From: Pseudoxanthomonas spadix
GTDB taxonomy: Bacteria > Pseudomonadota > Gammaproteobacteria > Xanthomonadales > Xanthomonadaceae
Length of the DNA stretch: 64,000 bases
Direction: 5' to 3'
Assembly: GCF_003703395.1 (NCBI RefSeq)
Contig: NZ_RDQN01000005.1
Span: forward strand, 124,001 to 188,000
Position 1 is the stretch's first letter. Every line of letters starts with the position of its first letter. The position numbers and the translations under genes were made by a program. The notes under the pieces are model-generated. The model saw only the letters and a program-made list of their open reading frames with translations, made no database searches and was not told where the DNA came from. This document shows, piece after piece, positions 1-64,000 of the stretch.

Positions 1-670
1 CGTTGGAGTTTTCCAGCGCGCCCTGGACCAGCAGGCCGGCGCCGTTTTCGCCCGGGGCGCCGGCCTGGGCCGGGCCGGAGGCACCGGTCTCGGTGTACAG
101 GTTTCCGCCCTGCGAATGCAGGCCGGCCGGATTGACGAAATCGGTGATGGTCAGCTGGCCGACCTGGGTAGCGGCGGCCTGGCCCTGCAGCTGCACGCTG
201 ACCGTGCCGTCGCTGCCGATGGTGATGCTCTGGGCGCCTTCGGGGATCTGCAGGCCCGGCTGCACCGGATAGCCTTCGTTGGTGACCAGCTCGTTGTCGG
301 CATTGACCTGAAAGGCGCCGTCGCGGGTGTAGGCGCTGCTGCCGTCGGGCATCAGCACCTCGAAGAAACCGCGGCCGTTGATGGCCACGTCCAGCGCGTT
401 GCCGGTCTGGCTCAGGTTGCCCTGGACGAAGGACTTGGCGGTGGTGGCCACGCGCACGCCGGTCCCGGTGGACATGCCCGAGGGCAGCATCGTCTGCTCG
501 GAGCTGGCACCGCCGGGCTGGCGCTGGGTCTGGTAGAGCAGGTCCTCGAAATTGGCACGGTCGCGCTTGAAGCCGGTCGTGTTGATGTTGGCGAGGTTGT
601 TGGAAATGACCGCCATGCGCGTCTGCTGCGCGTCGAGGCCGGTCTTGGCGATCCACAGTGCCTGGGTCAT
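1..670 (-). CDS. flgG: Flagellar distal rod protein FlgG (C-terminus cut by window edge)
   Basis: FlgG builds the distal rod that carries torque across the periplasm from the basal body to the hook. The first 223 residues are visible; the family is about 260 long, so roughly 40 C-terminal residues lie outside the window. The N-terminal rod motif ([14 protein letters not shown], about residues 24-37) is canonical, as is the central [15 protein letters not shown] segment, and the visible end (LENSN) is the start of the conserved C-terminal helix. The ATG at 668-670 gives the standard [12 protein letters not shown] start. It lies 31 nt downstream of the flgF stop, so flgF and flgG are probably one transcript continuing leftward into flgHIJKL-type genes, which cannot be seen here. 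Confidence 0.96.
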
Positions 671-701
671 GGCGGTTCTCCGTCGGGGAAAAGTCGGGAA
701 A

Positions 702-1448
702 TCAGCGCGAGGACAGCAGCGAGTTGGCGCTCTGCGCGGTTTCATCACCGCTGTGCAAGACCCGTACCTGCATCTCGAACTGGCGCGCCAGCGCGATCAT
801 CGACACCAGCGCGCCGGTGGCATCGACGTTGCTGCTTTCCAGCACGCCGGTGGACAGCACCGCGCCGGTGGAAGGCGTGGGTGCCGGCGCGCCGGGTGCC
901 TGGCGCATCAGGCTGTCCTGCCCGCGTACCAGGTCGGTGGTGCGGGTCTGGACCACCTGCAGGCGACCGACCTGGGTCGTCGACGAGGCCGGCGAGCCCT
1001 GCGGGATCACCGAGATCGTGCCGTCGGCGCCGATGTCCATGCCGTCGTTGGGCGGGATCACCATCGGCGCGCCACCGGCGTCCAGCAGCTGCAGGCCGCT
1101 GGAGGTGGTGAGCAGGCCGTTCTGGGTGAGCCTGAGGTCGCCGGCGCGGGTGTAGGCGGTGCCGCCGTTCTTGTCCTGCACCGCGAACCAGTGGCCGGGC
1201 GCGAGCGCCACGTCCAGCGGATTGCCGGTGGTGCTGAGCGCGCCGCTGGCATCGGAGACGCCAACCAGCTTCTCGGCCGTGGCCACGCGCGAGGCCAGCC
1301 CGGCGCCGGTGACCGGCATGGCCTGGGTCGCGCTCAGGGTGGCCTGGAAACCGACCGTGCTGGCGTTGGCCAGGTTGTGCGAATGGGTGGCCTGCGCCTT
1401 GAGCGTTGCGCTGGCGCCGGTCATGGCGATGTAGAGGGCTCTGTCCAT
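702..1448 (-). CDS. flgF: Flagellar proximal rod protein FlgF
   Basis: FlgF is one of the proximal rod subunits of the flagellar basal body. The 248-residue protein begins [13 protein letters not shown], the family start, contains the rod motif [13 protein letters not shown] near residues 24-36 and ends with the C-terminal pattern [23 protein letters not shown]. The reading frame stays open far upstream because the neighbouring repeat array lacks stops, but homology fixes the start at the ATG whose A is position 1448. A sigma-54 promoter match ends only 12 bases upstream of that ATG, so this gene appears to begin a transcription unit separate from flgBCDE. The expected leader would be about one nucleotide; an AAGG about 10 nt before the ATG would be lost from such a transcript. 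Confidence 0.95.
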
Positions 1449-1459
1449 GCACAGGGCCT

Positions 1460-1475
1460 TGCAAGGGCCGTGCCG
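1460..1475 (-). promoter_or_regulatory. Sigma-54 (RpoN) promoter for flgF
   Basis: On the minus strand the sequence reads CGGCACGGCCCTTGCA, one mismatch from the sigma-54 consensus TGGCACG-N4-TTGC(A/T), with the invariant GG and GC correctly spaced. It shares GGCACGGCnCTTGC with the flgB and flgA promoters in this window. In Pseudomonas flgFGHIJKL is a separate RpoN/FleQ-dependent operon, and the layout here fits that. The predicted start site falls about one base before the flgF ATG. Confidence 0.7.
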
Positions 1476-1511
1476 CGAGGGACCTTCGGTGCACGGGAGT
1501 CGGCACGCGCG

Positions 1512-1940
1512 GCGCTGCCCCTGCCTTTCGCATCGCGAAGGGGAGGGCCGGGGAGGGGTGCTCGGCACTGCCCCCTGCCTTTCGCATCGCGAAGGGGAGG
1601 GCCGGGGTGGGGTGCTCGGCACTGCCCCCTGCCTTTCGCATCGCGAAGGTGGGGCCGGGGAGGGGTGCTCGGCACTGCCCCCTGCCTTTCGCATCGCGAA
1701 GGTGGGGCCGGGGAGGGGTGCTCGGCGCTGCCCCCTGCCTTTCGCATCGCGAAGGTGGGGCCGGGGTGGGGCGCTCGGCACTGCCCCCTCCCTTTCGCAT
1801 CGCGAAGGGGAGGGCCGGGGGTGGGGTGCTCGGCGCTGCCCCCTCCCTTTCGCATCGCGAAGGGGAGGGCCGGGGGTGGGGCGCTCGGCGCTGCCCCCTC
1901 CCTTTCGCATCGCGAAGGGGAGGGCCGGGGTGGGGTGCTT
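1512..1940. repeat. Tandem array of eight 53-55-bp hairpin units between flgE and flgF
   Basis: Eight consecutive near-identical units begin at about 1512, 1565, 1619, 1672, 1725, 1778, 1833 and 1888. Each has the order GCRCTGCCCC, CTTTCGCATCGCGAAGG, a G-rich stretch, then GTGCTCG. The core TTCGC-ATC-GCGAA is an inverted repeat extendable to about 8 bp. Units differ by a few substitutions and one-base indels (GGGGAGGG against GGTGGGG). The array has no stop codons in several frames, giving spurious long reading frames on both strands. There are no unique spacers, so it is not a CRISPR array. Unit length is close to five helical turns. It resembles hairpin-rich intergenic repeats of xanthomonads, but eight head-to-tail copies inside a flagellar locus are unusual. 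Confidence 0.95.
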
Positions 1941-1987
1941 TTGGGGACGCGACGGCAACACCACCAAGCAACAGCAACCCCTCCCCA

Positions 1988-2015
1988 GCCCTCCCCTGCT
2001 GCGCAAGGGAGGGGG
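1988..2015. repeat. Isolated GC-rich inverted repeat after the array
   Basis: A CCCTCCC arm and a GGGAGGG arm flank a short CTGCTGCGCAA loop between the tandem array and the flgE terminator. It looks like a diverged relative of the array units or a second weak terminator for the minus-strand flgE transcript. No T-tract is visible. Confidence 0.45.
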
Positions 2016-2032
2016 CAGAAGCCAAGCCCACG

Positions 2033-2061
2033 AAAAAAGGGAGCCAATCCCTGGCTCCCTT
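2033..2061 (-). terminator. Rho-independent terminator of the flgBCDE unit
   Basis: Reading the minus strand, GGGAGCCA and TGGCTCCC form a perfect 8-bp stem (2052-2059 with 2039-2046) around a 5-nt loop, followed at once by six T residues (2033-2038). It sits about 45 bp downstream of the flgE stop. It marks flgE as the end of one transcript, in agreement with the separate flgF promoter. Confidence 0.9.
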
Positions 2062-2104
2062 CAATCTCGCACGCGGCCGGCCGGCAGGCCTGCCGCCACC
2101 GCGC

Positions 2105-3325
2105 TTACCGCAGGTTGATGATGGTCTGGGTGACCTGGTCCTGAGTCTGGATCATCTGCGCATTGGCCTGGAAGTTGCGCTGGGCGGTGATCATGTTCAC
2201 CAGCTGTGCGGTCTGGTCGACGTTGGAGGCCTCGAGCGCGCCGCCCTGGACCAGGCCGAACTGCGAGGTGCCGGCCGCGCCATGCAGCGGCTGGCCGGAG
2301 GCGTAGGTTTCGGAGAAGGCGTTGTCACCACTCTGCTGCAGGCCCTGCGGGTTGGCGAACATGGTCAGGGCGACCTGGCCGAGCGACCTGGTCACCCCGT
2401 TGGAGTAGTTCGCCTGGATCACGCCCTCGGCCGAAACGGAGATGCTGGACAGGCTGCCGGTGCCGGAGCCGTCCTGGTTCAGTGCCGAGACGGCGAACTT
2501 CTGGCCGTACTGGACCGAGTTGCCCAGGTCCACGGTCAGGCTCATCGGTGCGGCGCCGCCGGGCGGGGTATAGGGCGGCAGGGTGATGTCGCCGCCAGCT
2601 GGGCTGACCAGCGCGCCGGTGGCATCGTAGGCCAGGGTCTGCGGGGTGCCCACGTCGACCCCGTCGATCTGGGCCTGCATGGTCCACTCGTTGGGGTTTG
2701 CGGTCTTGGTGAAATACAGCGACTGGCTGTGCGAAGCACCCAGCGAGTCATACACGGTCAGCGAGGTGCTGTGGTTGTAGGTGGTCGGGTCGGCCGCATC
2801 GAAGGGGACTTTGACCGGCACGGTGGCGTTGCCCGGCAGGGTGAGGTCGGCCTGGACCTTGGTGGAGACCTGCGGCGGGGCGTCGCCGGTAGTCAGCTGG
2901 ATGTCGGTCAGCTTGCTGGTGTTGAAGGTGGTGCCGTCGGGGTTGGCCGCAAACACCTGCAGGCGCTGGCCGGACGGGTTGACCACGTAGCCGGAGGCAT
3001 CGGTGCTGAAGTTGCCGGCGCGCGAATACACCATCGCCCCGTTGTTGGACAGGGTGAAGAAGCCCTGGCCGGAGACCCCCATGTCCAGCGCGTTGCCGGT
3101 GAAGTCGATGTTGCCCTGGTTGAACTGCTGGGCCACCCGCTGCAGGCGGGCGCCGGCGCCGGTGGCGTTGGTGGCCACCCCGTAGGGCGAGACGGCGAAC
3201 ACGTCGCCGAACTCGGCGCGGCTTTCCTTGAACCCGGTGGTGTTGGAGTTGGCGATGTTGTTGGAGATGACGTTCAGGTCGGAAGAGGCGGCGTTCATGC
3301 CGCTCAGGGCGATGCGGAAGCTCAT
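2105..3325 (-). CDS. flgE: Flagellar hook protein FlgE
   Basis: FlgE is the major subunit of the hook, the universal joint between rod and filament; it is exported by the flagellar type III apparatus. The 406-residue protein has the N-terminal rod/hook motif (SNNIANSNTTGFKES, about residues 21-35), a central hook domain including VYDSLGASHSQSLYF, and the C-terminal family pattern EASNVDQTAQLVNMITAQRNFQAN. Length is typical. It is last in flgB-C-D-E; 49 nt separate it from flgD and a strong terminator follows. The ATG at 3323-3325 is preceded by GGGGAC and gives the canonical MSFRIALSGMNAAS start. Confidence 0.97.
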   Translation of the reverse strand: MSFRIALSGMNAASSDLNVISNNIANSNTTGFKESRAEFGDVFAVSPYGVATNATGAGARLQRVAQQFNQGNIDFTGNALDMGVSGQGFFTLSNNGAMVYSRAGNFSTDASGYVVNPSGQRLQVFAANPDGTTFNTSKLTDIQLTTGDAPPQVSTKVQADLTLPGNATVPVKVPFDAADPTTYNHSTSLTVYDSLGASHSQSLYFTKTANPNEWTMQAQIDGVDVGTPQTLAYDATGALVSPAGGDITLPPYTPPGGAAPMSLTVDLGNSVQYGQKFAVSALNQDGSGTGSLSSISVSAEGVIQANYSNGVTRSLGQVALTMFANPQGLQQSGDNAFSETYASGQPLHGAAGTSQFGLVQGGALEASNVDQTAQLVNMITAQRNFQANAQMIQTQDQVTQTIINLR

Positions 3326-3374
3326 GGAAGTGTCCCCGTGAAGGAAGGAAGCTGCGTATGGGTCGGGAGCTGGA

Positions 3375-4064
3375 TCAGCTGACCCGGCGGATGGACGACA
3401 GCGGGAAGCCGCCGACGCCGGCCAGGTTCAGGGTGAGCCCGGAGGACTCGATGGAAACGCTGTCCACATGGGCGATCAGCCCCACGTCCAGCGCCGTTGC
3501 CGAAGCGGCCCTGGAGGCGGCGGTCGTGCCGGCCACGGCCTTGATGGTGTAGGTGCCACCGGTGGCGGCGGCGCCGGCATCGGTCAGCCCGTCCCAGTGG
3601 AAAGCGACCGCGCCGGAAGTCGCCGCGGTGGCCGAAAGGGTGCGCACCGTGTTGCCGTTGGCATCGGTGATCTCCAGGGTCAGCGGGCCGGCCGAGGTGG
3701 CGGTGATCTCCCCGTCCAGCGGCGCGCCGGGTGCAAGGGTCACCGAGGAGGCGGCCACCATCGCGTCGTGGCCGACCAGTGCCGCCGCGCGCAGGGTCTG
3801 GTCCGATTCCATGACGCTGGCCATCGAACCCATCGCCGCCTGCATCTGCTCGATCCCCTGGACAGTGGAAAACTGCGCCAGCTGGCCCAGGAACTGCTGG
3901 CTGTCCAGTGGCTTGAGCGGGTCCTGGTTCTTCAGCTGCACGGTCATCAGGGTCAGGAAATCGGCCTGGCCGATCGCGCCGGAGGAGCTTCCGGTGGTGC
4001 TGGCGGCCTTGGTGGCGCTGGTCAGGCCCAGCGAGGCGAGGGTGGAAGTGTCGACAGTGGCCAT
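3375..4064 (-). CDS. flgD: Hook capping/scaffold protein FlgD
   Basis: FlgD is the temporary cap needed for hook subunit assembly. The 229-residue product has the conserved N-terminal FlgD block (about residues 35-70: FLTLMTVQLKNQDPLKP then QLAQFSTVQGIEQM), a variable linker and a C-terminal FlgD Ig-like and Tudor-like region with ITDANGNTVRTL and FHWDGL. No signal peptide is expected because export is through the flagellar secretion system. It lies between flgC (47 nt) and flgE and is read with them on the minus strand. Confidence 0.96.
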   Translation of the reverse strand: MATVDTSTLASLGLTSATKAASTTGSSSGAIGQADFLTLMTVQLKNQDPLKPLDSQQFLGQLAQFSTVQGIEQMQAAMGSMASVMESDQTLRAAALVGHDAMVAASSVTLAPGAPLDGEITATSAGPLTLEITDANGNTVRTLSATAATSGAVAFHWDGLTDAGAAATGGTYTIKAVAGTTAASRAASATALDVGLIAHVDSVSIESSGLTLNLAGVGGFPLSSIRRVS

Positions 4065-4111
4065 GGACAGGCGCTCATGTGGGGGCGTGGATCGGAAGAA
4101 AGGGAAGGCCG

Positions 4112-4519
4112 TCAGCGGCCCATGTTCAGGGTGGCGGTCGCCGTTTCCTTGGCGCTGTTGAAGACCTCCACGTTGGCCTGGTAGCTGCGCGTGGCCGAGA
4201 TCAGGTCGACCATCTGCGCCACCGGATCGATGTCCGGCGCGTATACGTAGCCATTGCCGTCGGCCAGCGGGTTGCCCGGCTCGTAGCGCTTGATCGGCGC
4301 GGCGGTGGAGTCCTGCACCGCCGCCGTGCGCACGCCCACCAGCGCCGGGTTGTTGCCGACCTGCTCGGTGGCGAACACCGGCTGCTTGGCGCGGAACACG
4401 GTGTTGGGATCGCCGGAGACCGAGTCGGCATTGGCCAGGTTGGAGGCCACCGTGCTCAGCCGCACCGACTGGGCATTCATCGCCGAACCGGCGACGTCGA
4501 AGATGGGCAGGTTGCTCAT
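4112..4519 (-). CDS. flgC: Flagellar proximal rod protein FlgC
   Basis: FlgC is a proximal rod subunit of the basal body. The 135-residue product has the N-terminal rod signature around LSTVASNLANADSVSG and the C-terminal hallmark MVDLISATRSYQANVEVFNSAKE, and is of normal family length. Its ATG lies 13 bp after the flgB stop, so the two are surely co-transcribed from the sigma-54 promoter upstream of flgB. Confidence 0.97.
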   Translation of the reverse strand: MSNLPIFDVAGSAMNAQSVRLSTVASNLANADSVSGDPNTVFRAKQPVFATEQVGNNPALVGVRTAAVQDSTAAPIKRYEPGNPLADGNGYVYAPDIDPVAQMVDLISATRSYQANVEVFNSAKETATATLNMGR

Positions 4520-4532
4520 GGCGCGGTTCCCT

Positions 4533-4910
4533 TTACTGGCCGGTGATGGCGGTCAGCATCGACCGCACCCTGGATTCGATGAACGACAGCGAGGCCCGGT
4601 ACTCCAGGGTCGCCTGGGCGAAGGCCGCGTTCTCGCGGTCGCCGTCCACGGTGTTGCCGTCCAGGCTGGGCTGGCTGGACGGGCGGTAGAAGTGCGCCGC
4701 CGCGCCGGCCTGGCCGAGCGCAGCGCCGCCTTCCAGCGCGTTGCCGCCGGCGCCGGGCGCCTGCAGGGCCACCCCCAGGGCCGAATTGAAGTCCAGGTCC
4801 TGGGCCTGGTAGCCCGGGGTGTCGGCATTGGCGATGTTGGCCGACAGCAGCTGCAGCCGCTGCTCGCGCAGGGCCAGGGCGGTGCCGTGGAGACCAAGGA
4901 AATCGGACAT
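4533..4910 (-). CDS. flgB: Flagellar proximal rod protein FlgB
   Basis: FlgB is the rod subunit nearest the MS ring. The 125-residue product begins MSDFLGLHGTALALREQRLQLL and contains the motif ANIANADTPGYQAQDLDF, followed by a family-typical C-terminal helix. A longer frame opens nine codons upstream, but I chose the internal ATG at 4908-4910 because homologues start there and a GGAG sits about 7 nt before it. It heads flgB-C-D-E and lies about 27 nt downstream of the predicted sigma-54 start site. Confidence 0.95.
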   Translation of the reverse strand: MSDFLGLHGTALALREQRLQLLSANIANADTPGYQAQDLDFNSALGVALQAPGAGGNALEGGAALGQAGAAAHFYRPSSQPSLDGNTVDGDRENAAFAQATLEYRASLSFIESRVRSMLTAITGQ

Positions 4911-4948
4911 GGGACGCTCCGGGGAGACAAGGATCACCGGGAATCAAG

Positions 4949-4963
4949 GCAAGCGCCGTGCCA
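4949..4963 (-). promoter_or_regulatory. Sigma-54 (RpoN) promoter for flgBCDE
   Basis: The minus strand reads TGGCACGGCGCTTGC, an exact match to TGGCAC-N5-TTGC. The predicted start site is near 4937, which leaves a leader of about 27 nt that includes the flgB ribosome-binding site. In pseudomonads and xanthomonads this gene set is activated by FleQ with RpoN. The 377-bp flgB-flgA intergenic region holds this promoter and the divergent flgA one; I could not identify a specific FleQ site. Confidence 0.85.
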
Positions 4964-5259
4964 CGGGTCGGTGGGCGCGGCCGGCGTCGGGTTCCCGGCG
5001 GGCGCCGGCCGCCCCGGCAAATCGCCCGCCCCGCGCGCGCTGCTTGTTGATGTACCGGCTTCAGGCCCTGATCCGGCGCAGGCCATAGCACCGCGACAAG
5101 CGTGATCCAGCAGGGCCCTTCGCCAAGAATCCGACGCTGGGACTTCCCGAAGCGCACCCGGTGGGACGCGACATCGTCCAGCGCCTACGTTGCCGAGACA
5201 AACTCAGGTCGCGGCGCAGGCGTGAAAGCTGCTTGCCGCTTCTCGACAGGAGGAAACCA

Positions 5260-5275
5260 AGGCACGGCTCTTGCA
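5260..5275 (+). promoter_or_regulatory. Sigma-54 (RpoN) promoter for flgA
   Basis: AGGCACGGCTCTTGCA matches the sigma-54 consensus except for the first base and shares the GGCACGGCnCTTGC core with the flgB and flgF promoters. The predicted start site near 5286 lies only about two bases before the flgA ATG, which would give an essentially leaderless message. A strong AGGAGG (5248-5253) lies upstream of the promoter, 34 nt from the ATG, with no start codon in reach. Confidence 0.7.
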
Positions 5276-5287
5276 CCCATCCCGCCC

Positions 5288-5950
5288 ATGAACCGGACAA
5301 CCCGCATCCTGCTGTCCCTCATCATCCTGGCGGCTTGCAAGGCCCAGGCCGCCGACTTGCAGCCGCTGGACAGCATCCGCAGGGCCGCCCTGCAGGCCGT
5401 CGGCGGCGCTGGTGCCCAGGGCCAGGCGCGCCTGGATTCCAGCCTGCGCCTGGCCGCCTGCCGCCAGCCGTTGCAGGCAGTGGCCTCCGGCACCCGCCTG
5501 GCCCAGGTGCGCTGCGATGACAGTCCGGGCTGGAAGATCTTCGTCCCGGTGGCCGTGCGCCGCGAAGCCCAGGTGGTGGTGGTCAACGGCCCGGTGCGGA
5601 TGGGTCAGGCGATCGCGCCGGGCCAGCTGATCGTGCAGAAGCGCGACCTGGGCGGCACCGACGGGGCCACGTTCGCCAGCCCGGACCAGCTGGCCGGTGC
5701 CATCGCCGCGCGCGCGCTGAGCGCCGGCGACATCGTCACCGCCAGTGACCTGCAGCAGGGCCAGCCCCTGCGTCGCGGCGATCCGGTGGTGCTGGTCTCG
5801 CGGGTGGCCGGGGCGGAAATCCGCATGCCGGGCGTGGCCCTGGGCAGCGCCCAGGTCGGCCAGCGCGTGGCGGTGCAGAACACCGCTTCCAACAAGGTGA
5901 TTCGTGGCCGGCTTTCGTCCGAGCCGGGCGTGGTTGAAGTCCTTCAGTGA
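5288..5950 (+). CDS. flgA: Flagellar P-ring chaperone FlgA
   Basis: FlgA is the periplasmic chaperone for assembly of the P ring (FlgI). The 220-residue product has an N-terminal Sec signal (hydrophobic LLSLIILAAC, likely cleaved after AQA); the LAAC could also be read as a lipobox, but FlgA is normally soluble. The C-terminal half carries the SAF domain (about residues 95-160: QAIAPGQLIVQKRDL and ARALSAGDIVTASDLQQ), and the end has GQRVAVQNTASNKVIRG, typical of FlgA. The frame is open further upstream; the ATG at 5288 was chosen because it begins the signal peptide. It is divergent from flgB and heads flgA-flgM-flgN. Confidence 0.93.
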   Translation: MNRTTRILLSLIILAACKAQAADLQPLDSIRRAALQAVGGAGAQGQARLDSSLRLAACRQPLQAVASGTRLAQVRCDDSPGWKIFVPVAVRREAQVVVVNGPVRMGQAIAPGQLIVQKRDLGGTDGATFASPDQLAGAIAARALSAGDIVTASDLQQGQPLRRGDPVVLVSRVAGAEIRMPGVALGSAQVGQRVAVQNTASNKVIRGRLSSEPGVVEVLQ

Positions 5951-5988
5951 AGCGCAACGCGCGACTGACAAAAAATGTCACTTTGCCC

Positions 5989-6015
5989 TCAAGTTCCCCG
6001 TCGACCCGCCGTTAC
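5989..6015 (+). promoter_or_regulatory. Sigma-28 (FliA)-like promoter for flgMN
   Basis: TCAAGTTC, an 11-base spacer and GCCGTTAC match the sigma-28 consensus TAAAGTTT-N11-GCCGATAA at 6 of 8 positions in each box with ideal spacing. It lies about 30 bp before the flgM start codon, between flgA and flgM. FliA-dependent flgM expression is established in Pseudomonas, where it forms the anti-sigma feedback loop. Confidence 0.7.
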
Positions 6016-6047
6016 CGGGCTCGACAGCAGAACTTTCGGAGTGCCCT

Positions 6048-6359
6048 GTGAGCTACAAGATCGACCCAATGCCGCCCGCCGCGCGGGTGGCCGATGTCGC
6101 GGCTGCCGTGGCCGCCACTCGCGCCGGTGGCGCCCGCAATGAACCCATCTCGGCCACCGCCGAGACAGATCGCCTCAGCCTGACCGGTGATGCCGAAGGA
6201 CTCAAAGCCATGGGACGCGAACTGGGCGCCGCTCCGGCGGGGATCGACATGGGCCGGGTGAACGCGCTCAAGGCTGCCATCGCCGAGGGCAGCTACAAGA
6301 TCGACGCGCAGGCCATCGCCGCGCGCATGCTGGACCTGGACCGCGAACTGGGACGCTGA
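6048..6359 (+). CDS. flgM: Anti-sigma-28 factor FlgM
   Basis: FlgM binds and inhibits FliA until the hook is finished and FlgM is exported. The C-terminal half is the family core: DRLSLTGDAEGLKAMGREL, then DMGRVNALKAAIAEGSYKID and AIAARMLDLDRELG. The frame is open well upstream, but I chose the GTG at 6048-6050 (MSYKIDPMPP, 103 residues) because a CGGAG precedes it at good spacing and the upstream sequence is occupied by the sigma-28-like promoter. One base separates its stop from flgN. Confidence 0.92.
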   Translation: MSYKIDPMPPAARVADVAAAVAATRAGGARNEPISATAETDRLSLTGDAEGLKAMGRELGAAPAGIDMGRVNALKAAIAEGSYKIDAQAIAARMLDLDRELGR

Positions 6360-6360
6360 C

Positions 6361-6708
6361 ATGAGCACCGAACTCCTCGATTCCAGCCCGCTGGGCGCCC
6401 TGGAGCTGGCCCTGCAGGAAGAGCGCCGCGCGCTGCTGGACAACGATGTGCTGGCCCTGTTGGCCTCCACCGAAGCCAAGGTCCGCGCCCTGCGCCAGGC
6501 CGAAGCCAGCCCGCCGGACCGCTCGGCCGCAGAGCGCGTGGACGCCCTGCGCCAGCTCAACCAGGCCAACGGCGTCCTGCTGGCCCGCCGCCGTCGCGAA
6601 GTGGACTGGGCGCTGCGCCACCTGGGTCGCGTCGAATCCACCGGCACGTACAATGCCGCGGGCCTGGCCGGCTCGCGCGCGCAGGGACGCAGCTTGGCTG
6701 TGGTCTGA
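6361..6708 (+). CDS. flgN: Flagellar export chaperone FlgN
   Basis: FlgN is the cytoplasmic chaperone for the hook-filament junction proteins FlgK and FlgL. The 115-residue product is small and mostly helical, with heptad-like patterns (ALELALQEERRALLDNDV) and the family signature QLNQANGVLLARRRREVDWAL near residues 63-83. The ATG is one base after the flgM stop, matching the flgMN pair of other gammaproteobacteria. Family sequences diverge strongly, so the assignment rests on size, helical pattern, the NxxNGxLL motif and position. Confidence 0.88.
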   Translation: MSTELLDSSPLGALELALQEERRALLDNDVLALLASTEAKVRALRQAEASPPDRSAAERVDALRQLNQANGVLLARRRREVDWALRHLGRVESTGTYNAAGLAGSRAQGRSLAVV

Positions 6709-6764
6709 CCGCGCTCCACGCGCTGGCCGGGCCCGCCCCTGCCACGCCTCTGGAGCTGCCTGCA

Positions 6765-7496
6765 ATGAAACGCATCCTGTCCGGCGCCCTGTGCGCCCTG
6801 GCCCTGCTGGGCTGCACCGACCGTCAGGCCCAGCTGCAGGAACAGGCCGCCCGCCAGGCCGCCGCCAAGGCCCAGGCCGCCGACACCCTGGCCGGCCAGT
6901 TCGAAGCCGCCTATGCCGCGGGCAACTGGGACCTGGCCCGCGTCCATGGCAGCGCCCTGCTCCAGCAGTACCCCGACACCGCGGCCGCGCAGAAGATCCA
7001 GGCGCACTATGAAGAGGCCAAGGCCAAGGCCGAGCAAGCGCGCGAAGCCCGCCGCTTGGCGGGCCTGTGGACCTACAACCAGGTCATGATCGGCCAGGGC
7101 GCGCAGGTCTCGGCCGCGATCATGAGCCGCGCGCCGCTGGACACCGATGGCAGCGGCAAGCAGCAGCCCGTGCAGCTGGTCTTCCGCGACCATCCCGAGT
7201 GGAAGCGCAGCGCCTATCTGGTGCTCAAGGCCGGCGATTTCCCGTGCCTGCAGGGCTGCAAGGTCAAGGTCACCGTCGATGACGGCAAGCCCAGGGCGAT
7301 GGACGCCTGGCGTCCGGACACCGACGAAGCCATTGCCCTGTTCATCACCGACTACAAGGCGCTGTGGAAGCTGGCCGCCCACGCCAGGACCTTGAAGATC
7401 GCGTTCCCGGTCAAGGCCGGCGGCACCCGCACGGCCGCGTTCGACACCGGCGGCCTGGATCCGGCGCAGATGCCGGGCTGGGACGCGGGCGCGTAG
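6765..7496 (+). CDS. Putative lipoprotein with TPR-like helical N-terminus
   Basis: I do not recognise a named family. The 243-residue product starts with a lipoprotein signal (MKRILSGALCALALLGC; LLGC lipobox, Cys17). It then has a Gln/Ala-rich stretch of likely coiled coil (residues 22-42), a helical hairpin resembling a TPR unit (AAYAAGNWDLARVHGSALLQQYP, about 48-70) and a basic helix. The C-terminal 140 residues include VFRDHPEWKRSAYLVLKAGDFPCLQGCKVKVTVDDGK, which looks like a beta-sandwich with a CLQGC cysteine pair. It follows flgN by 56 bp on the same strand, but nothing ties it to motility. Confidence 0.8.
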   Translation: MKRILSGALCALALLGCTDRQAQLQEQAARQAAAKAQAADTLAGQFEAAYAAGNWDLARVHGSALLQQYPDTAAAQKIQAHYEEAKAKAEQAREARRLAGLWTYNQVMIGQGAQVSAAIMSRAPLDTDGSGKQQPVQLVFRDHPEWKRSAYLVLKAGDFPCLQGCKVKVTVDDGKPRAMDAWRPDTDEAIALFITDYKALWKLAAHARTLKIAFPVKAGGTRTAAFDTGGLDPAQMPGWDAGA

Positions 7497-7814
7497 GCCT
7501 GCAGCGCACCGACCCCTCGCACCGACCCCACGGGCCCGGCCCCGCGCGCACCCGCCCGGCGCGTTGCGGAACCAGCCGATGACGATTGCTCCTGCCGACA
7601 TGCCAAAACGCGATCATCGCGCGCCGGCGGACATGCTCAACTTGCGGCGTGTACGCTGCGCCCACGGTGTCCGCGGGCGGCTACGTCCGGCCAACGCCGG
7701 CGACCGCAAGCGATCTGGTCTTCGGGTTGCCAGATACCTCACGCGGGCGGCCGCGCGCCCAAAGGTGCGTGCCGGCTTGTTGACACGCGGGTTCACCAAC
7801 GCAGGGAGACGGAC
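7497..7814. other. 318-bp intergenic region before the porin
   Basis: No gene is seen. It contains a perfect inverted repeat CGCGAT-C-ATCGCG at 7609-7621, two GACATGC boxes nearby, and a TTGTTGACAC stretch at about 7778 that could be a -35 but lacks a convincing -10. GGGAGA at 7804-7809 is the porin ribosome-binding site. No clear Pho box was found despite the phosphate-porin-like downstream gene. Confidence 0.5.
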
Positions 7815-8933
7815 ATGCGGGCATTGCTGATCGTGGGGCTGATGGGCGTTGCCGGGAGCGCCGCGGCGGCCGACTGGCCGACCAGCTACAAATTCGACAA
7901 CGGCGACCAGATCGGCCTGACCGGCGCCTACGCCTACGACCAGAACCATTTCAGTGGCGACGACGCGCGTTTCGAAAACGCCGACCGGTTCCGCCGCAAG
8001 GAATTCGGCGCCTTCTACAGGCGCGATGGCGTATTCGACATGGGCGCCCAGTACGACTTCCAGGCGCACCTGTGGCTGGACATCTACACCCGGGTGCAGA
8101 CCAAGGCGCTGTTCGGCAAGGATTACGGCGCAGTCCGGGCCGGCTATTTCAAGACCCCGATCGGCCTGGACTCGGTGGGTTCCTCGCGCACCATCTCCTT
8201 CCTGGAAGCGCCGTTAGCCACCCAGGCCATCTACGAGGGGCGCCGCACCGGCGTGGAGTGGGCGTTGACCCGAAAGACCTGGAACCTGCAGCTGCAGGGT
8301 TTTGCCGGCCAGGACGTGGAAGGCGACAACGAGGGCACCACCGTGGCCGGGCACTTCACCTGGACCCCGCACAAGGCCGCCGGCGACGTGCTCCACCTGG
8401 GCGTGGGGTATTCGGTCGAGAACCCGGACGCCAGCTCCAGCCGGGTGCGCAGCAAGATCGAGGCGGGCCTGACCGACACCCGGCTGATCGACAGCGGCGC
8501 CCTGCCCGGCACCACCCACATCGCACGCGCCGGCCTGGAGTTCATCCGCATCGCCGGCCCGTTCACCGTGCTGGCCGAGCACCTGGAGCAGACCGTGGCG
8601 CGCGAGGGCTTTGCCGACTTCAACGCCCAGGGCAACACCGTCTACGGCAGCTGGGTGGTGACCGGCGAATCGCGCCCCTACACCGGCACGCTGGGCAACG
8701 TGACGCCCAAGGGTCCGGCCGGCGCGCTGGAACTGCTGCTGCGCTACAGCGACCTGGACCTCAATGATGCCGGCCTGGAAGGCGGCTACCAGCACGACTG
8801 GACCGTGGGTGCGAACTACTACTTCACCAGCCACTTCAAGGTGCAGGTCAACTACATCAAGGCCAACAGCCGCCGTGCCGGGGTGGAGGTGGACCCCAAC
8901 GCATTCGGGATCCGCGCGCAGGTGATGTTCTGA
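7815..8933 (+). CDS. Outer membrane porin, OprP/OprO phosphate-selective family
   Basis: A 372-residue outer membrane beta-barrel with a Sec signal (MRALLIVGLMGVAGSAAAA, cut before DWPTS). Early strands (TGAYAYDQNHF, RRKEFGAFYRRDGVFDMGAQYDF) and KDYGAVRAGYFKTPIGLD followed by SRTISFLEAPL are typical of the Porin_O_P family of anion or polyphosphate channels. It ends IRAQVMF, with the terminal phenylalanine recognised by BAM. GGGAGA precedes the ATG. It is monocistronic and converges on the glycosyltransferase gene 28 bp away. The substrate cannot be read from sequence. Confidence 0.87.
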   Translation: MRALLIVGLMGVAGSAAAADWPTSYKFDNGDQIGLTGAYAYDQNHFSGDDARFENADRFRRKEFGAFYRRDGVFDMGAQYDFQAHLWLDIYTRVQTKALFGKDYGAVRAGYFKTPIGLDSVGSSRTISFLEAPLATQAIYEGRRTGVEWALTRKTWNLQLQGFAGQDVEGDNEGTTVAGHFTWTPHKAAGDVLHLGVGYSVENPDASSSRVRSKIEAGLTDTRLIDSGALPGTTHIARAGLEFIRIAGPFTVLAEHLEQTVAREGFADFNAQGNTVYGSWVVTGESRPYTGTLGNVTPKGPAGALELLLRYSDLDLNDAGLEGGYQHDWTVGANYYFTSHFKVQVNYIKANSRRAGVEVDPNAFGIRAQVMF

Positions 8934-8961
8934 CCGGCGCCGGCGTGCCGCGCGCGATGCG

Positions 8962-9951
8962 CTAGGCGAAACGGCGCGTGGACAGGTTGCGCAGCTTGAT
9001 GGTCGTGGAGCGGGCCACGTACTGCCACAGCATCGGCGTGGTGAGCAGGCTGAGCACCGCGCGCGCGCGCCGGCCGTAGAGCTCGGCCTTGAACTGTTCG
9101 AACTGCTCAAGGCCCTGGCAGCCGTCCCTGCAGCGGATCAGCGCCTGCCTCATCTGCGGGGTCAGCGCGTGGGCGTAGGTGCGCAACAGGTGGTCCACGT
9201 TCTGTATGACCGGCTGCATGTTGAAGCGCGTGCGCGAATGCGGCGAGCGGGTGTTGGAGACGTCGCTGTGTGACAGCGTGTAGACGTAGTAGGCCTGCGG
9301 CACGATGCTGGCCCTGGCGCCTTCCAGCAGGCAACGGATGATGATGTCGAAATCCTCGCCAAAGCGGCAGGCGGGATCGTAGCGGAGCTGGTGCTCGGTC
9401 AGGAACGCGCGACGGATGATCGGCTTGATCAGCGGGAAATAGGCGGCGCGGCTGCCGGACAGGATCTCGCGCAGGCTCGGGACGTTGCTGGATCCCTTGA
9501 GGAAGGACAGCGCGGTCAATGGCTGGGGGTGCTGGCTTTCATTGAAGGCCAGCAGGCCGACCTGCCGGTCCAGATATGAATCATGCAGCACCTGGTTGTC
9601 GGCCACGATATCCAGCTGCTGTTCCTCGGCGTGCCGGATCAGGTGTTGGAGCCGTTGCGGCAGCATGATGTCGTCGGCATCGAGGAAGGCGATGTAACGC
9701 CCGCGGGCCTGGGCGATGCCGGTGTTGCGCGCCACGGCCGCGCCACCGTTGCAGTCCTGCTCGAACAGCCGGATGTCCTGGTCGTGGACCTGCAAGGCCT
9801 TGACGGTGGCCACCGTATCGTCGGTGGAGGCGTCGTCGACGACCAGGATTTCCAGGTCTTTCAAGGTCTGCTGCCGGATCGAGGCAATGCTGCGGCCGAT
9901 GAATCCGGCCGCGTTGTAGGCAGGCACCACGATTGAGGCGATGGGATCCAT
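8962..9951 (-). CDS. Family 2 glycosyltransferase
   Basis: A 329-residue GT-A fold inverting glycosyltransferase of family 2, acting on a surface polysaccharide or lipid-linked oligosaccharide at the cytoplasmic membrane face. The N-terminus is classic: SIVVPAYNAAGFIGRSIASI, EILVVDDASTDDT and CNGGAAVARNTGIAQARG, then the metal-binding IAFLDADDIMLP (about residues 90-101). The C-terminal 130 residues are variable and alpha-helical. It follows the flippase gene with 3 bp between stop and start, so the two form a transfer-and-flip pair. The donor and acceptor sugars are unknown. Confidence 0.9.
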   Translation of the reverse strand: MDPIASIVVPAYNAAGFIGRSIASIRQQTLKDLEILVVDDASTDDTVATVKALQVHDQDIRLFEQDCNGGAAVARNTGIAQARGRYIAFLDADDIMLPQRLQHLIRHAEEQQLDIVADNQVLHDSYLDRQVGLLAFNESQHPQPLTALSFLKGSSNVPSLREILSGSRAAYFPLIKPIIRRAFLTEHQLRYDPACRFGEDFDIIIRCLLEGARASIVPQAYYVYTLSHSDVSNTRSPHSRTRFNMQPVIQNVDHLLRTYAHALTPQMRQALIRCRDGCQGLEQFEQFKAELYGRRARAVLSLLTTPMLWQYVARSTTIKLRNLSTRRFA

Positions 9952-9954
9952 GGG

Positions 9955-11490
9955 TTATTGATGTCCTGTGGGGGCCAGATGGGTCATGCGGGCCAGGTAG
10001 GAGCGCAGCAGCGAACTGCCCGCCGCCGCGCCGGCCACCACGCACACGCCCATGACACTCAGGGCCAGGAAGATCTCGAGCCGGTTGAAGCGGGCGATGA
10101 GGTCACCCGAGAGCAGGGACAGCACCGCCAGCACCAGCACCGCACCTGTCGCCACGGGCAGCAGGTCCTGTCGCATCCACGGCCGGTACAGGCCCGGCGC
10201 CAGCTTGCGCTGGACCAGCGGCGGAGACACCACGAAGGTCGCCGCCTGCAGCAGGCACCAGACGATCGCCGTGCCGGTGGCGCCGAAACGGTAGGCGGCC
10301 AGGGTGATCAGCGGGGCGCCGATGATCGCCTGCAGCGTGTTGATCTTGACGTTCAGCGCCAGGTCCCCGTACGCGTACTGCAGGTAGTACTGGTAGGAGG
10401 TGAAGGTCAGGAAGGTATTGCCCAGCATGTACCAGAAGATGATGTTCGAGGCCCAGGTGGACGCGGCGAGGTTGCCGGTCCAGGCGTACATCAGTTCCTT
10501 GCCGAACAGCGCCACCATGCCGGTGAGCGGGATCATCAGTACGGCGGTGAGTTGGGTGGCATTGCGGTAGAGCCGGATCAGCTGGTCAATCTCGCCCTTG
10601 GAATGAAGGTAGGTCAGGCGTGGGATGAGCGCGCTGCTGAGCGGCGAGGCGGCCAGGGTCACAGCCGAGGTCAACGCCATCACCAGCGAGAAATAGCCAT
10701 ATTCGTCCAGGGGCAGCAGGCCGGAGAGCAGCAGCCGATCCAGCTGGGACAGCAGCAGCCACAGGATCGAGGTGTAGGCGATGCTCAGGCCAAAGGGCAT
10801 GGCGGTGATCAGCTGGGCCTTGGCGAAGGCCAGGCCGATGCGTTCGGTGGTTGGCGGCAAGACGCGGTAGCTGCGCTGGGCCAGCACGATGGGCTCCAGC
10901 AGTCCCAGCAGTAGCTGGACAAGGAAGAACGCCAGCGGCGTATTGCTCACATAGCGCAGCACCGCCAGCGAACCGACCGCCTTGGCCACGGCGAAGCCGA
11001 CGTTGATCGCGTTGAGCGAGACCTGGGCCTCCATCCCGTTCAGTGCGGTCCGGTAGATCGAGGCGAAGAACCGCAGGCCGATCATCCAGCCCATCAGCAT
11101 CAGGCACTGGCTGACCTGGGCCGGGTCCAGCGACTGCACCTTGAACCAGTGCGCGGCCAGCAGCGGGCTGGCCAGGGTCATGGCCAGGCCGGTGGCCAGG
11201 GCGATGCCGGCGAAGATCAGTTCCACGCTGCGCAGGATCCGGCGAAAGTCGGTGAAGCCGTTGGCATCGGCGCGCGCGCGGGCCACTTCCCGGTTGAGCA
11301 TCGGCGAGAGGCCGACGTCAAGCAGCCCCAGCCAGAGCTGCAGGACCACGAAGAAGCCGACCAGGCCGTAGGCTTCAGCACCCAGGTACCGCAGGTAGAA
11401 CGGAACGAAGACGATGCCGACCAGGGTGGTCACCGCCTGGCCAACGTAATTGGCCAAGGCGTTCGTGCGAACGGAGGGAGAGCGGGTCAT
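9955..11490 (-). CDS. Polysaccharide flippase, Wzx-like (MOP/PST family)
   Basis: A 511-residue integral membrane protein with about 12-14 hydrophobic helices, matching the MOP-superfamily flippases that move undecaprenyl-linked oligosaccharides across the inner membrane. The N-terminus TNALANYVGQAVTTLVGIVFVPFYLRYLGAEAYGLVGFF is characteristic of the polysaccharide-biosynthesis subgroup. The ATG at 11488-11490 fits the hydrophobic start. It is the upstream gene of a two-gene unit with the glycosyltransferase. No other polysaccharide genes are nearby, so it may be an isolated decoration module. Confidence 0.9.
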   Translation of the reverse strand: MTRSPSVRTNALANYVGQAVTTLVGIVFVPFYLRYLGAEAYGLVGFFVVLQLWLGLLDVGLSPMLNREVARARADANGFTDFRRILRSVELIFAGIALATGLAMTLASPLLAAHWFKVQSLDPAQVSQCLMLMGWMIGLRFFASIYRTALNGMEAQVSLNAINVGFAVAKAVGSLAVLRYVSNTPLAFFLVQLLLGLLEPIVLAQRSYRVLPPTTERIGLAFAKAQLITAMPFGLSIAYTSILWLLLSQLDRLLLSGLLPLDEYGYFSLVMALTSAVTLAASPLSSALIPRLTYLHSKGEIDQLIRLYRNATQLTAVLMIPLTGMVALFGKELMYAWTGNLAASTWASNIIFWYMLGNTFLTFTSYQYYLQYAYGDLALNVKINTLQAIIGAPLITLAAYRFGATGTAIVWCLLQAATFVVSPPLVQRKLAPGLYRPWMRQDLLPVATGAVLVLAVLSLLSGDLIARFNRLEIFLALSVMGVCVVAGAAAGSSLLRSYLARMTHLAPTGHQ

Positions 11491-11685
11491 GTTCGCCTGG
11501 GGAAGGTTGGGTGGTGCGTCCCCAAGCGTAACGCCAAGGAGGGGCTTTTCAGGACGCGCCTTGCCAGCTGCCGGATGAACCGTGCTTCAGCCAGGTCGCG
11601 GCGGCGGCCTGCACCTGGGGACCGGCAATCGGGGGGCCCGGACGGTGCCGGCAAGCGGTCTCCACGGCCACGCGCGCGCCCGAAA

Positions 11686-11703
11686 CAGGCCGCCTTCGGC
11701 CTG
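11686..11703 (-). terminator. Hairpin terminator after the PfkB kinase gene
   Basis: CAGGCCG and CGGCCTG form a 7-bp perfect stem with a 4-nt loop 19 bp past the kinase stop, followed on the minus strand by TTTCG. The T-tract is short, so this is a moderately supported terminator. The remaining sequence up to the flippase start (11491-11685) shows nothing recognisable. Confidence 0.5.
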
Positions 11704-11721
11704 CTCGCAGCGGCCCGCGCG

Positions 11722-12654
11722 TTAGAGCGCGTAGCCGAACTGCTGCCGGAACTGGTCGTTGAACTGGTCGAAGTCGAAGCGCTGGTTCTGGGTGCCCGGG
11801 TGCTCGACCTTGAGCGCGCCCATCAGGTTGCCCATGCGACCGATGGTCAGCCAGTCGCAGCCGCGCTCGATGCCGAAGATCAGGCCGGCGCGGAAGGCGT
11901 CGCCGCAGCCGGTCGGGTCGACCACCCGGCGCTCGTGCGCCGGCGGCACATCGAAGGTCCGGTCCGGGGTGTGCAGCAGCGCGCCCTTGGGCCCCTGGGT
12001 GGTGATGTAGGCCTTGACCCGGCTGACGATGGCGTTCTCGTCCCAGCCGGTGCGCTCCTGCAACAGGTTGGACTCGTAGTCGTTGACCACCACGTAGTCG
12101 GCCTGTTCGATGAAGGTGCGCAGCTCTGGACCATTGAACAGCGGCATGGCCTGGCCCGGGTCGAAGATGAACGGTACGCCGCCCTCGGCGAATTCCTGCG
12201 CGTTCTGGATCATGCCCTCGCGCCCGTCCGGCCCGACCAGGCCCAGGGTCACGCCCGGGACGTCGCGGACGTGGTTCTCGTGGCTGCGCATCATCGCCCC
12301 GGGGTGGAAGGCGGTGATCTGGTTGTTGTCGTGGTCGGTGGTGATGAACGCCTGCGGGGTGAACAGCTCCTCGATCACTCGCACCCGTGACAGGTCGATG
12401 CCCAGGGCGTCGAAATGCTCGCGGTAGGGACCAAAGTCCTGGCCGACGGTGCCCATCGGGATCGGCTTGCCGCCCAGCAGGTGCAGGTTGTAGGCGATGT
12501 TGCCGGCGCAGCCCCCAAACTCGCGGCGCATGCGCGGGACCAGGAAGGACACGTTCAGGATGTGGACCTTGTCCGGCAGGATGTGGTTCTTGAACTGGTC
12601 CGGGAACACCATGATGGTGTCGTAGGCGAGGGAACCACAGATCAGTGCGGACAT
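11722..12654 (-). CDS. PfkB-family carbohydrate kinase (adenosine kinase-like)
   Basis: A 310-residue ribokinase-fold kinase. The N-terminal substrate region includes GGCAGNIAYNLHLLGG (PfkB signature 1, about residues 40-55) and the C-terminal half carries VDPTGCGDAFRAG, signature 2 with the catalytic Asp and anion-hole glycines. The FDPGQAMPLF and NDYE segments are typical of the adenosine-kinase-like group kept next to mreB in xanthomonads. Substrate could be a nucleoside or sugar. The longer open frame upstream was rejected; MSALICGSLAYDTI at the ATG 12652-12654 is the family start. It is divergent from mreB. Confidence 0.88.
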   Translation of the reverse strand: MSALICGSLAYDTIMVFPDQFKNHILPDKVHILNVSFLVPRMRREFGGCAGNIAYNLHLLGGKPIPMGTVGQDFGPYREHFDALGIDLSRVRVIEELFTPQAFITTDHDNNQITAFHPGAMMRSHENHVRDVPGVTLGLVGPDGREGMIQNAQEFAEGGVPFIFDPGQAMPLFNGPELRTFIEQADYVVVNDYESNLLQERTGWDENAIVSRVKAYITTQGPKGALLHTPDRTFDVPPAHERRVVDPTGCGDAFRAGLIFGIERGCDWLTIGRMGNLMGALKVEHPGTQNQRFDFDQFNDQFRQQFGYAL

Positions 12655-13993
<1,339 letters not shown>

Positions 13994-14020
13994 AGCCGAG
14001 GCGGGGAGAGCAAGCAGCCG

Positions 14021-14160
14021 GAACCCGGGACCCGGGACCGGGGACCCGGGAAAGGCAAGGGGCCGGCGCCGGAGCGGTGATCGCACTGCTGAAGCCGGCC
14101 GCGCCACCGCCGTTGCAGTTGCTTGCCCGGGTCCCCGGTCCCGGGCCCCGAGTCCCGGCT
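14021..14160. repeat. Large inverted repeat of GGGACCCGGG type between mreB and mreC
   Basis: The left arm (14021-14053) is a run of CCCGGGACC units and the right arm (about 14127-14160) is its inverted counterpart (CCCGGGTCCCCGG and following). Together they could form a long GC hairpin in the 197-bp mreB-mreC gap. The same GGGACCCGGG repeat recurs inside the 3' end of mreC. The hairpin could stabilise mreB mRNA or attenuate mreC. Confidence 0.85.
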
Positions 14161-14190
14161 TTCTCTCCCTTCCCCATTCCCTAGCAGCCC

Positions 14191-15399
14191 GTGCCTTCCT
14201 ACGCCGGTCCCCCTGTTGCCCCCCGTCCCGGTGAGATCGCCAGCTCGCTGCGGCTGCTGGCCTATCTGGCGCTGGGCCTGGCGCTGGTGATCCTGGACCA
14301 TCGCGGCGGCTGGCTGGCCCGGGCCAGGCAGCAGGCGGGCCTGGCCGCGCAGCCGCTGTGGTGGGTCGCCGGCCTGCCCGGGCGGCTGGGCATGCGGGTC
14401 AAGGATGACGCGGCCACGCTGGGCCAGCTCACCGCCGAGAACCGTCGCCTGCGCGATGAGCTGCTGGTCTCCAACGCACGCCTGATCCGGCTCAGCGCGG
14501 CGGTGGCCGACAACGCCCAGCTGCGCGCACTGCTGGGCGCGGCCGGCAATCGCGGCCTGGACGTGCAGCTGGCCGCGGTGCTCAACATCGACCTGGACCC
14601 GACCCGCCAGCGCCTGGTGCTCGATGCTGGCAGCCGCGACGGGGTCTACGTGGGCCAGCCGGTGATCGATGCCGGCGGCCTGCTGGGCCAGATCGTGCAG
14701 GTGATGCCGCGCTATTCCACGGTGCTGCTGCTGACCGATCCGGACCACGCCGTGCCGGTGATGGTCCAGCGCAATGGCGTGCGCCTGCTGGCCTATGGCA
14801 ACGGTCGCAGCGATCAGCTGCAGCTGGTCGACGTGCCGCTGAACGCGGACATCAGGAATGGTGACGTGGTGGTGACTTCCGGCCTGGGCGGGCGCTTTCC
14901 GCCCGGCTTCCCGGTGGGCACGGTGACCGACCTGCACGCCGACGACAGCCGCACCTTCCTGGTCGGCGAACTGCGCCCGGCCGCGCACCTGGACCGCGGC
15001 CGCAACGTGCTGCTGCTCAAGGCCGCGGCGGTGGCGCCGGGGGTGGGGCAGCTCGGGGCCGGGGAAGCCTCGGAAGCCGGGACCGGGGACAGTGAGGCCG
15101 GGACCCGGGACCCGGGACCCGGGACCCGGGAGGGCAACAGCAACCGCGGTGCTGCTGCGGCCGAAACGGTCTCGCCAGCGTCCGCCCAGACGCCGCAATC
15201 CCCGCCTTCCCGGGACCCGGGTCCCGGGCCCCGGATCCCGGCTCCATCAGCCCCGAGTCCCGCGTCCCGAGTCCCGGCTGCTCCAACCGAAACGCCACCG
15301 CCAGCGTCCGCCCAGACGCCGCAATCCCCGCCTTCCCGGGTCCCGGGTCCTGGGCCCCGGGTCCCGGCTCCACCCGCTCCCCCGGCTCCCGCCCCATGA
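14191..15399 (+). CDS. mreC: Cell shape protein MreC with repeat-derived C-terminal tail
   Basis: MreC is a bitopic periplasmic scaffold linking MreB to PBP2 and RodA. The 402-residue product has a membrane helix (about 18-38), a coiled coil (TLGQLTAENRRLRDELLVSNARL, about 75-97) and the beta-barrel pair of the MreC core (DPTRQRLVLDAGSRDGVYVGQPV to ELRPAAHLDRGRNVLLL), ending near residue 275. The remaining ~125 residues are low complexity, with GTRDPGPGTR and PSRVPGPGPRVPAP units encoded by the same GGGACCCGGG repeats found upstream. Two 42-residue repeats of this tail share PASAQTPQSPPSR. Translation starts at the GTG 14191; the stop overlaps mreD by 4 bases. Confidence 0.95.
   Translation: MPSYAGPPVAPRPGEIASSLRLLAYLALGLALVILDHRGGWLARARQQAGLAAQPLWWVAGLPGRLGMRVKDDAATLGQLTAENRRLRDELLVSNARLIRLSAAVADNAQLRALLGAAGNRGLDVQLAAVLNIDLDPTRQRLVLDAGSRDGVYVGQPVIDAGGLLGQIVQVMPRYSTVLLLTDPDHAVPVMVQRNGVRLLAYGNGRSDQLQLVDVPLNADIRNGDVVVTSGLGGRFPPGFPVGTVTDLHADDSRTFLVGELRPAAHLDRGRNVLLLKAAAVAPGVGQLGAGEASEAGTGDSEAGTRDPGPGTREGNSNRGAAAAETVSPASAQTPQSPPSRDPGPGPRIPAPSAPSPASRVPAAPTETPPPASAQTPQSPPSRVPGPGPRVPAPPAPPAPAP
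15076..15370. repeat. GGGACCCGGG repeats and a 126-bp duplication inside mreC
   Basis: Clusters of GGGACCCGGGACCCGG-type units lie at about 15076-15132, 15211-15242, 15258-15284 and 15339-15370, in both orientations. A block starting GCCAGCGTCCGCCCAGACG occurs at 15174-15214 and identically at 15300-15340, the two copies being 126 bp (42 codons) apart with related flanks. All copies keep the mreC frame. This is an intergenic repeat family that has expanded within a coding sequence. Confidence 0.9.
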
Positions 15400-15875
15400 G
15401 CCGTACCCGCCACGCCTGGGTGCTGCCGGCCAGCGTGCTGCTGGCCCTGCTGCTGGCCCTGCTGCCGCTGCCGCCGGTGGTGCAGCCGCTGCGTCCGTAC
15501 TGGCTGGCGCTGGTGCTGGCCTATTGGGTGATCGAGGAGCCCGAGCGGGTTGGCCTGGGCTTCGTCTTCCTGGTCGGGCTGGTGGCCGACATCAGTTTCG
15601 GCGGGCTGCTGGGCGAACAGGCGCTGCGGCTGGTGGTGATGGCCTTCATCCTGCAGCGCTTCCGTGCGCGGCTGCGGTTCTTCCCGCTGTCCCAGCAGGC
15701 ACTGGCCATCGGTGGGCTGCTGCTCAACGACCGCGTCGTCGCCAGTGCGATCCATTTCTTCATCGGCCAGCCGTTGCTGCCCTGGGCCTACTGGTGGGCG
15801 CCGCTGCTGGGCATGGCCCTGTGGCCGCCGCTGTTCCTGCTGCTGGACGCGCTGCGCCTGGGGCGTCGCGCCTGA
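15396..15875 (+). CDS. mreD: Rod-shape-determining membrane protein MreD
   Basis: MreD is an inner membrane component of the elongasome. The 159-residue product has five or six hydrophobic helices, with the family segment GLGFVFLVGLVADISFGGLLGEQALRLVVMAF in the middle and a basic C-terminus. Its ATG overlaps the mreC stop (ATGA), which indicates translational coupling, and mrdA follows after 4 bp. Confidence 0.95.
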   Translation: MSRTRHAWVLPASVLLALLLALLPLPPVVQPLRPYWLALVLAYWVIEEPERVGLGFVFLVGLVADISFGGLLGEQALRLVVMAFILQRFRARLRFFPLSQQALAIGGLLLNDRVVASAIHFFIGQPLLPWAYWWAPLLGMALWPPLFLLLDALRLGRRA

Positions 15876-15879
15876 ACCC

Positions 15880-17961
15880 ATGACCTCGCGCCGCCGCCCG
15901 CTCAGGAACGCCCATGCCGAGGCCGACCAGTTCCGCCGCCGCGCGGTGCTGGGGTTCATCGGCGTGTTCGTGTGCCTGGCCGGCCTGGCCGGGTGGTACT
16001 TCAAGCTGCAGGTGCTGGACCACGCCCAGTACGCCACCCGCTCGGAAGCCAACCGGATCAAGCTGCGCCCGGTGGTGCCGGCGCGCGGCAGCATCTACGA
16101 CCGCAACGGGGTGCTGCTGGCCGAGAACATCCCGGCCTACCGCCTGGAGGTGGTGCCCGACCAGGCCGGCGACCCGGCGACCTGGCTGGAGCCGCTGGGC
16201 AAGCTCATCGCATTGGACCCGGAGGAAGTGCAGCACTTCCTGGCCACGCGCAAGGTCAGCCGCGGCTTCCGCGGGATCACCCTCAAGCCCAGGCTGAGCG
16301 AGGAGGAGGTCGCCGCGCTGGCGGTCAACCGCTGGCGTTTCCCCGGCGTGGAGGTGGTGCCATACCTGACCCGGCACTATCCATACGGGCCGCTGACCGC
16401 GCACATCATCGGCTACGTCGGCCGGATCGACGAGGCCGACCTGGAGGCCTCCAGCGACCTGAACTCGGCCCTGACCCATATCGGCAAGAGTGGCCTGGAG
16501 CGTTATTACGAGCCGCAGCTGCGCGGCAAGGTCGGCTACGAAAAGGTCGAGACCAACGTCGAAGGCCGTGCGCTGGGCGTGGTCGGGCGGGTCCCGGCCC
16601 AGGCCGGCACCGACCTGAAGCTGTCCATCGACATTCGGCTGCAGCAGGCCATGACCGAGGCCTTCGGCCAGTACGAGGGCGCGGCGGTGGCGATGGATCC
16701 GCGCAGCGGCCAGATCCTGGCCATGGTCAGCCTGCCGAGCTTCGACACCAACCTGTTCGTCAACGGCATCTCGTCCAGGGACTTCAAGGCACTCAACGAC
16801 AATCCCTCGCGGCCGCAGTTCAACCGGCTGGTCCTGGGTGGGGTGGCGCCGGGTTCGACGATCAAGCCGCTGATGGGCCTGGCCGGCCTGGACAGCGGCA
16901 CCCGCAAGCCGCAGGACAGGATCCTGTCCACCGGCATGTTCTACCTGCCCGGGGTGAGCCGCGGCTGGGGCGACTCGCACCGCGGCGGCCATGGCTGGAC
17001 CGACCTGCGCAAGTCCATCGCCCAGTCGGTCAACACCTACTACTACAGGCTGGCCATCGACATGGGCATCGCCAAGGTCGATGAGTACATGACCAGGTAC
17101 GGCTTCGGCGCGCCCACCGGCATCGACCTGACCGGCGAGATCGGCGGCATCGTGCCTTCGCCGGCCTACAAGATGAAAAGCCGCAGGGAACCCTGGTATC
17201 CGGGCGACACGGTCAACATCGCCATCGGCCAGGGCGACTGGAAGGTCACCCCGCTGCAGCTGGTGCGCGCGGTGGCGGGTATCGCCGACGGCCAGCTGCG
17301 CACCCCGCGTCTGGTGATGGCCCAGCGCACCGGCTTCGACCAGCCCTGGCAGCCCACCGCGCCGGGGCCGAGCAAGCCGATCAGCGACAACCCGGCCAAC
17401 CTGCAGTGGGTGCGCGAAGGCATGATGGACGCCATGCGTCCGGGCGGCACCGGCTATGCCATCACCGGCGGGGCGCCGTACCAGATGGCCGGCAAGACCG
17501 GCACCGCCCAGGTCGCCAGCCGCAAGGGCAGCGCCGCGGTCGACCCGCGCAGCCTGCCGATGCACCTGCGCCATCGCGGCCTGTTCGAAGGCTACGCACC
17601 GGCCGAGGCGCCGACCATCGCCGTGGCCGTGGCGGTGGAGGCCGGCGGCTTCGGCACCAGCTCGGCCGCACCGATCGCGCGCAAGATCTTCGATGCCTGG
17701 CTGCTGGGCAAGATGCCCGGCACCGACGAGAACGCCGGCGAGGTGCTGGCCACCGAACTGCAGGGCGAGCAGGCCGATGCCGAGGCGCCGGGCGTGGACG
17801 ACATCGACCCGGAGCAGGCCCAGGCGCCGCAGGCAGTGGACGCGGCGAGCCAGCCGCCCGCGCCCGGCATGCCGGCACCCTCAGCGCCCGCGACCTCGGC
17901 GCCCGTCCAGCCCCGGGCCGCGCAGCCGCGCGCGCCTGCCTCCGGCCAGGCGCGGCGATGA
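15880..17961 (+). CDS. mrdA: Penicillin-binding protein 2 (peptidoglycan transpeptidase)
   Basis: PBP2 is the class B transpeptidase that cross-links peptidoglycan in lateral growth together with RodA. The 693-residue protein has a short cytoplasmic tail, one membrane anchor (about residues 23-44), the non-penicillin-binding dimerisation region and the transpeptidase domain. Visible motifs are the catalytic Ser in STIK (326-329), SVN (383-385) and KTGTAQ (539-544). The C-terminal ~70 residues are Ala/Pro/Gln-rich and unstructured. The ATG at 15880 gives MTSRRRPLRN; an earlier frame overlapping mreD is rejected. The stop overlaps rodA by 4 bases. Confidence 0.97.
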   Translation: MTSRRRPLRNAHAEADQFRRRAVLGFIGVFVCLAGLAGWYFKLQVLDHAQYATRSEANRIKLRPVVPARGSIYDRNGVLLAENIPAYRLEVVPDQAGDPATWLEPLGKLIALDPEEVQHFLATRKVSRGFRGITLKPRLSEEEVAALAVNRWRFPGVEVVPYLTRHYPYGPLTAHIIGYVGRIDEADLEASSDLNSALTHIGKSGLERYYEPQLRGKVGYEKVETNVEGRALGVVGRVPAQAGTDLKLSIDIRLQQAMTEAFGQYEGAAVAMDPRSGQILAMVSLPSFDTNLFVNGISSRDFKALNDNPSRPQFNRLVLGGVAPGSTIKPLMGLAGLDSGTRKPQDRILSTGMFYLPGVSRGWGDSHRGGHGWTDLRKSIAQSVNTYYYRLAIDMGIAKVDEYMTRYGFGAPTGIDLTGEIGGIVPSPAYKMKSRREPWYPGDTVNIAIGQGDWKVTPLQLVRAVAGIADGQLRTPRLVMAQRTGFDQPWQPTAPGPSKPISDNPANLQWVREGMMDAMRPGGTGYAITGGAPYQMAGKTGTAQVASRKGSAAVDPRSLPMHLRHRGLFEGYAPAEAPTIAVAVAVEAGGFGTSSAAPIARKIFDAWLLGKMPGTDENAGEVLATELQGEQADAEAPGVDDIDPEQAQAPQAVDAASQPPAPGMPAPSAPATSAPVQPRAAQPRAPASGQARR

Positions 17962-19061
17962 GCGTGCTGGTGCGCTATCTGGGCGATCTGGCCTGGCGCT
18001 TCCTGCGCAGCCTGGACTGGATCCTGTGCCTGGCCCTGGCGGGGGTGATGTGCTTTGGCCTGGCGGTGATGAAGAGCGCCGGCGGCACCCAGCTGGTGAT
18101 CGCCCAGGGCGTGCGCTTTGCGATCGGTGCCGGCGCGATGTGGGCGCTGTCGCGGGTGCAGGTGCCGCGCCTGCGTGGCTGGACGCCGACCATCTACGCG
18201 CTGTCGATGCTGCCGCTGCTGGCGGTGTTCGTGCTGGGGACCGGCAAGTACGGGCGCCAGTGGCTGGACCTGAAGGTCTTCTACCTGCAGCCGGCCGAGC
18301 TGCTCAAGATCACCCTGCCGATGATGATGGCCTGGTACCTGCATCGCATCGCGCTGCCGCCGCGGTTTGCCTCGGTGCTGGTGGCGGCGGCGATCATCGG
18401 CGTTCCCACCGCGCTGATCATGCTGCAGCCGGACTTCGGCACCGGCGTGCTGATCGCCGCGTCCGGTGCATTCGCGCTGCTGCTGGCCGGGCTGCCGTGG
18501 TGGTGGGTGGGCATCGGCGTGGCCGGCGTGGCCAGCGCCGCGCCGCTGTCCTGGTTTTTCCTGCTGCGGCCCTACCAGAAGGACCGCATCCTGATGTTCC
18601 TCAACCCGGAGGACGACGCCCTGGGCGCGGGCTGGAACATCATCCAGTCCAAGATCGCGATCGGTTCGGGCGGCCTGACCGGCAAGGGCTGGGGCCTGGG
18701 CAGCCAGTCGCACCTGAACTTCATTCCCGAGCAGACCACCGACTTCGCCTTCTCGGTGCTGAGCGAGGAGTTCGGCTGGATCGGGGTGGCCACGGTGCTG
18801 GCGCTGTACCTGGTGATCGTCGGGCGCTGCCTGTGGATCGCGATGGATGCGCGCGACACCTATTCGCGCGTGCTGGCCGGCTCGCTGGGGCTGGCGTTCT
18901 TCGTCTACGTGCTGGTCAACGGCGGCATGATCTCCGGGCTGCTGCCGGTGGTGGGCGTGCCGATGCCGCTGATGAGTTACGGCGGCACCTCGGCGGTGTC
19001 GCTGCTGGCCGGGCTGGGGCTGGTGATGGCGGTGCGCTCGCACCGCCCGGTGAACCGCTGA
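17958..19061 (+). CDS. rodA: Peptidoglycan glycosyltransferase RodA
   Basis: RodA is the SEDS-family glycan polymerase paired with PBP2. The 367-residue polytopic protein has about 10 helices and SEDS signatures: GTGKYGRQWLDL, FYLQPAELLKITLPMM, LIMLQPDFGTGVLI (with the catalytic Asp), GLGSQSHLNFIPEQTTDFAF and MPLMSYGGTSAVSLLAGLGL. It overlaps mrdA by four bases (ATGA), so the two are translationally coupled. A GC hairpin (about 19064-19081) follows the stop. Confidence 0.97.
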   Translation: MSVLVRYLGDLAWRFLRSLDWILCLALAGVMCFGLAVMKSAGGTQLVIAQGVRFAIGAGAMWALSRVQVPRLRGWTPTIYALSMLPLLAVFVLGTGKYGRQWLDLKVFYLQPAELLKITLPMMMAWYLHRIALPPRFASVLVAAAIIGVPTALIMLQPDFGTGVLIAASGAFALLLAGLPWWWVGIGVAGVASAAPLSWFFLLRPYQKDRILMFLNPEDDALGAGWNIIQSKIAIGSGGLTGKGWGLGSQSHLNFIPEQTTDFAFSVLSEEFGWIGVATVLALYLVIVGRCLWIAMDARDTYSRVLAGSLGLAFFVYVLVNGGMISGLLPVVGVPMPLMSYGGTSAVSLLAGLGLVMAVRSHRPVNR

Positions 19062-19174
19062 GGCGGCCCGCCGCCGGTGGCCTGCGAAAGAGGTGGTTGC
19101 ACATGAACAAGCGCGGCCAAGTGACTGACAAGTCAGGGTTCATTTCGGCGCGCTGCGTGCTAACCTCGCCGCCG

Positions 19175-20332
19175 ATGATCCGACGCGCGCTTGCCTGCCT
19201 GTTCACGCTTGGCCTGGTCGCCTGTGCGAGCCAGCCCAAGCCCTCGACCCCGCCGAAACAGACCGGCCAGCAGCCCGCGCGGCCGCCGCTGCCGGTGCCC
19301 GCGGCGAAGCCGGCCGAGACCGCGGTCGAGCAGCGCACCGATGCCGCCGTGCTGGACCTGACCCCGGTGCCATTCGAGATCGCGCGGGCCAACTTCATCG
19401 CCGACACCGCCGCGCGCTTCAACCTGGAGCCGGCCTGGATCGAGGCCATCCTGGCTCGTGCCCAGTGGCGCGAGGACACCATCAAGCTGATGTCCAGGCC
19501 GGCCGAGCGCACCATCGGCTGGAGCGAGTACCGCCCGCGCTTCATCACCGCATCGCGCATCGCCGCCGGGCAGAAATTCCTCGCCGCCCACCGCGCCGAA
19601 CTCACCCGCGTGCAGGACCGCACCGGGGTGCCGGCCGAGATCATCGTGGCCATCCTGGGCGTGGAAACCAGCTATGGCGGCTACACCGGCAAGACCCCGG
19701 TGGTCGATGCGCTGTACACGCTGGCGTTCCGCTACCCGCGCACCGGCGACCCGGCGCGGGCGCAGTACGAGGCCCGGCGCGAGCGGTTCTTCCGCGACGA
19801 ACTGGCCCAACTGCTGGTCCTGTCCAGGGAGCAGGATCTGGACCTGACCGCGCTCACCGGCAGCTACGCCGGGGCGATGGGCCTGGGCCAGTTCATGCCC
19901 TCCAGCTACCGCCAGTTCGGCGTGGACGGCGATGGCGATGGGCGCATCGACCTTTTGACCGACCTGGACGATGTCTTCTCCTCGGTGGCCCACTACTTCG
20001 TCAACAAGGGCGGCGCCTACGGCTGGAAGCGCGGCGGCCCGGTCGCAGTGCAGGCCACCCTGGCGCCGGGGCGCGAGCCGTTCGAGCCGCTGGACTGGAC
20101 GCCCACCTGGACCCTGTCCGAGCTGGCCACCCGTGGCTATACGCCGATGGCGCCGGTGCCGCAGGGCGAAACCGCCACGCCGGTGACCCTGGCGGCGGCC
20201 AACGGCCCGCAGTACTGGCTGGGTTTCCGCAATTACTACGCCATCACCCGCTACAACAACTCCAAGATGTACGCGATGGCCGTGTGGCAGCTTTCCGAAG
20301 CGATCGCCGGCCGGGCGCTGCCGCCGGCATGA
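19175..20332 (+). CDS. mltB: Membrane-bound lytic murein transglycosylase B
   Basis: MltB cleaves peptidoglycan glycan strands to 1,6-anhydro products at the outer membrane. The 385-residue product has a lipoprotein signal (IRRALACLFTLGLVAC, LVAC lipobox), a Pro/Ala linker and the SLT_2 fold. The catalytic Glu is in GVETSYGGYTGK (Glu164), followed by AGAMGLGQFMPSSYRQFGVDGDGDG and the C-terminal NYYAITRYNNSKMYAMAVWQL. I chose the ATG at 19175 over an upstream ATG (19103) because it starts the lipoprotein signal. The stop overlaps rlpA by four bases. Confidence 0.95.
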   Translation: MIRRALACLFTLGLVACASQPKPSTPPKQTGQQPARPPLPVPAAKPAETAVEQRTDAAVLDLTPVPFEIARANFIADTAARFNLEPAWIEAILARAQWREDTIKLMSRPAERTIGWSEYRPRFITASRIAAGQKFLAAHRAELTRVQDRTGVPAEIIVAILGVETSYGGYTGKTPVVDALYTLAFRYPRTGDPARAQYEARRERFFRDELAQLLVLSREQDLDLTALTGSYAGAMGLGQFMPSSYRQFGVDGDGDGRIDLLTDLDDVFSSVAHYFVNKGGAYGWKRGGPVAVQATLAPGREPFEPLDWTPTWTLSELATRGYTPMAPVPQGETATPVTLAAANGPQYWLGFRNYYAITRYNNSKMYAMAVWQLSEAIAGRALPPA

Positions 20333-21711
20333 GGAGTTGGCTGCTCCTGCTGGTGGTGGTGACGCTGGCTGCGTGCAGCAGCGCGCCACGCAGGGGGTCA
20401 GGTCCGGGCGATGCCCTGATATCGGCAGCGAACGGCGCGCGGGGGCCGGCCGCGGCCGGATGCCACGGCCGCTATGCACCGGCCCGGGAAGACCTGTCCA
20501 CCCGCGGCGACTACACCGCCGGCGGCCTGTACAAGCCCGGCGTGTCCGACAGCACCCCTGCCGAGGTGCCGGACGTGGACTGCATCGCCGAGCCGAGGAT
20601 CGCGGCCGAACCGCCGTCGGCCCACGGCAATCGCTCGCCGTACTCGGTGCTGGGCAAGGACTACAGGGTCCTGGACACGGCGGCCGATTACGACGAGACC
20701 GGCCTGGCGTCGTACTACGGGCAGAAGTTCCATGGCCGCAAGACCTCCAACCACGAGGTCTATGACATGTACCAGTTCACCGCCGCGCACAAGACCCTGC
20801 CGCTGCCCAGCTTCGCCCTGGTGACCAACCTGGACAACGGCAGGGACGTGATCGTGCGCATCAACGACCGCGGCCCGTTCCACGAGGGCCGGGTGATCGA
20901 CCTGAGTTACGCCGCAGCGGTCAAGCTGGGCATCACCGGCCGCGGGACCGGTCGGGTCCAGGTCAGGGCGCTGCATCCGGACGATCCCAAGCTGCCGGCG
21001 CTGCTGGCCGCCCGCGGGCGGGGCGCCGGCGCGGTTGCCACCACCGTGGCCACCGGCGTGCCGACCACCATCGCCACCGGCAGGCCGGCCGCGGTCGGGC
21101 TTTCGGGCATGGACCAGCTGGTCGGCGGCCTGCCGGCGCGCGCGCAGGGCGCCAGCGCCGCGGCCGTGGCGCCCACGCCCGCCACGCCTGTGGCCAGGCC
21201 AGCGGTCGCTGCGGCCAAGGCCGCGCCCAGCGACCCCTCGCTGCGTTACCACGTCATTCCCAACACCGGGGAGCCGGCCAGCGCCGATCGCTTCCAGGCC
21301 TGGATGCAGGCCCAGGGCGTGCATGTGGCCACCGGCAGGCCCGGTATCCCGGCGGCCGCGCCGGTGCGGCCCAGCGCCACGCCCGCCGCGCCGGCCGCGC
21401 GCCAGGTCGCCGTGGCCTCGGCCAGCCCGGTTGCTGCCAGCGCGGGCCAAGACCACCGCCCCAGCTACAGCGAAACGGCCATGGCCGTGCTGCTGCAGGT
21501 GGCCAGCTTCGCCAGCCGCGACAATGCGGAAAAGACCGTGGCCAAGCTGGTCGCGGCCGGGATTCCCACCGCTTCGCTCAGCGATGTGATCGCCGGCGGC
21601 CGCACCCTGTGGCGCGTGCGGGTCGGTGCGGCGGACAATGCCGGGGCTGACGCGCTGGCTGCGCGCATCGCCGGCCTGGGCTTCTCGCGCCCGCAGGTCG
21701 TGCGCGAGTGA
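20329..21711 (+). CDS. rlpA: Septal-ring lytic transglycosylase RlpA-like lipoprotein with SPOR domain
   Basis: RlpA is an outer membrane lipoprotein that digests denuded glycan strands and localises through its SPOR domain. The 460-residue product has a lipobox (VVVTLAAC), the double-psi barrel with DETGLASYYGQKFHGRKTSNHEVYDMYQFTAAHKTLP-type sequence (about residues 120-155), IVRINDRGPFHEGRVIDLSYAAA, a long Ala/Pro/Thr-rich linker (about 225-380) and a C-terminal SPOR domain (about 385-460, LLQVASFASRDNAEKTVAKL). It overlaps mltB (ATGA). The linker is longer than usual. Confidence 0.94.
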   Translation: MRSWLLLLVVVTLAACSSAPRRGSGPGDALISAANGARGPAAAGCHGRYAPAREDLSTRGDYTAGGLYKPGVSDSTPAEVPDVDCIAEPRIAAEPPSAHGNRSPYSVLGKDYRVLDTAADYDETGLASYYGQKFHGRKTSNHEVYDMYQFTAAHKTLPLPSFALVTNLDNGRDVIVRINDRGPFHEGRVIDLSYAAAVKLGITGRGTGRVQVRALHPDDPKLPALLAARGRGAGAVATTVATGVPTTIATGRPAAVGLSGMDQLVGGLPARAQGASAAAVAPTPATPVARPAVAAAKAAPSDPSLRYHVIPNTGEPASADRFQAWMQAQGVHVATGRPGIPAAAPVRPSATPAAPAARQVAVASASPVAASAGQDHRPSYSETAMAVLLQVASFASRDNAEKTVAKLVAAGIPTASLSDVIAGGRTLWRVRVGAADNAGADALAARIAGLGFSRPQVVRE

Positions 21712-21756
21712 AGCCACGCACGCAGGCCACGGTCGGTGGCCTGCCGCGGCGCCTTC

Positions 21757-21784
21757 TTCAATCCAACAAGTTCAATCCAACAAG
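21757..21784. repeat. 14-bp tandem duplication before dacC
   Basis: TTCAATCCAACAAG occurs twice in direct succession (21757-21770 and 21771-21784) just upstream of the dacC ribosome-binding site (TGGGAG at 21791). It may have arisen by replication slippage. Confidence 0.9.
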
Positions 21785-21805
21785 ATTTCCTGGGAGTTTT
21801 TCTCG

Positions 21806-22999
21806 ATGAAGTTCCGTTTTGCCTTCGCCGCCCTGGCGGCCGTCGCCCTTGGCGCGGCCCTTGCCCAGACGCCGCCTGACCCCACCACCACGCCGCCGCC
21901 GCAAGTGCAGATCCCCGACGCGCCGGCCCCGGCGGTGGCCAAGGCCTGGATCGTCATGGACGCGGCCAGCGGCCAGGTCCTGGCCGGCCAGAACATCCAC
22001 GAGCACCTGGCCCCGGCCAGCATGACCAAGGTGATGACCTCCTACGTGCTGGCCGCCGAGCTGAAGAACGGCAAGATCAGCCGCGACGACCAGGTGATGA
22101 TGAGCGAGCGCGCCTGGCGCGAGGGCGGCGCCGGCACTGACGGCAGCTACAGCGGCTTCCCGGTCAACCAGACCGCGCGCCTGGAAGACATGGAAAAAGG
22201 CATGGTGGTGCAGTCGGGCAACGATGCGGCCATCGCCCTGGCCGAGCACGCCGCCGGCAGTCAGGAAGCCTTCGTCCAGTTGATGAACGCCCATGCCCAG
22301 CGCCTGGGCATGAAGGACAGCCACTTTGTCGACGTGCACGGCCTGGCCGCCGACGGCCACTATTCCAGTGCCTACGACATGGCCCTGCTCGGGCGCGCAC
22401 TGATCCGCGACTATCCGGAGACCTACGCGTACAACAAGATCCGCGAGTTGACCGTCAGCGGCATCACCCAGCCCAACCGCAACCTGCTGCTGTGGCGCGA
22501 TCCCAGCGTGGACGGGATCAAGACCGGGCATACCTCGCAGGCCGGCTACTGCATCATGAATTCGGCCAAACGCGGTGACCAGCGCCTGATCAGCGTGATC
22601 ATGGGCGATGTGTCCGAGAAGCAGCGCGCCGATGATTCGCTGGCCCTGCTCAACTGGGGCTTCCGTTTCTTCGAAACCCATCGTCTGTACGAGCCGGGCA
22701 AGGCCCTGGCCACGCAGAAGGTCTGGAAGGGCGCCAGCCGGCAGGTCCAGCTGGGCGTGGCTGCGCCGCTGCTGGTCGGCGTGCCGCGCGGCAAGTACGA
22801 GCAGCTCAAGCCGTCCATGGACGTGCCCAGGCAGCTGGTGGCACCGATCAGCAAGGGCCAGCAGATCGGCACGGTCAAGGTGAACCTGGACGGCAAGACC
22901 ATCGCCCAGGCGCCGCTGGTGGCGATCGAGGGCGTGGAGGAAGGCGGCTTCTTCCGCCGCCTGTGGGATGCGTTGTGGATGTGGTGGGAATCGGTCTGA
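21806..22999 (+). CDS. dacC: D-alanyl-D-alanine carboxypeptidase (PBP5/6-type)
   Basis: A low-molecular-mass PBP that trims the terminal D-Ala from peptidoglycan pentapeptides. The 397-residue product has a signal peptide (cut after ALA, before QTPPDP) and motifs SMTK (catalytic Ser72, Lys75), SGN (137-139) and KTG (239-241). It has a C-terminal beta domain (about 285-375) and ends in an amphipathic helix (FFRRLWDALWMWWESV) that anchors the protein to the outer face of the inner membrane. It lies 94 bp after rlpA on the same strand, with TGGGAG before the ATG. Confidence 0.96.
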   Translation: MKFRFAFAALAAVALGAALAQTPPDPTTTPPPQVQIPDAPAPAVAKAWIVMDAASGQVLAGQNIHEHLAPASMTKVMTSYVLAAELKNGKISRDDQVMMSERAWREGGAGTDGSYSGFPVNQTARLEDMEKGMVVQSGNDAAIALAEHAAGSQEAFVQLMNAHAQRLGMKDSHFVDVHGLAADGHYSSAYDMALLGRALIRDYPETYAYNKIRELTVSGITQPNRNLLLWRDPSVDGIKTGHTSQAGYCIMNSAKRGDQRLISVIMGDVSEKQRADDSLALLNWGFRFFETHRLYEPGKALATQKVWKGASRQVQLGVAAPLLVGVPRGKYEQLKPSMDVPRQLVAPISKGQQIGTVKVNLDGKTIAQAPLVAIEGVEEGGFFRRLWDALWMWWESV

Positions 23000-23173
23000 C
23001 CGCGCAATGCCGGTTCCGTCGTTCGGGTCATCAGTAAAAGGTGTCGCGAGGAGCTGATTCTCCGGCAAACTTTGCTTATCATCCGTTCAGGCCCACGCGC
23101 TGCGCGGGCCTTGCGATCTGGGAAGGCGCCCGTTCGCGGGGGTCTGGTCATTCCACAAATTATGTAGGGAAAC

Positions 23174-24163
23174 ATGATGAAGAACTGGATTTCGCGCCCG
23201 GCGGCCCTCGCTCTGAGCGCCGCGCTGATCACTTCCACGGTCAGTGCGCCCGCATCGGCAGGCCTCAAGGACATGTTCAAGAAGGAAGGCACCGCCCAGG
23301 AGCAGCGCAAGGAAGGGGTCGCCCAGATCCCGACATGCGCCAAGCCGCTGGGCAGCATCTCGGTGTTCGAGCCGGAAGACGCGGTGAACTGGTGGACCGG
23401 CCAGCAGCTGCCGGCGCCGTCCAAGCTGATCAAGGTGTTGGTCAACAAGTCGCGCTGCTTCACCCTGGTCGATCGTGGCGCCGGCATGGCCGCAGCCCAG
23501 TACGAGCGTGAGCTGGCCTCCAGCGGCGACCTGCGCGCCCAGTCCAACATCGGCAAGGGCCAGATCAAGGCCGCCGACTACGTGATGGTGCCGGACCTGA
23601 TCGGCCAGAACAGCAACGCTGGCGGCAATGCACTGGGCGGGCTGGTGGGCGGCCTGATCGGCGGCCGGGCCGGGGCGCTGGCCAGTGGCATCACCTTGAA
23701 GAGCAAGACCGCTGATGTGGTCCTGACCGTGACCGACGTGCGCTCTTCCGAGCAGGTGGCCATGGCCGAGGGCAACGCAAAGAAGAACGATATCGGCTGG
23801 GGCGCCGGTGGCGGCCTGTTCGGCGGCGGTGGCTTCGGCGCGGCCGGTGTCGGCGGCTACGCCAATACCGAAATCGGCCAGGTCATCACCCTGGCCTACC
23901 TGCAGGCCTATACCGATATCGTGACCCAGCTGGGTGGCCTGCCCGAAAATGCCTCGGCAGCCAACGTCAAGCAGGCCTTCAGTGTGACCCGTCCTGGACG
24001 TCTGCTGGCCTCGGCCAAGGGCACTGGCGGCGCGGTGCGTGAGCTGGAGACGGGCATGATGGTGTATCCGACCGGAGTCAAGGACGGCACGATGTTCGAG
24101 GTCGAGGACGAGCTGGGCAACACGGGCTGGGTTTCCTCGAACATGATCCAGCTGGCCAGATAA
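23174..24163 (+). CDS. CsgG/curli-production-assembly-like secreted protein with SH3-like C-terminus
   Basis: A 329-residue exported protein (signal peptide cut after ASA) whose middle region follows the CsgG/FlgO-like pattern: KLIKVLVNKSRCFTLVDRGAGMAAAQYERELASSG, then ADYVMVPDLIGQ and a Gly-rich GGNALGGLVGGLIGGRAGAL loop, then TADVVLTVTDVRSSEQVAMAEG. The C-terminal ~60 residues (YPTGVKDGTMFEVEDELGNTGWVSSNMIQLAR) look like an SH3-type module. There is no lipobox and no curli gene nearby. Two adjacent ATGs (23174, 23177) are possible starts behind GTAGGGA. The role is unknown; envelope assembly is likely. Confidence 0.78.
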   Translation: MMKNWISRPAALALSAALITSTVSAPASAGLKDMFKKEGTAQEQRKEGVAQIPTCAKPLGSISVFEPEDAVNWWTGQQLPAPSKLIKVLVNKSRCFTLVDRGAGMAAAQYERELASSGDLRAQSNIGKGQIKAADYVMVPDLIGQNSNAGGNALGGLVGGLIGGRAGALASGITLKSKTADVVLTVTDVRSSEQVAMAEGNAKKNDIGWGAGGGLFGGGGFGAAGVGGYANTEIGQVITLAYLQAYTDIVTQLGGLPENASAANVKQAFSVTRPGRLLASAKGTGGAVRELETGMMVYPTGVKDGTMFEVEDELGNTGWVSSNMIQLAR

Positions 24164-24192
24164 GCCGCAGACCCCGCATGCAGCGGGTATCA

Positions 24193-24214
24193 GGAGGCCG
24201 CCAGGGCGGCCTCC
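24193..24214 (+). terminator. GC hairpin after the CsgG-like gene
   Basis: GGAGGCCGCC and GGCGGCCTCC are perfect inverted 10-bp arms separated by two bases, 29 bp past the stop. No T-run follows, so it may be a factor-assisted terminator or an mRNA-stabilising hairpin. Confidence 0.5.
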
Positions 24215-24275
24215 GCTCGCTTGGGGCCGGCGCCCATGGCTTGGGTTCGGCCGATGCCGGCCCGATAATCGGGGC

Positions 24276-24554
24276 ATGAAGATCTCCTCCGACAATCCGG
24301 AACACGGCTTCCAGTTCCCCGGCACCTTCGAGCTCAGCGCCATGGGCACGGCCGGGGTCGAACTGGAACGCGAACTCCCGCGCCTGCTTGTCGCTGCCGG
24401 CATCCAGGTGCTGGAGGAGCACGTAAGCTGGAAGCACTCGTCCAACGGCAAGTACGTCTCGGTGCGCATCGCCTTCTACGCTGAAGATCGCGCGCGCTAC
24501 GACGCCGCCCACCAGGCGCTGCGCGATCACCCGGAAGTGAAGTGGACGCTGTAG
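24276..24554 (+). CDS. ybeD: YbeD/UPF0250 family protein
   Basis: A 92-residue ACT-like alpha/beta protein of the YbeD (DUF493) family, encoded next to lipB in many gammaproteobacteria. The family pattern is clear: [13 protein letters not shown] at the N-terminus, [24 protein letters not shown] in the middle and DHPEVKWTL at the end. Its role is unproven; genetic linkage suggests lipoate metabolism or regulation. lipB starts inside its last codons. Confidence 0.93.
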
Positions 24555-25258
24555 CCGCGGGCGCCTGCGGTCCCTCGGCGCAGGCCGATGCGGCCATCGC
24601 CTTGCGCGCGCCGCTGCCGGCGGAGGTGTACGACCTGGGGCGCCAGCCGTATGAACCGGTGTGGCGCGCGATGCAGGCCTTCACCGATGCGCGCGATGAG
24701 GCCACGCCCGACGCGCTGTGGGTGGTCGAACACGATCCGGTGTTCACCCTGGGCCAGGCCGGCAAGCCCGAGCACGTACTGGCGCCGGGCGACATCCCGG
24801 TCCTCCACGTCGACCGCGGCGGCCAGGTGACCTATCACGGCCCCGGCCAGCTGGTGGTGTATCCGCTGCTGGACCTCAAGCGCCTGCAGATCGGCGTGCG
24901 CGATTACGTGTGCCGGATCGAGCAGGCCATCATCGACACCTGCGCCGAATGGAACATCCAGGCCGAGCGCAAGGAGGGTGCGCCCGGGGTGTACGTGGCC
25001 GGCGCCAAGATCGGCGCGCTCGGCATCCGCGTGCGTCGCGGCTGCACCTTCCATGGCCTGAGCTTCAACATCGCCATGGACCTGGAGCCGTTCCAGCGCA
25101 TCAACCCCTGCGGCTACCAGGGCCTGCAGACCATCGCCCTGGCCGACCTGGGCGGACCGGCCTCGATGGAGACGGTCAAGGCGGTGCTGCTGGAAAGGAT
25201 CGCGGTGTTGTTCGGGCTTGCGTTGCAGGCCGGCGCGGAACTCCCTGTGCTGGGCTGA
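24542..25258 (+). CDS. lipB: Octanoyl-ACP:protein N-octanoyltransferase LipB
   Basis: LipB transfers octanoate from acyl carrier protein to lipoyl domains, the first step of lipoate synthesis. The 238-residue product has [16 protein letters not shown], the substrate motif [18 protein letters not shown], catalytic Lys156 ([10 protein letters not shown]) and catalytic Cys190 ([11 protein letters not shown]). The GTG start overlaps the end of ybeD by 13 bp; a shorter start inside the first 25 residues is possible, since [16 protein letters not shown] is not conserved. lipA is not in the window. Confidence 0.95.
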
Positions 25259-25325
25259 GCCGCGCCCTGTGGGAGCAACTGTCTGCTCGGACGCCAGCGA
25301 TGCGGCCGTGGGAGCACTGTCCTGG

Positions 25326-25393
25326 GTGGGAGCCGCCACGGCGGCGATGTGGCTTTGCCTGGAAGTTTTCATCGCCGCCGTGGCCGCTCCCAC
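25326..25393. repeat. REP-type inverted repeat (GTGGGAGC family)
   Basis: The left arm GTGGGAGCCGCCACGGCGG (25326-25344, continuing GCGATG) and the right arm ending CCGCTCCCAC (25370-25393) match at 23 of 24 positions as an inverted pair around a 20-nt loop. Two degenerate GTGGGAGCA half-units lie just upstream (about 25269 and 25309). A second copy of this family is at 53740-53806. Such REP pairs are typically mobilised by RAYT transposases; none is present here. Confidence 0.85.
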
Positions 25394-25439
25394 GACACGC
25401 CCGGCCAGGAAGGCATTCGGCCATGCGACACTGTGCGCC

Positions 25440-28232
25440 ATGGCCTTCGATCCCGATGCCTTGGTGGCGCGCGCGCTGTCGACCCTGCCGCCGGCGCTGG
25501 TCGACGCCGCCGATCCGGCCCTGCATGCCGCGCTCGAAAAACTGGTACTGGCCAGCGACTTCGCCTTGCAGGTGCTGCGTCGCCAGCCCGAACTGGTGAA
25601 GCACTTCCAGCGCGATGCGTCCGTACCGCTGCCCTTGCCGGTGCTGCCGGCGAAAGCGCCCGAACAATGGCCTGCGCTGCTGCGCCGCTACCGCAGCGCC
25701 GAGTCCACTCGTCTGGTATGGCGCGACGTGGTCGATGGCGCGGACGTGGACGAGATCCTGGCCGGCAGCACGCGCCTGGCCGAAACCTGCCTGCAACGCG
25801 GCCTTGCGGCGCTGGAAGGCGAGTTCATCGCCCGCCACGGGCAGGTCCGCGATGCCCAGGGCCAGCCCGTGCGGCTGGTGGTGTTCGGCCTGGGCAAGCT
25901 GGGCGGGGGCGAGCTGAACTTCTCCTCCGACGTGGACCTGGTCTACGCCTATGCCAGTGGCGGCCAGTCCGATGGCCCGCGTCCGCTGGCCGCCGAGGAA
26001 TACTTCGCGCGCCTGGGCCAGCGCCTGGCGCGGCTGCTGGATGAAACCACGGCCGAGGGTTTCTGCCATCGCGTCGACCTGCGCCTGCGCCCGTACGGCA
26101 ACGCCGGGCGGGTGGCCCTGTCCTTGGCCGGGATGGAGCGTTATTTCCAGACCGAAGGCCGCGACTGGGAGCGCTACGCCTGGCTCAAGGCGCGCGCGGT
26201 GGCCGGCGACATCGCCGCCGGCGAGGCCTGGCTGCAGACGCTGCGGCCGTTCGTCTACCGGCGGTATCTGGATTTCACCGCGCTCGATGGCCTGCGCGCG
26301 ATGAAGGCGATGATCACCGCCGAAGTCGCGCGGCGCGAGCTGGCCGATGACATCAAGCGCGGCGCCGGCGGCATCCGCGAGATCGAGTTCCTGGTCCAGG
26401 CGCTGCAGCTGGTGCACGGCGGCCGCGATCCGCGCCTGCGCCAGCGCAGCCTGCGCGCGGCCCTGGACGCACTGGTGCAGGCGCGGTTGCTGGAGCCTGC
26501 GCTGGCCGAGGGCTTGCGCGCCGCCTATCGGTTCCTGCGGCTGCTGGAAAACCGCCTGCAGATGCTGCGCGATGCGCAGACCCACACCCTGCCGGACAAC
26601 GCCGGCGATGCGCTGCGCATCGCGCTGTCGCTGGGCTACCCCGATGTGGCCCAGCTGCGCGCGGCCGTGCAGGCGCAGCGGGCGGTGGTGTCGGCTGCGT
26701 TCGCGCCGCTGATGGCCGCGCCGGCGCAGGCGCACGACCCGGACGCGCTGGCCCCGTACCGGCGCATGCTCGATGGCGAGGAGGCGCAGGCCGCGCTGGC
26801 CAGGGCCGGGTTCCACGATGCTGCCCAGGCCGATACATGGCTGCGTGATTTCCTCAAGGCCCCTGGCGTGGCCGCCCTGTCGGACGTGGCGCGCGCGCGT
26901 CTGGACCGGGTGCTGCCGGCGGTGCTGCAGGCCGCGGCGGCCTGCGGCCAGCCCGACGCCGCGCTGCAGCGCAGCCTGGCCTTGCTGCAGTCGATCCTGC
27001 GCCGGGCCAGCTACCTGGCGCTGCTGGACGAGGCGCCGGGCGCGCTGACGCGGCTGGTCGATGTGGTCGCGCGCAGCGCCTGGATGGCCGAGCGCGTGGC
27101 CCAATACCCGCTGCTGCTGGACGAACTGCTGGACGCGCGCGCGGCCGGGCCTTTGCCCGATCGCCAGGCGCTGGATGCGGCCTGCGCGGCGGCCTTGAAC
27201 GAAGCCGACCCCGAGCTGGCCCTGCGCCGGCTCAACGAGACCCGGCTGGCGTTCGGCTTCCGCATCGCCCTGGCCGCGCTGGACGTGCGCCAGCCGCCGG
27301 CCGATTCGGCGCGCCAGCTGGCGTGGCTGGCCGATGCGGTGTGCGCGGCGGTGCTGCGCATGGCGCACAGCGCGGTCCAGGCCGCGCACGGCCGGGTCGC
27401 CGGCGGCGAGTTTGCCCTGATCGGTTACGGCAGCCTGGGCGGGGAGGAAATGGGCTTCGGTTCGGACCTGGACCTGGTGTTCCTGTTCCGCGCCCCGGCC
27501 GGCGCGGCATCCGACGGCCCGCGGCCGCTGGATGCCGCGCGCTGGCACCTGCGCCTTGCGCAGAAGGTGGTGGCGCTGCTGGAAACCATGACCGGCGCCG
27601 GGCGCCTGTATGCGGTGGACGTGCGCCTGCGTCCGGACGGCGCCAAGGGCCTGCTGGTGTCCTCGCTGGACAGCTACGCCGACTACCAGCGCCATCGCGC
27701 CTGGACCTGGGAACACCAGGCGCTGGTGCGCGCGCGCGGGGTCGCCGGTGACGATGGCCTGCTGGACGCCTTCGAGCGCATCCGCGCCGACACTCTGGCC
27801 ACGCCGCGCGAGCCGACCAGGCTGCGCCAGGACGTGCTGCACATGAGGGCCCGCATGCGCGCCGAACTGGACCGCAGCAGCGCCGAACGCTTCGACCTCA
27901 AGCAGGGCGCCGGCGGCCTGGTCGACCTGGAATTCCTGCTGCAGGCGCTGGTGCTGGAACATGCCGCGCGCATTCCCGAACTGATCACCCCGGAGAACAC
28001 GCGCGCACTGCTGCAGGCCATGGCCGAGCACCAGGTGCTGTCCGCCGACACCGCCGCCGGTCTGGTCCAGGCACATGCCACGCTGCTGGCCGCCAGCCTG
28101 TCGTGCACGCTGGACCAGCGGCCGCGCCTGAGCGCACCGACCCCGGCGATCGAGCAGGCACGCGCGCAGATCAGCGCAGCGTGCCGGGACCATGGCCTGG
28201 ATTTTCCGCAAGGGCGCGCCGGGCCGCGCTGA
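25440..28232 (+). CDS. glnE: Bifunctional glutamine synthetase adenylyltransferase/deadenylase
   Basis: GlnE controls glutamine synthetase by adenylylating and deadenylylating a tyrosine in response to PII and glutamine. The 930-residue protein is full length and has two nucleotidyltransferase domains: the first with [18 protein letters not shown] (about residues 150-168), the second with [19 protein letters not shown] (about 660-678). Each is followed by a family helical domain ([35 protein letters not shown]). I chose the ATG at 25440 ([13 protein letters not shown]), after the REP element; the frame is open upstream through the repeat. A huge minus-strand frame here is a GC shadow. Confidence 0.97.
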
Positions 28233-28247
28233 TCGCGCAAGTCCGAG

Positions 28248-28292
28248 CCCCCTCATCTGTCTTGCCGGCATCTTCGCAGGCGGGGGAGAAGG
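28248..28292. repeat. Interspersed repeat (CCCCCTCATCTG element), copy 1
   Basis: CCCCCTCATCTGTCTTGCC, then GGCATCTTC and GCGGGGGAGAAGG, lies just after glnE. A close relative is at 54830-54884 after hemC. Both sit in 3' gaps and have C-rich and G-rich arms that could pair, so this is a dispersed intergenic element. Confidence 0.75.
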
Positions 28293-28340
28293 AGCGAGCC
28301 CATGTGCTGCCGGCGCGTGGCAGGCAGATCAAGCCTGCTC

Positions 28341-29294
28341 CTATCCGATCGCCAGGCGTTGCCTGACCTGTTCGGCGATGCGTGCGGTCTCGCGCAGCGG
28401 TGTGACCGGAAAGGGCGCCAGGCCGTCGGCCAGCGCGTGGATGCGGCCGCGTTCGGCCAGGGCGGTGAGGAAGCGCTGCAGGCGGCCGCTGGCGCGCTGC
28501 GGGGCGTGCACGAACACCGGCGCGTCGGTGGCGCAGGCCTCGGACAGCATGTTGACCGAATCGGCGGTACACACGATGCGCTCGGCCCAGGCCAGCAGGC
28601 CGGGGTAGGGATTGACCCCATCACGTTCCTCGCACCACAGCAGGTGCGGGCCGTCGGCGTAGTGGCGGCGCAGCCGGGCCACCAGCTCGGCCTGGGTGCG
28701 TCGCGAGGCGCTGACCATCACCGTGCCGCCTTCGTTGCGTACGGCCGCATCGAGCGTGGCGAGGATGGTGTCGATGTCGGGCACACCCAGGCGCAGGTGC
28801 GCGCTGGGGCCGCCGACCAGCAGCGCAGTGCGCGGGCCGGGCAGGCGGCCCAGGTGCGAAAACCGGTGGCGCGCATCGGCCAGCCATGCCTCGTCCACCG
28901 GGTTCAGGCTGCCCAGCAGTGGCAGCACGTTGGGGCCACGCAGGCGGTCGTGGCTGGGCGCGATGACCAGGTCCCAGTGCAGCGTGGAGATGCGCGGATC
29001 GAGGATCTGGATCGCGCGCGCGCTGCCGGTGCGCAGCAACCGCGTGGCCAGCGCGGCCTGGCGCCCGCAGCCGATCGCCAGGGCCGGCGGCTGGGCCAGC
29101 GCCGCGTTGAAGCCAGGACCGAAGGCGTGCTCGCTGCCGGGCAGCAGGCGCGGCGCCAGCTGCTTCCACGGTGCGCGCGCCTGCAGCACCCAGTCGCGCG
29201 TGGGCAGGCCCAGGGCGCGGGCCAGCGCGGTGGCCTGGCGCACGTTGCCGGCATGCCCGTCGGTCAGGGTCCAGGTGTGCGCCGGGGAAGTCAT
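28341..29294 (-). CDS. Mitochondrial fission ELM1 family protein (DUF1022)
   Basis: A 317-residue protein of the ELM1/DUF1022 family, found in alpha- and gammaproteobacteria and related to a plant mitochondrial fission factor; the bacterial function is not known. Typical segments are [23 protein letters not shown] at the N-terminus, [44 protein letters not shown] and [27 protein letters not shown]. The last segments resemble a glycosyltransferase GT-B fold, so a sugar-nucleotide role is possible. The ATG at 29292-29294 ([10 protein letters not shown]) was chosen over a longer open frame. It converges on glnE. Confidence 0.82.
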
Positions 29295-29461
29295 GGGTGA
29301 TGACGAAACAGACAGGCTCGATGCGGGCGGGATTGTTCTGCAAAACAATCCGTTGCGGATCGCCTTGCTGTTGCAGCTGTGGCCACACCCTACACTGCCG
29401 CCCGGCGCGGCGTGAAGCCGCCGCACCGCGCGCCTTCGATCCTTCGTGCCGGAGTTGCCCG

Positions 29462-30052
29462 ATGTCCCAAAGCCTTGATGCTTCCGCGCTGGACCAGTTG
29501 TTCCGCAGTGCCCGCACGCACAACGCCTTCACCGACCAGCCGGTCACCGAGGCCGAGCTGCGCGCGCTGTACGCGCTGATGAAGTGGGGACCGACCGCGG
29601 CCAATGCCGCGCCGGCGCGCCTGGTGTTCGTCACCTCGCCCGAGGCCAAGGCCAGGCTGAAGCCGGCGCTGGCGGCCAACAACGTGGACAAGACCATGGC
29701 CGCACCAGTGACGGTGATCGTCGGCCACGACCTGGATTTCCATGAGCAGCTGCCCAGGCTGTTTCCGCACGCCGATGCCCGGGCCTGGTTCGATGGCCCG
29801 CAGCAAGGGCGGGTGGAAACGGCATTGCGCAACGGCAGCCTGCAGGGCGCCTACCTGATCCTGGCCGCACGCGCGCTGGGCCTGGATGCCGGCCCGATGT
29901 CCGGCTTCGACAACGCACTGGTGGACGCCGCGTTCTTTGCCGGGACTTCGATCAAGTCCAACTTCCTGGTCAACCTGGGCCATGGCGATCCTGCCGGCGT
30001 GTTTCCGCGTCTGCCACGGTTGTCCTTCGATGAGGCTGCGCGGATCGTCTGA
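29462..30052 (+). CDS. NADPH nitroreductase, RutE/HadB-like (malonic semialdehyde reductase family)
   Basis: A 196-residue FMN-dependent nitroreductase-fold enzyme. It matches the RutE subgroup in size and sequence: [41 protein letters not shown] (about residues 14-54), then [23 protein letters not shown] and [17 protein letters not shown]. RutE reduces malonic semialdehyde in uracil breakdown, but no rut genes are near, so general quinone or aldehyde reduction is equally possible. It is a single gene divergent from the ELM1-family gene. Confidence 0.87.
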
Positions 30053-30191
30053 CGCGCAGTTGTTTGGCTTCACCTGACAGCAACGTCAATGCTGTTCCCT
30101 TCGCCGCCACACCACACTAGTACATTGGCACAAAAATAACGAAGCATGAGTAACACTCTCAACATCGCCACTCGATGTACAGGGGGTTGTC

Positions 30192-30635
30192 ATGCGTCAG
30201 ACGGAATTGCATTTGACCGACGAGGATCGCTTGGTCGTGGAGAAGATTCGCAGCAAAGGTCTGCATTACTCGCGAGAGGTCAATCGGGCGCACATTCTGT
30301 CCGCTTTGGACCGAGGCGTGCCAGAGGCCCAGATCATGGCGGTGCTGGGCGTGGGACGCACGGCCGTATGGCGCGCCCGTGCGGCGTACCTGCAAGGGGG
30401 TGTCCAGTCGGCGGTGTTCGACCTGGCGCGCTCGGGCCGACCTCGGCAGTACGACACCGACGCCGAGGCGCGGGTGACGGCACTGGCGTGTTCAGCGCCG
30501 CCAACGGGCCGCCAGCGCTGGACGATGGTAGAGCTCGAACGGGCCGCGCGCCGGGAACCCGGCTTGGGCAGCGTGAGTCGCGAAACCGTCCGGCGCATGC
30601 TAAAAAAAACGACCTCAAGCCCTGGCGCAGGCTGA
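30192..30635 (+). CDS. IS630 transposase, frame A (helix-turn-helix region)
   Basis: The 147-residue frame A holds the DNA-binding N-terminus of an IS630/Tc1-mariner-type transposase. It includes MRQTELHLTDEDRLVVEKI, a helix-turn-helix around VLGVGRTAVWRARAAYLQGG and the linker QRWTMVELERAARREPGLGSVSRETVRRMLKK. It has a stop after the A8 tract at 30602-30609. A -1 shift there moves into frame B and yields a 371-residue full transposase. The element therefore looks functional, with programmed frameshifting, rather than broken. Confidence 0.88.
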   Translation: MRQTELHLTDEDRLVVEKIRSKGLHYSREVNRAHILSALDRGVPEAQIMAVLGVGRTAVWRARAAYLQGGVQSAVFDLARSGRPRQYDTDAEARVTALACSAPPTGRQRWTMVELERAARREPGLGSVSRETVRRMLKKTTSSPGAG

Positions 30636-31306
30636 TGTGGTGCATCGGATCGCTCACCGAGGAATACCGCAGCCGCATGTACGCGTTGCTCGAGTTGTAT
30701 GCGCGGCCGTTGTCCAAAGCCGAGCCGGTCATCTGCATTGACGAAAAAAGCCTGCAGCTTCTCGGCCACAGCCGAGCACCGCTGCCCATGACCTCGTACA
30801 GCGCGGCCAAGCACGACTATGAGTACACGCGAAATGGTACGACCAACCTGTTCGTCGCTGTCGAGCCCAAGGCGGGAAAGCGAATCGTCAGCGTCACCGA
30901 CCATCGCGGCAAGGCCGACCTCGTCGCCTTCATCCAAGAGCTGCTTGTCGGCGCGTATTCCAAGGCGCGTCGGGTGCATCTGGTCCTGGACAACCTGAAC
31001 ACCCACTTCAAGAAATGCTTCGACGATGTGCTGGGTGAACCTGCCGCTGCCAAACTCCTGCGCCGGGTGGAGTTCCACCACACGCCCAAGCACGCGAGCT
31101 GGCTGAACATGGCCGAGATCGAGATCGGCATCCTCAGCCGTCAATGCCTGGATCGACGCGTGGCCAGCCAACAGGTACTGCGCCGAGAAGTCGATGCTTG
31201 GCAACAGGTGCGCAACGCCCAGCAGCGAACCATCGAATGGAAGTTCACTCGGCAGGATGCAGATCAGAAGCTCGGTCGGCATTACGTTTCGAAACTTTCG
31301 TGTTGA
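30602..31306 (+). CDS. IS630 transposase, frame B (DDE catalytic domain, by -1 frameshift)
   Basis: Frame B continues from the A8 slip site as KKNDLKPWRRLMWCIGSLTEEY and carries the DDE triad in ICIDEKS, LVLDNLNTH and LNMAEIEIG, the IS630 arrangement. It ends KLGRHYVSKLSC with the stop inside the right terminal repeat. There is no good independent start near the junction, so it is expected only as the fusion product. No truncation or internal stop is seen. Confidence 0.88.
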   Translation, partial: KKNDLKPWRRLMWCIGSLTEEYRSRMYALLELYARPLSKAEPVICIDEKSLQLLGHSRAPLPMTSYSAAKHDYEYTRNGTTNLFVAVEPKAGKRIVSVTDHRGKADLVAFIQELLVGAYSKARRVHLVLDNLNTHFKKCFDDVLGEPAAAKLLRRVEFHHTPKHASWLNMAEIEIGILSRQCLDRRVASQQVLRREVDAWQQVRNAQQRTIEWKFTRQDADQKLGRHYVSKLSC

Positions 31307-31312
31307 TGTACT

Positions 31313-31328
31313 AGGAGATCTTCGCATG
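31313..31328 (+). promoter_or_regulatory. yceI ribosome-binding site abutting the IS right end
   Basis: AGGAG at 31313-31317 lies 8 nt before the yceI ATG and begins within the duplicated TA. The IS therefore sits directly against the Shine-Dalgarno sequence and separates it from whatever promoter lay in 30053-30117. Confidence 0.85.
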
Positions 31329-31904
31329 CGCAAGTTCCTGCTCGCCGCCGCCCTGTCCGCCCTGGTCGCCCCGGCCTTGGCCGCCCCGACCACCTACACG
31401 CTCGACCCTGCCCACACCGACGTGATCGCCAGCTGGAGCCACTTCGGTTTTTCCAACCCCAGCGCGCACTTTGGTGATGTCGATGGCAGCCTGACCTACG
31501 ACCCGGCCAACGTGGCTGCTTCCAGCGTGGCCGTCACCCTGCCGCTGAGCGGCCTGGAAGCGTTCACCGACAAGTTCAACACCCATCTCAACAGCGCCGA
31601 CTTCTTTGATTCGGCCAAGTTTCCGACTGCCAGCTTCAAGAGCACCAAGGTCGAAGCAGCCGGCAAGGACAAGCTGAAGGTCACCGGCGATCTGACCATC
31701 AAGGGCATCACCAAGCCGGTGGTGCTGGATGTGACCTTGAACAAGGCCGCCGACCACCCGGTGAAGAAGACCGCCTCGATCGGTTTTGACGCCACCGCCA
31801 TGGTCAAGCGTTCGGATTTCGGCCTGGGCGCCTACGCGCCGATGGTCAGCGACGAGGTGAAGCTGACCATCACCACCGAAGCCGACGTGCCGAAGGCCAA
31901 GTGA
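31326..31904 (+). CDS. YceI-family periplasmic lipid/isoprenoid-binding protein
   Basis: A 192-residue exported lipocalin-like beta-barrel. The signal peptide MRKFLLAAALSALVAPALA is cut before APTTYTLDPAHTDV. The family pattern is DPAHTDVIASWSHFGFSNPSAHFGDVDG, LNSADFFDSAKFPTASFKST and GDLTIKGITKPVVLDVTL, with a C-terminal GFDATAMVKRSDFGLGAYAP. YceI proteins bind polyisoprenoid or lipid ligands such as octaprenyl chains; the exact role is not settled. The IS element has cut the 5' leader, so expression now depends on the IS or on read-through. Confidence 0.92.
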   Translation: MRKFLLAAALSALVAPALAAPTTYTLDPAHTDVIASWSHFGFSNPSAHFGDVDGSLTYDPANVAASSVAVTLPLSGLEAFTDKFNTHLNSADFFDSAKFPTASFKSTKVEAAGKDKLKVTGDLTIKGITKPVVLDVTLNKAADHPVKKTASIGFDATAMVKRSDFGLGAYAPMVSDEVKLTITTEADVPKAK

Positions 31905-31910
31905 TGTCGC

Positions 31911-31940
31911 GATGGGGCCGGTGATTGCATCGGCCCCATC
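31911..31940 (+). terminator. Hairpin after yceI
   Basis: GATGGGGCCG and CGGCCCCATC form a perfect 10-bp stem with a 10-nt loop 7 bp after the yceI stop. No T-tract follows, so its termination strength is uncertain. Confidence 0.6.
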
Positions 31941-31943
31941 TGC

Positions 31944-31986
31944 AAAACAGCAACGCCGCCGGGGGGTGATGCCGGCGGCGTTGCTG
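31944..31986 (-). terminator. Terminator of the Cys/Met PLP enzyme gene
   Basis: CAGCAACGCCGCCGG (31948-31962) and its exact complement (31972-31986) give a 15-bp stem with a 9-nt loop. On the minus strand it is followed by TTTT (31947-31944), which suits the PLP enzyme gene ending at 32028. Confidence 0.8.
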
Positions 31987-32027
31987 TGTGCGTCATCGCC
32001 GATGAATCGGCTCCCACATGACGGGCC

Positions 32028-33152
32028 TCAGGCCCTGGCCAGCGCCTGGGCGAAGTCGCCGATCAGGTCGTCGATGTGCTCCAGCCCGACCGAGACGCGC
32101 AGCAGGTTCTGTGGCGTCACCGGCGCCGGCCCTTCGACCGAGGCGCGATGTTCGACCAGCGATTCGCAGCCGCCCAGCGAGGTGGCATTGGTGAAGATCT
32201 GCAGCGCGCCGGCCACCGCCAGCGCCGCCTGCCGGCCACCATTGATCTGCACGCTGAGCATGCCGCCACCATCGCGCATCTGGCGCATGGCCAGCGCGTG
32301 GGCCGGATGCGAAGCAAGGCCGGGGTAGTGCACGGCCTGGACCTGCGGTTGCGCGCTGAGGAACTGGGCCAGCGCCCTGGCATTGGAACAATGCAACGCC
32401 ATGCGCGCCGGCAGTGAGCGACAGCCGCGCAGGGTCAGCCAGGCATTGAACGGAGCCATCACCGCACCGGTGATGTGCAGGCGATGAGCCACCGCGCGGT
32501 ACAGCGCATCCTCGCGCGCGAACGCCAGCGCACCGCCCAGCACGTCGCTGTGGCCGCCGAAGTACTTGGTGGTCGAATGCATGACGATGTCCGCGCCCAG
32601 CGCCAGCGGCTGCTGCAGCACCGGCGAGGCGAAGGTGTTGTCGGCCACCAGCAGCGCGCCCTGGGCGTGTGCCAACTCGGCCAGCGCGGCGATGTCGCAG
32701 ATCTTCAGCATCGGGTTGGAGGGAGTCTCTGCCCAGATCACGTCGACCCCGTTGGCGCAGGCGGCGCCGACCGCGGCCAGGTCGGTCAGGTCCATGCGCA
32801 GCACCTGCACGCCGCGCTCGGGCAGGAACTCGGCCGCCAGCAGGCGCAGCCCGGCGTAGCAGTCATCGGGGATGATCAGCCGCGCGCCGGGGCGCAGGGT
32901 GTCCAGCAGCGCGCTGATGGCGGCCATCCCCGAGGCGAAGGTGAGCGCCTGGGCGGCGCCTTCCAGCGCGGCCACCGCCGCCCGCAGGCGGTCGTTGGTC
33001 GGGTTGCCTTCGCGCTGGTATTCGTAGCCGGCGATGCGCTCGCCGGCCGGGCCGTGGCGGAAGGTGGTGGTCAGGTGGATCGGCGGGGTGACCGCGCCGG
33101 TTTCAGGGTCGTATTGGCCGCCGGCGTGGATGGCGAGGGTTTCAAGGCGCAT
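32028..33152 (-). CDS. Cystathionine gamma-synthase/lyase family PLP enzyme
   Basis: A 374-residue Cys/Met-metabolism PLP enzyme (fold type I). Family features are TLAIHAGGQYDPETGAVTPPIHLTTTF at the N-terminus, YEYQREGNPTNDRLRAAVAALEG, FASGMAAISALL, AETPSNPMLKICD, VADNTFASPVLQQPLALGADIVMHSTTKY with the PLP lysine at about residue 196, and SLGGCESLVEHRAS. It could be cystathionine gamma-synthase, gamma-lyase or a methionine gamma-lyase relative. The ATG at 33150-33152 follows the HAD gene by 4 bp, so the two are co-transcribed. Confidence 0.9.
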   Translation of the reverse strand: MRLETLAIHAGGQYDPETGAVTPPIHLTTTFRHGPAGERIAGYEYQREGNPTNDRLRAAVAALEGAAQALTFASGMAAISALLDTLRPGARLIIPDDCYAGLRLLAAEFLPERGVQVLRMDLTDLAAVGAACANGVDVIWAETPSNPMLKICDIAALAELAHAQGALLVADNTFASPVLQQPLALGADIVMHSTTKYFGGHSDVLGGALAFAREDALYRAVAHRLHITGAVMAPFNAWLTLRGCRSLPARMALHCSNARALAQFLSAQPQVQAVHYPGLASHPAHALAMRQMRDGGGMLSVQINGGRQAALAVAGALQIFTNATSLGGCESLVEHRASVEGPAPVTPQNLLRVSVGLEHIDDLIGDFAQALARA

Positions 33153-33156
33153 GGGG

Positions 33157-33798
33157 TCAGGTTCCGGTGAGGTGGTAGAAGTGCAGCACGCGGGCCAGGG
33201 TGGCCGCGTTGGAAAAGCCGATCGCATCCAGTCCGGCGGCGCGCGCGCCGCTGAGGTTCTCGTCGCGGTCGTCGATGAACAGCGTGTCGGCCGGCGCCAC
33301 GTCCAGCAGCGCCACGCAGCGCAGGTAGGCCTGCGCTGAAGGCTTGGCGATGCCGACATCGCCGGCGCCGACCACGCGCCCGGCAAACAGCGGAAACAGC
33401 GGCGGGCAGATGCGCTCCAGGTGCAGGGTCAGCAGCGGGCCGTTGTTGGTGAAGATCGCCACCTGGGTGCGCCGGGCCGCTTCGCCGGCCAGCGCAAGCA
33501 TGGCCGGTTCGGCCGACGTGGCCAGCGTGCGCGCAGCGATGCAGTCCTGCAGGGTCAGGCGCGCGCCCAGCCGGCGCGAGAGTTCATCGGCGTAGTCCTG
33601 CGGGGGCCACAGGCCGATGTCCGCTTCGTGTTCCAGCCCCGAGTCGAAAAGCGCGGCCTGCACCGCCGCCGGGCTGGTGCCGCTGCGCCGGGCCAGCTCG
33701 ACCAGGCGCACGCGGCGGTCGTAGCAGGCCAGCACGTCGTCCAGGTCGAACAGCACCAAGGCAGGTGGACGCCGGCGCGGCCGCGCGAGCCGGGTCAT
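33157..33798 (-). CDS. HAD-superfamily hydrolase
   Basis: A 213-residue haloacid-dehalogenase-type phosphatase. Motif I is LVLFDLDDVLACYD (nucleophile Asp in DLD), motif II IFTNNG, motif III around GIAKPSAQAYLRC and motif IV LFIDDRDENLSGARAAGLDAIGF. The cap is small and helical, as in subfamily IA enzymes. Two ATGs are possible (33798 and 33834); I chose the inner one because it lies closer to motif I. It heads a two-gene unit with the PLP enzyme; the substrate is unknown. Confidence 0.87.
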   Translation of the reverse strand: MTRLARPRRRPPALVLFDLDDVLACYDRRVRLVELARRSGTSPAAVQAALFDSGLEHEADIGLWPPQDYADELSRRLGARLTLQDCIAARTLATSAEPAMLALAGEAARRTQVAIFTNNGPLLTLHLERICPPLFPLFAGRVVGAGDVGIAKPSAQAYLRCVALLDVAPADTLFIDDRDENLSGARAAGLDAIGFSNAATLARVLHFYHLTGT

Positions 33799-33982
33799 GC
33801 GGGCAGGGCGCGGCGGGCGCGTGGGCAAGGGCACGTCATGGCAGTTCGGGGGTGGGGGAAGACCAGCGCTCGAGGATAGCCATTCCCCGCCGGTAGGTCG
33901 CCTGTGGCACGCGCGTGCTGGTGGGTTCGCGGCGGTTCTTGGGTTGCGGGTGGGCGGCGCTGCGGCCGCCGTGGACGGTCTG

Positions 33983-34047
33983 CCTACCCAGCAAGGCGGG
34001 ACCTACCCGCCGTGCATGGCGGCCTGGGGCGTGACGAAGGTTAGGTT
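33983..34047 (+). promoter_or_regulatory. CCTACCC direct repeat and -10-like hexamer upstream of TonB receptor 1
   Basis: CCTACCC occurs at 33983-33989 and again at 34002-34008, 19 bp apart start to start. After 33 further bases comes TAGGTT (34042-34047). The second TonB receptor gene has the same arrangement at 45499-45563, with 26 of 30 bases identical across the repeat block. Direct repeats at fixed distance from a -10 are the architecture of MalT-type activator sites, and a MalT-like regulator is encoded at 41041-43800. The rest of the 33799-34157 gap shows nothing else. Confidence 0.65.
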
Positions 34048-34157
34048 TGGGTGAACCGTTGGCCATGTCCACCCAGGACGCCGGTTCAGGGGATCCGGGC
34101 CACTACCTCGCCTCCATCTCACCGCTTGTTTGCTTCGCCTTGCCAGGAGTCCAGCTC

Positions 34158-36941
34158 ATGCGCAGTCGTCCCACCCGCCGTCCACTCGCTCTCGCCGTCG
34201 CCACCTCGCTGCGCCCTTCGTCGGCCGGGCTGCGCAGCCTGTCCTCGGTCCTGCTGCTGGCCACCGCCGCACAACTGGCCCAGGCTGGCGAGACCCCCGC
34301 CGCCGAAATCCCGCCCGCAGAGACGCCAGTCGCCGTCGCTCCGGCCGCCGAGGACCAGGCCAAGACCCTCGATGCGGTCTCGGTGATCTCCACCGGCACC
34401 CGCAAGGCCAACATGGCCGTGTCCGACAGCCCGGCGCCGATCCAGCTGGTCAGCGCCGAACTGCTCAGGAAATCCGCCGCGCCCGACCTGCAGAACGCGA
34501 TCGCCAACCAGGTTCCCTCCTACAACGCGTCCCAGGTCGGCGGCGACATGGCCAGCCAGACCCTGAACGCGGCCCTGCGTGGCCTGACCGCCAACCACAC
34601 CCTGATCCTGGTCAACGGCAAGCGCCGCCACGTCACCTCCAACTTCGGCGTGGCCGGCAACGGCGAAATGGCCACCGACCTGTCCTACATCCCGCAGTCG
34701 GCCATCGACCATGTCGAAGTGCTGACCGATGGCGCCGCGGCGCTGTACGGTTCGGACGCCATCGCCGGGGTGATCAACATCATCCTGAAGAAGGACGCCT
34801 CCGGCGGCGAACTGAACGCCGGCTACGCGGGCTATTCCGATGGCGGCGGCGGCACTGATTCCTGGGGCGCCAACCTCGGCCTGGGCAACGAAACCGGCTT
34901 CGTCAACATCAGCCTGGAGGTCGAGAACCGCAAGTCGGTCTACCGCTTCTCCAATCCCAGCTACGCCAACTGCCTGCTCGACATTGCCGCCTGCCAGGCG
35001 TATGCGACGGCTAACGGCCGCGGCGACCTGCTCAGCCGCATCGCCAACGACCAGGGCGCCATCCTCAACAGCCGCTTCCCGGCGCTCAACGGCTGGCTGA
35101 ACCCACCGCAGGTGCATCGCCAGGCGCTGTTGTTCAATTCCGGCTACAGCTTCGAGAACGGCATCGACTTCTACGCCGTCGGCAGCTATGGCAAGAAGAA
35201 AGCCCAGTCGGAAGAAAACTACCGGCGTCCTTCCCAGGATGGCGGCCACGACTTCAACGGCGACGGCGACGTCAGCGACCCCGGCGAGCACAAGTATCCG
35301 TATGGCTTCAATCCTTCCGAGGCCTCCGAGGAGGAGGACTACGAGCTGACCCTGGGCCTGAAGGGCGACCTCGCCGGCTGGGCGTGGGATGCATCCACGT
35401 CCTACGGCCGCAACGAAATGGACGTCTACACGCTGAACTCAATGAATTTCAGCCTGTGGAACGACTTTGGTGCATCGCCCGAGGACTTCTACGACGGCAC
35501 CTTCTACAGCACGCAGTGGACCACGGACCTGAGCGTGAGCAAGGACTTCGACGTCGGCCTGTCCACACCGCTGTTCTTCAACGCCGGCGTGGAGTACCGG
35601 CGTGATGAATACGGCATCGAACCGGGCGAGCCGGCCTCGTACTACGGCGCCGGCGCCTCGTCCTTCCCTGGCTACAACCCGCTGGGCACCGGTGACTATT
35701 CGCGTCACAACTACGCGGTGTTCGCCGATGTGGTGCTGAATCCGACCGAGAACTGGCTGGTGGACCTGGCCGGCCGCTATGAGGACTACAGCGACTTCGG
35801 CAGCAAGTCGGTCGGCAAGATCACCACCCGCTACGACTTCACCGACACCTTCGCCGTGCGCGGCACCTACAGCACCGGCTTCCGCGCGCCGAACATGGGC
35901 GAGAACTATTACTCGGCCATCCAGGTCAGTCCGGTCGGCGCCACCGCGACCCTGGCCGGGGCCACGGTCGGCAACGGCCTGAAGCCGGAAACCAGCGAAA
36001 ACATCTCCCTGGGACTGGTGTTCAACCCGATCCAGAACCTGACCATGACCCTGGACGCCTACCAGATCAAGATCGAGGACCGTACCTACATCGGCTCCTT
36101 CGCCTACTCCACCGCCCAGGCGGCCGACACGCTGACTGGCCGCACCACCGGCAGCTGGAACGCCGACCTGCCCGATCCGGCCGACACCGATGGCGACGGC
36201 GTCCCGGACGACAGCTACAACCAGATCCTCGGTGACGCGCTGGTGGCTGGTGGCTTCATCAGCGACCCGATGGATCCCAGCGCGCCGGGCGGCAGCTTCG
36301 ACCAGACCGCGCGCGCCAACATCAATATGAGCTTCTTCAGCAACGTGCTGGACACCAAGAGCACCGGCGTGGACCTGGTGACAAACTACATGAGCGAGTT
36401 CGCCTGGGGCTCGATCGACTGGCTGCTGGCGGCCAACTACAACGAGACCGAGGTCACCCGCGCCGGCCGCGCGCCGGGCTTCGAGACCATCCCGCTGTTC
36501 ACCGCCGCCAACGTCTCCGACATCGAGCACAACAGCCCCAAGTACCGCGTCAACCTGGCCGCCACCGTCAACTGGGACAAGTTCAGCCTGACCTTGCGCG
36601 AGTCCATCTACGGGCCGCAGTACACCGTGGCCAGCCTGAGCGGCTATGAGCAGTTTGCCGACCAGCTGGACACGGTCACCCTCGACGGCGGCGCCTATTA
36701 CAAGCAGGAGATCGGCACGATGGCGTTGACCGGCTTCGACCTGAGCTTCAAGCCCAATGACGCCTGGACCCTGGCCGTGGGTGGCGACAATATCTTCAAC
36801 GAATACCCGGACAAGATCCCCTCGCCGGTGTGGGATTACGACGTGGCCAACTACCAGAACGGCAACAACGAGTATCTGACCGGCAGCCCGGTCGGCTACT
36901 TCGGCGCCCGCTACTACGCCAAGCTGACCTACCGCTTCTGA
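34158..36941 (+). CDS. TonB-dependent outer membrane receptor 1
   Basis: A 927-residue TonB-dependent receptor that takes up a substrate through the outer membrane using ExbBD-TonB energy. After a long signal region (LRSLSSVLLLATAAQLAQAGE) and an Ala/Pro linker come the plug domain (DAVSVISTGTRKAN, then LILVNGKRRHVTSNFG, IDHVEVLTDGAAALYGSDAIAGVINIILKK) and a 22-strand barrel ending YFGARYYAKLTYRF. A Ca-binding-like DTDGDGVPDDS loop is at about residue 680. I chose the ATG at 34158 (RBS AGGAG at 34145) over an earlier frame start. It leads the amine oxidase gene cluster. Its substrate is unknown. Confidence 0.92.
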   Translation: MRSRPTRRPLALAVATSLRPSSAGLRSLSSVLLLATAAQLAQAGETPAAEIPPAETPVAVAPAAEDQAKTLDAVSVISTGTRKANMAVSDSPAPIQLVSAELLRKSAAPDLQNAIANQVPSYNASQVGGDMASQTLNAALRGLTANHTLILVNGKRRHVTSNFGVAGNGEMATDLSYIPQSAIDHVEVLTDGAAALYGSDAIAGVINIILKKDASGGELNAGYAGYSDGGGGTDSWGANLGLGNETGFVNISLEVENRKSVYRFSNPSYANCLLDIAACQAYATANGRGDLLSRIANDQGAILNSRFPALNGWLNPPQVHRQALLFNSGYSFENGIDFYAVGSYGKKKAQSEENYRRPSQDGGHDFNGDGDVSDPGEHKYPYGFNPSEASEEEDYELTLGLKGDLAGWAWDASTSYGRNEMDVYTLNSMNFSLWNDFGASPEDFYDGTFYSTQWTTDLSVSKDFDVGLSTPLFFNAGVEYRRDEYGIEPGEPASYYGAGASSFPGYNPLGTGDYSRHNYAVFADVVLNPTENWLVDLAGRYEDYSDFGSKSVGKITTRYDFTDTFAVRGTYSTGFRAPNMGENYYSAIQVSPVGATATLAGATVGNGLKPETSENISLGLVFNPIQNLTMTLDAYQIKIEDRTYIGSFAYSTAQAADTLTGRTTGSWNADLPDPADTDGDGVPDDSYNQILGDALVAGGFISDPMDPSAPGGSFDQTARANINMSFFSNVLDTKSTGVDLVTNYMSEFAWGSIDWLLAANYNETEVTRAGRAPGFETIPLFTAANVSDIEHNSPKYRVNLAATVNWDKFSLTLRESIYGPQYTVASLSGYEQFADQLDTVTLDGGAYYKQEIGTMALTGFDLSFKPNDAWTLAVGGDNIFNEYPDKIPSPVWDYDVANYQNGNNEYLTGSPVGYFGARYYAKLTYRF

Positions 36942-36949
36942 TCGATCCG

Positions 36950-36983
36950 GCGCCGGCTCGCGGGCCGCGCCGGCGCGCTTTCC
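36950..36983 (+). terminator. Attenuator-like hairpin after TonB receptor 1
   Basis: GCGCCGGC (36950-36957) pairs with GCCGGCGC (36969-36976) around an 11-nt loop, followed by GCTTTCC. It lies in the 141-bp gap before the amine oxidase gene and could lower expression of the downstream enzymes relative to the receptor. Confidence 0.45.
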
Positions 36984-37082
36984 TCAAGCTCAAGGTGCTT
37001 CGGTTGCGGTGGACGGTCAGGGCGCCGTCCGCCGCATTTTTCCGCCCCCGCACCGGCATCCATCACAAGGCAATCAAACGCA

Positions 37083-38693
37083 ATGCAAGACCGTGTCCGA
37101 AGTGGAATGAGTCGTCGCCAGCTGTTGGGCCGCATCGGCCTGGCCGCAGGTGGCACGATGATGTACCAGGCCATGACCAGCCTGGGGTTTGCCGCCGAAT
37201 CCGGCTACAAGGGGCCCGTGCGGCTGGAGGGCAGTCCCAGGGGCGCCAGCGTGCTGGTGCTGGGCGCGGGCCTGGCCGGCATGACCACCGCCTTCGAGCT
37301 GCGCAAGGCCGGCTACCAGGTCAGGATCCTCGAATACAACGCACGTCCGGGCGGGCGCAACTGGACCCTGCGCGGCGGTGATACCTATACCGAGCTGGGC
37401 GGCCAAACCCAGCACTGCGGCTTCGACGAAGGGCTCTACATCAATCCGGGCCCGTGGCGGATCCCGCACCACCACCGCGCGGTGCTGGCCTACTGCAAGC
37501 AGTTCAACGTGCCGCTGGAATCGTTCGTGCAGGTCAACTACAACGCCTTCCTGCACAACACCGAGGCCTTCGGCGGCAAGCCGCAGCGCTTCCGCGAGAT
37601 CGATGCCGACTACAAGGGCCAGGTGTCCGAGCTGCTGGCCAAGGCCACCGCGCAGGGTGCGCTGGACCAGCAGGTGACCAAGCAGGACCAGGAGCTGCTG
37701 CTGGAATCGCTGCGCAGCTGGGGCGCGCTGGACCGCAACATGGCCTACGTGGCGGGCGATGACAGCAACCTGCGCCGCGGCTATGCCAAATACCCCGGCG
37801 GCGGCCTCGGTGGCAAGCCGGAGCTGTCGACGCCGCTGTCGCTGGAGGACGTGCTGCGCTCGCGCCTGTGGAAGCAGCTGGCGGCCGGCACCAACATCGA
37901 AATGCAGACCAGCATGTTCCAGCCGGTGGGCGGCATGGACCAGCTCGGCAAGGCGTTCGCGCGCGCGCTGGGCCCGGGCGTGATCCAGTACAACGCCAGG
38001 GTCACCGGCATCGACCAGGACGAGCACGGCGTCACCGTGACCTACGAAGACACCGGTGCGCCGGGCAGCACCCACACGGCCACCGCCGACTGGTGCGTAT
38101 GCACGATCCCGTTCTCGGTGCTCAGCCGCATCCCGGTCAAGGTCGGCCCGGCCATGGCCGATGCGATCACCAAGCTGCCCTATGCCTCCTCGGTGAAAGT
38201 GGGGCTGCAGTTCAAGCGCCGCTTCTGGGAAGAGGATGAGGCCATCTACGGCGGCATCAGCTACACCAACCTGCCGATCAGCAACATCAGCTATCCCAGC
38301 ACCGGCTTCCATGCGCCGGGCAAGGGCGTGCTGCTGGGCGCCTATGTCTGGGGCCTGGATGCATTCGACTTCACCTCGCACAGCCCGGCCGAACGTGTGC
38401 GCCGCACGGTGGCCTATGGCAGCCAGATCCACCCGCAGTACCCGAAGGAATTCGACAACGGCATCTCGGTGGCCTGGCACCGGGTGCCGGGCAATCACGG
38501 TTGCTTTGGCACCTGGACCGAGGACCTGCGCGCCCAGCACTACCAGGCGGCCTGCCAGATCGACGGCCGCATCGCCATGGCCGGCGAGCACATTTCCTAC
38601 ATCCCGGCCTGGCAGGAGGGCGCGGTCCTGTCCGCGCACGATGTCATCGGCCGCCTGCATGCCAAGGTGATGGCCACCGGAGGCCGCGCATGA
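37083..38693 (+). CDS. Tat-exported flavin amine oxidase (L-amino acid/monoamine oxidase family)
   Basis: A 536-residue FAD-dependent amine oxidase predicted to be folded in the cytoplasm and exported by Tat. The Tat motif is SRRQLLGRIGLAAGG near the N-terminus. The FAD site is VLVLGAGLAGMTTAFELRKAG with EYNARPGGRNWTL, and the C-terminal FAD contact is IAMAGEHISYIPAWQEGAVLSAHDVI. The reaction is oxidative deamination of an amine or amino acid to an imine plus reduced flavin. Its stop overlaps the cytochrome c start (ATGA), suggesting the cytochrome is its electron acceptor rather than oxygen. A second start at 37107, nearer the twin arginine, is possible. Confidence 0.9.
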   Translation: MQDRVRSGMSRRQLLGRIGLAAGGTMMYQAMTSLGFAAESGYKGPVRLEGSPRGASVLVLGAGLAGMTTAFELRKAGYQVRILEYNARPGGRNWTLRGGDTYTELGGQTQHCGFDEGLYINPGPWRIPHHHRAVLAYCKQFNVPLESFVQVNYNAFLHNTEAFGGKPQRFREIDADYKGQVSELLAKATAQGALDQQVTKQDQELLLESLRSWGALDRNMAYVAGDDSNLRRGYAKYPGGGLGGKPELSTPLSLEDVLRSRLWKQLAAGTNIEMQTSMFQPVGGMDQLGKAFARALGPGVIQYNARVTGIDQDEHGVTVTYEDTGAPGSTHTATADWCVCTIPFSVLSRIPVKVGPAMADAITKLPYASSVKVGLQFKRRFWEEDEAIYGGISYTNLPISNISYPSTGFHAPGKGVLLGAYVWGLDAFDFTSHSPAERVRRTVAYGSQIHPQYPKEFDNGISVAWHRVPGNHGCFGTWTEDLRAQHYQAACQIDGRIAMAGEHISYIPAWQEGAVLSAHDVIGRLHAKVMATGGRA

Positions 38694-39133
38694 ACGCCCG
38701 TGTCCTGATCGTGGTCGCGCTGGCGAGCGCGCTGCTGGCCGGGCCGGCCTGGCTGGCCGCGCCGGTGCGCGCGCAGAGCTCCGATGCCACCGGCCTGGCC
38801 AACACCCGCGACTTCGCGCAGGCCGACGGCGCCCAGGTCTATGCCACCATCTGTGCCGGTTGCCACATGCCTGACGGCCAGGGTGCGCGCGGTGCGGGCG
38901 AATATCCCGCGCTGGCCGCCAACCCCAAGCTGGCCGCCGCGCCCTACGTGGAGATGATGGTGCTGTCGGGCAACGGCGCGATGCCCGGTTTTGCTGGCAT
39001 GCTCAGCGATCGTCAGGTGGCCGAAGTGACCACGTATGTCCGCACCCACTTCGGCAACCGGTACGACGATGTGGTGACCGAGCAGGACGTCAAGGCCCTG
39101 CGCGCCTCGCTGGCCACCGCATCCGCAGATTGA
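38690..39133 (+). CDS. Periplasmic c-type cytochrome
   Basis: A 147-residue monohaem cytochrome c with a Sec signal (cut near VRAQ) and the haem motif CAGCH (Cys55, Cys58, His59). The likely axial Met is in NGAMPGFAGMLSDRQVAEVTTYVRTHFGN, the normal class I C-terminal pattern. It overlaps the amine oxidase gene by 4 bp and is probably its dedicated electron acceptor, passing electrons to the respiratory chain. The two would form a dehydrogenase pair that avoids hydrogen peroxide. Confidence 0.92.
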   Translation: MNARVLIVVALASALLAGPAWLAAPVRAQSSDATGLANTRDFAQADGAQVYATICAGCHMPDGQGARGAGEYPALAANPKLAAAPYVEMMVLSGNGAMPGFAGMLSDRQVAEVTTYVRTHFGNRYDDVVTEQDVKALRASLATASAD

Positions 39134-39172
39134 GCTGTGCCTTCTTCCATTACCTTTCTTTACGGAGTTCCC

Positions 39173-39676
39173 ATGGCCCTGTCCCGTTCCCTGCGTCTCC
39201 CACTGCTGACCGCCCTGCTGCTGCCGCTGGCTGCCCAGGCCGCCGATGTGGTGCGCGTGCCGATTCCCGGCAGCGATTTTCCGATTGCCGCGGCGGTGGA
39301 AGTACCGGCCGGCAAGGCCACCATCTACCTCAGCGGCAAGGTGCCGGCAGTGACCAATCCTGCGGCGCCCAAGGATTCGGTGGAAGCCTTTGGCGACATG
39401 AAGACCCAGACCATCAGCGTGCTCACCCAGATCCAGAAGCAGCTGGAAGGCATGGGCCTGGGGATGAAGGACGTGGTCAAGATGCAGGCCTTCCTGGTCG
39501 GCGGCCCGGAGACCAGCGGCAAGATGGATTTCAAGGGCTTCATGGAGGGCTACACCCAGTTCTTCGGCAAGGACGCCAAGCAGATGAACCTGCCGGCGCG
39601 CTCGGCCTTCCAGATCGCCGCGCTGGGCAATCCGGGCATGCGCATCGAGATCGAAGTGATCGCCGTGCGTCCCTGA
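39173..39676 (+). CDS. RidA/YjgF family protein with signal peptide
   Basis: A 167-residue member of the RidA (YjgF/YER057c/UK114) family of imine/enamine deaminases. Unusually it has a Sec signal (LRLPLLTALLLPLAAQA, cut before ADVVRV), so it should act in the periplasm. The core shows ATIYLSGKVPAV, DMKTQTISVLTQIQKQLEGMGLGMKDVVKMQAFLVG and the ending LGNPGMRIEIEVIAV with the conserved Arg. CGGAG precedes the ATG at 39173. Hydrolysing the imine made by the neighbouring amine oxidase is the natural inference. Confidence 0.9.
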   Translation: MALSRSLRLPLLTALLLPLAAQAADVVRVPIPGSDFPIAAAVEVPAGKATIYLSGKVPAVTNPAAPKDSVEAFGDMKTQTISVLTQIQKQLEGMGLGMKDVVKMQAFLVGGPETSGKMDFKGFMEGYTQFFGKDAKQMNLPARSAFQIAALGNPGMRIEIEVIAVRP

Positions 39677-39706
39677 TCGATCCCTTTCCCGTACCGGAGT
39701 CGTCCG

Positions 39707-40933
39707 ATGAACATGCCCTTCTCCCGTCGCCAGTTCCTGCGCAATTCCGCCCTTGCCGCCGGCGCCAGCGTCGGCGCCCCGCTGCTGGCCCTGCCCGGCG
39801 CAGCCCTGGCCCAGCGTGCCGGCCCGGCGCGCCTTGCGGTGGACCCTGACGCCGCCGCCGCACTGGGCCTGGCGCCGGTGATGATCAACGCCAACGAAAA
39901 TCCGCTCGGTCCCAGCGAGGCCGCGCTGAAGGCGATCAACGGCATCGCCCCGCAGGGCGGGCGCTACCTGGGTGAGCTGGCGCAGGAACTGGTCCAGGAA
40001 CTGGCCACCCAGCTGGGCCTCAAGCCCGAGCACATCGTGCCCTACGTCGGTTCCACCCCGCCGCTGCAGTACACGGTGATGGCCTTCACCTCACCCAGTG
40101 CCTCGCTGGTCACCGCCGACCCCACGTTCGAAGCCGGCTGGCGGGTGGCCGAGTCGACCAAGGCGCCGGTCCACAAGATCCCGCTGCGCGCCGACTACAG
40201 CCATGACGTGCAGGCCATGTGCGCAGCCGATGCCGGCGCCGGCATGCTCTACCTGTGCAATCCCAACAACCCGACCGGTTCGATCACCACCCGCAAGGAC
40301 ATCGAGTACGCGCTGGCGCACAAGCCCAAGGGCAGCATCCTGGTGCTGGACGAGGCCTACATCCACCTCTCGCCGAGCGCGGTCAGCGGCGTGGACCTGG
40401 TTGCGGCGGGCCAGGACGTGGTGGTCCTGCGCACCTTCTCCAAGCTCTACGGCATGGCCGGCATCCGCCTGGGCTATGCCGCCGCGCGTCCGGACCTGCT
40501 CAAGAAGATGACCTATTTCGGCATCAATGCGCTGCCGGTGACAGCCATGGCCGCCGGCCTTGCCAGCCTGCGCGATCCGCAGCTGGTGCCCACCCGCCAG
40601 CGCACCAACGCCGTGCTGCGCGACGAGGTCACCGCCTGGCTGACCGCGCAGGGCCATGCGTGCACGACCTCGGAGAGCAACTGCTTCATGGTCGATGTCA
40701 AGCGCCCGGCACCGGAGTTCATGCAGGCCATGGCGACCTACGGGGTGTTCGTCGGTCGCGCCTGGCCGGTGTGGCCGACCTGGTCGCGCATCACCGTTGG
40801 CACCGCGCCGGAAATGGCACGTTTCAAGGACGCTTTCGCCAAGGTGATGGCCGGCCAGCGCGGCCCGCTGCCGGTCAAGACCGCGATGCTGCAGGACGAA
40901 CGCCGCGACGGCAGTGTGACCGCCTACGCCTGA
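39707..40933 (+). CDS. Tat-exported PLP aminotransferase (class I/II, HisC-like)
   Basis: A 408-residue fold-type-I aminotransferase with an N-terminal twin-arginine signal (FSRRQFLRNSALAAGASVG, cut near ALAQ). Class I/II features are INANENPLGPSEAAL, YLCNPNNPTG, VLDEAYIHL and RTFSKLYGMAGIRLGYAAA with the PLP lysine at about residue 246. It resembles histidinol-phosphate aminotransferases, but Tat export with bound PLP makes a biosynthetic role unlikely. It follows ridA by 30 bp and closes the oxidase cluster. A GTAG repeat pair separates it from the convergent regulator gene. Confidence 0.9.
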   Translation: MNMPFSRRQFLRNSALAAGASVGAPLLALPGAALAQRAGPARLAVDPDAAAALGLAPVMINANENPLGPSEAALKAINGIAPQGGRYLGELAQELVQELATQLGLKPEHIVPYVGSTPPLQYTVMAFTSPSASLVTADPTFEAGWRVAESTKAPVHKIPLRADYSHDVQAMCAADAGAGMLYLCNPNNPTGSITTRKDIEYALAHKPKGSILVLDEAYIHLSPSAVSGVDLVAAGQDVVVLRTFSKLYGMAGIRLGYAAARPDLLKKMTYFGINALPVTAMAAGLASLRDPQLVPTRQRTNAVLRDEVTAWLTAQGHACTTSESNCFMVDVKRPAPEFMQAMATYGVFVGRAWPVWPTWSRITVGTAPEMARFKDAFAKVMAGQRGPLPVKTAMLQDERRDGSVTAYA

Positions 40934-40940
40934 GCGGCAC

Positions 40941-41010
40941 GGCGGTGGCGGGTCGAGACCCGCTCTACGCGGCAAGGCGGTGGCGGGTCGAGACCCGCCC
41001 TACGCGGCTG
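40941..41010. repeat. Two tandem GTAG-type REP hairpins
   Basis: Two 35-bp units (40941-40975, 40976-41010) each hold GCGGGT-CGAG-ACCCGC with CTAC (GTAG on the other strand) beside it. This is the SMAG/GTAG repeat type known from Stenotrophomonas and relatives. Placed between convergent genes, they may also act as a bidirectional terminator. Confidence 0.88.
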
Positions 41011-41040
41011 GCCGGCTCGGCGGGCGCGCCGGGCCGCGGG

Positions 41041-43800
41041 TCATGCCGGTGGCCTGGCCGCGGCGATCAGGCCGCGCTGCAGGGCAATGCCAAGCGCGGC
41101 CTCGCGGGTGCTCGCTTCCAGCTTGCGGTAGAGGTTCTTGAGATGGAACTTGACCGTATTTTCCGACACCGCCAGACGCCGGGCGATCTGCTTGTTGGAA
41201 TGGCCCAGGGCCAGCTCGGCCAGCACTTCCAGCTCGCGTTCGCTGAACAGTTCGGTGACCAGTGCCTGTTCACAGGACAGCTTGTCCAGCAGGGTCTGGA
41301 TGGTCAGCGCCCGGGTGGTGCCGGCGGCGGCCTGCGGGTCCAGCTGACGCGCACTGCGCAGCAGCGCCTTGACCGGCAAGCCCACTTCCAGCGCCACCTG
41401 CCAGGCGCGGGTCCCGGCGATGTGGTCCAGCGCCGCGCGCAGCGGCGGCAGCATCGATTCCATCTGCCCACGCTGCTGCAGGGTCAGGGCCAGTCGCAGC
41501 TGCACGCGGCCCAGGTGGTACTGGTCGCCGGCCGCTTCGGCGGCCTGCTGCTGCTTGCGCAGGATCGCCAGCGCCTGGCCCGCGCGTCCGGCCTGGGCGT
41601 GCCAGCGCGCCAGGACAAAGCCCAGCGCATGGGCCTGGCGCCAGCCGTGGCCACTGGCCAGGGCGTGGTCGAATGCGGCTTCGCCGCCGCAGCGGGCGAT
41701 CATCGCGTCGGTGGCGTGGCTGCCGGGCAGGTCCAGCAGCAGGTCCAGGCGCCAGGCGGCGGCCAGCTCGGCCAGGCGGACCAGGTGCCGGCGCGCGGCC
41801 AGGGCATCGATGCGGGCCAGCAGCGCGTGCGCCGAACGCCCGCTGCGGTCGCGCTGGCGGGCCAGGGTCAGCGCGGTGGCGTAGCCGGCCACGTAGGCAT
41901 CGACCCAGCCGTCGCCGCGTTCCAGGGTGTCCAGTGCACCGTCGAGCAGGTCGGAAGCTTCGTCGTAGCGGCCGTGCTCGGCCTGCAACTGGGCCAGCAG
42001 GCAGCGGCAGGCAGCGACCAGCGTGGCATCGGCGGCATCTGCGCAATGGGCCAGTTGCAGGGCGCGGCGGTAGCTCGCTTCGGCCTGGTCCAGGGCGCCG
42101 CGGTAGAACTGGCCCTGGCCCAGGTGGACCAGGGCATAACCCACAGTGGCCGGGGTCTGGCTGCGGGTCATGACCTCGGCAGCGTCCTGCGCCAGCGCCT
42201 GGGCGGCGGGGAAGTCGCCACGGCCCAGCGCCGTGGTCGCGCAGATGCACAGCAGCGTGCCGCGGCCCAGGTGGTCGTCCTCATCCAGTGCCCGCGCCTG
42301 CGCCGACAGCTGGGCGATGCCGCGCGCGTTGCCGCAGATCTGGTCCAGCAGGCCGCGCAGCAGCGCCACCACCACCACGTAGTCGCGTTCCAGCGGCGCG
42401 CGCTGGCTTTCCGGGAAATCGCGGAAGCGCTCCAGCAGCGTCTGGGCATGGCTGAACTCGCCCAGGCGCATGTGCAGGTAGGCCTGGGTCAGGTTGAGCG
42501 CCGGCGTGTCACGCACCAGGCGCGGATCGAACTGGCGCAGCAGCGCGGCCACCGAGGCGGTGCCGTGCCGCAGCAGCATCTGCCAGCTGCCAGCCTGGCC
42601 GATGCAGTCGGCCGCCAGCGGCACATCGTGCGCGGCCAGTGCGTGGCGCACCGCTTCGGGCAGGTGACCGTGCTCGGCGCACCAGCGCGCCGCGCGCTGG
42701 TGCAGGCCGCCGACCAGGCCGGGCGACTGGCGATCAAGCTGCTGATGCAGGAACTCGGCGAACAACGGGTGGTAGCGAAACCATTCCTGGTCATCGTCCA
42801 GCGGCACCAGCAGGCCATGGAAGTGGCCCAGGCCGGCCAGCAGCTGGCCGCTGTCCCGGCGCTGGCGCACCGCATCGGCCAGGGCCGCGTTGAAGCGCTC
42901 CAGTACCGCGGTCTCCAGCAGGAACGCGCGCAGCGCCGGGGCCAGGTCGCTGACCACCTGTTCGGCCAGATAGGCGGCCAGTCCGGCGGTGCGTCCGGAA
43001 AACCGGGCCACGTCCTCGCTGCGGCGCCCATCGCCGGAGATCCACAGCGCCGCCAGGCGCACGGCCACCGGCCAGCCTTCGGTCTTTTCGCGCAGGCGGC
43101 GGGCGTCGTGCTGCGAAGAGGTCGCGCCCAGCACGGCCTGGGTTTCGCCGCTGTCCAGCGCCAGCTGCGTGGCGTCCACGCGCTGCAGCGCACCGTGCAC
43201 GTCCAGGCGCGCCAGTGGCAGTGCCGGTGCGCGGCGGGTGGCCACCAGCACGTGCAGCAGCGGGCCGCCGTGTTCGACCAGCAGGGTGATGATTTCGTCG
43301 GCGGCCGGGCAGGCGGCGCGGTCGTAGTCGTCCAGGATCAGCACCAGCGGCTGCTGCGCGCAGCGGACCGCGCGCAGCAGTGCGGTGCGGGTGGTGGCGG
43401 TGTCCAGTTCGCGCCAGTGGGCCAGGCCCAGCGGCAAGGTGCTGTTGTCGAAGGCGCCCAGTCCCAGCGTCAGCGCCAGGTAGGCGAGCAGGCGCGCCGG
43501 TTCGGCATCGCCCTCGTCCAGCGACAGCCAGGCGACCTGGGCCTGGCCGGTCGCCAGCAGGTGCGCGTGCCACTGCGCCAGCAGGGTGGTCTTGCCGAAG
43601 CCCGGTGGCGCCAGCAGCAGGGTCAGCGGCAGGGCGATGCCGGCATCGAGGGTCTCGAGCAGGCGCGCGCGCGATACCGCGTCCACGTGCAGGCGCGGCG
43701 GCTCGAGCTTGTCCGGCAGGATCCAGTCCGCCGCGATGGCCCCTTCGCGCAGGGCGAGGGGACGCGGTCCGATCAGTGCGACGGGTTTTGCAGCAGGCAC
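41041..43800 (-). CDS. MalT-like LuxR-family ATP-dependent regulator (LAL)
   Basis: A large STAND-ATPase transcriptional activator of the MalT/LAL type, 919 residues from the GTG at 43800. The N-terminal NTPase has Walker A LLAPPGFGKTTLLAQW and Walker B PLVLILDDYDRA. A long TPR-like helical sensor region follows, and a C-terminal LuxR HTH (LSERELEVLAELALGHSNKQIARRLAVSENTVKFHLKNLYRKL). The frame is open to a TTG at 43863, but GGAG precedes the GTG at the right distance, so I chose it. It is convergent to the amine oxidase cluster and is the best candidate to bind the CCTACCC repeats before both TonB receptor genes. Confidence 0.9.
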   Translation of the reverse strand: MPAAKPVALIGPRPLALREGAIAADWILPDKLEPPRLHVDAVSRARLLETLDAGIALPLTLLLAPPGFGKTTLLAQWHAHLLATGQAQVAWLSLDEGDAEPARLLAYLALTLGLGAFDNSTLPLGLAHWRELDTATTRTALLRAVRCAQQPLVLILDDYDRAACPAADEIITLLVEHGGPLLHVLVATRRAPALPLARLDVHGALQRVDATQLALDSGETQAVLGATSSQHDARRLREKTEGWPVAVRLAALWISGDGRRSEDVARFSGRTAGLAAYLAEQVVSDLAPALRAFLLETAVLERFNAALADAVRQRRDSGQLLAGLGHFHGLLVPLDDDQEWFRYHPLFAEFLHQQLDRQSPGLVGGLHQRAARWCAEHGHLPEAVRHALAAHDVPLAADCIGQAGSWQMLLRHGTASVAALLRQFDPRLVRDTPALNLTQAYLHMRLGEFSHAQTLLERFRDFPESQRAPLERDYVVVVALLRGLLDQICGNARGIAQLSAQARALDEDDHLGRGTLLCICATTALGRGDFPAAQALAQDAAEVMTRSQTPATVGYALVHLGQGQFYRGALDQAEASYRRALQLAHCADAADATLVAACRCLLAQLQAEHGRYDEASDLLDGALDTLERGDGWVDAYVAGYATALTLARQRDRSGRSAHALLARIDALAARRHLVRLAELAAAWRLDLLLDLPGSHATDAMIARCGGEAAFDHALASGHGWRQAHALGFVLARWHAQAGRAGQALAILRKQQQAAEAAGDQYHLGRVQLRLALTLQQRGQMESMLPPLRAALDHIAGTRAWQVALEVGLPVKALLRSARQLDPQAAAGTTRALTIQTLLDKLSCEQALVTELFSERELEVLAELALGHSNKQIARRLAVSENTVKFHLKNLYRKLEASTREAALGIALQRGLIAAARPPA

Positions 43801-43820
43801 GTGCGTCTCCGCTGACGGGC

Positions 43821-43841
43821 CGATCTTCTCGAAGAAGATCG
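43821..43841. promoter_or_regulatory. 21-bp palindrome in the LAL regulator leader
   Basis: CGATCTTCT and AGAAGATCG are perfect 9-bp inverted arms around CGA, 21-41 bp before the regulator's GTG start. It could be an operator or an mRNA hairpin. If the upstream TTG were the start, it would lie inside the coding frame. Confidence 0.6.
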
Positions 43842-44009
43842 AGCCAGGACGTCGAGCACGCAAGCCAGTGCGCCATCAGGCGCCGCGCCGCTCGGATGCT
43901 GTGACAGGGCCCCCGCCCATACCTGTCCCTAGGTACCTGACCGTTACGTTATGTCACCAAGCGGTCACTTGCCAAGCCCGTGCCATGTGACCGGTCGCGC
44001 CGCGCCGGG

Positions 44010-45296
44010 TCAGGCGATGGCCAGGAACGCCGCGCGTGCTGCCTCCAAGGTCGCCGCAATGACCGTTTCATCATGTGAACTGGAGGTAAATCCGGCCTCG
44101 TAGGCCGACGGCGCCAGGAACACCCCGCGCTCGAGCATGGCGTGGAAGAACCGGTTGAACGCGGCCGTGTCGCAGGCGGTGGCCTGGGCGTAGGTCTCCA
44201 CCTTCTGGTCGGTGAAGAACAGGCCGAACATCCCCCCCACCTGGTTGGTGGTGAGCGCCACGCCGGCCTGGGCCGCAGCCGCTTCCAGCCCGGCGCACAG
44301 GCTGGCCGTGGCAGCGGTGAGGCGCGCGTGGAAGCCCGGCGCCTGGACCAGCTCCAGCATTGCCAGGCCGGCGGCCATGGCCACCGGATTGCCCGACAGG
44401 GTGCCGGCCTGGTAGATCGGCCCGGCCGGGGCGATCTGGCGCATCAGCTCGGCGCGGCCGCCATAGGCACCCACCGGCATGCCGCCGCCGATGATCTTGC
44501 CGAAGGTGGTCAGGTCCGGGGTGATCCCGTAGTGCGCCTGCGCCCCCCCAAGCGCGACCCGGAAGCCGGTCATCACCTCATCGAAGATCAGCACGGCGCC
44601 ATGCTGGCTGCACAGCGCGCGCAGGTGCTGCAGGTAGCCTGCCCGCGGCGGGATGCAGTTGGCGTTGCCGACCACCGGCTCGATGATGACCGCGGCGATC
44701 TCGCGACCGATCTCATCGAACAGTGCCGTGGCGCCGTCGAAGTCGTTGTAGCTCAGGGTGGCGGTCAGCGCGCTCAGGCCCGCGGGCACGCCCGGCGAGG
44801 TCGGCACGCCCAGGGTCAGCATGCCGCTGCCGGCCTTGACCAGGAACGAATCGCCGTGGCCGTGGTAGCAGCCTTCGAACTTGACGATGCGCTGGCGCCC
44901 GGTGGCCCCGCGCGCCAGGCGGATCGCCGAGAGGGTGGCCTCGGTGCCGGAGTTGACCATGCGCACCATCTGGCAGGACGGCACCAGGCCGGTGATGGTT
45001 TCGGCCATGGTGACCTCGGCCGGGCAGGGCGCGCCGAAGGACAGCCCGTCGCCGATTGCCCTGGCCACCGCTTCGCGCACGTGCGGATGGTTGTGGCCGA
45101 CGATCATCGGCCCCCACGAGCCCACGTAGTCGATGTAGCGGTTGCCGTCCACGTCGAACAGATACGCCCCATCGGCGCGCTGGACGAAGAACGGCTCGCC
45201 GCCCACCGACTTGAACGCGCGCACCGGCGAGTTGACCCCGCCGGGGATCAGCGCCTGGGCGCGGGCGAAAAGGTCGTGGGAGCGGGCGTGCTGCAT
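44010..45296 (-). CDS. hemL: Glutamate-1-semialdehyde 2,1-aminomutase
   Basis: HemL converts glutamate-1-semialdehyde to 5-aminolevulinate, the tetrapyrrole precursor, using PLP. The 428-residue protein is full length with [22 protein letters not shown], the [16 protein letters not shown] segment, [33 protein letters not shown] and [19 protein letters not shown] with the PLP Lys267. It lies between the LAL regulator and TonB receptor 2, but it is a housekeeping gene and shows no link to them. It is divergent from receptor 2. Confidence 0.97.
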
Positions 45297-45498
45297 CGAA
45301 GGATCCTGTGCTTGAGCGGAGGGGCGGGTCCGGAAGAGGCGGGCCAGGCGTCGGACGCCAGTTGCGAGGTCGGCATGACAGGGCCACCGGCCACATCGAC
45401 CGTATCTGGATCCTGAAGGCTGGCGACCAGTCTTTCGGCGCCCCAGACCTGCCCATTGTCGCGGTTGCCGCCCGCCAGGGCCACCGGCGCAGACCCGA

Positions 45499-45563
45499 CC
45501 TACCCATCCAGCCGGGACCTACCCGTCGAAAGGCTGTCGCCGATCCTGCCCGTTCCCTAGCAT
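45499..45563 (+). promoter_or_regulatory. CCTACCC direct repeat and -10-like hexamer upstream of TonB receptor 2
   Basis: CCTACCC at 45499-45505 and 45518-45524 (19 bp apart), then 33 bases, then TAGCAT at 45558-45563. Spacing is identical to the element before TonB receptor 1, and 26 of 30 bases of the repeat block agree (GGGACCTACCCG is shared exactly). The 414-bp hemL-receptor gap also holds the inverted repeat CGTCGTT-N11-AACGACG at 45644-45668, in the predicted leader. Confidence 0.65.
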
Positions 45564-45710
45564 CCATGGCGCATGTCGCTGCATGAGCTCATCAATAACG
45601 GCCATTGGCCAGCGGCGCACAGGCTCTGCACCGTGTCATCCAGCGTCGTTCTCAGGGGTGAAACGACGCATCTCTCAGCATGCCGACCTAACTTGGGGAA
45701 TAAAAACAGC

Positions 45711-48700
45711 ATGAATCGACTGATCCGCAGGAGCGCCTTGGCGCTTGCCTTGACGGTGGCCATCAGCGCCGCCCACGCCCAGTCCACCACGGGCCGGATC
45801 TTCGGCACCGTCAGCGGCGCCGGCGATGCCGACACGGTACTGGTCGAAAGCAGCAGCGGCTTCTCGCGCGAGGTCAAGGTCGAAGGCGGTCGTTATTCGC
45901 TCAGCAGCCTGCCGCTGGGCACCTACACGGTCACCCTCAAGCATGACGGCGCCGTGGTGGATACCCGCGATGGGGTATCGATCCTGGTCGGTGCCGGCAC
46001 CGAGGTGGGGCTGTCGGCCGATGGCGCCACCACCCTGGGCGCGGTGGCGGTCAAGGGCACACGGATGATCTCGCCGATCGACGTCAGCAGCGTCGACACC
46101 CGCACCGTCATCACCTCCGAACAGCTGCAGCAGCTGCCGCTCGGCCGCAGCGCCGAGGCCATCGCACTGCTGGCACCGGGCGTGGTGGTCAACAGCGGAG
46201 GTTTCGACAACGGCCCGCTGGGCGGCTCGCTGCCCAGCTTCGGTGGTTCGGCCGCCTCGGAAAACGCCTATTACCTCAACGGCTTCAACACCACCAACAC
46301 GCAGAACAACCTCGGCGGCCTGACCCTGCCGTACGGTGCCATCGACCAGCAGGAAATCTTCACCGGCGGCTACGGCGCGCAATACGGCCGCTCCAATGGC
46401 GGGGTGATCAACCAGGTGGGCAAGCGCGGCACCAATGACTGGAAGTTCGGTGCCGCGGTGGTGTTCGAGCCCAACGCGCTCAAGGCCGACCAGAAGGACA
46501 TCTACTGGCGTCCGGACAGCCAGACCTCCACGACCAGCAACACCGCCTACAACTACGCACGCGCGGCAAATGGCCTCTACCAGCCACTGAGCGAGACCAA
46601 GGCCACCTCGGAGACCTACAGCGCCTATGTGGGCGGCCCGATCCTCAAGGACAGGCTGTTCTTCTTCCTGGCCGGCGAGCGGGTGAACTCGCACGGCACC
46701 CGCATTGCCAGCAACCGCGACGCGGACAATGGCAATTCCGGCGGCCTGACCGAGTACGACTACGAGCAGAACCGCTGGTACGGCAAGCTGGACTGGTATA
46801 TCACCGACGACCACCTGCTCGAGTTCACCGGCGCCAGCGACGAGTACGAGACCGGCGGCATCATCTACCGCTACGACTACGTCAATCGCGAGAAGGGGGC
46901 CTATTACACCAACGAGAACATCAACGAGGCCGGTCCGACCCTGTACTCGGCCAAGTACACCGGCTATTTCGGCGACAACGTCACCGTCAACGCGTTGTAC
47001 GGCGAAATGAAGACGCCGGACGAGATCAGCTACTACAACTACGATCCGGCCAACGGGCCGATGATCAACAACATCGCGCTGCAGAACCCGGCCTACAACG
47101 GCGGCACGCCGATTGCCGGCGCGCAGAGGCAGGCGTCGATCACCGCCTCGGACCGCGAGTACGAAAAACGCAACCTGCGCCTGAGCCTGGAGTGGCGTAT
47201 CGGCGACCACGCGATCACCGCCGGTATCGACAACCAGAAGCTCGAGGCCACCAACATCGGCTCGCAGGCCTCGGGCCCGGGGTACGCGTGGAGCTACGAC
47301 AGGACCGACGATCCGTACGGTCTGAACACCGGCGGCCTGATCAGCCAGTCGGCCAACGAGGCCGGTGGCGTCGGCGCGCCCAGTCCGGCCCTGGTCGATC
47401 CGATCTACGGGAGCTCGGGCTACTACGTGACCAAGAACACCAGCATCGGCCTGAACTCCTATGACGCCGACCAGAAGGCCTACTACCTGGAAGACAAGTG
47501 GCAGGTCACTCCCAACCTGCTGCTGAGCCTGGGCCTGCGCAAGGACGAGTTCACCAACTACGTCCCGATCAGCCATGAGCCATACATCGACGTCGATGCC
47601 TGGTCGCCACGTGTCGGCTTCAGCTGGGACGTGCACGGAGACTCGACCCTGAAGGTCTTCGGCAATGTGGGCCGCTATTATCTCGGCCTGCCGCTGTCGG
47701 CCGTGGGCCTGTTCACCTCCTCGGTGTCCAAGAGCGAATACTTCACCTACAGCGGCATCAATGCCGACGGCACGCCGGTCATTTCGCAATCGCTGGGTCC
47801 GGCGGTGTCGGCCAACTCGCGCTTCGGCCGTGCCTCGGACCCCAGCGCCGCGGTGGTCGATGACATCAAGGGCGAGAACCAGGATGAAGTGATTCTCGGC
47901 TTCACCCAGCAACTGGACAGCGGCTGGGTGTACGGCGTGCGGGCGACCTATCGCCGCCTCAACGATGCCATCGACGACCAGAACTTCGACACCAGCAACG
48001 TCGGCCTGGCCAATTCCGCCGCCGCCCAGGGCGTGGACATCGACTGGACCCGCACTGCGGGCGCCGAGTTGATCAACCCAGGCAAGACCAACGTCTGGAA
48101 TGTCTACGACACCGCCGGCAACCTGCGTCAGGTCGCCGTGACCCGCGAGGCGGCAGGTTTCCCCGAACTCAAGCGTGACTATGGCGCGCTGGAGTTCAAC
48201 TTCGAGCGCCCCTTCGACGGCAAGTGGTATGCCAAGTTCAACTACGTCTGGTCACACAGCTACGGCACCACCGAAGGTCAGTTGCGTTCGGACCTGTTCC
48301 GCAGCGGCGGTGCCCTGGGCAGTTATCAGGGCCAGGCCGCAGTCTCCACCACGCAGAGTTGGGACCATGCTGCGCTGATGGAAAACACCAACGGCGACCA
48401 GTCCAATGATCACCGCCACCAGATCAAGTTCTATGGCTACTACCAAGTGGACGATGAGTTTGGTGTGTCGGCCAACCTCAGCATGACTTCCGGCTCGCCC
48501 AAGAACTGCCTGGGCAACTATTACGGAACGGCCTACAGCGGCACCGATCCGGCTGGTTACGGCGGCAGTGCGGTGACAGGCGGCCCGTACCACTACTGCT
48601 ACAACCCGCAAACCGGTACCGGCGACCCCTCCCCTCCAGGCTCCCACGGCCGCATGCCGTGGATCAACCAGCTCGATCTGGGTCTAATCTGGAAGCCGCT

Positions 48701-48881
48701 GTTCGCCGATGGAAAGCTGGCAGTGAGCTTCAACGTGTTCAACGTCCTGGACGCCCAGAAGCCGACCACGGCCTATCCGTTCTCGCAGCTGCCGGACGGG
48801 TCGCAGAACCCGCTCTACGGCCAGGCCGTGGTCTATCAGACCCCGCGCTATGGTCGCCTGTCGGTTTCCTACGACTGGTAA
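45711..48881 (+). CDS. TonB-dependent outer membrane receptor 2 (Oar-like, with carboxypeptidase-regulatory-like domain)
   Basis: A 1056-residue Oar-type TonB receptor. After a signal peptide (cut after AHA, before QSTTGRIFG) comes a carboxypeptidase-regulatory-like beta-sandwich (about 25-110: GTVSGAGDADTVLVESSSGFSREV, YSLSSLPLGTYTVTL). The plug follows (DTRTVITSEQLQQLPLGRSAEAIALLAPGVV, GYGAQYGRSNGGVINQVGKRG), then a barrel ending TPRYGRLSVSYDW. Oar-like receptors are abundant in xanthomonads and often import peptides or large ligands. The ATG at 45711 starts the signal peptide, with GGGGAA before it. A terminator-like hairpin separates it from the dipeptidase gene. Confidence 0.93.
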   Translation: MNRLIRRSALALALTVAISAAHAQSTTGRIFGTVSGAGDADTVLVESSSGFSREVKVEGGRYSLSSLPLGTYTVTLKHDGAVVDTRDGVSILVGAGTEVGLSADGATTLGAVAVKGTRMISPIDVSSVDTRTVITSEQLQQLPLGRSAEAIALLAPGVVVNSGGFDNGPLGGSLPSFGGSAASENAYYLNGFNTTNTQNNLGGLTLPYGAIDQQEIFTGGYGAQYGRSNGGVINQVGKRGTNDWKFGAAVVFEPNALKADQKDIYWRPDSQTSTTSNTAYNYARAANGLYQPLSETKATSETYSAYVGGPILKDRLFFFLAGERVNSHGTRIASNRDADNGNSGGLTEYDYEQNRWYGKLDWYITDDHLLEFTGASDEYETGGIIYRYDYVNREKGAYYTNENINEAGPTLYSAKYTGYFGDNVTVNALYGEMKTPDEISYYNYDPANGPMINNIALQNPAYNGGTPIAGAQRQASITASDREYEKRNLRLSLEWRIGDHAITAGIDNQKLEATNIGSQASGPGYAWSYDRTDDPYGLNTGGLISQSANEAGGVGAPSPALVDPIYGSSGYYVTKNTSIGLNSYDADQKAYYLEDKWQVTPNLLLSLGLRKDEFTNYVPISHEPYIDVDAWSPRVGFSWDVHGDSTLKVFGNVGRYYLGLPLSAVGLFTSSVSKSEYFTYSGINADGTPVISQSLGPAVSANSRFGRASDPSAAVVDDIKGENQDEVILGFTQQLDSGWVYGVRATYRRLNDAIDDQNFDTSNVGLANSAAAQGVDIDWTRTAGAELINPGKTNVWNVYDTAGNLRQVAVTREAAGFPELKRDYGALEFNFERPFDGKWYAKFNYVWSHSYGTTEGQLRSDLFRSGGALGSYQGQAAVSTTQSWDHAALMENTNGDQSNDHRHQIKFYGYYQVDDEFGVSANLSMTSGSPKNCLGNYYGTAYSGTDPAGYGGSAVTGGPYHYCYNPQTGTGDPSPPGSHGRMPWINQLDLGLIWKPLFADGKLAVSFNVFNVLDAQKPTTAYPFSQLPDGSQNPLYGQAVVYQTPRYGRLSVSYDW

Positions 48882-48949
48882 GTCAAGGACCAGTGCTGCC
48901 CTGGCGGTGCGGCAGGGCAGGTGGCATGGCAACATTGGCGTCCATTGCA

Positions 48950-48975
48950 GGCGTCGTCTCGCGGCGACGCCTTTT
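48950..48975 (+). terminator. Terminator or attenuator between TonB receptor 2 and dipeptidase
   Basis: GGCGTCG (48950-48956) and CGACGCC (48965-48971) form a 7-bp stem with an 8-nt loop, directly followed by TTTTGTT. It lies 69 bp after the receptor stop and just before the dipeptidase ribosome-binding site, so it likely reduces read-through. Confidence 0.75.
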
Positions 48976-48994
48976 GTTCGATCAGGAGAAGGAA

Positions 48995-50251
48995 ATGAAC
49001 ACCAAGACACTGATGGCCGCGTTGCTGCTGATCGCCGCCGTCGCCGTCGATGCGCACGCCAGGGAGGTGGTGGTCACCGACAAGGCCCGGGCCCTGCAGG
49101 CGCGGGCGATCAACCTGGACACCCACCTGGACACGCCGGCCCTGTTCGGCCAGCTGGGCTGGAAGATCACCGACCGTCACAGCTACGCCGCCGACGGCAG
49201 CCAGATCGACTACCCGCGCATGGTCGAAGGCGGGCTTGATGGCGGGTTCTGGGTGGTCTACACCGGCCAGGGGCCGCTGGACGCGATGGGCAAGCTGAAG
49301 GCGCGCGACTTCGGCCTCAAGCGCCTGGGCCAGATCCGCGAGATGGTCGCGGCCAACCCGGACAAGTTTGCGCTGGCCACCGTCGCCGGCGATGCCGCGC
49401 GGATCAAGGCCGAGGGCAGGAAGTCGGTCTACATCAGCATGGAGAACGCCTATCCGCTCTCGCACGATCCCAGCCTGCTCAGTTACTACTACAAGGCCGG
49501 GCTGCGCATGCTCTCGCTGGTGCATGGCAGCCACAACGATTTCGCCGATTCGTCGGGTATTGCCGAAGGCACGGTCGGCGAGCACGGCGGGCTGACCGAA
49601 AAGGGCCGGCAACTGATCATCGAGGCCAACAGGCTGGGCATCATCGTCGACCACTCGCATGCCTCGCCCGAGGTGTTCGACCAGATGATCGCCCTGTCCA
49701 AGGCGCCGATCATCCTCTCGCACAGCGGCGCCTATGACGTCTATGCGCATCCGCGCAACCTGGACGACAAGCGGCTCAAGGTACTGGCCGCGCATGGCGG
49801 GGTGATCCAGGTCAATTCGCTGGGCAATTATCTGGTGGACACCGGCGGCACGCCGGAATACCGGGCCGAACTGGGCAAGCTCTACCGGTCCTTTGGCGGG
49901 CGCGGCGAAATGAGCGCGCAGGAACGCAGGCAGGCCATGGCCCAGGTCGAGGCGCTGAACACCAAGTACAAGATCAGGAAAGCCACCTTCGACGATTATC
50001 TCAGGCACCTGCTGCACATCCTCGAGGTCGCCGGCTGGCAGCACGTCGGCCTGGGCGCGGACTGGGATGGCGGTGGCGGCGTAGTCGGCTACGAAGACAT
50101 CACCGCCTTGCCCAAGGTGGTGCAGGCGCTGCTGGACGCCGGCTACAACGAGCAGCAGATCACCGCGGTGCTGGGCGGCAACACCCTGCGCCTGATCGAG
50201 CAGGTGCAGGCGCTGGCCGACCCTGCGGCAGTCAAGGCCGCGCTGGAATAG
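48995..50251 (+). CDS. Secreted membrane-dipeptidase-family (M19) peptidase
   Basis: A 418-residue zinc dipeptidase of family M19 (renal dipeptidase type), exported by a Sec signal ([22 protein letters not shown]). Metal-site features are [13 protein letters not shown] (HxD), [11 protein letters not shown] (bridging Glu), [30 protein letters not shown] and [19 protein letters not shown], followed by [11 protein letters not shown] and the ending [16 protein letters not shown]19 enzymes hydrolyse dipeptides, including those with D-residues. AGGAGAAGG precedes the ATG. Co-location with an Oar-like receptor suggests imported peptides as substrates. Confidence 0.93.
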
Positions 50252-50270
50252 GCACCACGCGCCGGGCGAT

Positions 50271-50897
50271 TCAGGCAAACAGCGCCTGCAACGCGCGCGC
50301 CGCGGCGATCGGGTCCGGCGCGTCGAACACCCCGCCGATCACCGCCACCAGGTCGGCGCCGGCGGCGACCACCGGGCCGGCGTTGTCCGGCGTCAGTCCG
50401 CCGATCGCCACCCGCGGCACGCCCAGCGAGGCGGTGGCCTGGAACACCGCCGGCGTGGCGCGATGGGTGGTCGGCTTGCTGCGACTGGCGAAGAACGCGC
50501 CGAAGCTGACGTAGCTGGCGCCTTCGCGCACGGCGGCATCGGCCAGCGCCGGCTGGTCGTAGCACGAGGCGCCCAGCAGCGCGTGCGGACCCAGGGCGGT
50601 GCGCAGCTGAGCGAGCGTGCTGATGTCGTCTTCGCGATGCAGGCCGGCCGCACCGATCGCCAGGGCCAGGGCCAGGTCATCGTTGATGATCAGCGGCACG
50701 CCCACGGACTGGCACAGCGCCAGCAGCTGTTCGGCCTGGCGGCGGCGCTGCGCATCGTCGGCCGACTTGTTGCGGTACTGCAGCCAGGTGACTGCGCCGC
50801 TGTCCAGCAGCGGCCGGGTGCGGGCCAGCAACTGCGCGTCATCGGCGATGTCGGGGGTGATCAGGTACAGGCCGCGCGGCGGCGTGATGGTGGACAT
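50271..50897 (-). CDS. thiE: Thiamine-phosphate synthase
   Basis: ThiE joins HMP-pyrophosphate and thiazole phosphate to make thiamine monophosphate. The 208-residue TIM barrel shows GLYLITPDI at the N-terminus, [61 protein letters not shown] and [31 protein letters not shown]. The start is the ATG at 50895-50897. Only 63 bp separate it from the divergent rubredoxin gene, too short for a TPP riboswitch. Confidence 0.95.
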
Positions 50898-50960
50898 GGC
50901 GACTCCGGTGCGCGGGTGCGGCTGTGTGACAATGCGGCACCCAGGGCCTGCGATTATCCG

Positions 50961-51152
50961 ATGCGCGACACCGATCCCACCACCTACCGCAACTGGATGT
51001 GCGTGGTCTGCGGCTTCATCTACCGCGAAGCCGAGGGCCTGCCCGAGGAAGGCATCGCGCCGGGCACGCGCTGGGAGGATATTCCCCAGACCTGGACCTG
51101 TCCGGACTGCGGTGTGACCAAGGACGATTTCGAAATGGTGGAAATGGACTGA
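50961..51152 (+). CDS. Rubredoxin
   Basis: A 63-residue one-iron electron carrier. The two Cys pairs binding Fe are at 14 and 17 (MCVVCGFIY) and at 47 and 50 ([13 protein letters not shown]). The conserved aromatic WEDIPQTW segment is present. It is cytoplasmic; partners may be reductases for alkane hydroxylation or oxidative-stress enzymes, but none is near. The divergent thiE-rubredoxin arrangement recurs in gammaproteobacteria. Confidence 0.96.
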
Positions 51153-51213
51153 ACCTCCGTCGCATCGTTGCCACCCAGGCGCTTGTTCCCACGTTATTTT
51201 TGCGGAAGACCCC

Positions 51214-51882
51214 ATGACCGATCTGCTCGATGCCGTCGAACTGGAAACCGGCAACGCCCCGACCTGGAGCGTGCTGTGGCTGCACGGCCTGGGCGCCGAT
51301 GGCCATGACTTTGCCCCGATCGTGCCCGAGCTGGTGCGCCCGGGCTGGCCGGCGCTGCGTTTCGTGTTCCCGCACGCGCCGGTGCGCCCGGTCACCATCA
51401 ACAACGGCATGCGCATGCGCGCCTGGTACGACATCGCCGGGACGGATTTCGCCAACCGCGCCGATGCGGCCGGCGTGGACCAGTCGATCGCCCAGGTCGA
51501 GGCGCTGCTGGCGCGCGAGGGCGAGCGCGGCATCGCGCCGTCCAACATGCTGCTGGCCGGGTTCTCGCAGGGCGGGGCGATCACCCTGGCCGCCGGCGTG
51601 CGCCGCCAGGTGCCACTGGCCGGGCTGGTCGCGCTGTCCACCTACCTGCCGGGCGCCGACAGCCTGGCCAGCTTCGCCAGTGCAGCGGCCAGGGCACAGC
51701 CGGTGTTCATGGGCCATGGCACGTCCGATCCGGTGGTGCTGACCAGTTACGGCCAGCGCAGCGCGCAGGCGCTGGCCGACAACGGGTTCAGCGTGGAGTG
51801 GCATACCTACCCGATGGCCCATTCGGTGTGCGCCGAAGAAATCCGTGACCTGGGCGACTGGATGTCGCAGCGTTTCGGCTGA
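51214..51882 (+). CDS. Alpha/beta-hydrolase carboxylesterase (phospholipase/carboxylesterase family)
   Basis: A 222-residue cytoplasmic esterase of the EstB/acyl-protein thioesterase-like family. Motifs are VLWLHGLGADGHDFAPIVPEL (oxyanion loop), FVFPHAPVRPVTINNGMRMRAWYD, the nucleophile elbow GFSQGGA (Ser118), the acid Asp in GTSDPVV and the His in YPMAHSVCAEEI. Such enzymes hydrolyse short-chain esters. It ends 4 bp before the sensor kinase gene, so the two may be co-transcribed. Confidence 0.93.
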   Translation: MTDLLDAVELETGNAPTWSVLWLHGLGADGHDFAPIVPELVRPGWPALRFVFPHAPVRPVTINNGMRMRAWYDIAGTDFANRADAAGVDQSIAQVEALLAREGERGIAPSNMLLAGFSQGGAITLAAGVRRQVPLAGLVALSTYLPGADSLASFASAAARAQPVFMGHGTSDPVVLTSYGQRSAQALADNGFSVEWHTYPMAHSVCAEEIRDLGDWMSQRFG

Positions 51883-51886
51883 ACCC

Positions 51887-52942
51887 ATGCGCCAGGCGTC
51901 GCCCGCCGCCCAGGCCTGGCTGCCGCAGCTGTGCACGCTGCCGCGACTGCTGGTGATGCTGGGGCTGGCCGAACTGGTGATCCTGGTGTTGGCGCTGGCG
52001 CCTGATGGGGCGCCGCGTTGGAGCGCGGAGCATTTCCTGTCGGCCAGTGCGTTTGCGCTGTGGCAGGCGATCGCGGTGACCGCGCTGCTATGCCTGCTGC
52101 GCCCGTTTCTGTCGCGCCTGCCGCAGCGCCTGGGCGCGCTGTGCGCGGTCGCCGTCGCCGGTGCGGTGGCGATGTTCTCGGCCAGCGCGCTGTATACGCT
52201 GTACACCGCCACCGGGCTGCAGATCGGCGCCGGCCGCCTCGGCTTCTGGCGCTTTACCCTGGGCAGCGCCGCGGTGGTGATGCTGATCAGCGCGCTGGCG
52301 CTGCGCTACTTCTACGTCAGCGATCGCTGGGCCTCGCAGGTCTCGGCCAGTGCGCGCGCCGAGGCCGATGCGCTGCAGGCACGCATCCGGCCGCACTTCC
52401 TGTTCAACAGCATGAACCTCATCGCCAGCCTGTTGCACAGCGCCCCGCAGGTGGCCGAACGCGCGGTGCTGGATCTGTCGGACCTGTTCCGTGCCGCGCT
52501 GGGTGCCGGCGAGGACAACTCGACCCTGGCCCAGGAAGTGGAGCTGGCCGAGCGTTATCTGGCCATCGAATCGCTGCGCCTGGGTGCGCGCCTGCAGGTC
52601 CGCTGGCAGCGCGACGAACCGTTGCCCTGGGACCTGGTGCTGCCGCGCCTGGTGCTGCAACCGATGGTGGAAAATGCCGTGCTGCACGGCATCTCGCGCC
52701 TGGCCGAAGGCGGCACCATCGACATCGGCCTGCGGGTCGAGGGCCGGCTGCTGCATATCGTGGTACGCAACCCGGCGCCGGAGCCGGGCAGCGCGCCGGC
52801 GCCGTTGCTGGAGCGCGGCGCCGGGCACGCCCAGCGCAGCATCGCCCATCGGCTGGCCTATCGCTTTGGCGCCGGCGCGCGGGTGACGGGCTTCTGGGAG
52901 CAGGGCTACTATGCCTGCGGACTCGCCATTCCCCTGGCCTGA
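51887..52942 (+). CDS. algZ: AlgZ/LytS-type sensor histidine kinase
   Basis: A 351-residue membrane sensor kinase of the LytS/FimS group (His_kinase domain). The N-terminal half has about four membrane helices (residues 20-145). The phospho-acceptor His170 is in RPHFLFNSMNLIASLL, and the N-box-like region is LVLQPMVENAVLHGI. The G-boxes are degenerate (GAGHAQRSIAHRLAYRFG), as in AlgZ/FimS, so catalytic activity may be weak. It lies 7 bp before an AlgR-like regulator and upstream of hemC, the algZ-algR-hemC order of pseudomonads. Confidence 0.9.
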   Translation: MRQASPAAQAWLPQLCTLPRLLVMLGLAELVILVLALAPDGAPRWSAEHFLSASAFALWQAIAVTALLCLLRPFLSRLPQRLGALCAVAVAGAVAMFSASALYTLYTATGLQIGAGRLGFWRFTLGSAAVVMLISALALRYFYVSDRWASQVSASARAEADALQARIRPHFLFNSMNLIASLLHSAPQVAERAVLDLSDLFRAALGAGEDNSTLAQEVELAERYLAIESLRLGARLQVRWQRDEPLPWDLVLPRLVLQPMVENAVLHGISRLAEGGTIDIGLRVEGRLLHIVVRNPAPEPGSAPAPLLERGAGHAQRSIAHRLAYRFGAGARVTGFWEQGYYACGLAIPLA

Positions 52943-52949
52943 GGTGCGC

Positions 52950-53687
52950 ATGCCCCTGACCGTGGTGGTTGTAGACGACGAACCGCTCGCCCGCGAACGC
53001 CTGCGCAGCCTGCTGGCCGACCAGCCCGGCGTGCAGGTCGTTGCCGAAGCGGGCGATGGCCTGGCTGCGCTGCAGGCCTGCGCCGAGCATCGCCCGGACC
53101 TGGTCCTGCTGGACATCTCCATGCCCGGGGTGGATGGGCTGGAGGCCGCCCGCCACCTGGCCGCATTCGAGCCGCGCCCGGCGGTGGTGTTCTGCACCGC
53201 CTACGATACCCATGCGCTGTCGGCGTTCGAGGCGGCGGCGATCGACTATCTGATGAAGCCGGTGCGCGCCGAACGCCTGGCTGCGGCACTGGAGCGCGCG
53301 CGCACCTTCGTCGCCGGGCGTGCCACCGCACCGGCGCCGCCCTCCAGCAGCCAGCCGCGCACCCACCTGTGCGCGCGCCTGCGCGGCAGCCTGCGGCTGA
53401 TCCCGCTGGACGATGTGCATTACCTGCAGGCCGAGGAAAAGTACGTGGTGGTCCACCATGCCCGTGGCCAGGATCTGATCGAGGAATCGCTCAGGTCGCT
53501 GGAGGAGGAGTTCGCCAGCCGCTTCGTGCGCATCCATCGCAACTGCCTGGTTGCCCGCCACGAGCTGATGGAACTGCGCCGGGTCGAGGACGGTCGGGTG
53601 CAGGCCGTGCTGCGCCATGCTGCCGCGCCGCTGGAGGTCAGCCGGCGCTGCGTGCCGGCCTTGCGCGAGACGGTCAAGGCGCTGTAA
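52950..53687 (+). CDS. algR: AlgR/LytR-type response regulator
   Basis: A 245-residue response regulator with an N-terminal receiver (VVVVDDEPLARERL; phospho-acceptor Asp55 in LVLLDISMPGVDG; conserved Lys in DYLMKPV) and a C-terminal LytTR DNA-binding domain (about 140-245: LIPLDDVHYLQAEEKYVVVHH, FVRIHRNCLVARHELMEL). LytTR regulators of this type control alginate, twitching motility and virulence in Pseudomonas; type IV pilus control is likely in xanthomonads. The ATG at 52950 has GAGG in front; an earlier frame start overlapping algZ is less likely. Confidence 0.94.
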   Translation: MPLTVVVVDDEPLARERLRSLLADQPGVQVVAEAGDGLAALQACAEHRPDLVLLDISMPGVDGLEAARHLAAFEPRPAVVFCTAYDTHALSAFEAAAIDYLMKPVRAERLAAALERARTFVAGRATAPAPPSSSQPRTHLCARLRGSLRLIPLDDVHYLQAEEKYVVVHHARGQDLIEESLRSLEEEFASRFVRIHRNCLVARHELMELRRVEDGRVQAVLRHAAAPLEVSRRCVPALRETVKAL

Positions 53688-53739
53688 CGCGCGACGTGCA
53701 GCACAGCGCCGTGGCGTCGCAGGCCGCCGGGCACCTCGC

Positions 53740-53806
53740 GTGGGAGCCGCCACGGCGGCGAAGAGGCTTTCCGGGCCAAGCCCTTGGCCGCCATGGCGGC
53801 TTCCAC
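53740..53806. repeat. REP-type inverted repeat (GTGGGAGC family), copy 2
   Basis: The left arm GTGGGAGCCGCCACGGCGG (53740-53758) pairs with a right arm that reads GTGGAAGCCGCCATGGCGG on the reverse strand (ending at 53806). It is the same family as 25326-25393 and lies in the algR-hemC gap. Confidence 0.85.
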
Positions 53807-53852
53807 GGGTGTGCAGCGGCGCGCTGCCGCGGGTTGCGACGATAATGCGCCG

Positions 53853-54773
53853 ATGAGATCGCTGCGCATCGCCACCCGAAAGAGCGCGCTTGCCCTGTGG
53901 CAGAGCGAACACGTCGCCGACCTGTTGCGCCAGGCGCATCCGGGCCTTGTGGTGGAGCTGGTGCCGCTGAGCACCCGCGGCGACGAGGTGCTGGACCGCT
54001 CGCTGGCCGCGATCGGCGGCAAGGGCCTGTTCCTGAAGGAGCTGGAACTGGCGATGCTGGACGATCGCGCCGATTGCGCGGTGCATTCGCTCAAGGACGT
54101 GCCCATGGAGCTGGATGGACCGTTCGTGCTGCCGGCGATCCTGGCGCGTGCCGATCCGGCCGATGCCTTCGTCTGCAACGCCTATCCGCGGCTGCAGGCG
54201 CTGCCGCATGGCGCGCGCGTGGGCACCTCCTCGCTGCGTCGGCAGTCGCAGCTGCGCGCGCTGCGCCCGGACCTGCAGCTGGCGGACCTGCGCGGCAACG
54301 TCAACACCCGCCTGGCCAGGCTGGACGCCGGCAGCTATGACGCCATCATCCTGGCCTGCGCCGGGCTGCAGCGGTTGGGCCTGCAGGAGCGCATCACCGC
54401 CCGCCTGGCCGCGCCCGACTGGCTGCCGGCGCCGGCGCAGGGCGCCATCGCGGTGGAGTGCCGCAGCGATGCGCCGCAGGTGCTGGCCCTGTTCGCCGTG
54501 CTGGACCACCTGCCGACCCGGCGCTGCGTGGAGGCCGAGCGCGCCATGAACCGCGCCCTGCACGGCAGCTGCCATGTGCCGGTCGGCGCGTTCGCCCGGG
54601 AAGACGCCCAGGGCATGTCCCTGAGTGGATTGGTCGGTTCGGCCGAACTTGGCACGCTGGTCCGCGCCGAAGCGGCCTCGGCCGACCTCACCCCGGAAAA
54701 CCTGGGCCACCAGGTCGCCCAGGCGCTGCTGGCCAACGGCGCCGACGCGCTGCTGGCTGATCTGGATCTGTAG
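53853..54773 (+). CDS. hemC: Porphobilinogen deaminase (hydroxymethylbilane synthase)
   Basis: HemC polymerises four porphobilinogens to hydroxymethylbilane. The 306-residue product has [96 protein letters not shown] and the dipyrromethane-binding Cys240 in [13 protein letters not shown]. Length is typical. The ATG at 53853 is chosen; the frame is open further upstream through the REP element. Confidence 0.96.
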
Positions 54774-54829
54774 CGGCGTTGCCGGGCGGAAGGCGGGGAG
54801 ATGCCCGCTTGGTCGGGGCCTGGTAGAAG

Positions 54830-54884
54830 CCCCCCTCATCTGCCCTGCGGGCATCTTCTCCCCCGCGGGCGGGGGAGAAGGGGG
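54830..54884. repeat. Interspersed repeat (CCCCCTCATCTG element), copy 2
   Basis: CCCCCCTCATCTGCCCTGCG, GGCATCTTCTCCCCC and GCGGGCGGGGGAGAAGG follow hemC. TCTCCCCC-GCGGGC-GGGGGAGA forms a strong hairpin. It is related to 28248-28292. Confidence 0.8.
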
Positions 54885-54980
54885 TGGGGCGGTGCGGCGC
54901 GGAAGCCGGCGCGGCGGGGACATCGCAGCCGCCACGGTGGCCGGTTTCCCGAGCCGGCTGCAGTGCACGCCCAGGCCAGA

Positions 54981-55604
54981 TCATTCGGAAGCGATGGGCG
55001 TATCGATGACGATGGCCGGGTCGTTGAAGCGGCTGTAGCGCACGGTCATGGTGTAGGGCTGGCCCTGCGACACGCCCTGGTGGCGCAGTTGCAGCGGCAG
55101 GCCGTCCGGACCGATCCAGTAGAGGAACTGCACCGGCTGCTGGCCCGCTCCGTTGCGCACCAGAAACTGCTCGGCCTGGATGCCCTCGACCACGGTCCGG
55201 CCTTGCGCGCTCACCTGCAGGTTGGCCTGGCCGGCCTGGAGTCGCATCGGGTCGCGCCATTGCGCCACCGCGCCTTCGGGCAGCGGCATCTTGCGGGTGC
55301 GGCCCTGCGACTGCAGGTACAGGACGTTGCCGATGATCACCTGGGTGCCGATCGGCATCTGCACCCGGTAACGGTCCGGAGCGACGAAATCCAGCACGGT
55401 GGTGCTCTGGTGTGCGCCCTCCAGGGTCATTTGCGCATGGAAACTGCGCGCGTCCTGGAAGGCCTGCATCGAGGCGGTGACCCGCTGCGTCGGCGTAGGC
55501 GCCGCCGCGGCCGCCGCGCCAGCCGGGCGGCTCGGCGGATCGGAAGCGCCCTGGCAGGCGGACAGCAGCAGGCAGGTCAGCAGCGGCAGGCAGGTGCGAT
55601 GCAT
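54981..55604 (-). CDS. Putative outer membrane lipoprotein (LolA/LppX-like fold)
   Basis: A 207-residue lipoprotein (MHRTCLPLLTCLLLSAC, Cys17). After an Ala/Pro linker the mature domain looks like an unclosed beta-barrel related to LolA: RVTASMQAFQDARSFHAQMTLEG, VLDFVAPDRYRVQMPIGTQVIIGNVLYLQSQGRTRKMPLPEG and a C-terminal PYTMTVRYSRFNDPAIVIDTPIASE. Similar proteins carry lipids or lipoproteins. The longer upstream frame was rejected because the lipobox start is convincing. It is divergent from the WYL regulator gene. Confidence 0.85.
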   Translation of the reverse strand: MHRTCLPLLTCLLLSACQGASDPPSRPAGAAAAAAPTPTQRVTASMQAFQDARSFHAQMTLEGAHQSTTVLDFVAPDRYRVQMPIGTQVIIGNVLYLQSQGRTRKMPLPEGAVAQWRDPMRLQAGQANLQVSAQGRTVVEGIQAEQFLVRNGAGQQPVQFLYWIGPDGLPLQLRHQGVSQGQPYTMTVRYSRFNDPAIVIDTPIASE

Positions 55605-55715
55605 TGGGTGGGCTTTTTTGGAATCGGCACAGGACCATAGGGTCCGCCAAACGTCACCGGTGCGCGGTGAACGCCACGGCCTGCATCGATCGCCGGCTCG
55701 GCCATAATCGCCGGC

Positions 55716-56699
55716 ATGGACAAGATCGAACGCATCACGGCCCTGCACCGGATCCTCAAGGGTGCGCGCTACCCGGTCACGGTCAAGCGCCTGCAGGACG
55801 AGCTGGGCTGCTCGCGGGCCACCGTCTACCGCGACCTGGCCTACCTGCGCGATGCGCTGATGGCGCCGGTGGAGGGCGACGGCGAAGCCGGCTTCCGCTA
55901 TGCCGCCGGCCAGACCGATCGCTTCGAACTGCCCGGGCTGTGGCTCAGCTCCGACGAACTGTACGCGCTGGTCGCCTCGCAGCAGCTGCTGCTGCGCACC
56001 GGCGGCGGGGTCCTGGCCGGCGCGCTGGCGCCGCTGCAGAAACGCCTGGAAGGCCTGCTGGCCGACCATGCCGGCACCGAGCGCTGGCCGGTCGAACGGG
56101 TGCGGGTGATCGCCCATCGCGGCCGCACGCTGGACCAGGCCGCCTTCCGCTGCGTGGCCAGCGCCGTGCTGGAGCGGCGCCAGCTGAGTTTCGAGTACCG
56201 CGCCCGCTCCACCGACGAGCGCACCCGCCGCATCGTCTCGCCCCAGCGCATCACCCACTACCGCGACAACTGGTACCTGGATGCGTGGGACCACGGCCGC
56301 CAGGCGCTGCGCAGCTTTGCGGTGGACCGCATCAGCAGCGCGCGGGCGCTGGATGAGCCGGCCATCGAGATGGGCAAGGACGAACTGAGCCAGCACCTGG
56401 CTTCCAGCTACGGCATCTTTTCCGGCGAACCCAAGGGCTGGGCGACGATCCTGTTCAGCCCCAAGGCCGCGCGCTGGGTGGCCGACGAGCAGTGGCATGC
56501 ACGCCAGGAAGGCCGCTTCCTGGCCGACGGCCGTTACGAGCTGAAGGTGCCCTACAGTGCCTCGCGCGAGTTGCTGATGGACGTGCTGCATTACGGCGCC
56601 GATGCCGAGATCGTCGGCCCGCCGATGCTGCGCGAACAGGCCAAGTCACTGCTGGAACTGGCCCTGACCAACTACGAAAACGACCCCGGCAAGCGCTGA
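55716..56699 (+). CDS. YafY-type transcriptional regulator (HTH + WYL domain)
   Basis: A 327-residue regulator with an N-terminal DeoR-like HTH (residues 1-60: RITALHRILKGARYPVTVKRLQDELGCSRATVYRDLAYLRD), a WYL ligand-binding domain (about 140-215: QLSFEYRARSTDERTRRIVSPQRITHYRDNWYLDAWDH) and a C-terminal WCX region. WYL proteins sense nucleic acid or nucleotide ligands. No target is evident; phage-defence and CRISPR partners known for some WYL regulators are absent here. Confidence 0.93.
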   Translation: MDKIERITALHRILKGARYPVTVKRLQDELGCSRATVYRDLAYLRDALMAPVEGDGEAGFRYAAGQTDRFELPGLWLSSDELYALVASQQLLLRTGGGVLAGALAPLQKRLEGLLADHAGTERWPVERVRVIAHRGRTLDQAAFRCVASAVLERRQLSFEYRARSTDERTRRIVSPQRITHYRDNWYLDAWDHGRQALRSFAVDRISSARALDEPAIEMGKDELSQHLASSYGIFSGEPKGWATILFSPKAARWVADEQWHARQEGRFLADGRYELKVPYSASRELLMDVLHYGADAEIVGPPMLREQAKSLLELALTNYENDPGKR

Positions 56700-56838
56700 G
56701 CTGCACGCCGGCCCGATGCCGGCGTCGGCTACCATGTCCGTGATTTTCGCCTCCCCCGATGTCGTCCCGTGCCTGTTTTGCGGTGATGGCGCGTGCCGGG
56801 CTGGCCGATCGCTCCCCCCACCGTCCGCAAAGCCCGCC

Positions 56839-57813
56839 ATGGATTCCGCATCGCTCCGCTTCATCCACGTCGTCGCCGCCGTCATCACCGATGCGCGTGG
56901 ACGCGTCCTGCTGGCCCGGCGCGGCGACGGGCGCGATCTGGCCGGGCTGTGGGAATTTCCCGGCGGCAAGCGCGAGCCGGGCGAAGCACCGGAACAGACG
57001 CTGGTGCGCGAGCTGCAGGAAGAACTGGGCATCACCGTGCAGGTCGGCGCGCCGATCATGCGCGTGCCGCACCTGTATCCGGACAAGCGGTTGCTGCTGG
57101 ACATCCGCCGGGTGACCGCCTGGAAGGGCGTGCCGCGCGGCATGGAAGGCCAGGCGCTGGCCTGGGTGGAACAGGACAAGCTCGGCCGCTACCCGATGCC
57201 CGATGCCGACAAGCCGGTGGTGGCCGTGCTGCAGCAGCCGGACCGCTACCTGGTCACGCCCGAACCCGGCGCCGACCATGCCGCCTGGCTGGTTGGCGTC
57301 GCCGCGGCCCTGGCCGATGGCGTGCGCCGGGTGCAGCTGCGCGCGCGCAACCTGGACGGCGATCCGGCCTGGCCGGCACTGGCGGCCCAGGCCGTGGCCC
57401 TGTGCCACAAGGCCGGCGCCCAGGTGCTGGTCAACAGCACCGCCAAGCTGGCGCGCGAACTCGGCGCCGGCCTGCACGTGCGCGGCGATCAGCTCGAGCG
57501 CCTGTCGGCCAGGCCGCTGCTGCCGGGCACGGCGTTCGCCGCGTCCTGCCATTCGCTGGAACAGCTGCGCCGGGCAGAAGAGCTGGGCTGCGATTTCGTC
57601 ACCCTCGGCGATGTGCGCGCCACTGTGGCCCATCCCGAGCAGCCGCCGATGGGCTGGGAGACCTTCGCCGGCCTGCGCGAACAGGTGAGCCTGCCGATCT
57701 ACGCCACCGGCGGATTGGGCATCGCCGATCTTGCCGAGGCACGCCAGCACGGCGCCCAGGGCATCGCCGCGATCCGCGGCCTGTGGCCCTACGCGGCGGC
57801 CAGCAGCCGGTAG
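56839..57813 (+). CDS. Nudix hydrolase (MutT-like) fused to a ThiE-like domain
   Basis: A 324-residue two-domain protein. Residues 1-135 are a MutT-type Nudix domain; the Nudix box G43-x5-E49-x7-REL-Q-EE-L-G-I is complete (residues 43-65). Residues about 140-320 form a thiamine-phosphate-synthase-like TIM barrel (GVRRVQLRARNLDGD, VLVNSTAKLARELGAGLHVRGDQL, FVTLGDVRATVAHPEQPPMGW, IYATGGLGIADLAEA). The ThiE catalytic motifs are only partly kept. Known fusions of this type clean oxidised nucleotides, and the ThiE part may act on damaged thiamine precursors. The ATG at 56839 was chosen. The last 25 bp overlap the end of coaE. Confidence 0.92.
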   Translation: MDSASLRFIHVVAAVITDARGRVLLARRGDGRDLAGLWEFPGGKREPGEAPEQTLVRELQEELGITVQVGAPIMRVPHLYPDKRLLLDIRRVTAWKGVPRGMEGQALAWVEQDKLGRYPMPDADKPVVAVLQQPDRYLVTPEPGADHAAWLVGVAAALADGVRRVQLRARNLDGDPAWPALAAQAVALCHKAGAQVLVNSTAKLARELGAGLHVRGDQLERLSARPLLPGTAFAASCHSLEQLRRAEELGCDFVTLGDVRATVAHPEQPPMGWETFAGLREQVSLPIYATGGLGIADLAEARQHGAQGIAAIRGLWPYAAASSR

Positions 57814-58400
57814 CGCGCGTCCAGTTCGGCCACCGCCTGGGCGATGTCTTCCAGGCTGCCATCGTTGCGCACGATGTCGTCGGCAATGGCCAGTCGCGCC
57901 GCGTCGCTGGCCTGGGCATCGATCATCCGCTGGGCCAGGGCTGCATCGATGCCGTCGCGGCGCAGCAGCCGTGCCATGCGCAGCTCCAGCGGTGCGGTGA
58001 CCACGATGATGCGCTGCATCCAGGGATAGCGCTCGCGCCCGCCGCCTTCGGCCAGCAGCGGGATCATCGCCACCGCATACGGGCCGCAGGCATCGCGGCA
58101 CTGCTGTTCCAGGGTGGCGTGCACGGCCGGATGGACGATGGCTTCCAGTGCACGGCGCGCATCGGCATCGTCGAACACGCGCCGGCGCATGGCCGCGCGA
58201 TCCAGCCGGCCCTCGCCGTCGAGCACCTGCGCGCCAAAGGTCTGCACGATCGCCGCCAGCGCCGGTTGGCCGGGTTCGACCACCGCCCGGGCGATGCGGT
58301 CGGCATCGGCCACGAAGATGCCCAGCGCGGTGAAGGCGCTTTCCAGGGCGCTCTTGCCCGAGGCGATGCCGCCGGTCATGCCGATCAGGGTCTGGCTCAT
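57789..58400 (-). CDS. coaE: Dephospho-CoA kinase
   Basis: CoaE phosphorylates dephospho-CoA at the 3' hydroxyl in the last step of CoA synthesis. The 203-residue product has the P-loop GGIASGKS (10-17), VADADRIARAVVEPG, the RRRVF helix, AMIPLLAEGGG and a C-terminal LRMARLLRRDGIDAALAQRMIDAQAS lid. The ATG at 58398-58400 (MSQTLIGMTGG) was preferred to one eight codons earlier. Its 3' end overlaps that of the convergent Nudix-ThiE gene by 25 bp. Confidence 0.96.
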   Translation of the reverse strand: MSQTLIGMTGGIASGKSALESAFTALGIFVADADRIARAVVEPGQPALAAIVQTFGAQVLDGEGRLDRAAMRRRVFDDADARRALEAIVHPAVHATLEQQCRDACGPYAVAMIPLLAEGGGRERYPWMQRIIVVTAPLELRMARLLRRDGIDAALAQRMIDAQASDAARLAIADDIVRNDGSLEDIAQAVAELDARYRLLAAA

Positions 58401-58785
58401 GCTGGCATTATCGACCTGGCGCACCTGCCGCGACAGCCGGCGGGCAGCCGCCTGTGCATGCGTTTTTCAGGCGGTGGGCCGGGACCAGCCTGGCGCGGGC
58501 GTTTTTCGCCAGCCGGCATCGCGACATGGTGAAACCAGGGCGGTCTTGCAAAACCGCGACTTCCGTGTGAAAACCAGCTGTCGCTGCGCAGCATTGGCAG
58601 CCGGTCCGAGGACGCGCGCGGGCGGGGCGAACCTGTCCTCAAGGCCATGGCCGGACCGGCTGGCGCCGGCTTGCCCCTGTCGTTTGGCCCGCTTTCGGAT
58701 CGCCCATGCCCCTGCCACCGCCCGCCTGCCACCACGTCGCTGGATTTGCCGAGCCGATCCCCTCGCAAGGACGGGTCCTGGCGCG
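58401..58785. other. 385-bp intergenic region before the purine permease
   Basis: No gene or RNA is seen. It includes GCGGGCGTTTTTCGCC at about 58496 and a CGGTCTTGCAAAACCG inverted pair near 58541-58556. No purine riboswitch or clear promoter was recognised. Confidence 0.4.
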
Positions 58786-60090
58786 ATGACCGGCTGGCCG
58801 GGGTTTCGACTGGCCGAACACGGCACCTCGGTCCGCACCGAGCTGCTGGCCGGGGTCACCACCTTCCTGACGATGGCCTACATCGTGCTGGTCAACCCGG
58901 ACATCCTGGCCGCCGCGGGCATGGACAGGGGCGCGGTGTTCGTGGCGACCTGTCTGGCCGCGGCACTGGGCTCGGCGCTGATGGGGGTGCTGGCCAACTG
59001 GCCGATCGGGCTGGCGCCGGGCATGGGCCTGAATGCGTTCTTCGCCTTCTCCGTGGTCGGGGTGATGGGCTACCCGTGGCCGCAGGCACTGGGGCTGGTG
59101 TTCCTGTCCGGCTGCGCGTTCGTGCTGCTGACCCTGACCGGCGCGCGGCGCTGGCTGGTCGATGGCATCCCGCAGTCGCTGCGCAGCGGCATCGCCGCGG
59201 GGATCGGGCTGTTCCTGGCGTTCATCGGCCTGCAGGCCGCCGGGCTGGTGGTGGCCAGTCCGGCCACGCTGGTCACGCTGGGCGATCTGCATGCGGCCGA
59301 ACCGCTGCTGGCGCTGGCCGGGCTGGCGCTGATCGGGGTCCTGGATGCATGGCGCGTGCGCGGCGCGATCCTGATCGGGATCCTGGCCGTGACCGCGGCC
59401 GGCCTGCTGCTGGGCAAGGTGCACTACGCCGGCCTGATGGCGTGGCCGCCCAGCCTGGCGCCGACCTTGCTCAAGCTCGACATCGTCGGCGCCCTGACCC
59501 AGCACGGCGGAGCAATGGCACTGCTGCACGTGCTGCTGGTGTTCCTGCTGGTGGAGATGTTCGATGCCACGGGCACCCTGGCCGGCGTGGCCCAGCGCGC
59601 CGGGCTGCTGGCCAGGCCCGAGCAGCGCGTGCAGTTCGACCGTGCGCTGCTGGCCGACAGCAGCGCGGTGCTGGCCGGTTCGCTGCTGGGCACTTCCAGC
59701 ACCACCGCGTATGTGGAAAGCGCCGCGGGCGTGCAGGCCGGCGGCCGCACCGGACTGACCGCGCTGACCGTGGCGGCGCTGTTCCTGCTGGCGCTGTTGT
59801 TCTCGCCGCTGGCCGCGATGGTGCCCGCGTATGCGACCGCGCCGGCGCTGATCTACGTGGCCGGGCTGATGCTGCGCGAACTGGTCCAGCTGGAGTGGGG
59901 CGATGTCACCGAGGCGATGCCGGCCTGCCTGGCCGCGCTGGGCATGCCCTTCACCTATTCGATCGCCAACGGCCTGGCCCTGGGCTTTGTCAGCCATGCG
60001 CTGCTCAAGCTGGGCACCGGCCGCTGGCGCGGCGTGCACGCGGCCACCTGGGTGGTGACCGCGCTGTTCGTCCTGCGCCATGCGCTGTAG
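58786..60090 (+). CDS. NCS2/AzgA-family purine permease
   Basis: A 434-residue inner membrane permease of the NCS2 (AzgA-like guanine/hypoxanthine) family with 12-14 hydrophobic helices. Family segments are EHGTSVRTELLAGVTTFLTMAYIVLVNPDIL, NWPIGLAPGMGLNAFFAFSVVG, PQSLRSGIAAGIGLFLAFIGLQ, VEMFDATGTLAGVAQRAGL and GTSSTTAYVESAAGVQAGGRTGLTAL. It likely takes up hypoxanthine, guanine or adenine. It ends 13 bp before the exported nucleoside hydrolase gene, so the pair forms a nucleoside-scavenging unit. Confidence 0.93.
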   Translation: MTGWPGFRLAEHGTSVRTELLAGVTTFLTMAYIVLVNPDILAAAGMDRGAVFVATCLAAALGSALMGVLANWPIGLAPGMGLNAFFAFSVVGVMGYPWPQALGLVFLSGCAFVLLTLTGARRWLVDGIPQSLRSGIAAGIGLFLAFIGLQAAGLVVASPATLVTLGDLHAAEPLLALAGLALIGVLDAWRVRGAILIGILAVTAAGLLLGKVHYAGLMAWPPSLAPTLLKLDIVGALTQHGGAMALLHVLLVFLLVEMFDATGTLAGVAQRAGLLARPEQRVQFDRALLADSSAVLAGSLLGTSSTTAYVESAAGVQAGGRTGLTALTVAALFLLALLFSPLAAMVPAYATAPALIYVAGLMLRELVQLEWGDVTEAMPACLAALGMPFTYSIANGLALGFVSHALLKLGTGRWRGVHAATWVVTALFVLRHAL

Positions 60091-60103
60091 GGGCGCAGGC
60101 TCG

Positions 60104-61249
60104 ATGTGTGCCCGCACTTCGATCCACCTGCGCAAGGCCGCCGCCTGGCTGCTGGTGGTCATCGGCACGCTGCCGGCAGCGGCGGCGGAAAAAAGGCTGG
60201 TGATCCTGGACGACGACCTGGACGGCTTTGCGCCGGCCCAGGTGATGGCGCTGCAGGCGCCGGACGTGCAGGTCCTGGGGCTGACCACGGTCAGTGGCAA
60301 TGCCTGGGCCACCGAGGCCACCGCCCATGCGCGGCGGATGCTGGAAATCACCGGCCATCGGCAAGTCCCCGCCGTGCCCGGCGCCATCCATCCCCTGGTC
60401 AACACCGAGGTGGCCACCGAACGCTGGGAAGCGCTGTACGGCAAGCTGGTGTGGAAGGGGGCGTGGATGAAGCACTGGGTCCAGGACACCTTCCAGGCCG
60501 AACCCCAGTACCACGGTCCCGAAGTCGTGCCCCAGCTCGAGCTGGGCGACCCGAGCGTGGTCAAGGCCTCCGGCGAGCTGGCCGCGACCTTCATGATCCG
60601 CATGGTCCATGCCCATCCGGGCCAGGTGAGCATCATCGCGACCGGCCCGCTGACCAACCTGGCCCTGGCCCAGCGGCTGGACCCGCAGTTCGCCGCATTG
60701 GCCAGGGAACTGGTCTACATGGGCGGCAGCCTGGCGCCGCGGCAGACCCGCGACAGCGATGCCGCGCGCCAGTTCGCGCGTGAGTTCGTCAACACGCCGC
60801 GGCGCGAATTCAACATCTTCTTCGACCCGGAGGCCGCCAGCATCGTCATGCGCGCGCCCTGGAAGAAGATCGTGATGGTGCCGGTCGATCCGTCCACCGC
60901 CACCGAGCTCACTCCCGCGCTGCTGGCGAAGATGCGCGCGAGCGACACACCGATCGCCAGGGCGTTGGCCTCGCGCCAGACCGGCTTTCCGCTGTGGGAC
61001 GAGCTGGCCGTGGCGGTGTGGCTGGAGCCGTCGCTGATCAGCGCATTGGACCAGCTGCTGGTCGATGTCAATACCGAATTCGGCCCCGGCTACGGCGACA
61101 TCCTCTCCTGGGACCGGCCCTATGCCCCGGGCCTGGGCGAGCAGCCTCAGACCGTGGTGCGCCAGGTCGACGTGCCGCGCTTTGAGGCGCTGATGTCGCA
61201 GCTGCTGACCCGTCCGCAGCCCCCTGCGCTGGGCGCGCCGGTGCCCTGA
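60104..61249 (+). CDS. Exported inosine-uridine-type nucleoside hydrolase
   Basis: A 381-residue nucleoside N-ribohydrolase-fold protein with a Sec signal (LRKAAAWLLVVIGTLPAAAA), so it should act in the periplasm, releasing bases from nucleosides. The fold is shown by VQVLGLTTVSGNAWATEATAHARRMLEITG, IIATGPLTNLALAQRLDP, ELVYMGGSLA, EFNIFFDPEAASIVMRAPWKKIVMVPVD and the C-terminal DVNTEFGPGYGDILSW. The N-terminal metal motif is VILDDDLDGFAPA instead of the usual DTDPGxDDAxA, so two calcium-ligand Asp positions seem altered. It follows the purine permease by 13 bp. Confidence 0.88.
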   Translation: MCARTSIHLRKAAAWLLVVIGTLPAAAAEKRLVILDDDLDGFAPAQVMALQAPDVQVLGLTTVSGNAWATEATAHARRMLEITGHRQVPAVPGAIHPLVNTEVATERWEALYGKLVWKGAWMKHWVQDTFQAEPQYHGPEVVPQLELGDPSVVKASGELAATFMIRMVHAHPGQVSIIATGPLTNLALAQRLDPQFAALARELVYMGGSLAPRQTRDSDAARQFAREFVNTPRREFNIFFDPEAASIVMRAPWKKIVMVPVDPSTATELTPALLAKMRASDTPIARALASRQTGFPLWDELAVAVWLEPSLISALDQLLVDVNTEFGPGYGDILSWDRPYAPGLGEQPQTVVRQVDVPRFEALMSQLLTRPQPPALGAPVP

Positions 61250-61553
61250 GCCGCGTTTGGCAAGGCGGGATCCGGAACATCGCCGACCCGCCGCGTGGCC
61301 GACGCCGGCCGCTTGCAAGGATGCGGTCGACCTACACGGGAACTCGACGGCTGCCCCTCTCAAATAGCCGCTCCCCAAAGCAGATCGGGCGGTGTGTGGA
61401 AAAGGCCTCGGCCATTGCTTTCTTTGAGGGCGCCAGCCAGGGCATCGCCCACGACAGGCGGCCGCGCCGGCGCTGCTGGCGCGCGCGAGCGGCGACCCGG
61501 CGCGCATCGAGCTGCCGGAGCCGGGGCACCAGATGGTATTCAAGGAGAAGACG
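61250..61553. other. 304-bp gap with a possible decayed reading frame
   Basis: No intact gene is seen. In the isochorismatase frame, codons between about 61450 and 61550 read like the end of a protein (ALLARASGDPARIELPEPGH) with a stop before them near 61425. This could be a gene remnant or chance. AAGGAGAAG at 61542-61550 serves as ribosome-binding site for the hydrolase gene. Confidence 0.4.
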
Positions 61554-62135
61554 ATGAAGGCGCTGTTGGTCATCGACATGTTCAATCGCCTGGATTTTCC
61601 CGGCGCCGAGTGTCTTGCGCCGCGGGCGGCGGCCATCGCCGAACCGCTGGCCGCGCTGGTCAGCCAGGTGGCCGGCGAAGGCGGCGCGGTGTTCTATGCC
61701 AACGATGACCTTGGCCCGGTCTCGGCCAGCCTGTCCTCGCTCAAGCAGGCCATGCTCGAACGCGGCGGCGCCTCGGCGGCCATTGCCGGGCACCTGCCGA
61801 TCCCCGCGGGCGCCGAGCTGGTGAACAAGCCGCAGCACTCGGCGTTTTTCGAAACCTCCCTTGGCCAGCGCCTCAGGGCGCTGGCTCCCGATGAGGTCTG
61901 GGTGGCGGGGGTCGCCGCCGACCTGTGCGTGCTGGCCTCGGCGGTCGATGCTTCCATGCGCGGCTTTGCAGTGCGGGTTCCGGCGGACGTGGTCGCCTCG
62001 GAGTCCGAGGAGAAACGGGCCGCCGCGCTGCTGCTGCTGCGCCACTCCTTCAAGCTCGATACCAGGCCCTGGCGCGGGCCCGGTGGCGGCGTTCGGGAAA
62101 GCGCGCAGTCCCGCCAGTGCGTGTCAGGATCGTGA
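61554..62135 (+). CDS. Isochorismatase-family cysteine hydrolase
   Basis: A 193-residue member of the isochorismatase-like hydrolases (nicotinamidase, peroxyuridoacrylate amidohydrolase and others). The catalytic triad is visible: Asp8 in LLVIDMFNRLDF, Lys92 in VNKPQHSAFF and Cys125 in VAADLCVLASAVDA, with the cis-peptide region VAGVAAD before the Cys. The substrate is unknown. The last 25 residues (GPGGGVRESAQSRQCVSGS) look non-conserved. The ATG at 61554 follows a good AAGGAGAAG; a frame start 21 nt earlier is less likely. Confidence 0.9.
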   Translation: MKALLVIDMFNRLDFPGAECLAPRAAAIAEPLAALVSQVAGEGGAVFYANDDLGPVSASLSSLKQAMLERGGASAAIAGHLPIPAGAELVNKPQHSAFFETSLGQRLRALAPDEVWVAGVAADLCVLASAVDASMRGFAVRVPADVVASESEEKRAAALLLLRHSFKLDTRPWRGPGGGVRESAQSRQCVSGS

Positions 62136-62206
62136 ATCCTGCAGCTTTCCCCCCCGCAACCGCGCGCTGATCCGTTGGTCAGTGCCCAGCCTGTCGGATA
62201 TCGAAG

Positions 62207-62473
62207 ATGACCCTTGAAGACAGCATCGGCTGGCTGGCGTCGGCCCTGCTGATTTGCACGTTGGCCCACCAGATTCATACCCAGCTCAAGGCGCCGAACG
62301 CCAAGGCCGTCTCGCACTGGCTGTTCATCGGCCAATCCCTGTCCTCGGTGGGCTTCCTCGTCTACAGCGCGCTGCTCGGCAACTGGGTCTTCATCGTCAC
62401 CAATGCGCTGATCCTGCTCACCGCCGTCATTGGCCAGATCGTGCTGGTTTTGCGCGAAAGGCGCGGTCGCTGA
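62207..62473 (+). CDS. SemiSWEET/PQ-loop-like small membrane protein
   Basis: An 88-residue protein with three hydrophobic helices (about 8-24, 41-58 and 63-81), the size and spacing of a SemiSWEET sugar transporter half-unit. The pattern GWLASALLICTLAHQIHTQLKAPNAKAVSHWLFIGQSLSSVGFLVYS, then NWVFIVTNALILLTAVIGQIVLVL, fits the PQ-loop family, with a Q in helix 1 and N in helix 3. SemiSWEETs form dimers that pass sugars, but function is not proven here. It is a single gene with a basic C-terminus (RERRGR). Confidence 0.82.
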   Translation: MTLEDSIGWLASALLICTLAHQIHTQLKAPNAKAVSHWLFIGQSLSSVGFLVYSALLGNWVFIVTNALILLTAVIGQIVLVLRERRGR

Positions 62474-62613
62474 TCTTGGGGGAAGCGGTCTGACACGCGG
62501 GGCAGGGTTCGGTCTGAAGCGCCCTGGGTAACGAAACCACGACACGGCGACGTCACCGGACTGTGATACTCAGGTCAGCCTGTGTTGACCAGACCATGCA
62601 GACCCATGGCGCC

Positions 62614-64000
62614 ATGACCCAGCCCGTCGAAACCCTCCGCCCCGCCGCCGAACTCCTCGCCGAGCTGCACCAGGTGCGCCACGCCGTCGCCGCCGAGGGA
62701 CGCACGCTGTGGCAGCGCTGGGACATCGGCCACGGCCGGCGCAGGTTCCGGGTCAGCGCCTTGAACTTCGCCCAGTACCTGGCGCTGCGGCGACGCGACC
62801 TGCGCGCCCTGCAGACCGACCTGATGCCCTACGGACTGTCCTCGCTGGGCCGCTCGGAAGGGCGGGTGCTGGCCAACCTCGACGCGGTGATCGGCGCCCT
62901 GTCGGCCCTGGCCGGGGGCCCGCACAAGCATTACCCGAGGCCGCACGCCTTCTTCCGCGGCGAGCGCCTGCTGCGCGCCAACATGGAGGAACTGTTCGGC
63001 CCGGTGGCGCAAGGCACGCGGACGGCGCGGATCATGGTGACCCTGCCGACCGAAGCGGCCGACGATCCGGCCCTGCTGGCCACCCTGCTGCGCAACGGGA
63101 CCAACGTGGTGCGGATCAATTGCGCCCACGACGGGCCCTCGGTCTGGGCGGCGATGATCGCCAACCTGCGCGCGGCGGAAAAGGCCACCGGCTGCCGCGC
63201 CCGGATCCTGGCCGACCTGGGTGGTCCGAAGGTGCGCACCGGGCAGGTCCAGGGCGCCGGGCACCAGGGCCGGATCCATGAGGGCGATCAGATCCTGCTC
63301 ACCGCCGGCGGATTCGCCGATCCAACAGACCATCCCTGGCAGGCCGAATGCGAACCGGCCAGCATCGTCCAGCGCCTGGCCGTGGGCGATCCGGTGTTCA
63401 TCGACGACGGCAAGCTCGCCGCCCGGGTCGAGCGGTGCGCGCATGAAGGCGTCATCATCCAGGCCACCCACACAGGTCCCAAGGGCTTCAAGCTCAAACC
63501 GCAGAAGGGCCTGAATTTTCCCTCGACCGACCTGGGTCTGCTGGCGCTGACCGACCAGGATCACCGCAGCCTGGATTTCATCGCGCGCGAGGTCGACATG
63601 ATCGGCTATTCCTTCGTCCACAGCGCCGCCGACGTGCGCCTGCTGCAGCAGGAGCTGGCGGCGCGGCGGCCGCAGGACTGGCAGCGGATCGGCCTGATCG
63701 CCAAGATCGAGACCCAGCGGGCGGTCCACAACCTGCCCGAGATCATCGTCCAGGCCGCCTCCAACCAGCCCTTCGGGGTGATGATCGCGCGCGGCGACCT
63801 GGCGGTGGAAATCGGCTTCGAGCGCCTGGCCGAGATGCAGGAAGAACTGCTGTGGCTGTGCGAGGCCGCGCACGTGCCGGTGATCTGGGCGACCCAGGTG
63901 CTGGAAAGCCTGGTCAAGAAGGGCCTGCCGACCCGCGGCGACATGACCGACGCGGCGATGTCCGCCCGTGCCGAATGCGTGATGCTCAACAAGGGCCCCT
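62614..64000 (+). CDS. Pyruvate-kinase-like protein with N-terminal extension (3' end outside the window)
   Basis: The frame is open from the ATG at 62614 to the window end (462 codons seen). Residues 1-125 are a family-specific extension (LRPAAELLAELHQVRHAVAAEG, FAQYLALRRRDLRALQTDLMPYGLSSLGRSEGRVLANLDAVIGAL). From about residue 130 it follows pyruvate kinase: ARIMVTLPTEAADDP, NVVRINCAHD, RILADLGGPKVRTG, GDPVFIDDGKLAARV, GLNFPSTDLGLLALTDQD, IGLIAKIETQRAVHNL, GVMIARGDLAVEIG and PVIWATQVLESLVKKGLPTRGDMTDAAMSARAECVML. The KIE active-site lysine and GDL are kept. This long subtype is distinct from PykA/PykF; activity is not established. Confidence 0.88.
   Translation, partial: MTQPVETLRPAAELLAELHQVRHAVAAEGRTLWQRWDIGHGRRRFRVSALNFAQYLALRRRDLRALQTDLMPYGLSSLGRSEGRVLANLDAVIGALSALAGGPHKHYPRPHAFFRGERLLRANMEELFGPVAQGTRTARIMVTLPTEAADDPALLATLLRNGTNVVRINCAHDGPSVWAAMIANLRAAEKATGCRARILADLGGPKVRTGQVQGAGHQGRIHEGDQILLTAGGFADPTDHPWQAECEPASIVQRLAVGDPVFIDDGKLAARVERCAHEGVIIQATHTGPKGFKLKPQKGLNFPSTDLGLLALTDQDHRSLDFIAREVDMIGYSFVHSAADVRLLQQELAARRPQDWQRIGLIAKIETQRAVHNLPEIIVQAASNQPFGVMIARGDLAVEIGFERLAEMQEELLWLCEAAHVPVIWATQVLESLVKKGLPTRGDMTDAAMSARAECVMLNKGP

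Follow-up and report, generated by a model that had tools for sequence, protein, structure and literature searches.

The hemL gene of Pseudoxanthomonas spadix lies between two sets of genes that both encode TonB-dependent receptors and predicted exported enzymes, which raises the question of whether the two sets form one system, what controls it, and what it does. The locus was studied in a 64,000-nucleotide stretch of DNA (contig NZ_RDQN01000005.1, positions 124,001 to 188,000; hereafter, the window), for which an initial annotation had proposed a periplasmic amino-compound oxidation system under a MalT-like regulator. That interpretation stands in part: co-occurrence of the genes and their export signals are borne out, and their shared control gains indirect support, but the core of the system is not new. 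Pfam and NCBIfam searches recovered every gene named in it, and Tat- or Sec-type leaders are present; an Rfam search of the 30- to 54-kb part of the window found no family.

Gene content and conservation

The first gene set, on the forward strand, starts with TonB-dependent receptor 1 (positions 34158 to 36941; Pfam Plug and TonB_dep_Rec_b-barrel domains), followed by a predicted Tat-exported FAD enzyme (37083 to 38693) with an SRRQLL motif near its N terminus and an Amino_oxidase domain (E = 1e-57). Its assignment to the FAD family holds; however, it groups with L-amino acid oxidases (best PDB match, 2JAE; E = 9e-90) and not with amine oxidases in general. Residues R126, K372, Y404, and W510 are invariant in 83 sequences, including the window's own, and R126 aligns in all 83 with the GATRIP Arg of 2JAE, a residue that presumably binds the substrate carboxylate. 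The AlphaFold model of this protein has a mean pLDDT of 66.7. The start codon of the next gene shares ATGA with the oxidase stop codon, confirming the reported 4-bp overlap. This gene (38690 to 39133; Cytochrome_CBB3) encodes a predicted exported monohaem cytochrome c with a single CAGCH motif; CXXCH and M98 are invariant in 71 sequences, and its PDB relatives include the cytochrome subunits of alcohol and fructose dehydrogenases.

The RidA-like protein (39173 to 39676; Ribonuc_L-PSP) carries a Sec-type leader, and its nearest PDB entries are the Rid3 proteins PSPTO3006 and PFL1385. Members of the Rid3 subfamily retain the catalytic Arg and have Ile in place of Tyr (PMC4433059). The window protein shows both features, with the catalytic R143 found in 67 of 67 sequences and I38 in 61, the other 6 having a gap; it is thus a predicted Rid3-type imine deaminase. 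The last gene of this set (39707 to 40933; Aminotran_1_2) codes for a predicted Tat-exported pyridoxal phosphate (PLP) aminotransferase with an SRRQFLR motif, whose K246, D215, and R361 are invariant in 32 sequences. It scores above the cutoff of the NCBIfam subfamily NF006580 (537.7 versus 444 bits) but below the equivalog cutoff of the PtaA profile (409.9 versus 500 bits) and therefore is not PtaA.

On the reverse strand, the regulator gene (41041 to about 43800-43863) encodes a protein with GerE and TPR_MalT domains above the cutoff, AAA_16 and AAA_22 matches below it, and residues 48 to 436 matching the MalT structure 8BOB (E = 1e-42). With its N-terminal ATPase, TPR region, and C-terminal LuxR-type helix-turn-helix, it has the architecture of LAL regulators, which are common. 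As its score against the MalT equivalog is 304.7 bits, with a cutoff of 537, it is not MalT itself. The adjacent hemL (44010 to 45296, reverse strand; Pfam and NCBIfam) is found in 38 of 41 relatives (E values up to 1e-150) irrespective of whether the block is present or absent and is therefore placed outside the system.

Beyond hemL, on the forward strand, are an Oar-like TonB-dependent receptor (about 45711 to 48881; OMP_b-brl_4 and Plug), which has no PDB match at a threshold of 0.01, and an M19 dipeptidase with a leader that predicts export (48995 to 50251; Peptidase_M19), whose best PDB match is the dipeptidase 2RAG. Sequence comparison did not assign a substrate to either receptor.

In related genomes, the genes for the four enzymes are likewise found side by side, a comparison that the initial annotation had suggested. 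In tblastn searches of 80 GTDB oxidase loci, a cytochrome c gene follows the oxidase gene in 79 and a RidA gene follows in 64, whereas the aminotransferase gene is found at 31 of the 32 Xanthomonadaceae loci and at none of the 48 others. Because of these frequencies, the set, judged by its recurrence in genomes, is not a chance assembly. The export signals, assessed by motif and hydrophobic-leader tests, are conserved as well: 78 of 80 oxidase homologues have a twin-arginine motif when it is defined loosely (RR or KR), and 53 of 80 have one by a stricter definition, and a lenient leader test was passed by all 75 cytochrome c and all 63 RidA homologues. Among 29 aminotransferase homologues, 23 to 25 have a twin-arginine motif, depending on which of two motif tests is applied; the motif is unclear in some Xanthomonas proteins.

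A shared operator on both sides of hemL

The direct repeat CCTACCC-N12-CCTACCC occurs in exactly two exact copies in the 3.37-Mb genome, both at this locus and both on the forward strand in front of TonB receptor genes. Operator 1 (33983 to 34008) is located ~150 bp 5' of the start of receptor 1 and is conserved in relatives; operator 2 (45499 to 45524) precedes the Oar-like receptor. The region delimited in the initial annotation began at the first base of operator 1, with the repeat itself unmentioned. At both sites, a -10-like hexamer lies 33 bp 3' of the second box (TAGGTT at 34042 to 34047 and TAGCAT at 45558 to 45563). In an alignment of 82 unique sites, T, A, and the last T reach frequencies of 0.83, 0.89, and 0.85, respectively, at this offset. 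A sigma-70 consensus scan returned no promoters, compared with 1.4 in shuffled sequences, so these putative elements are placed solely by the cross-site alignment. The oxidase gene has no operator of its own in the window; a terminator-like hairpin in the gap after receptor 1 (37005 to 37036) precedes it and may act as an attenuator. A second hairpin is found between the Oar-like receptor and M19 genes (48949 to 48972); of 6 unique intergenic gaps at this position in relatives, 5 contain a hairpin followed by T. Since the scan found 8 such hairpins overall versus 7.8 in shuffled sequences, a single match is weak evidence.

In a family sample of 119 genomes, exact operators were found in 11, which are exactly those encoding a LAL of at least 56% identity over its length, and in none of the other 108. 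These genomes contain 29 exact copies, 21 at this locus and 8 elsewhere. The latter all precede genes for transport or for nitrogen compounds: exported aminotransferases, receptors, peptidases, gamma-glutamyltranspeptidases, an acylase, and ethanolamine ammonia-lyase, with aminotransferase and M19 homologues among the targets. Ureide genes are likewise marked by the operator. Matches with one or two mismatches are genome-wide not above a reversed-pattern control (9 versus 35 and 43 versus 45), so that away from the locus the evidence was restricted to exact copies.

The possibility that the Oar-M19 pair is an accidental neighbour of hemL was rejected because it shares the operator and because, of 16 congeners that lack the oxidase, 15 have none of these genes on either flank of hemL within the limits of their contigs. 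The association has exceptions. The pair adjoins hemL without a LAL in one congener, Oar homologues occur without the oxidase in two genomes (G011 and G130), and the oxidase occurs without a close Oar homologue in four (G057, G069, G080, and G081). The shared operator gives strong, if indirect, support to the two earlier proposals that control is MalT-like and that the Oar-M19 pair belongs to the system across hemL. Given that the operator is common to both halves and co-occurs with the LAL, the gene sets on the two sides of hemL probably constitute a single LAL-activated regulon for extracytoplasmic scavenging of organic nitrogen. Because the two-box operator predicts members both here and at other loci, what was a suggestive neighbourhood becomes a regulon open to testing; this regulatory result is what is new here.

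Proposed pathway and its alternatives

Gene content, export signals, active-site residues, neighbourhood, operator, and LAL co-occurrence can all be read from the DNA, and we consider it fairly probable that they reflect a LAL-controlled nitrogen-scavenging regulon in which cytochrome c-linked oxidation of L-amino acids is coupled to imine hydrolysis outside the cytoplasm. The LAL, as the presumed binder, would respond to an inducer and activate, rather than repress, both gene sets through the CCTACCC repeats, which are centred ~49 and ~68 bp 5' of the predicted start sites. The receptors would import peptides or amino compounds through the outer membrane, with amino acids being freed by the M19 dipeptidase. 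These putative substrates would be converted by the Tat-exported flavoenzyme to imino acids, with electrons passing to the co-encoded cytochrome c instead of oxygen, and the exported Rid3 protein would hydrolyze these to 2-oxo acids, releasing ammonia. The aminotransferase, another Tat substrate by prediction, may transfer amino groups of other donors to 2-oxo acids, widening the range of deaminated compounds. More tentatively, members of the Xanthomonadaceae might have a dedicated LAL regulon, marked by the CCTACCC repeat, for extracytoplasmic transdeamination, in which exported aminotransferases pool amino groups of many compounds on shared 2-oxo acids, Rid3 and the cytochrome c-linked L-amino acid dehydrogenase release ammonia and feed electrons into the respiratory chain, and satellite operons add nitrogen from peptides, gamma-glutamyl compounds, acyl amides, purines, and ethanolamine.

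It is rather unlikely, but worth weighing, that the enzyme instead makes 2-oxo acids as products or signals, e.g., indole-3-pyruvate from tryptophan on the way to auxin, as proposed for the corresponding trio of Gluconacetobacter diazotrophicus. Many hosts of the oxidase loci belong to plant-associated genera, judging by their names, and lao transposon mutants of G. diazotrophicus lose indole-acetic acid (PMC5053998). However, operators in front of dipeptidase, gamma-glutamyltranspeptidase, acylase, ethanolamine ammonia-lyase, and ureide genes fit nutrition better.

There is only a small chance that the flavoenzyme is a true oxidase yielding hydrogen peroxide, with the cytochrome c serving respiration or peroxide defence. 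Its nearest solved relatives do bear oxidase names, but the near-constant adjacency of the cytochrome c gene argues for electron transfer to that protein. Among related flavoenzymes tested kinetically, moreover, a Tat signal together with an adjacent Sec-exported cytochrome c was predictive of dehydrogenases that use the cytochrome (PMC12224317).

A comparably low probability attaches to the repeat being the site of another regulator, with the LAL gene as a passenger. LAL and operators are partly co-inherited within clades, and such co-occurrence can stem from common descent; moreover, three LAL-bearing congeners (G004, G006, and G017) have no exact copy, the equivalent positions being occupied only by copies with one or two mismatches. 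Against this, the contrast between the 11 LAL genomes and the other 108 is also seen inside single genera, and the LAL gene remains with the oxidase gene in two rearranged loci (L037 and L141). Across 38 aligned LAL genes, the helix predicted to recognize DNA is near-identical, but it differs in a 30%-identical paralogue from a genome without operators, and a site built as a direct repeat is in keeping with a LuxR-type regulator such as MalT.

Least probable is a role of the aminotransferase and the dipeptidase in modifying a secreted peptide or siderophore, comparable to that of PtaA and PvdM, the latter an M19-family protein, in pyoverdine maturation: the PtaA profile does score 410 bits and 3B40, which we take to be PvdM, is among the PDB relatives of the M19 protein, but the PtaA cutoff is missed, 2RAG is far closer than 3B40, and no gene called between 28 and 56 kb exceeds 1041 codons, so this interval holds no large peptide synthetase.

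If the enzymology of the favoured nitrogen-scavenging pathway is right, amino acids would be deaminated before entering the cytoplasm, with a gain of respiratory electrons. This would provide a physiological setting for the published oxidase-cytochrome-RidA trio and for exported aminotransferases outside pyoverdine producers.

Comparison with known systems

The core trio is not new, because it has been published in G. diazotrophicus and recurs across Proteobacteria. The lao-cccA-ridA genes, described in 2016, represent the same three families in the same order with a predicted Tat-exported oxidase, a likeness at the level of gene families, and Caulobacter and Xanthomonas are reported to share this arrangement; the available part of that report ties the trio to auxin production, unlike our proposal, and describes no aminotransferase, LAL, receptors, dipeptidase, or operator (PMC5053998). 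A Fur box is reported 5' of a nuo-lao gene set in that organism (PMC9368920). In the parts of the literature covered by our search, no report was evident of this regulon or of a LAL controlling such nutrient capture.

Pairs of a Tat-exported flavoenzyme and an adjoining Sec-exported cytochrome c were described in 2025 for cytochrome c-using amine dehydrogenases of the NicA2/CycN/Pnao type; those enzymes were found through a NicA2 search, whereas the window enzyme is nearest to L-amino acid oxidases and is accompanied by a Rid protein (PMC12224317). The Rid3 proteins PFL_1385 and PSPTO_3006 are the closest solved structures to the window RidA and share its conserved Arg and Ile; they lowered the level of imines produced by an L-amino acid oxidase, and Rid3 genes reportedly cluster at times with FAD amine oxidases (PMC5619798, PMC4433059), whereas the window Rid3 is associated with both an operator and a cytochrome c. 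PtaA is also a Tat-exported PLP transaminase (reviewed in PMC6206403), related to the window enzyme by profile score; the latter is below the PtaA cutoff, and its gene sits in an operon for amino acid oxidation rather than among genes for pyoverdine. Finally, the regulator shares with MalT and other LALs the MalT-type N-terminal region, the TPR region, and the LuxR-type DNA-binding end, but it falls below the MalT equivalog cutoff, its presumed targets are genes for nitrogen compounds, and its putative repeat is a different one.

Gene content and predicted protein functions

Gene calling together with Pfam and NCBIfam searches recovered every gene named in the initial annotation, which had proposed a periplasmic amino-compound oxidation system controlled by a MalT-like regulator. 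On the forward strand these are TonB receptor 1 (34158-36941), an FAD oxidase (37083-38693), a cytochrome c (38690-39133; an ATGA is common to its start and the oxidase end), RidA (39173-39676) and a PLP aminotransferase (39707-40933). The MalT-like regulator (LAL; 41041-43863) and hemL (44010-45296) lie on the reverse strand, followed on the forward strand by an Oar-like TonB receptor (Oar; about 45711-48881) and an M19 dipeptidase (48995-50251).

The nearest PDB entry to the oxidase is L-amino acid oxidase 2JAE (E = 9e-90), and its closest named relative among the best 80 of 141 confirmed GTDB loci comes from Pseudoxanthomonas sp. GM95 (86%), on which basis the window was assigned to that genus. 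The Arg aligned with the GATRIP Arg of 2JAE, which we take to bind the substrate carboxylate, is invariant in 83/83 sequences, the window's included, as are K372, Y404 and W510. The cytochrome c keeps CxxCH and one Met in 71/71 sequences; among its relatives in the PDB are cytochrome subunits of alcohol and fructose dehydrogenases. RidA best matches the Rid3 proteins PSPTO3006 and PFL1385 in PDB; its catalytic Arg is kept in 67/67 sequences, and the Rid3 Ile is present in 61, with a gap in 6. The closest match of the dipeptidase is 2RAG. The aminotransferase is recognized by the NCBIfam model NF006580; it falls below the cutoff for PtaA (409.9 of 500 bits), as does the regulator for MalT (304.7 of 537 bits).

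Motif scans bore out the export signals that had been read from the sequence. Twin-arginine motifs occur in the oxidase (SRRQLL) and the aminotransferase (SRRQFLR), and hydrophobic leaders pass a lenient test in 75/75 cytochromes c and 63/63 RidA proteins. Among oxidase homologues, the strict motif is found in 53/80; relaxing it to RR or KR raises this to 78/80. Two scans of aminotransferase homologues detected it in 25/29 and 23/29; of the six misses in the latter, five come from gene calls no longer than 350 residues and possibly truncated at the N terminus, and the sixth (L057) has SRS instead of SRR. That this motif is not universal counts against the proposed periplasmic system.

Conservation of the locus

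Co-occurrence of the enzyme genes in relatives, suggested in the initial annotation as a check, was seen by tblastn in the best 80 of 141 confirmed GTDB loci: the cytochrome c gene follows the oxidase in 79/80 and RidA in 64/80, some misses being contig ends. In the same sample, the aminotransferase accompanies them in 31/32 Xanthomonadaceae loci (L041 to L069, L073, L081, and L085) versus 0/48 others, and LAL is found in 29 of those 32; of the three exceptions, L055 and L057 have only pieces of the gene and L068 is an 8-kb contig. The rearranged genome G006 has the order receptor end, aminotransferase, LAL, oxidase, cytochrome c, RidA, azurin, hemL, and G057 encodes the receptor, oxidase, cytochrome c, RidA and LAL within 19 kb, a stretch from which hemL is absent; therefore, the association of LAL with the oxidase does not depend on hemL.

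Seventeen congeners lack the oxidase. The hemL region was fetched for 16 of them (G003 gave no hemL match), and none of the 16 has the oxidase, cytochrome c, RidA, aminotransferase or LAL beside hemL; one, G024, has Oar and M19 there. In two of them (L121 and L129) the contig reaches only about 2.5 kb past hemL towards the oxidase side. Across a 119-genome family sample, the oxidase occurs in 15 genomes (E up to 1e-180), a close Oar (57% identity or more) in 13, and both in 11. Oar is found without the oxidase in G011 and G130, and the oxidase without a close Oar in G057, G069 (contig end), G080 and G081. That Oar and M19 can occur without LAL counts against the proposed common control.

Several other genes adjoin these loci. 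An azurin-type copper protein (L046, 14077-14451, by Pfam), whose cluster is present in 30 of the best 80 of 141 GTDB loci, is also encoded in L035 and L037; in the Xanthomonas-type loci whose gene order was mapped, its gene separates the aminotransferase from LAL, in the rearranged L037 it comes after RidA, and none was called in the window. This protein may be a further electron carrier. In L084 (12652-14867) and other loci, an M20 peptidase with a leader-like start (cluster in 24 loci) and an aspartate dehydrogenase (17 loci) are encoded 3' of RidA, and a BPD_transp_1 permease is encoded nearby in 11. The M20 enzyme represents the third peptidase family beside the oxidase, with M19 in the window and S9 in L149. 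A protein of about 250 aa without a Pfam match is found just upstream of the oxidase in the loci whose gene order was mapped (L092, 9133-9882; cluster in 19). Some lineages seem to be losing the system: LAL is cut down to pieces in X. bromi and X. axonopodis, and searches reported certain copies of the oxidase or of Oar with in-frame stops (decay was noted in L055, L057, G131, G103, G156 and G069). Locus L072, titled Mycobacterium sp. KBS0706, has the oxidase (67%), cytochrome c and RidA as in Inquilinus loci, and the organism name on this record may be wrong.

A shared operator and its putative regulon

When the sequences preceding receptor 1 and Oar were aligned across relatives, a direct repeat emerged, CCTACCC-N12-CCTACCC (each CCTACCC being one box), which is not visible before Oar of the LAL-less locus L122. 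The window contains exact copies at 33983-34008 and 45499-45524, the only two in the 3.37-Mb genome; seven places with two mismatches mean nothing because the reversed pattern yields 35 at equal looseness. Among 41 relatives, five genomes carry a total of nine exact copies, all at the main locus by coordinates, versus one for the reversed pattern; the LAL-bearing congeners G004, G006 and G017 have no exact copy and carry one- or two-mismatch copies at the same places. In a set of 119 loci, with up to two mismatches, the site is present in 37/38 LAL loci, a set that includes the window (L040) and three double-counted genomes (L041, L042 and L043, the same as L032, L034 and L035), versus 10/81 LAL-less loci; the reversed pattern gives 5/38 and 11/81. 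In the 38th LAL locus, L141, both boxes lie upstream of the receptor with a 10-base spacer. Five of the ten LAL-less loci have the site upstream of relevant genes, with a degraded LAL (L055 and L057), a second oxidase (L038 and L149) or a second Tat aminotransferase (L148); in L039, L093, L101, L109 and L143 it does not precede such genes. In our judgement, the operator is almost certainly real.

The family sample contains 29 exact sites in 11 genomes (reversed pattern, one site), and the same 11, with no others, have a LAL match of at least 56% identity over its length (raw counts, kinship ignored). One of these matches, in G092, was reported with an internal stop; the L045 call of that gene is 912 aa long. 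LAL matches without an exact site are those in G057 (42%, altered spacer), G099 (33%) and G131 (a fragment). The contrast between genomes with and without an exact site holds within genera: G000 versus G011, G013, G102 and G130 (g1); G046, G097 and G150 versus G124 (g20); and G056, G103 and G156 versus G131 (g30). The 38 aligned LAL genes, that of L141 (42% overall) included, retain the predicted recognition helix SENT-V/I-KFHLKN, which is different in the G099 paralogue. In an order-level sample of 151 genomes, the pattern extended by G yields seven sites in four genomes, all known LAL carriers (LAL being scored genome-wide in the family sample). The remaining 147 have no site, and the reversed pattern gives five in two genomes. 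We consider LAL a strong candidate, on sequence grounds, for the protein that binds this operator.

Promoter geometry was derived from 82 unique sites (first box exact, up to one mismatch in the second), a few of which are probably chance matches and many of which come from closely related Xanthomonas. After the second box come G (0.76), any base, C (0.88) and G (0.85), and a -10-like TATGNT lies 33 bases past the box (T 0.83, A 0.89, final T 0.85). The boxes are thus about 49 and 68 bases upstream of the predicted start, a placement that would suit an activator. The terminator-like hairpin between receptor 1 and the oxidase in the window counts against the proposed common control, and no operator directly precedes the oxidase there; one does in L035/L043, L045, L048 and L085. 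Such hairpins are present in 13/36 unique receptor-oxidase gaps and 5/6 Oar-M19 gaps, with no excess over shuffles in the region as a whole (8 versus 7.8). Their role may be to fix how much receptor is made relative to enzyme, or to keep the units apart.

The main locus accounts for 21 of the 29 exact sites, leaving 8 elsewhere. Off-locus receptors were identified by BLAST similarity to receptor 1, except those of G092 C7 and G069, identified by eye. Three of the eight are in G041. At C23 the genes that follow encode a Tat aminotransferase (53%), a receptor-1 homologue and a Tat FAD oxidoreductase; at C39 they encode a receptor, a DUF4953 metalloprotease and an M19 homologue (50%), and another Tat aminotransferase gene begins there; at C40 they encode a receptor plus a protein containing an M20 dimerization domain. 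The sites in X. massiliensis (G092) precede a Tat aminotransferase (52%) and a nucleoside hydrolase, with ureide-type genes including OHCU decarboxylase farther on (C5); a receptor and two gamma-glutamyltranspeptidases (C6); and a penicillin-type acylase and a receptor-like protein (C7). The main locus of this species is without the aminotransferase, and the C5 copy sits under an exact site. The remaining two precede an amino acid permease with EutB and EutC (G082 C22) and a receptor-like protein (G069 C244). The Tat-signal FAD oxidoreductase that follows a receptor-1 homologue under the same operator in G041 C23 (L189, 1286-2473) and G092 C7 (L196, 4612-5799) belongs to the DAO family (Pfam, L189) and may be a second exported amino acid dehydrogenase.

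Searching 12 LAL-bearing genomes with mismatches allowed gave 43 matches in all, which do not exceed the 45 of the reversed control, so one-mismatch sites off the locus count by position only. Of 17 one-mismatch sites, 14 were placed. Seven belong to the main locus, and two precede a second oxidase (G041) and a second Tat aminotransferase (G015). Another three are found upstream of an acylase (G010), of a receptor-1 homologue (G015) and of a receptor-1 homologue accompanied by a Tat oxidoreductase (G092), and two are in unrelated context (L199 and L200). At the second oxidase-cytochrome c locus of L038 and L149, genes for a chorismatase-like protein, an AMP-binding enzyme and an S9 peptidase adjoin, and an inexact operator-like site lies upstream of the oxidase.

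Proposed chemistry and comparison with known systems

The two halves around hemL probably form one regulon activated by LAL, and its wider target list points to organic nitrogen. The most likely chemistry is that peptides would be taken up and cleaved, the L-amino acids oxidized in a cytochrome-linked reaction, the resulting imines hydrolyzed by Rid3, and amino groups transferred by the exported aminotransferase. We judge it likely that the oxidase is an L-amino acid:cytochrome c dehydrogenase; transdeamination is a more tentative suggestion. These gradings, like those for the operator and LAL binding, are judgements.

The initial annotation knew of no described system with this set. Its core inference is sound, but the core is not new. 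The lao-cccA-ridA cluster of Gluconacetobacter diazotrophicus is the same oxidase, cytochrome c and RidA trio; its oxidase has a predicted Tat signal, the cluster was linked to auxin production, and this layout is said to occur in Caulobacter and Xanthomonas (PMC5053998). Tat flavoenzymes with an adjoining gene for a Sec cytochrome c have the kinetics of cytochrome-using dehydrogenases (PMC12224317). A 2015 paper described RidA genes, and in some cases Rid3 genes, as clustering with FAD amine oxidases (PMC4433059), and PSPTO3006 and PFL1385 were measured to remove imines formed by L-amino acid oxidase (PMC5619798). Finally, PtaA is a known Tat-exported periplasmic transaminase (reviewed in PMC6206403).
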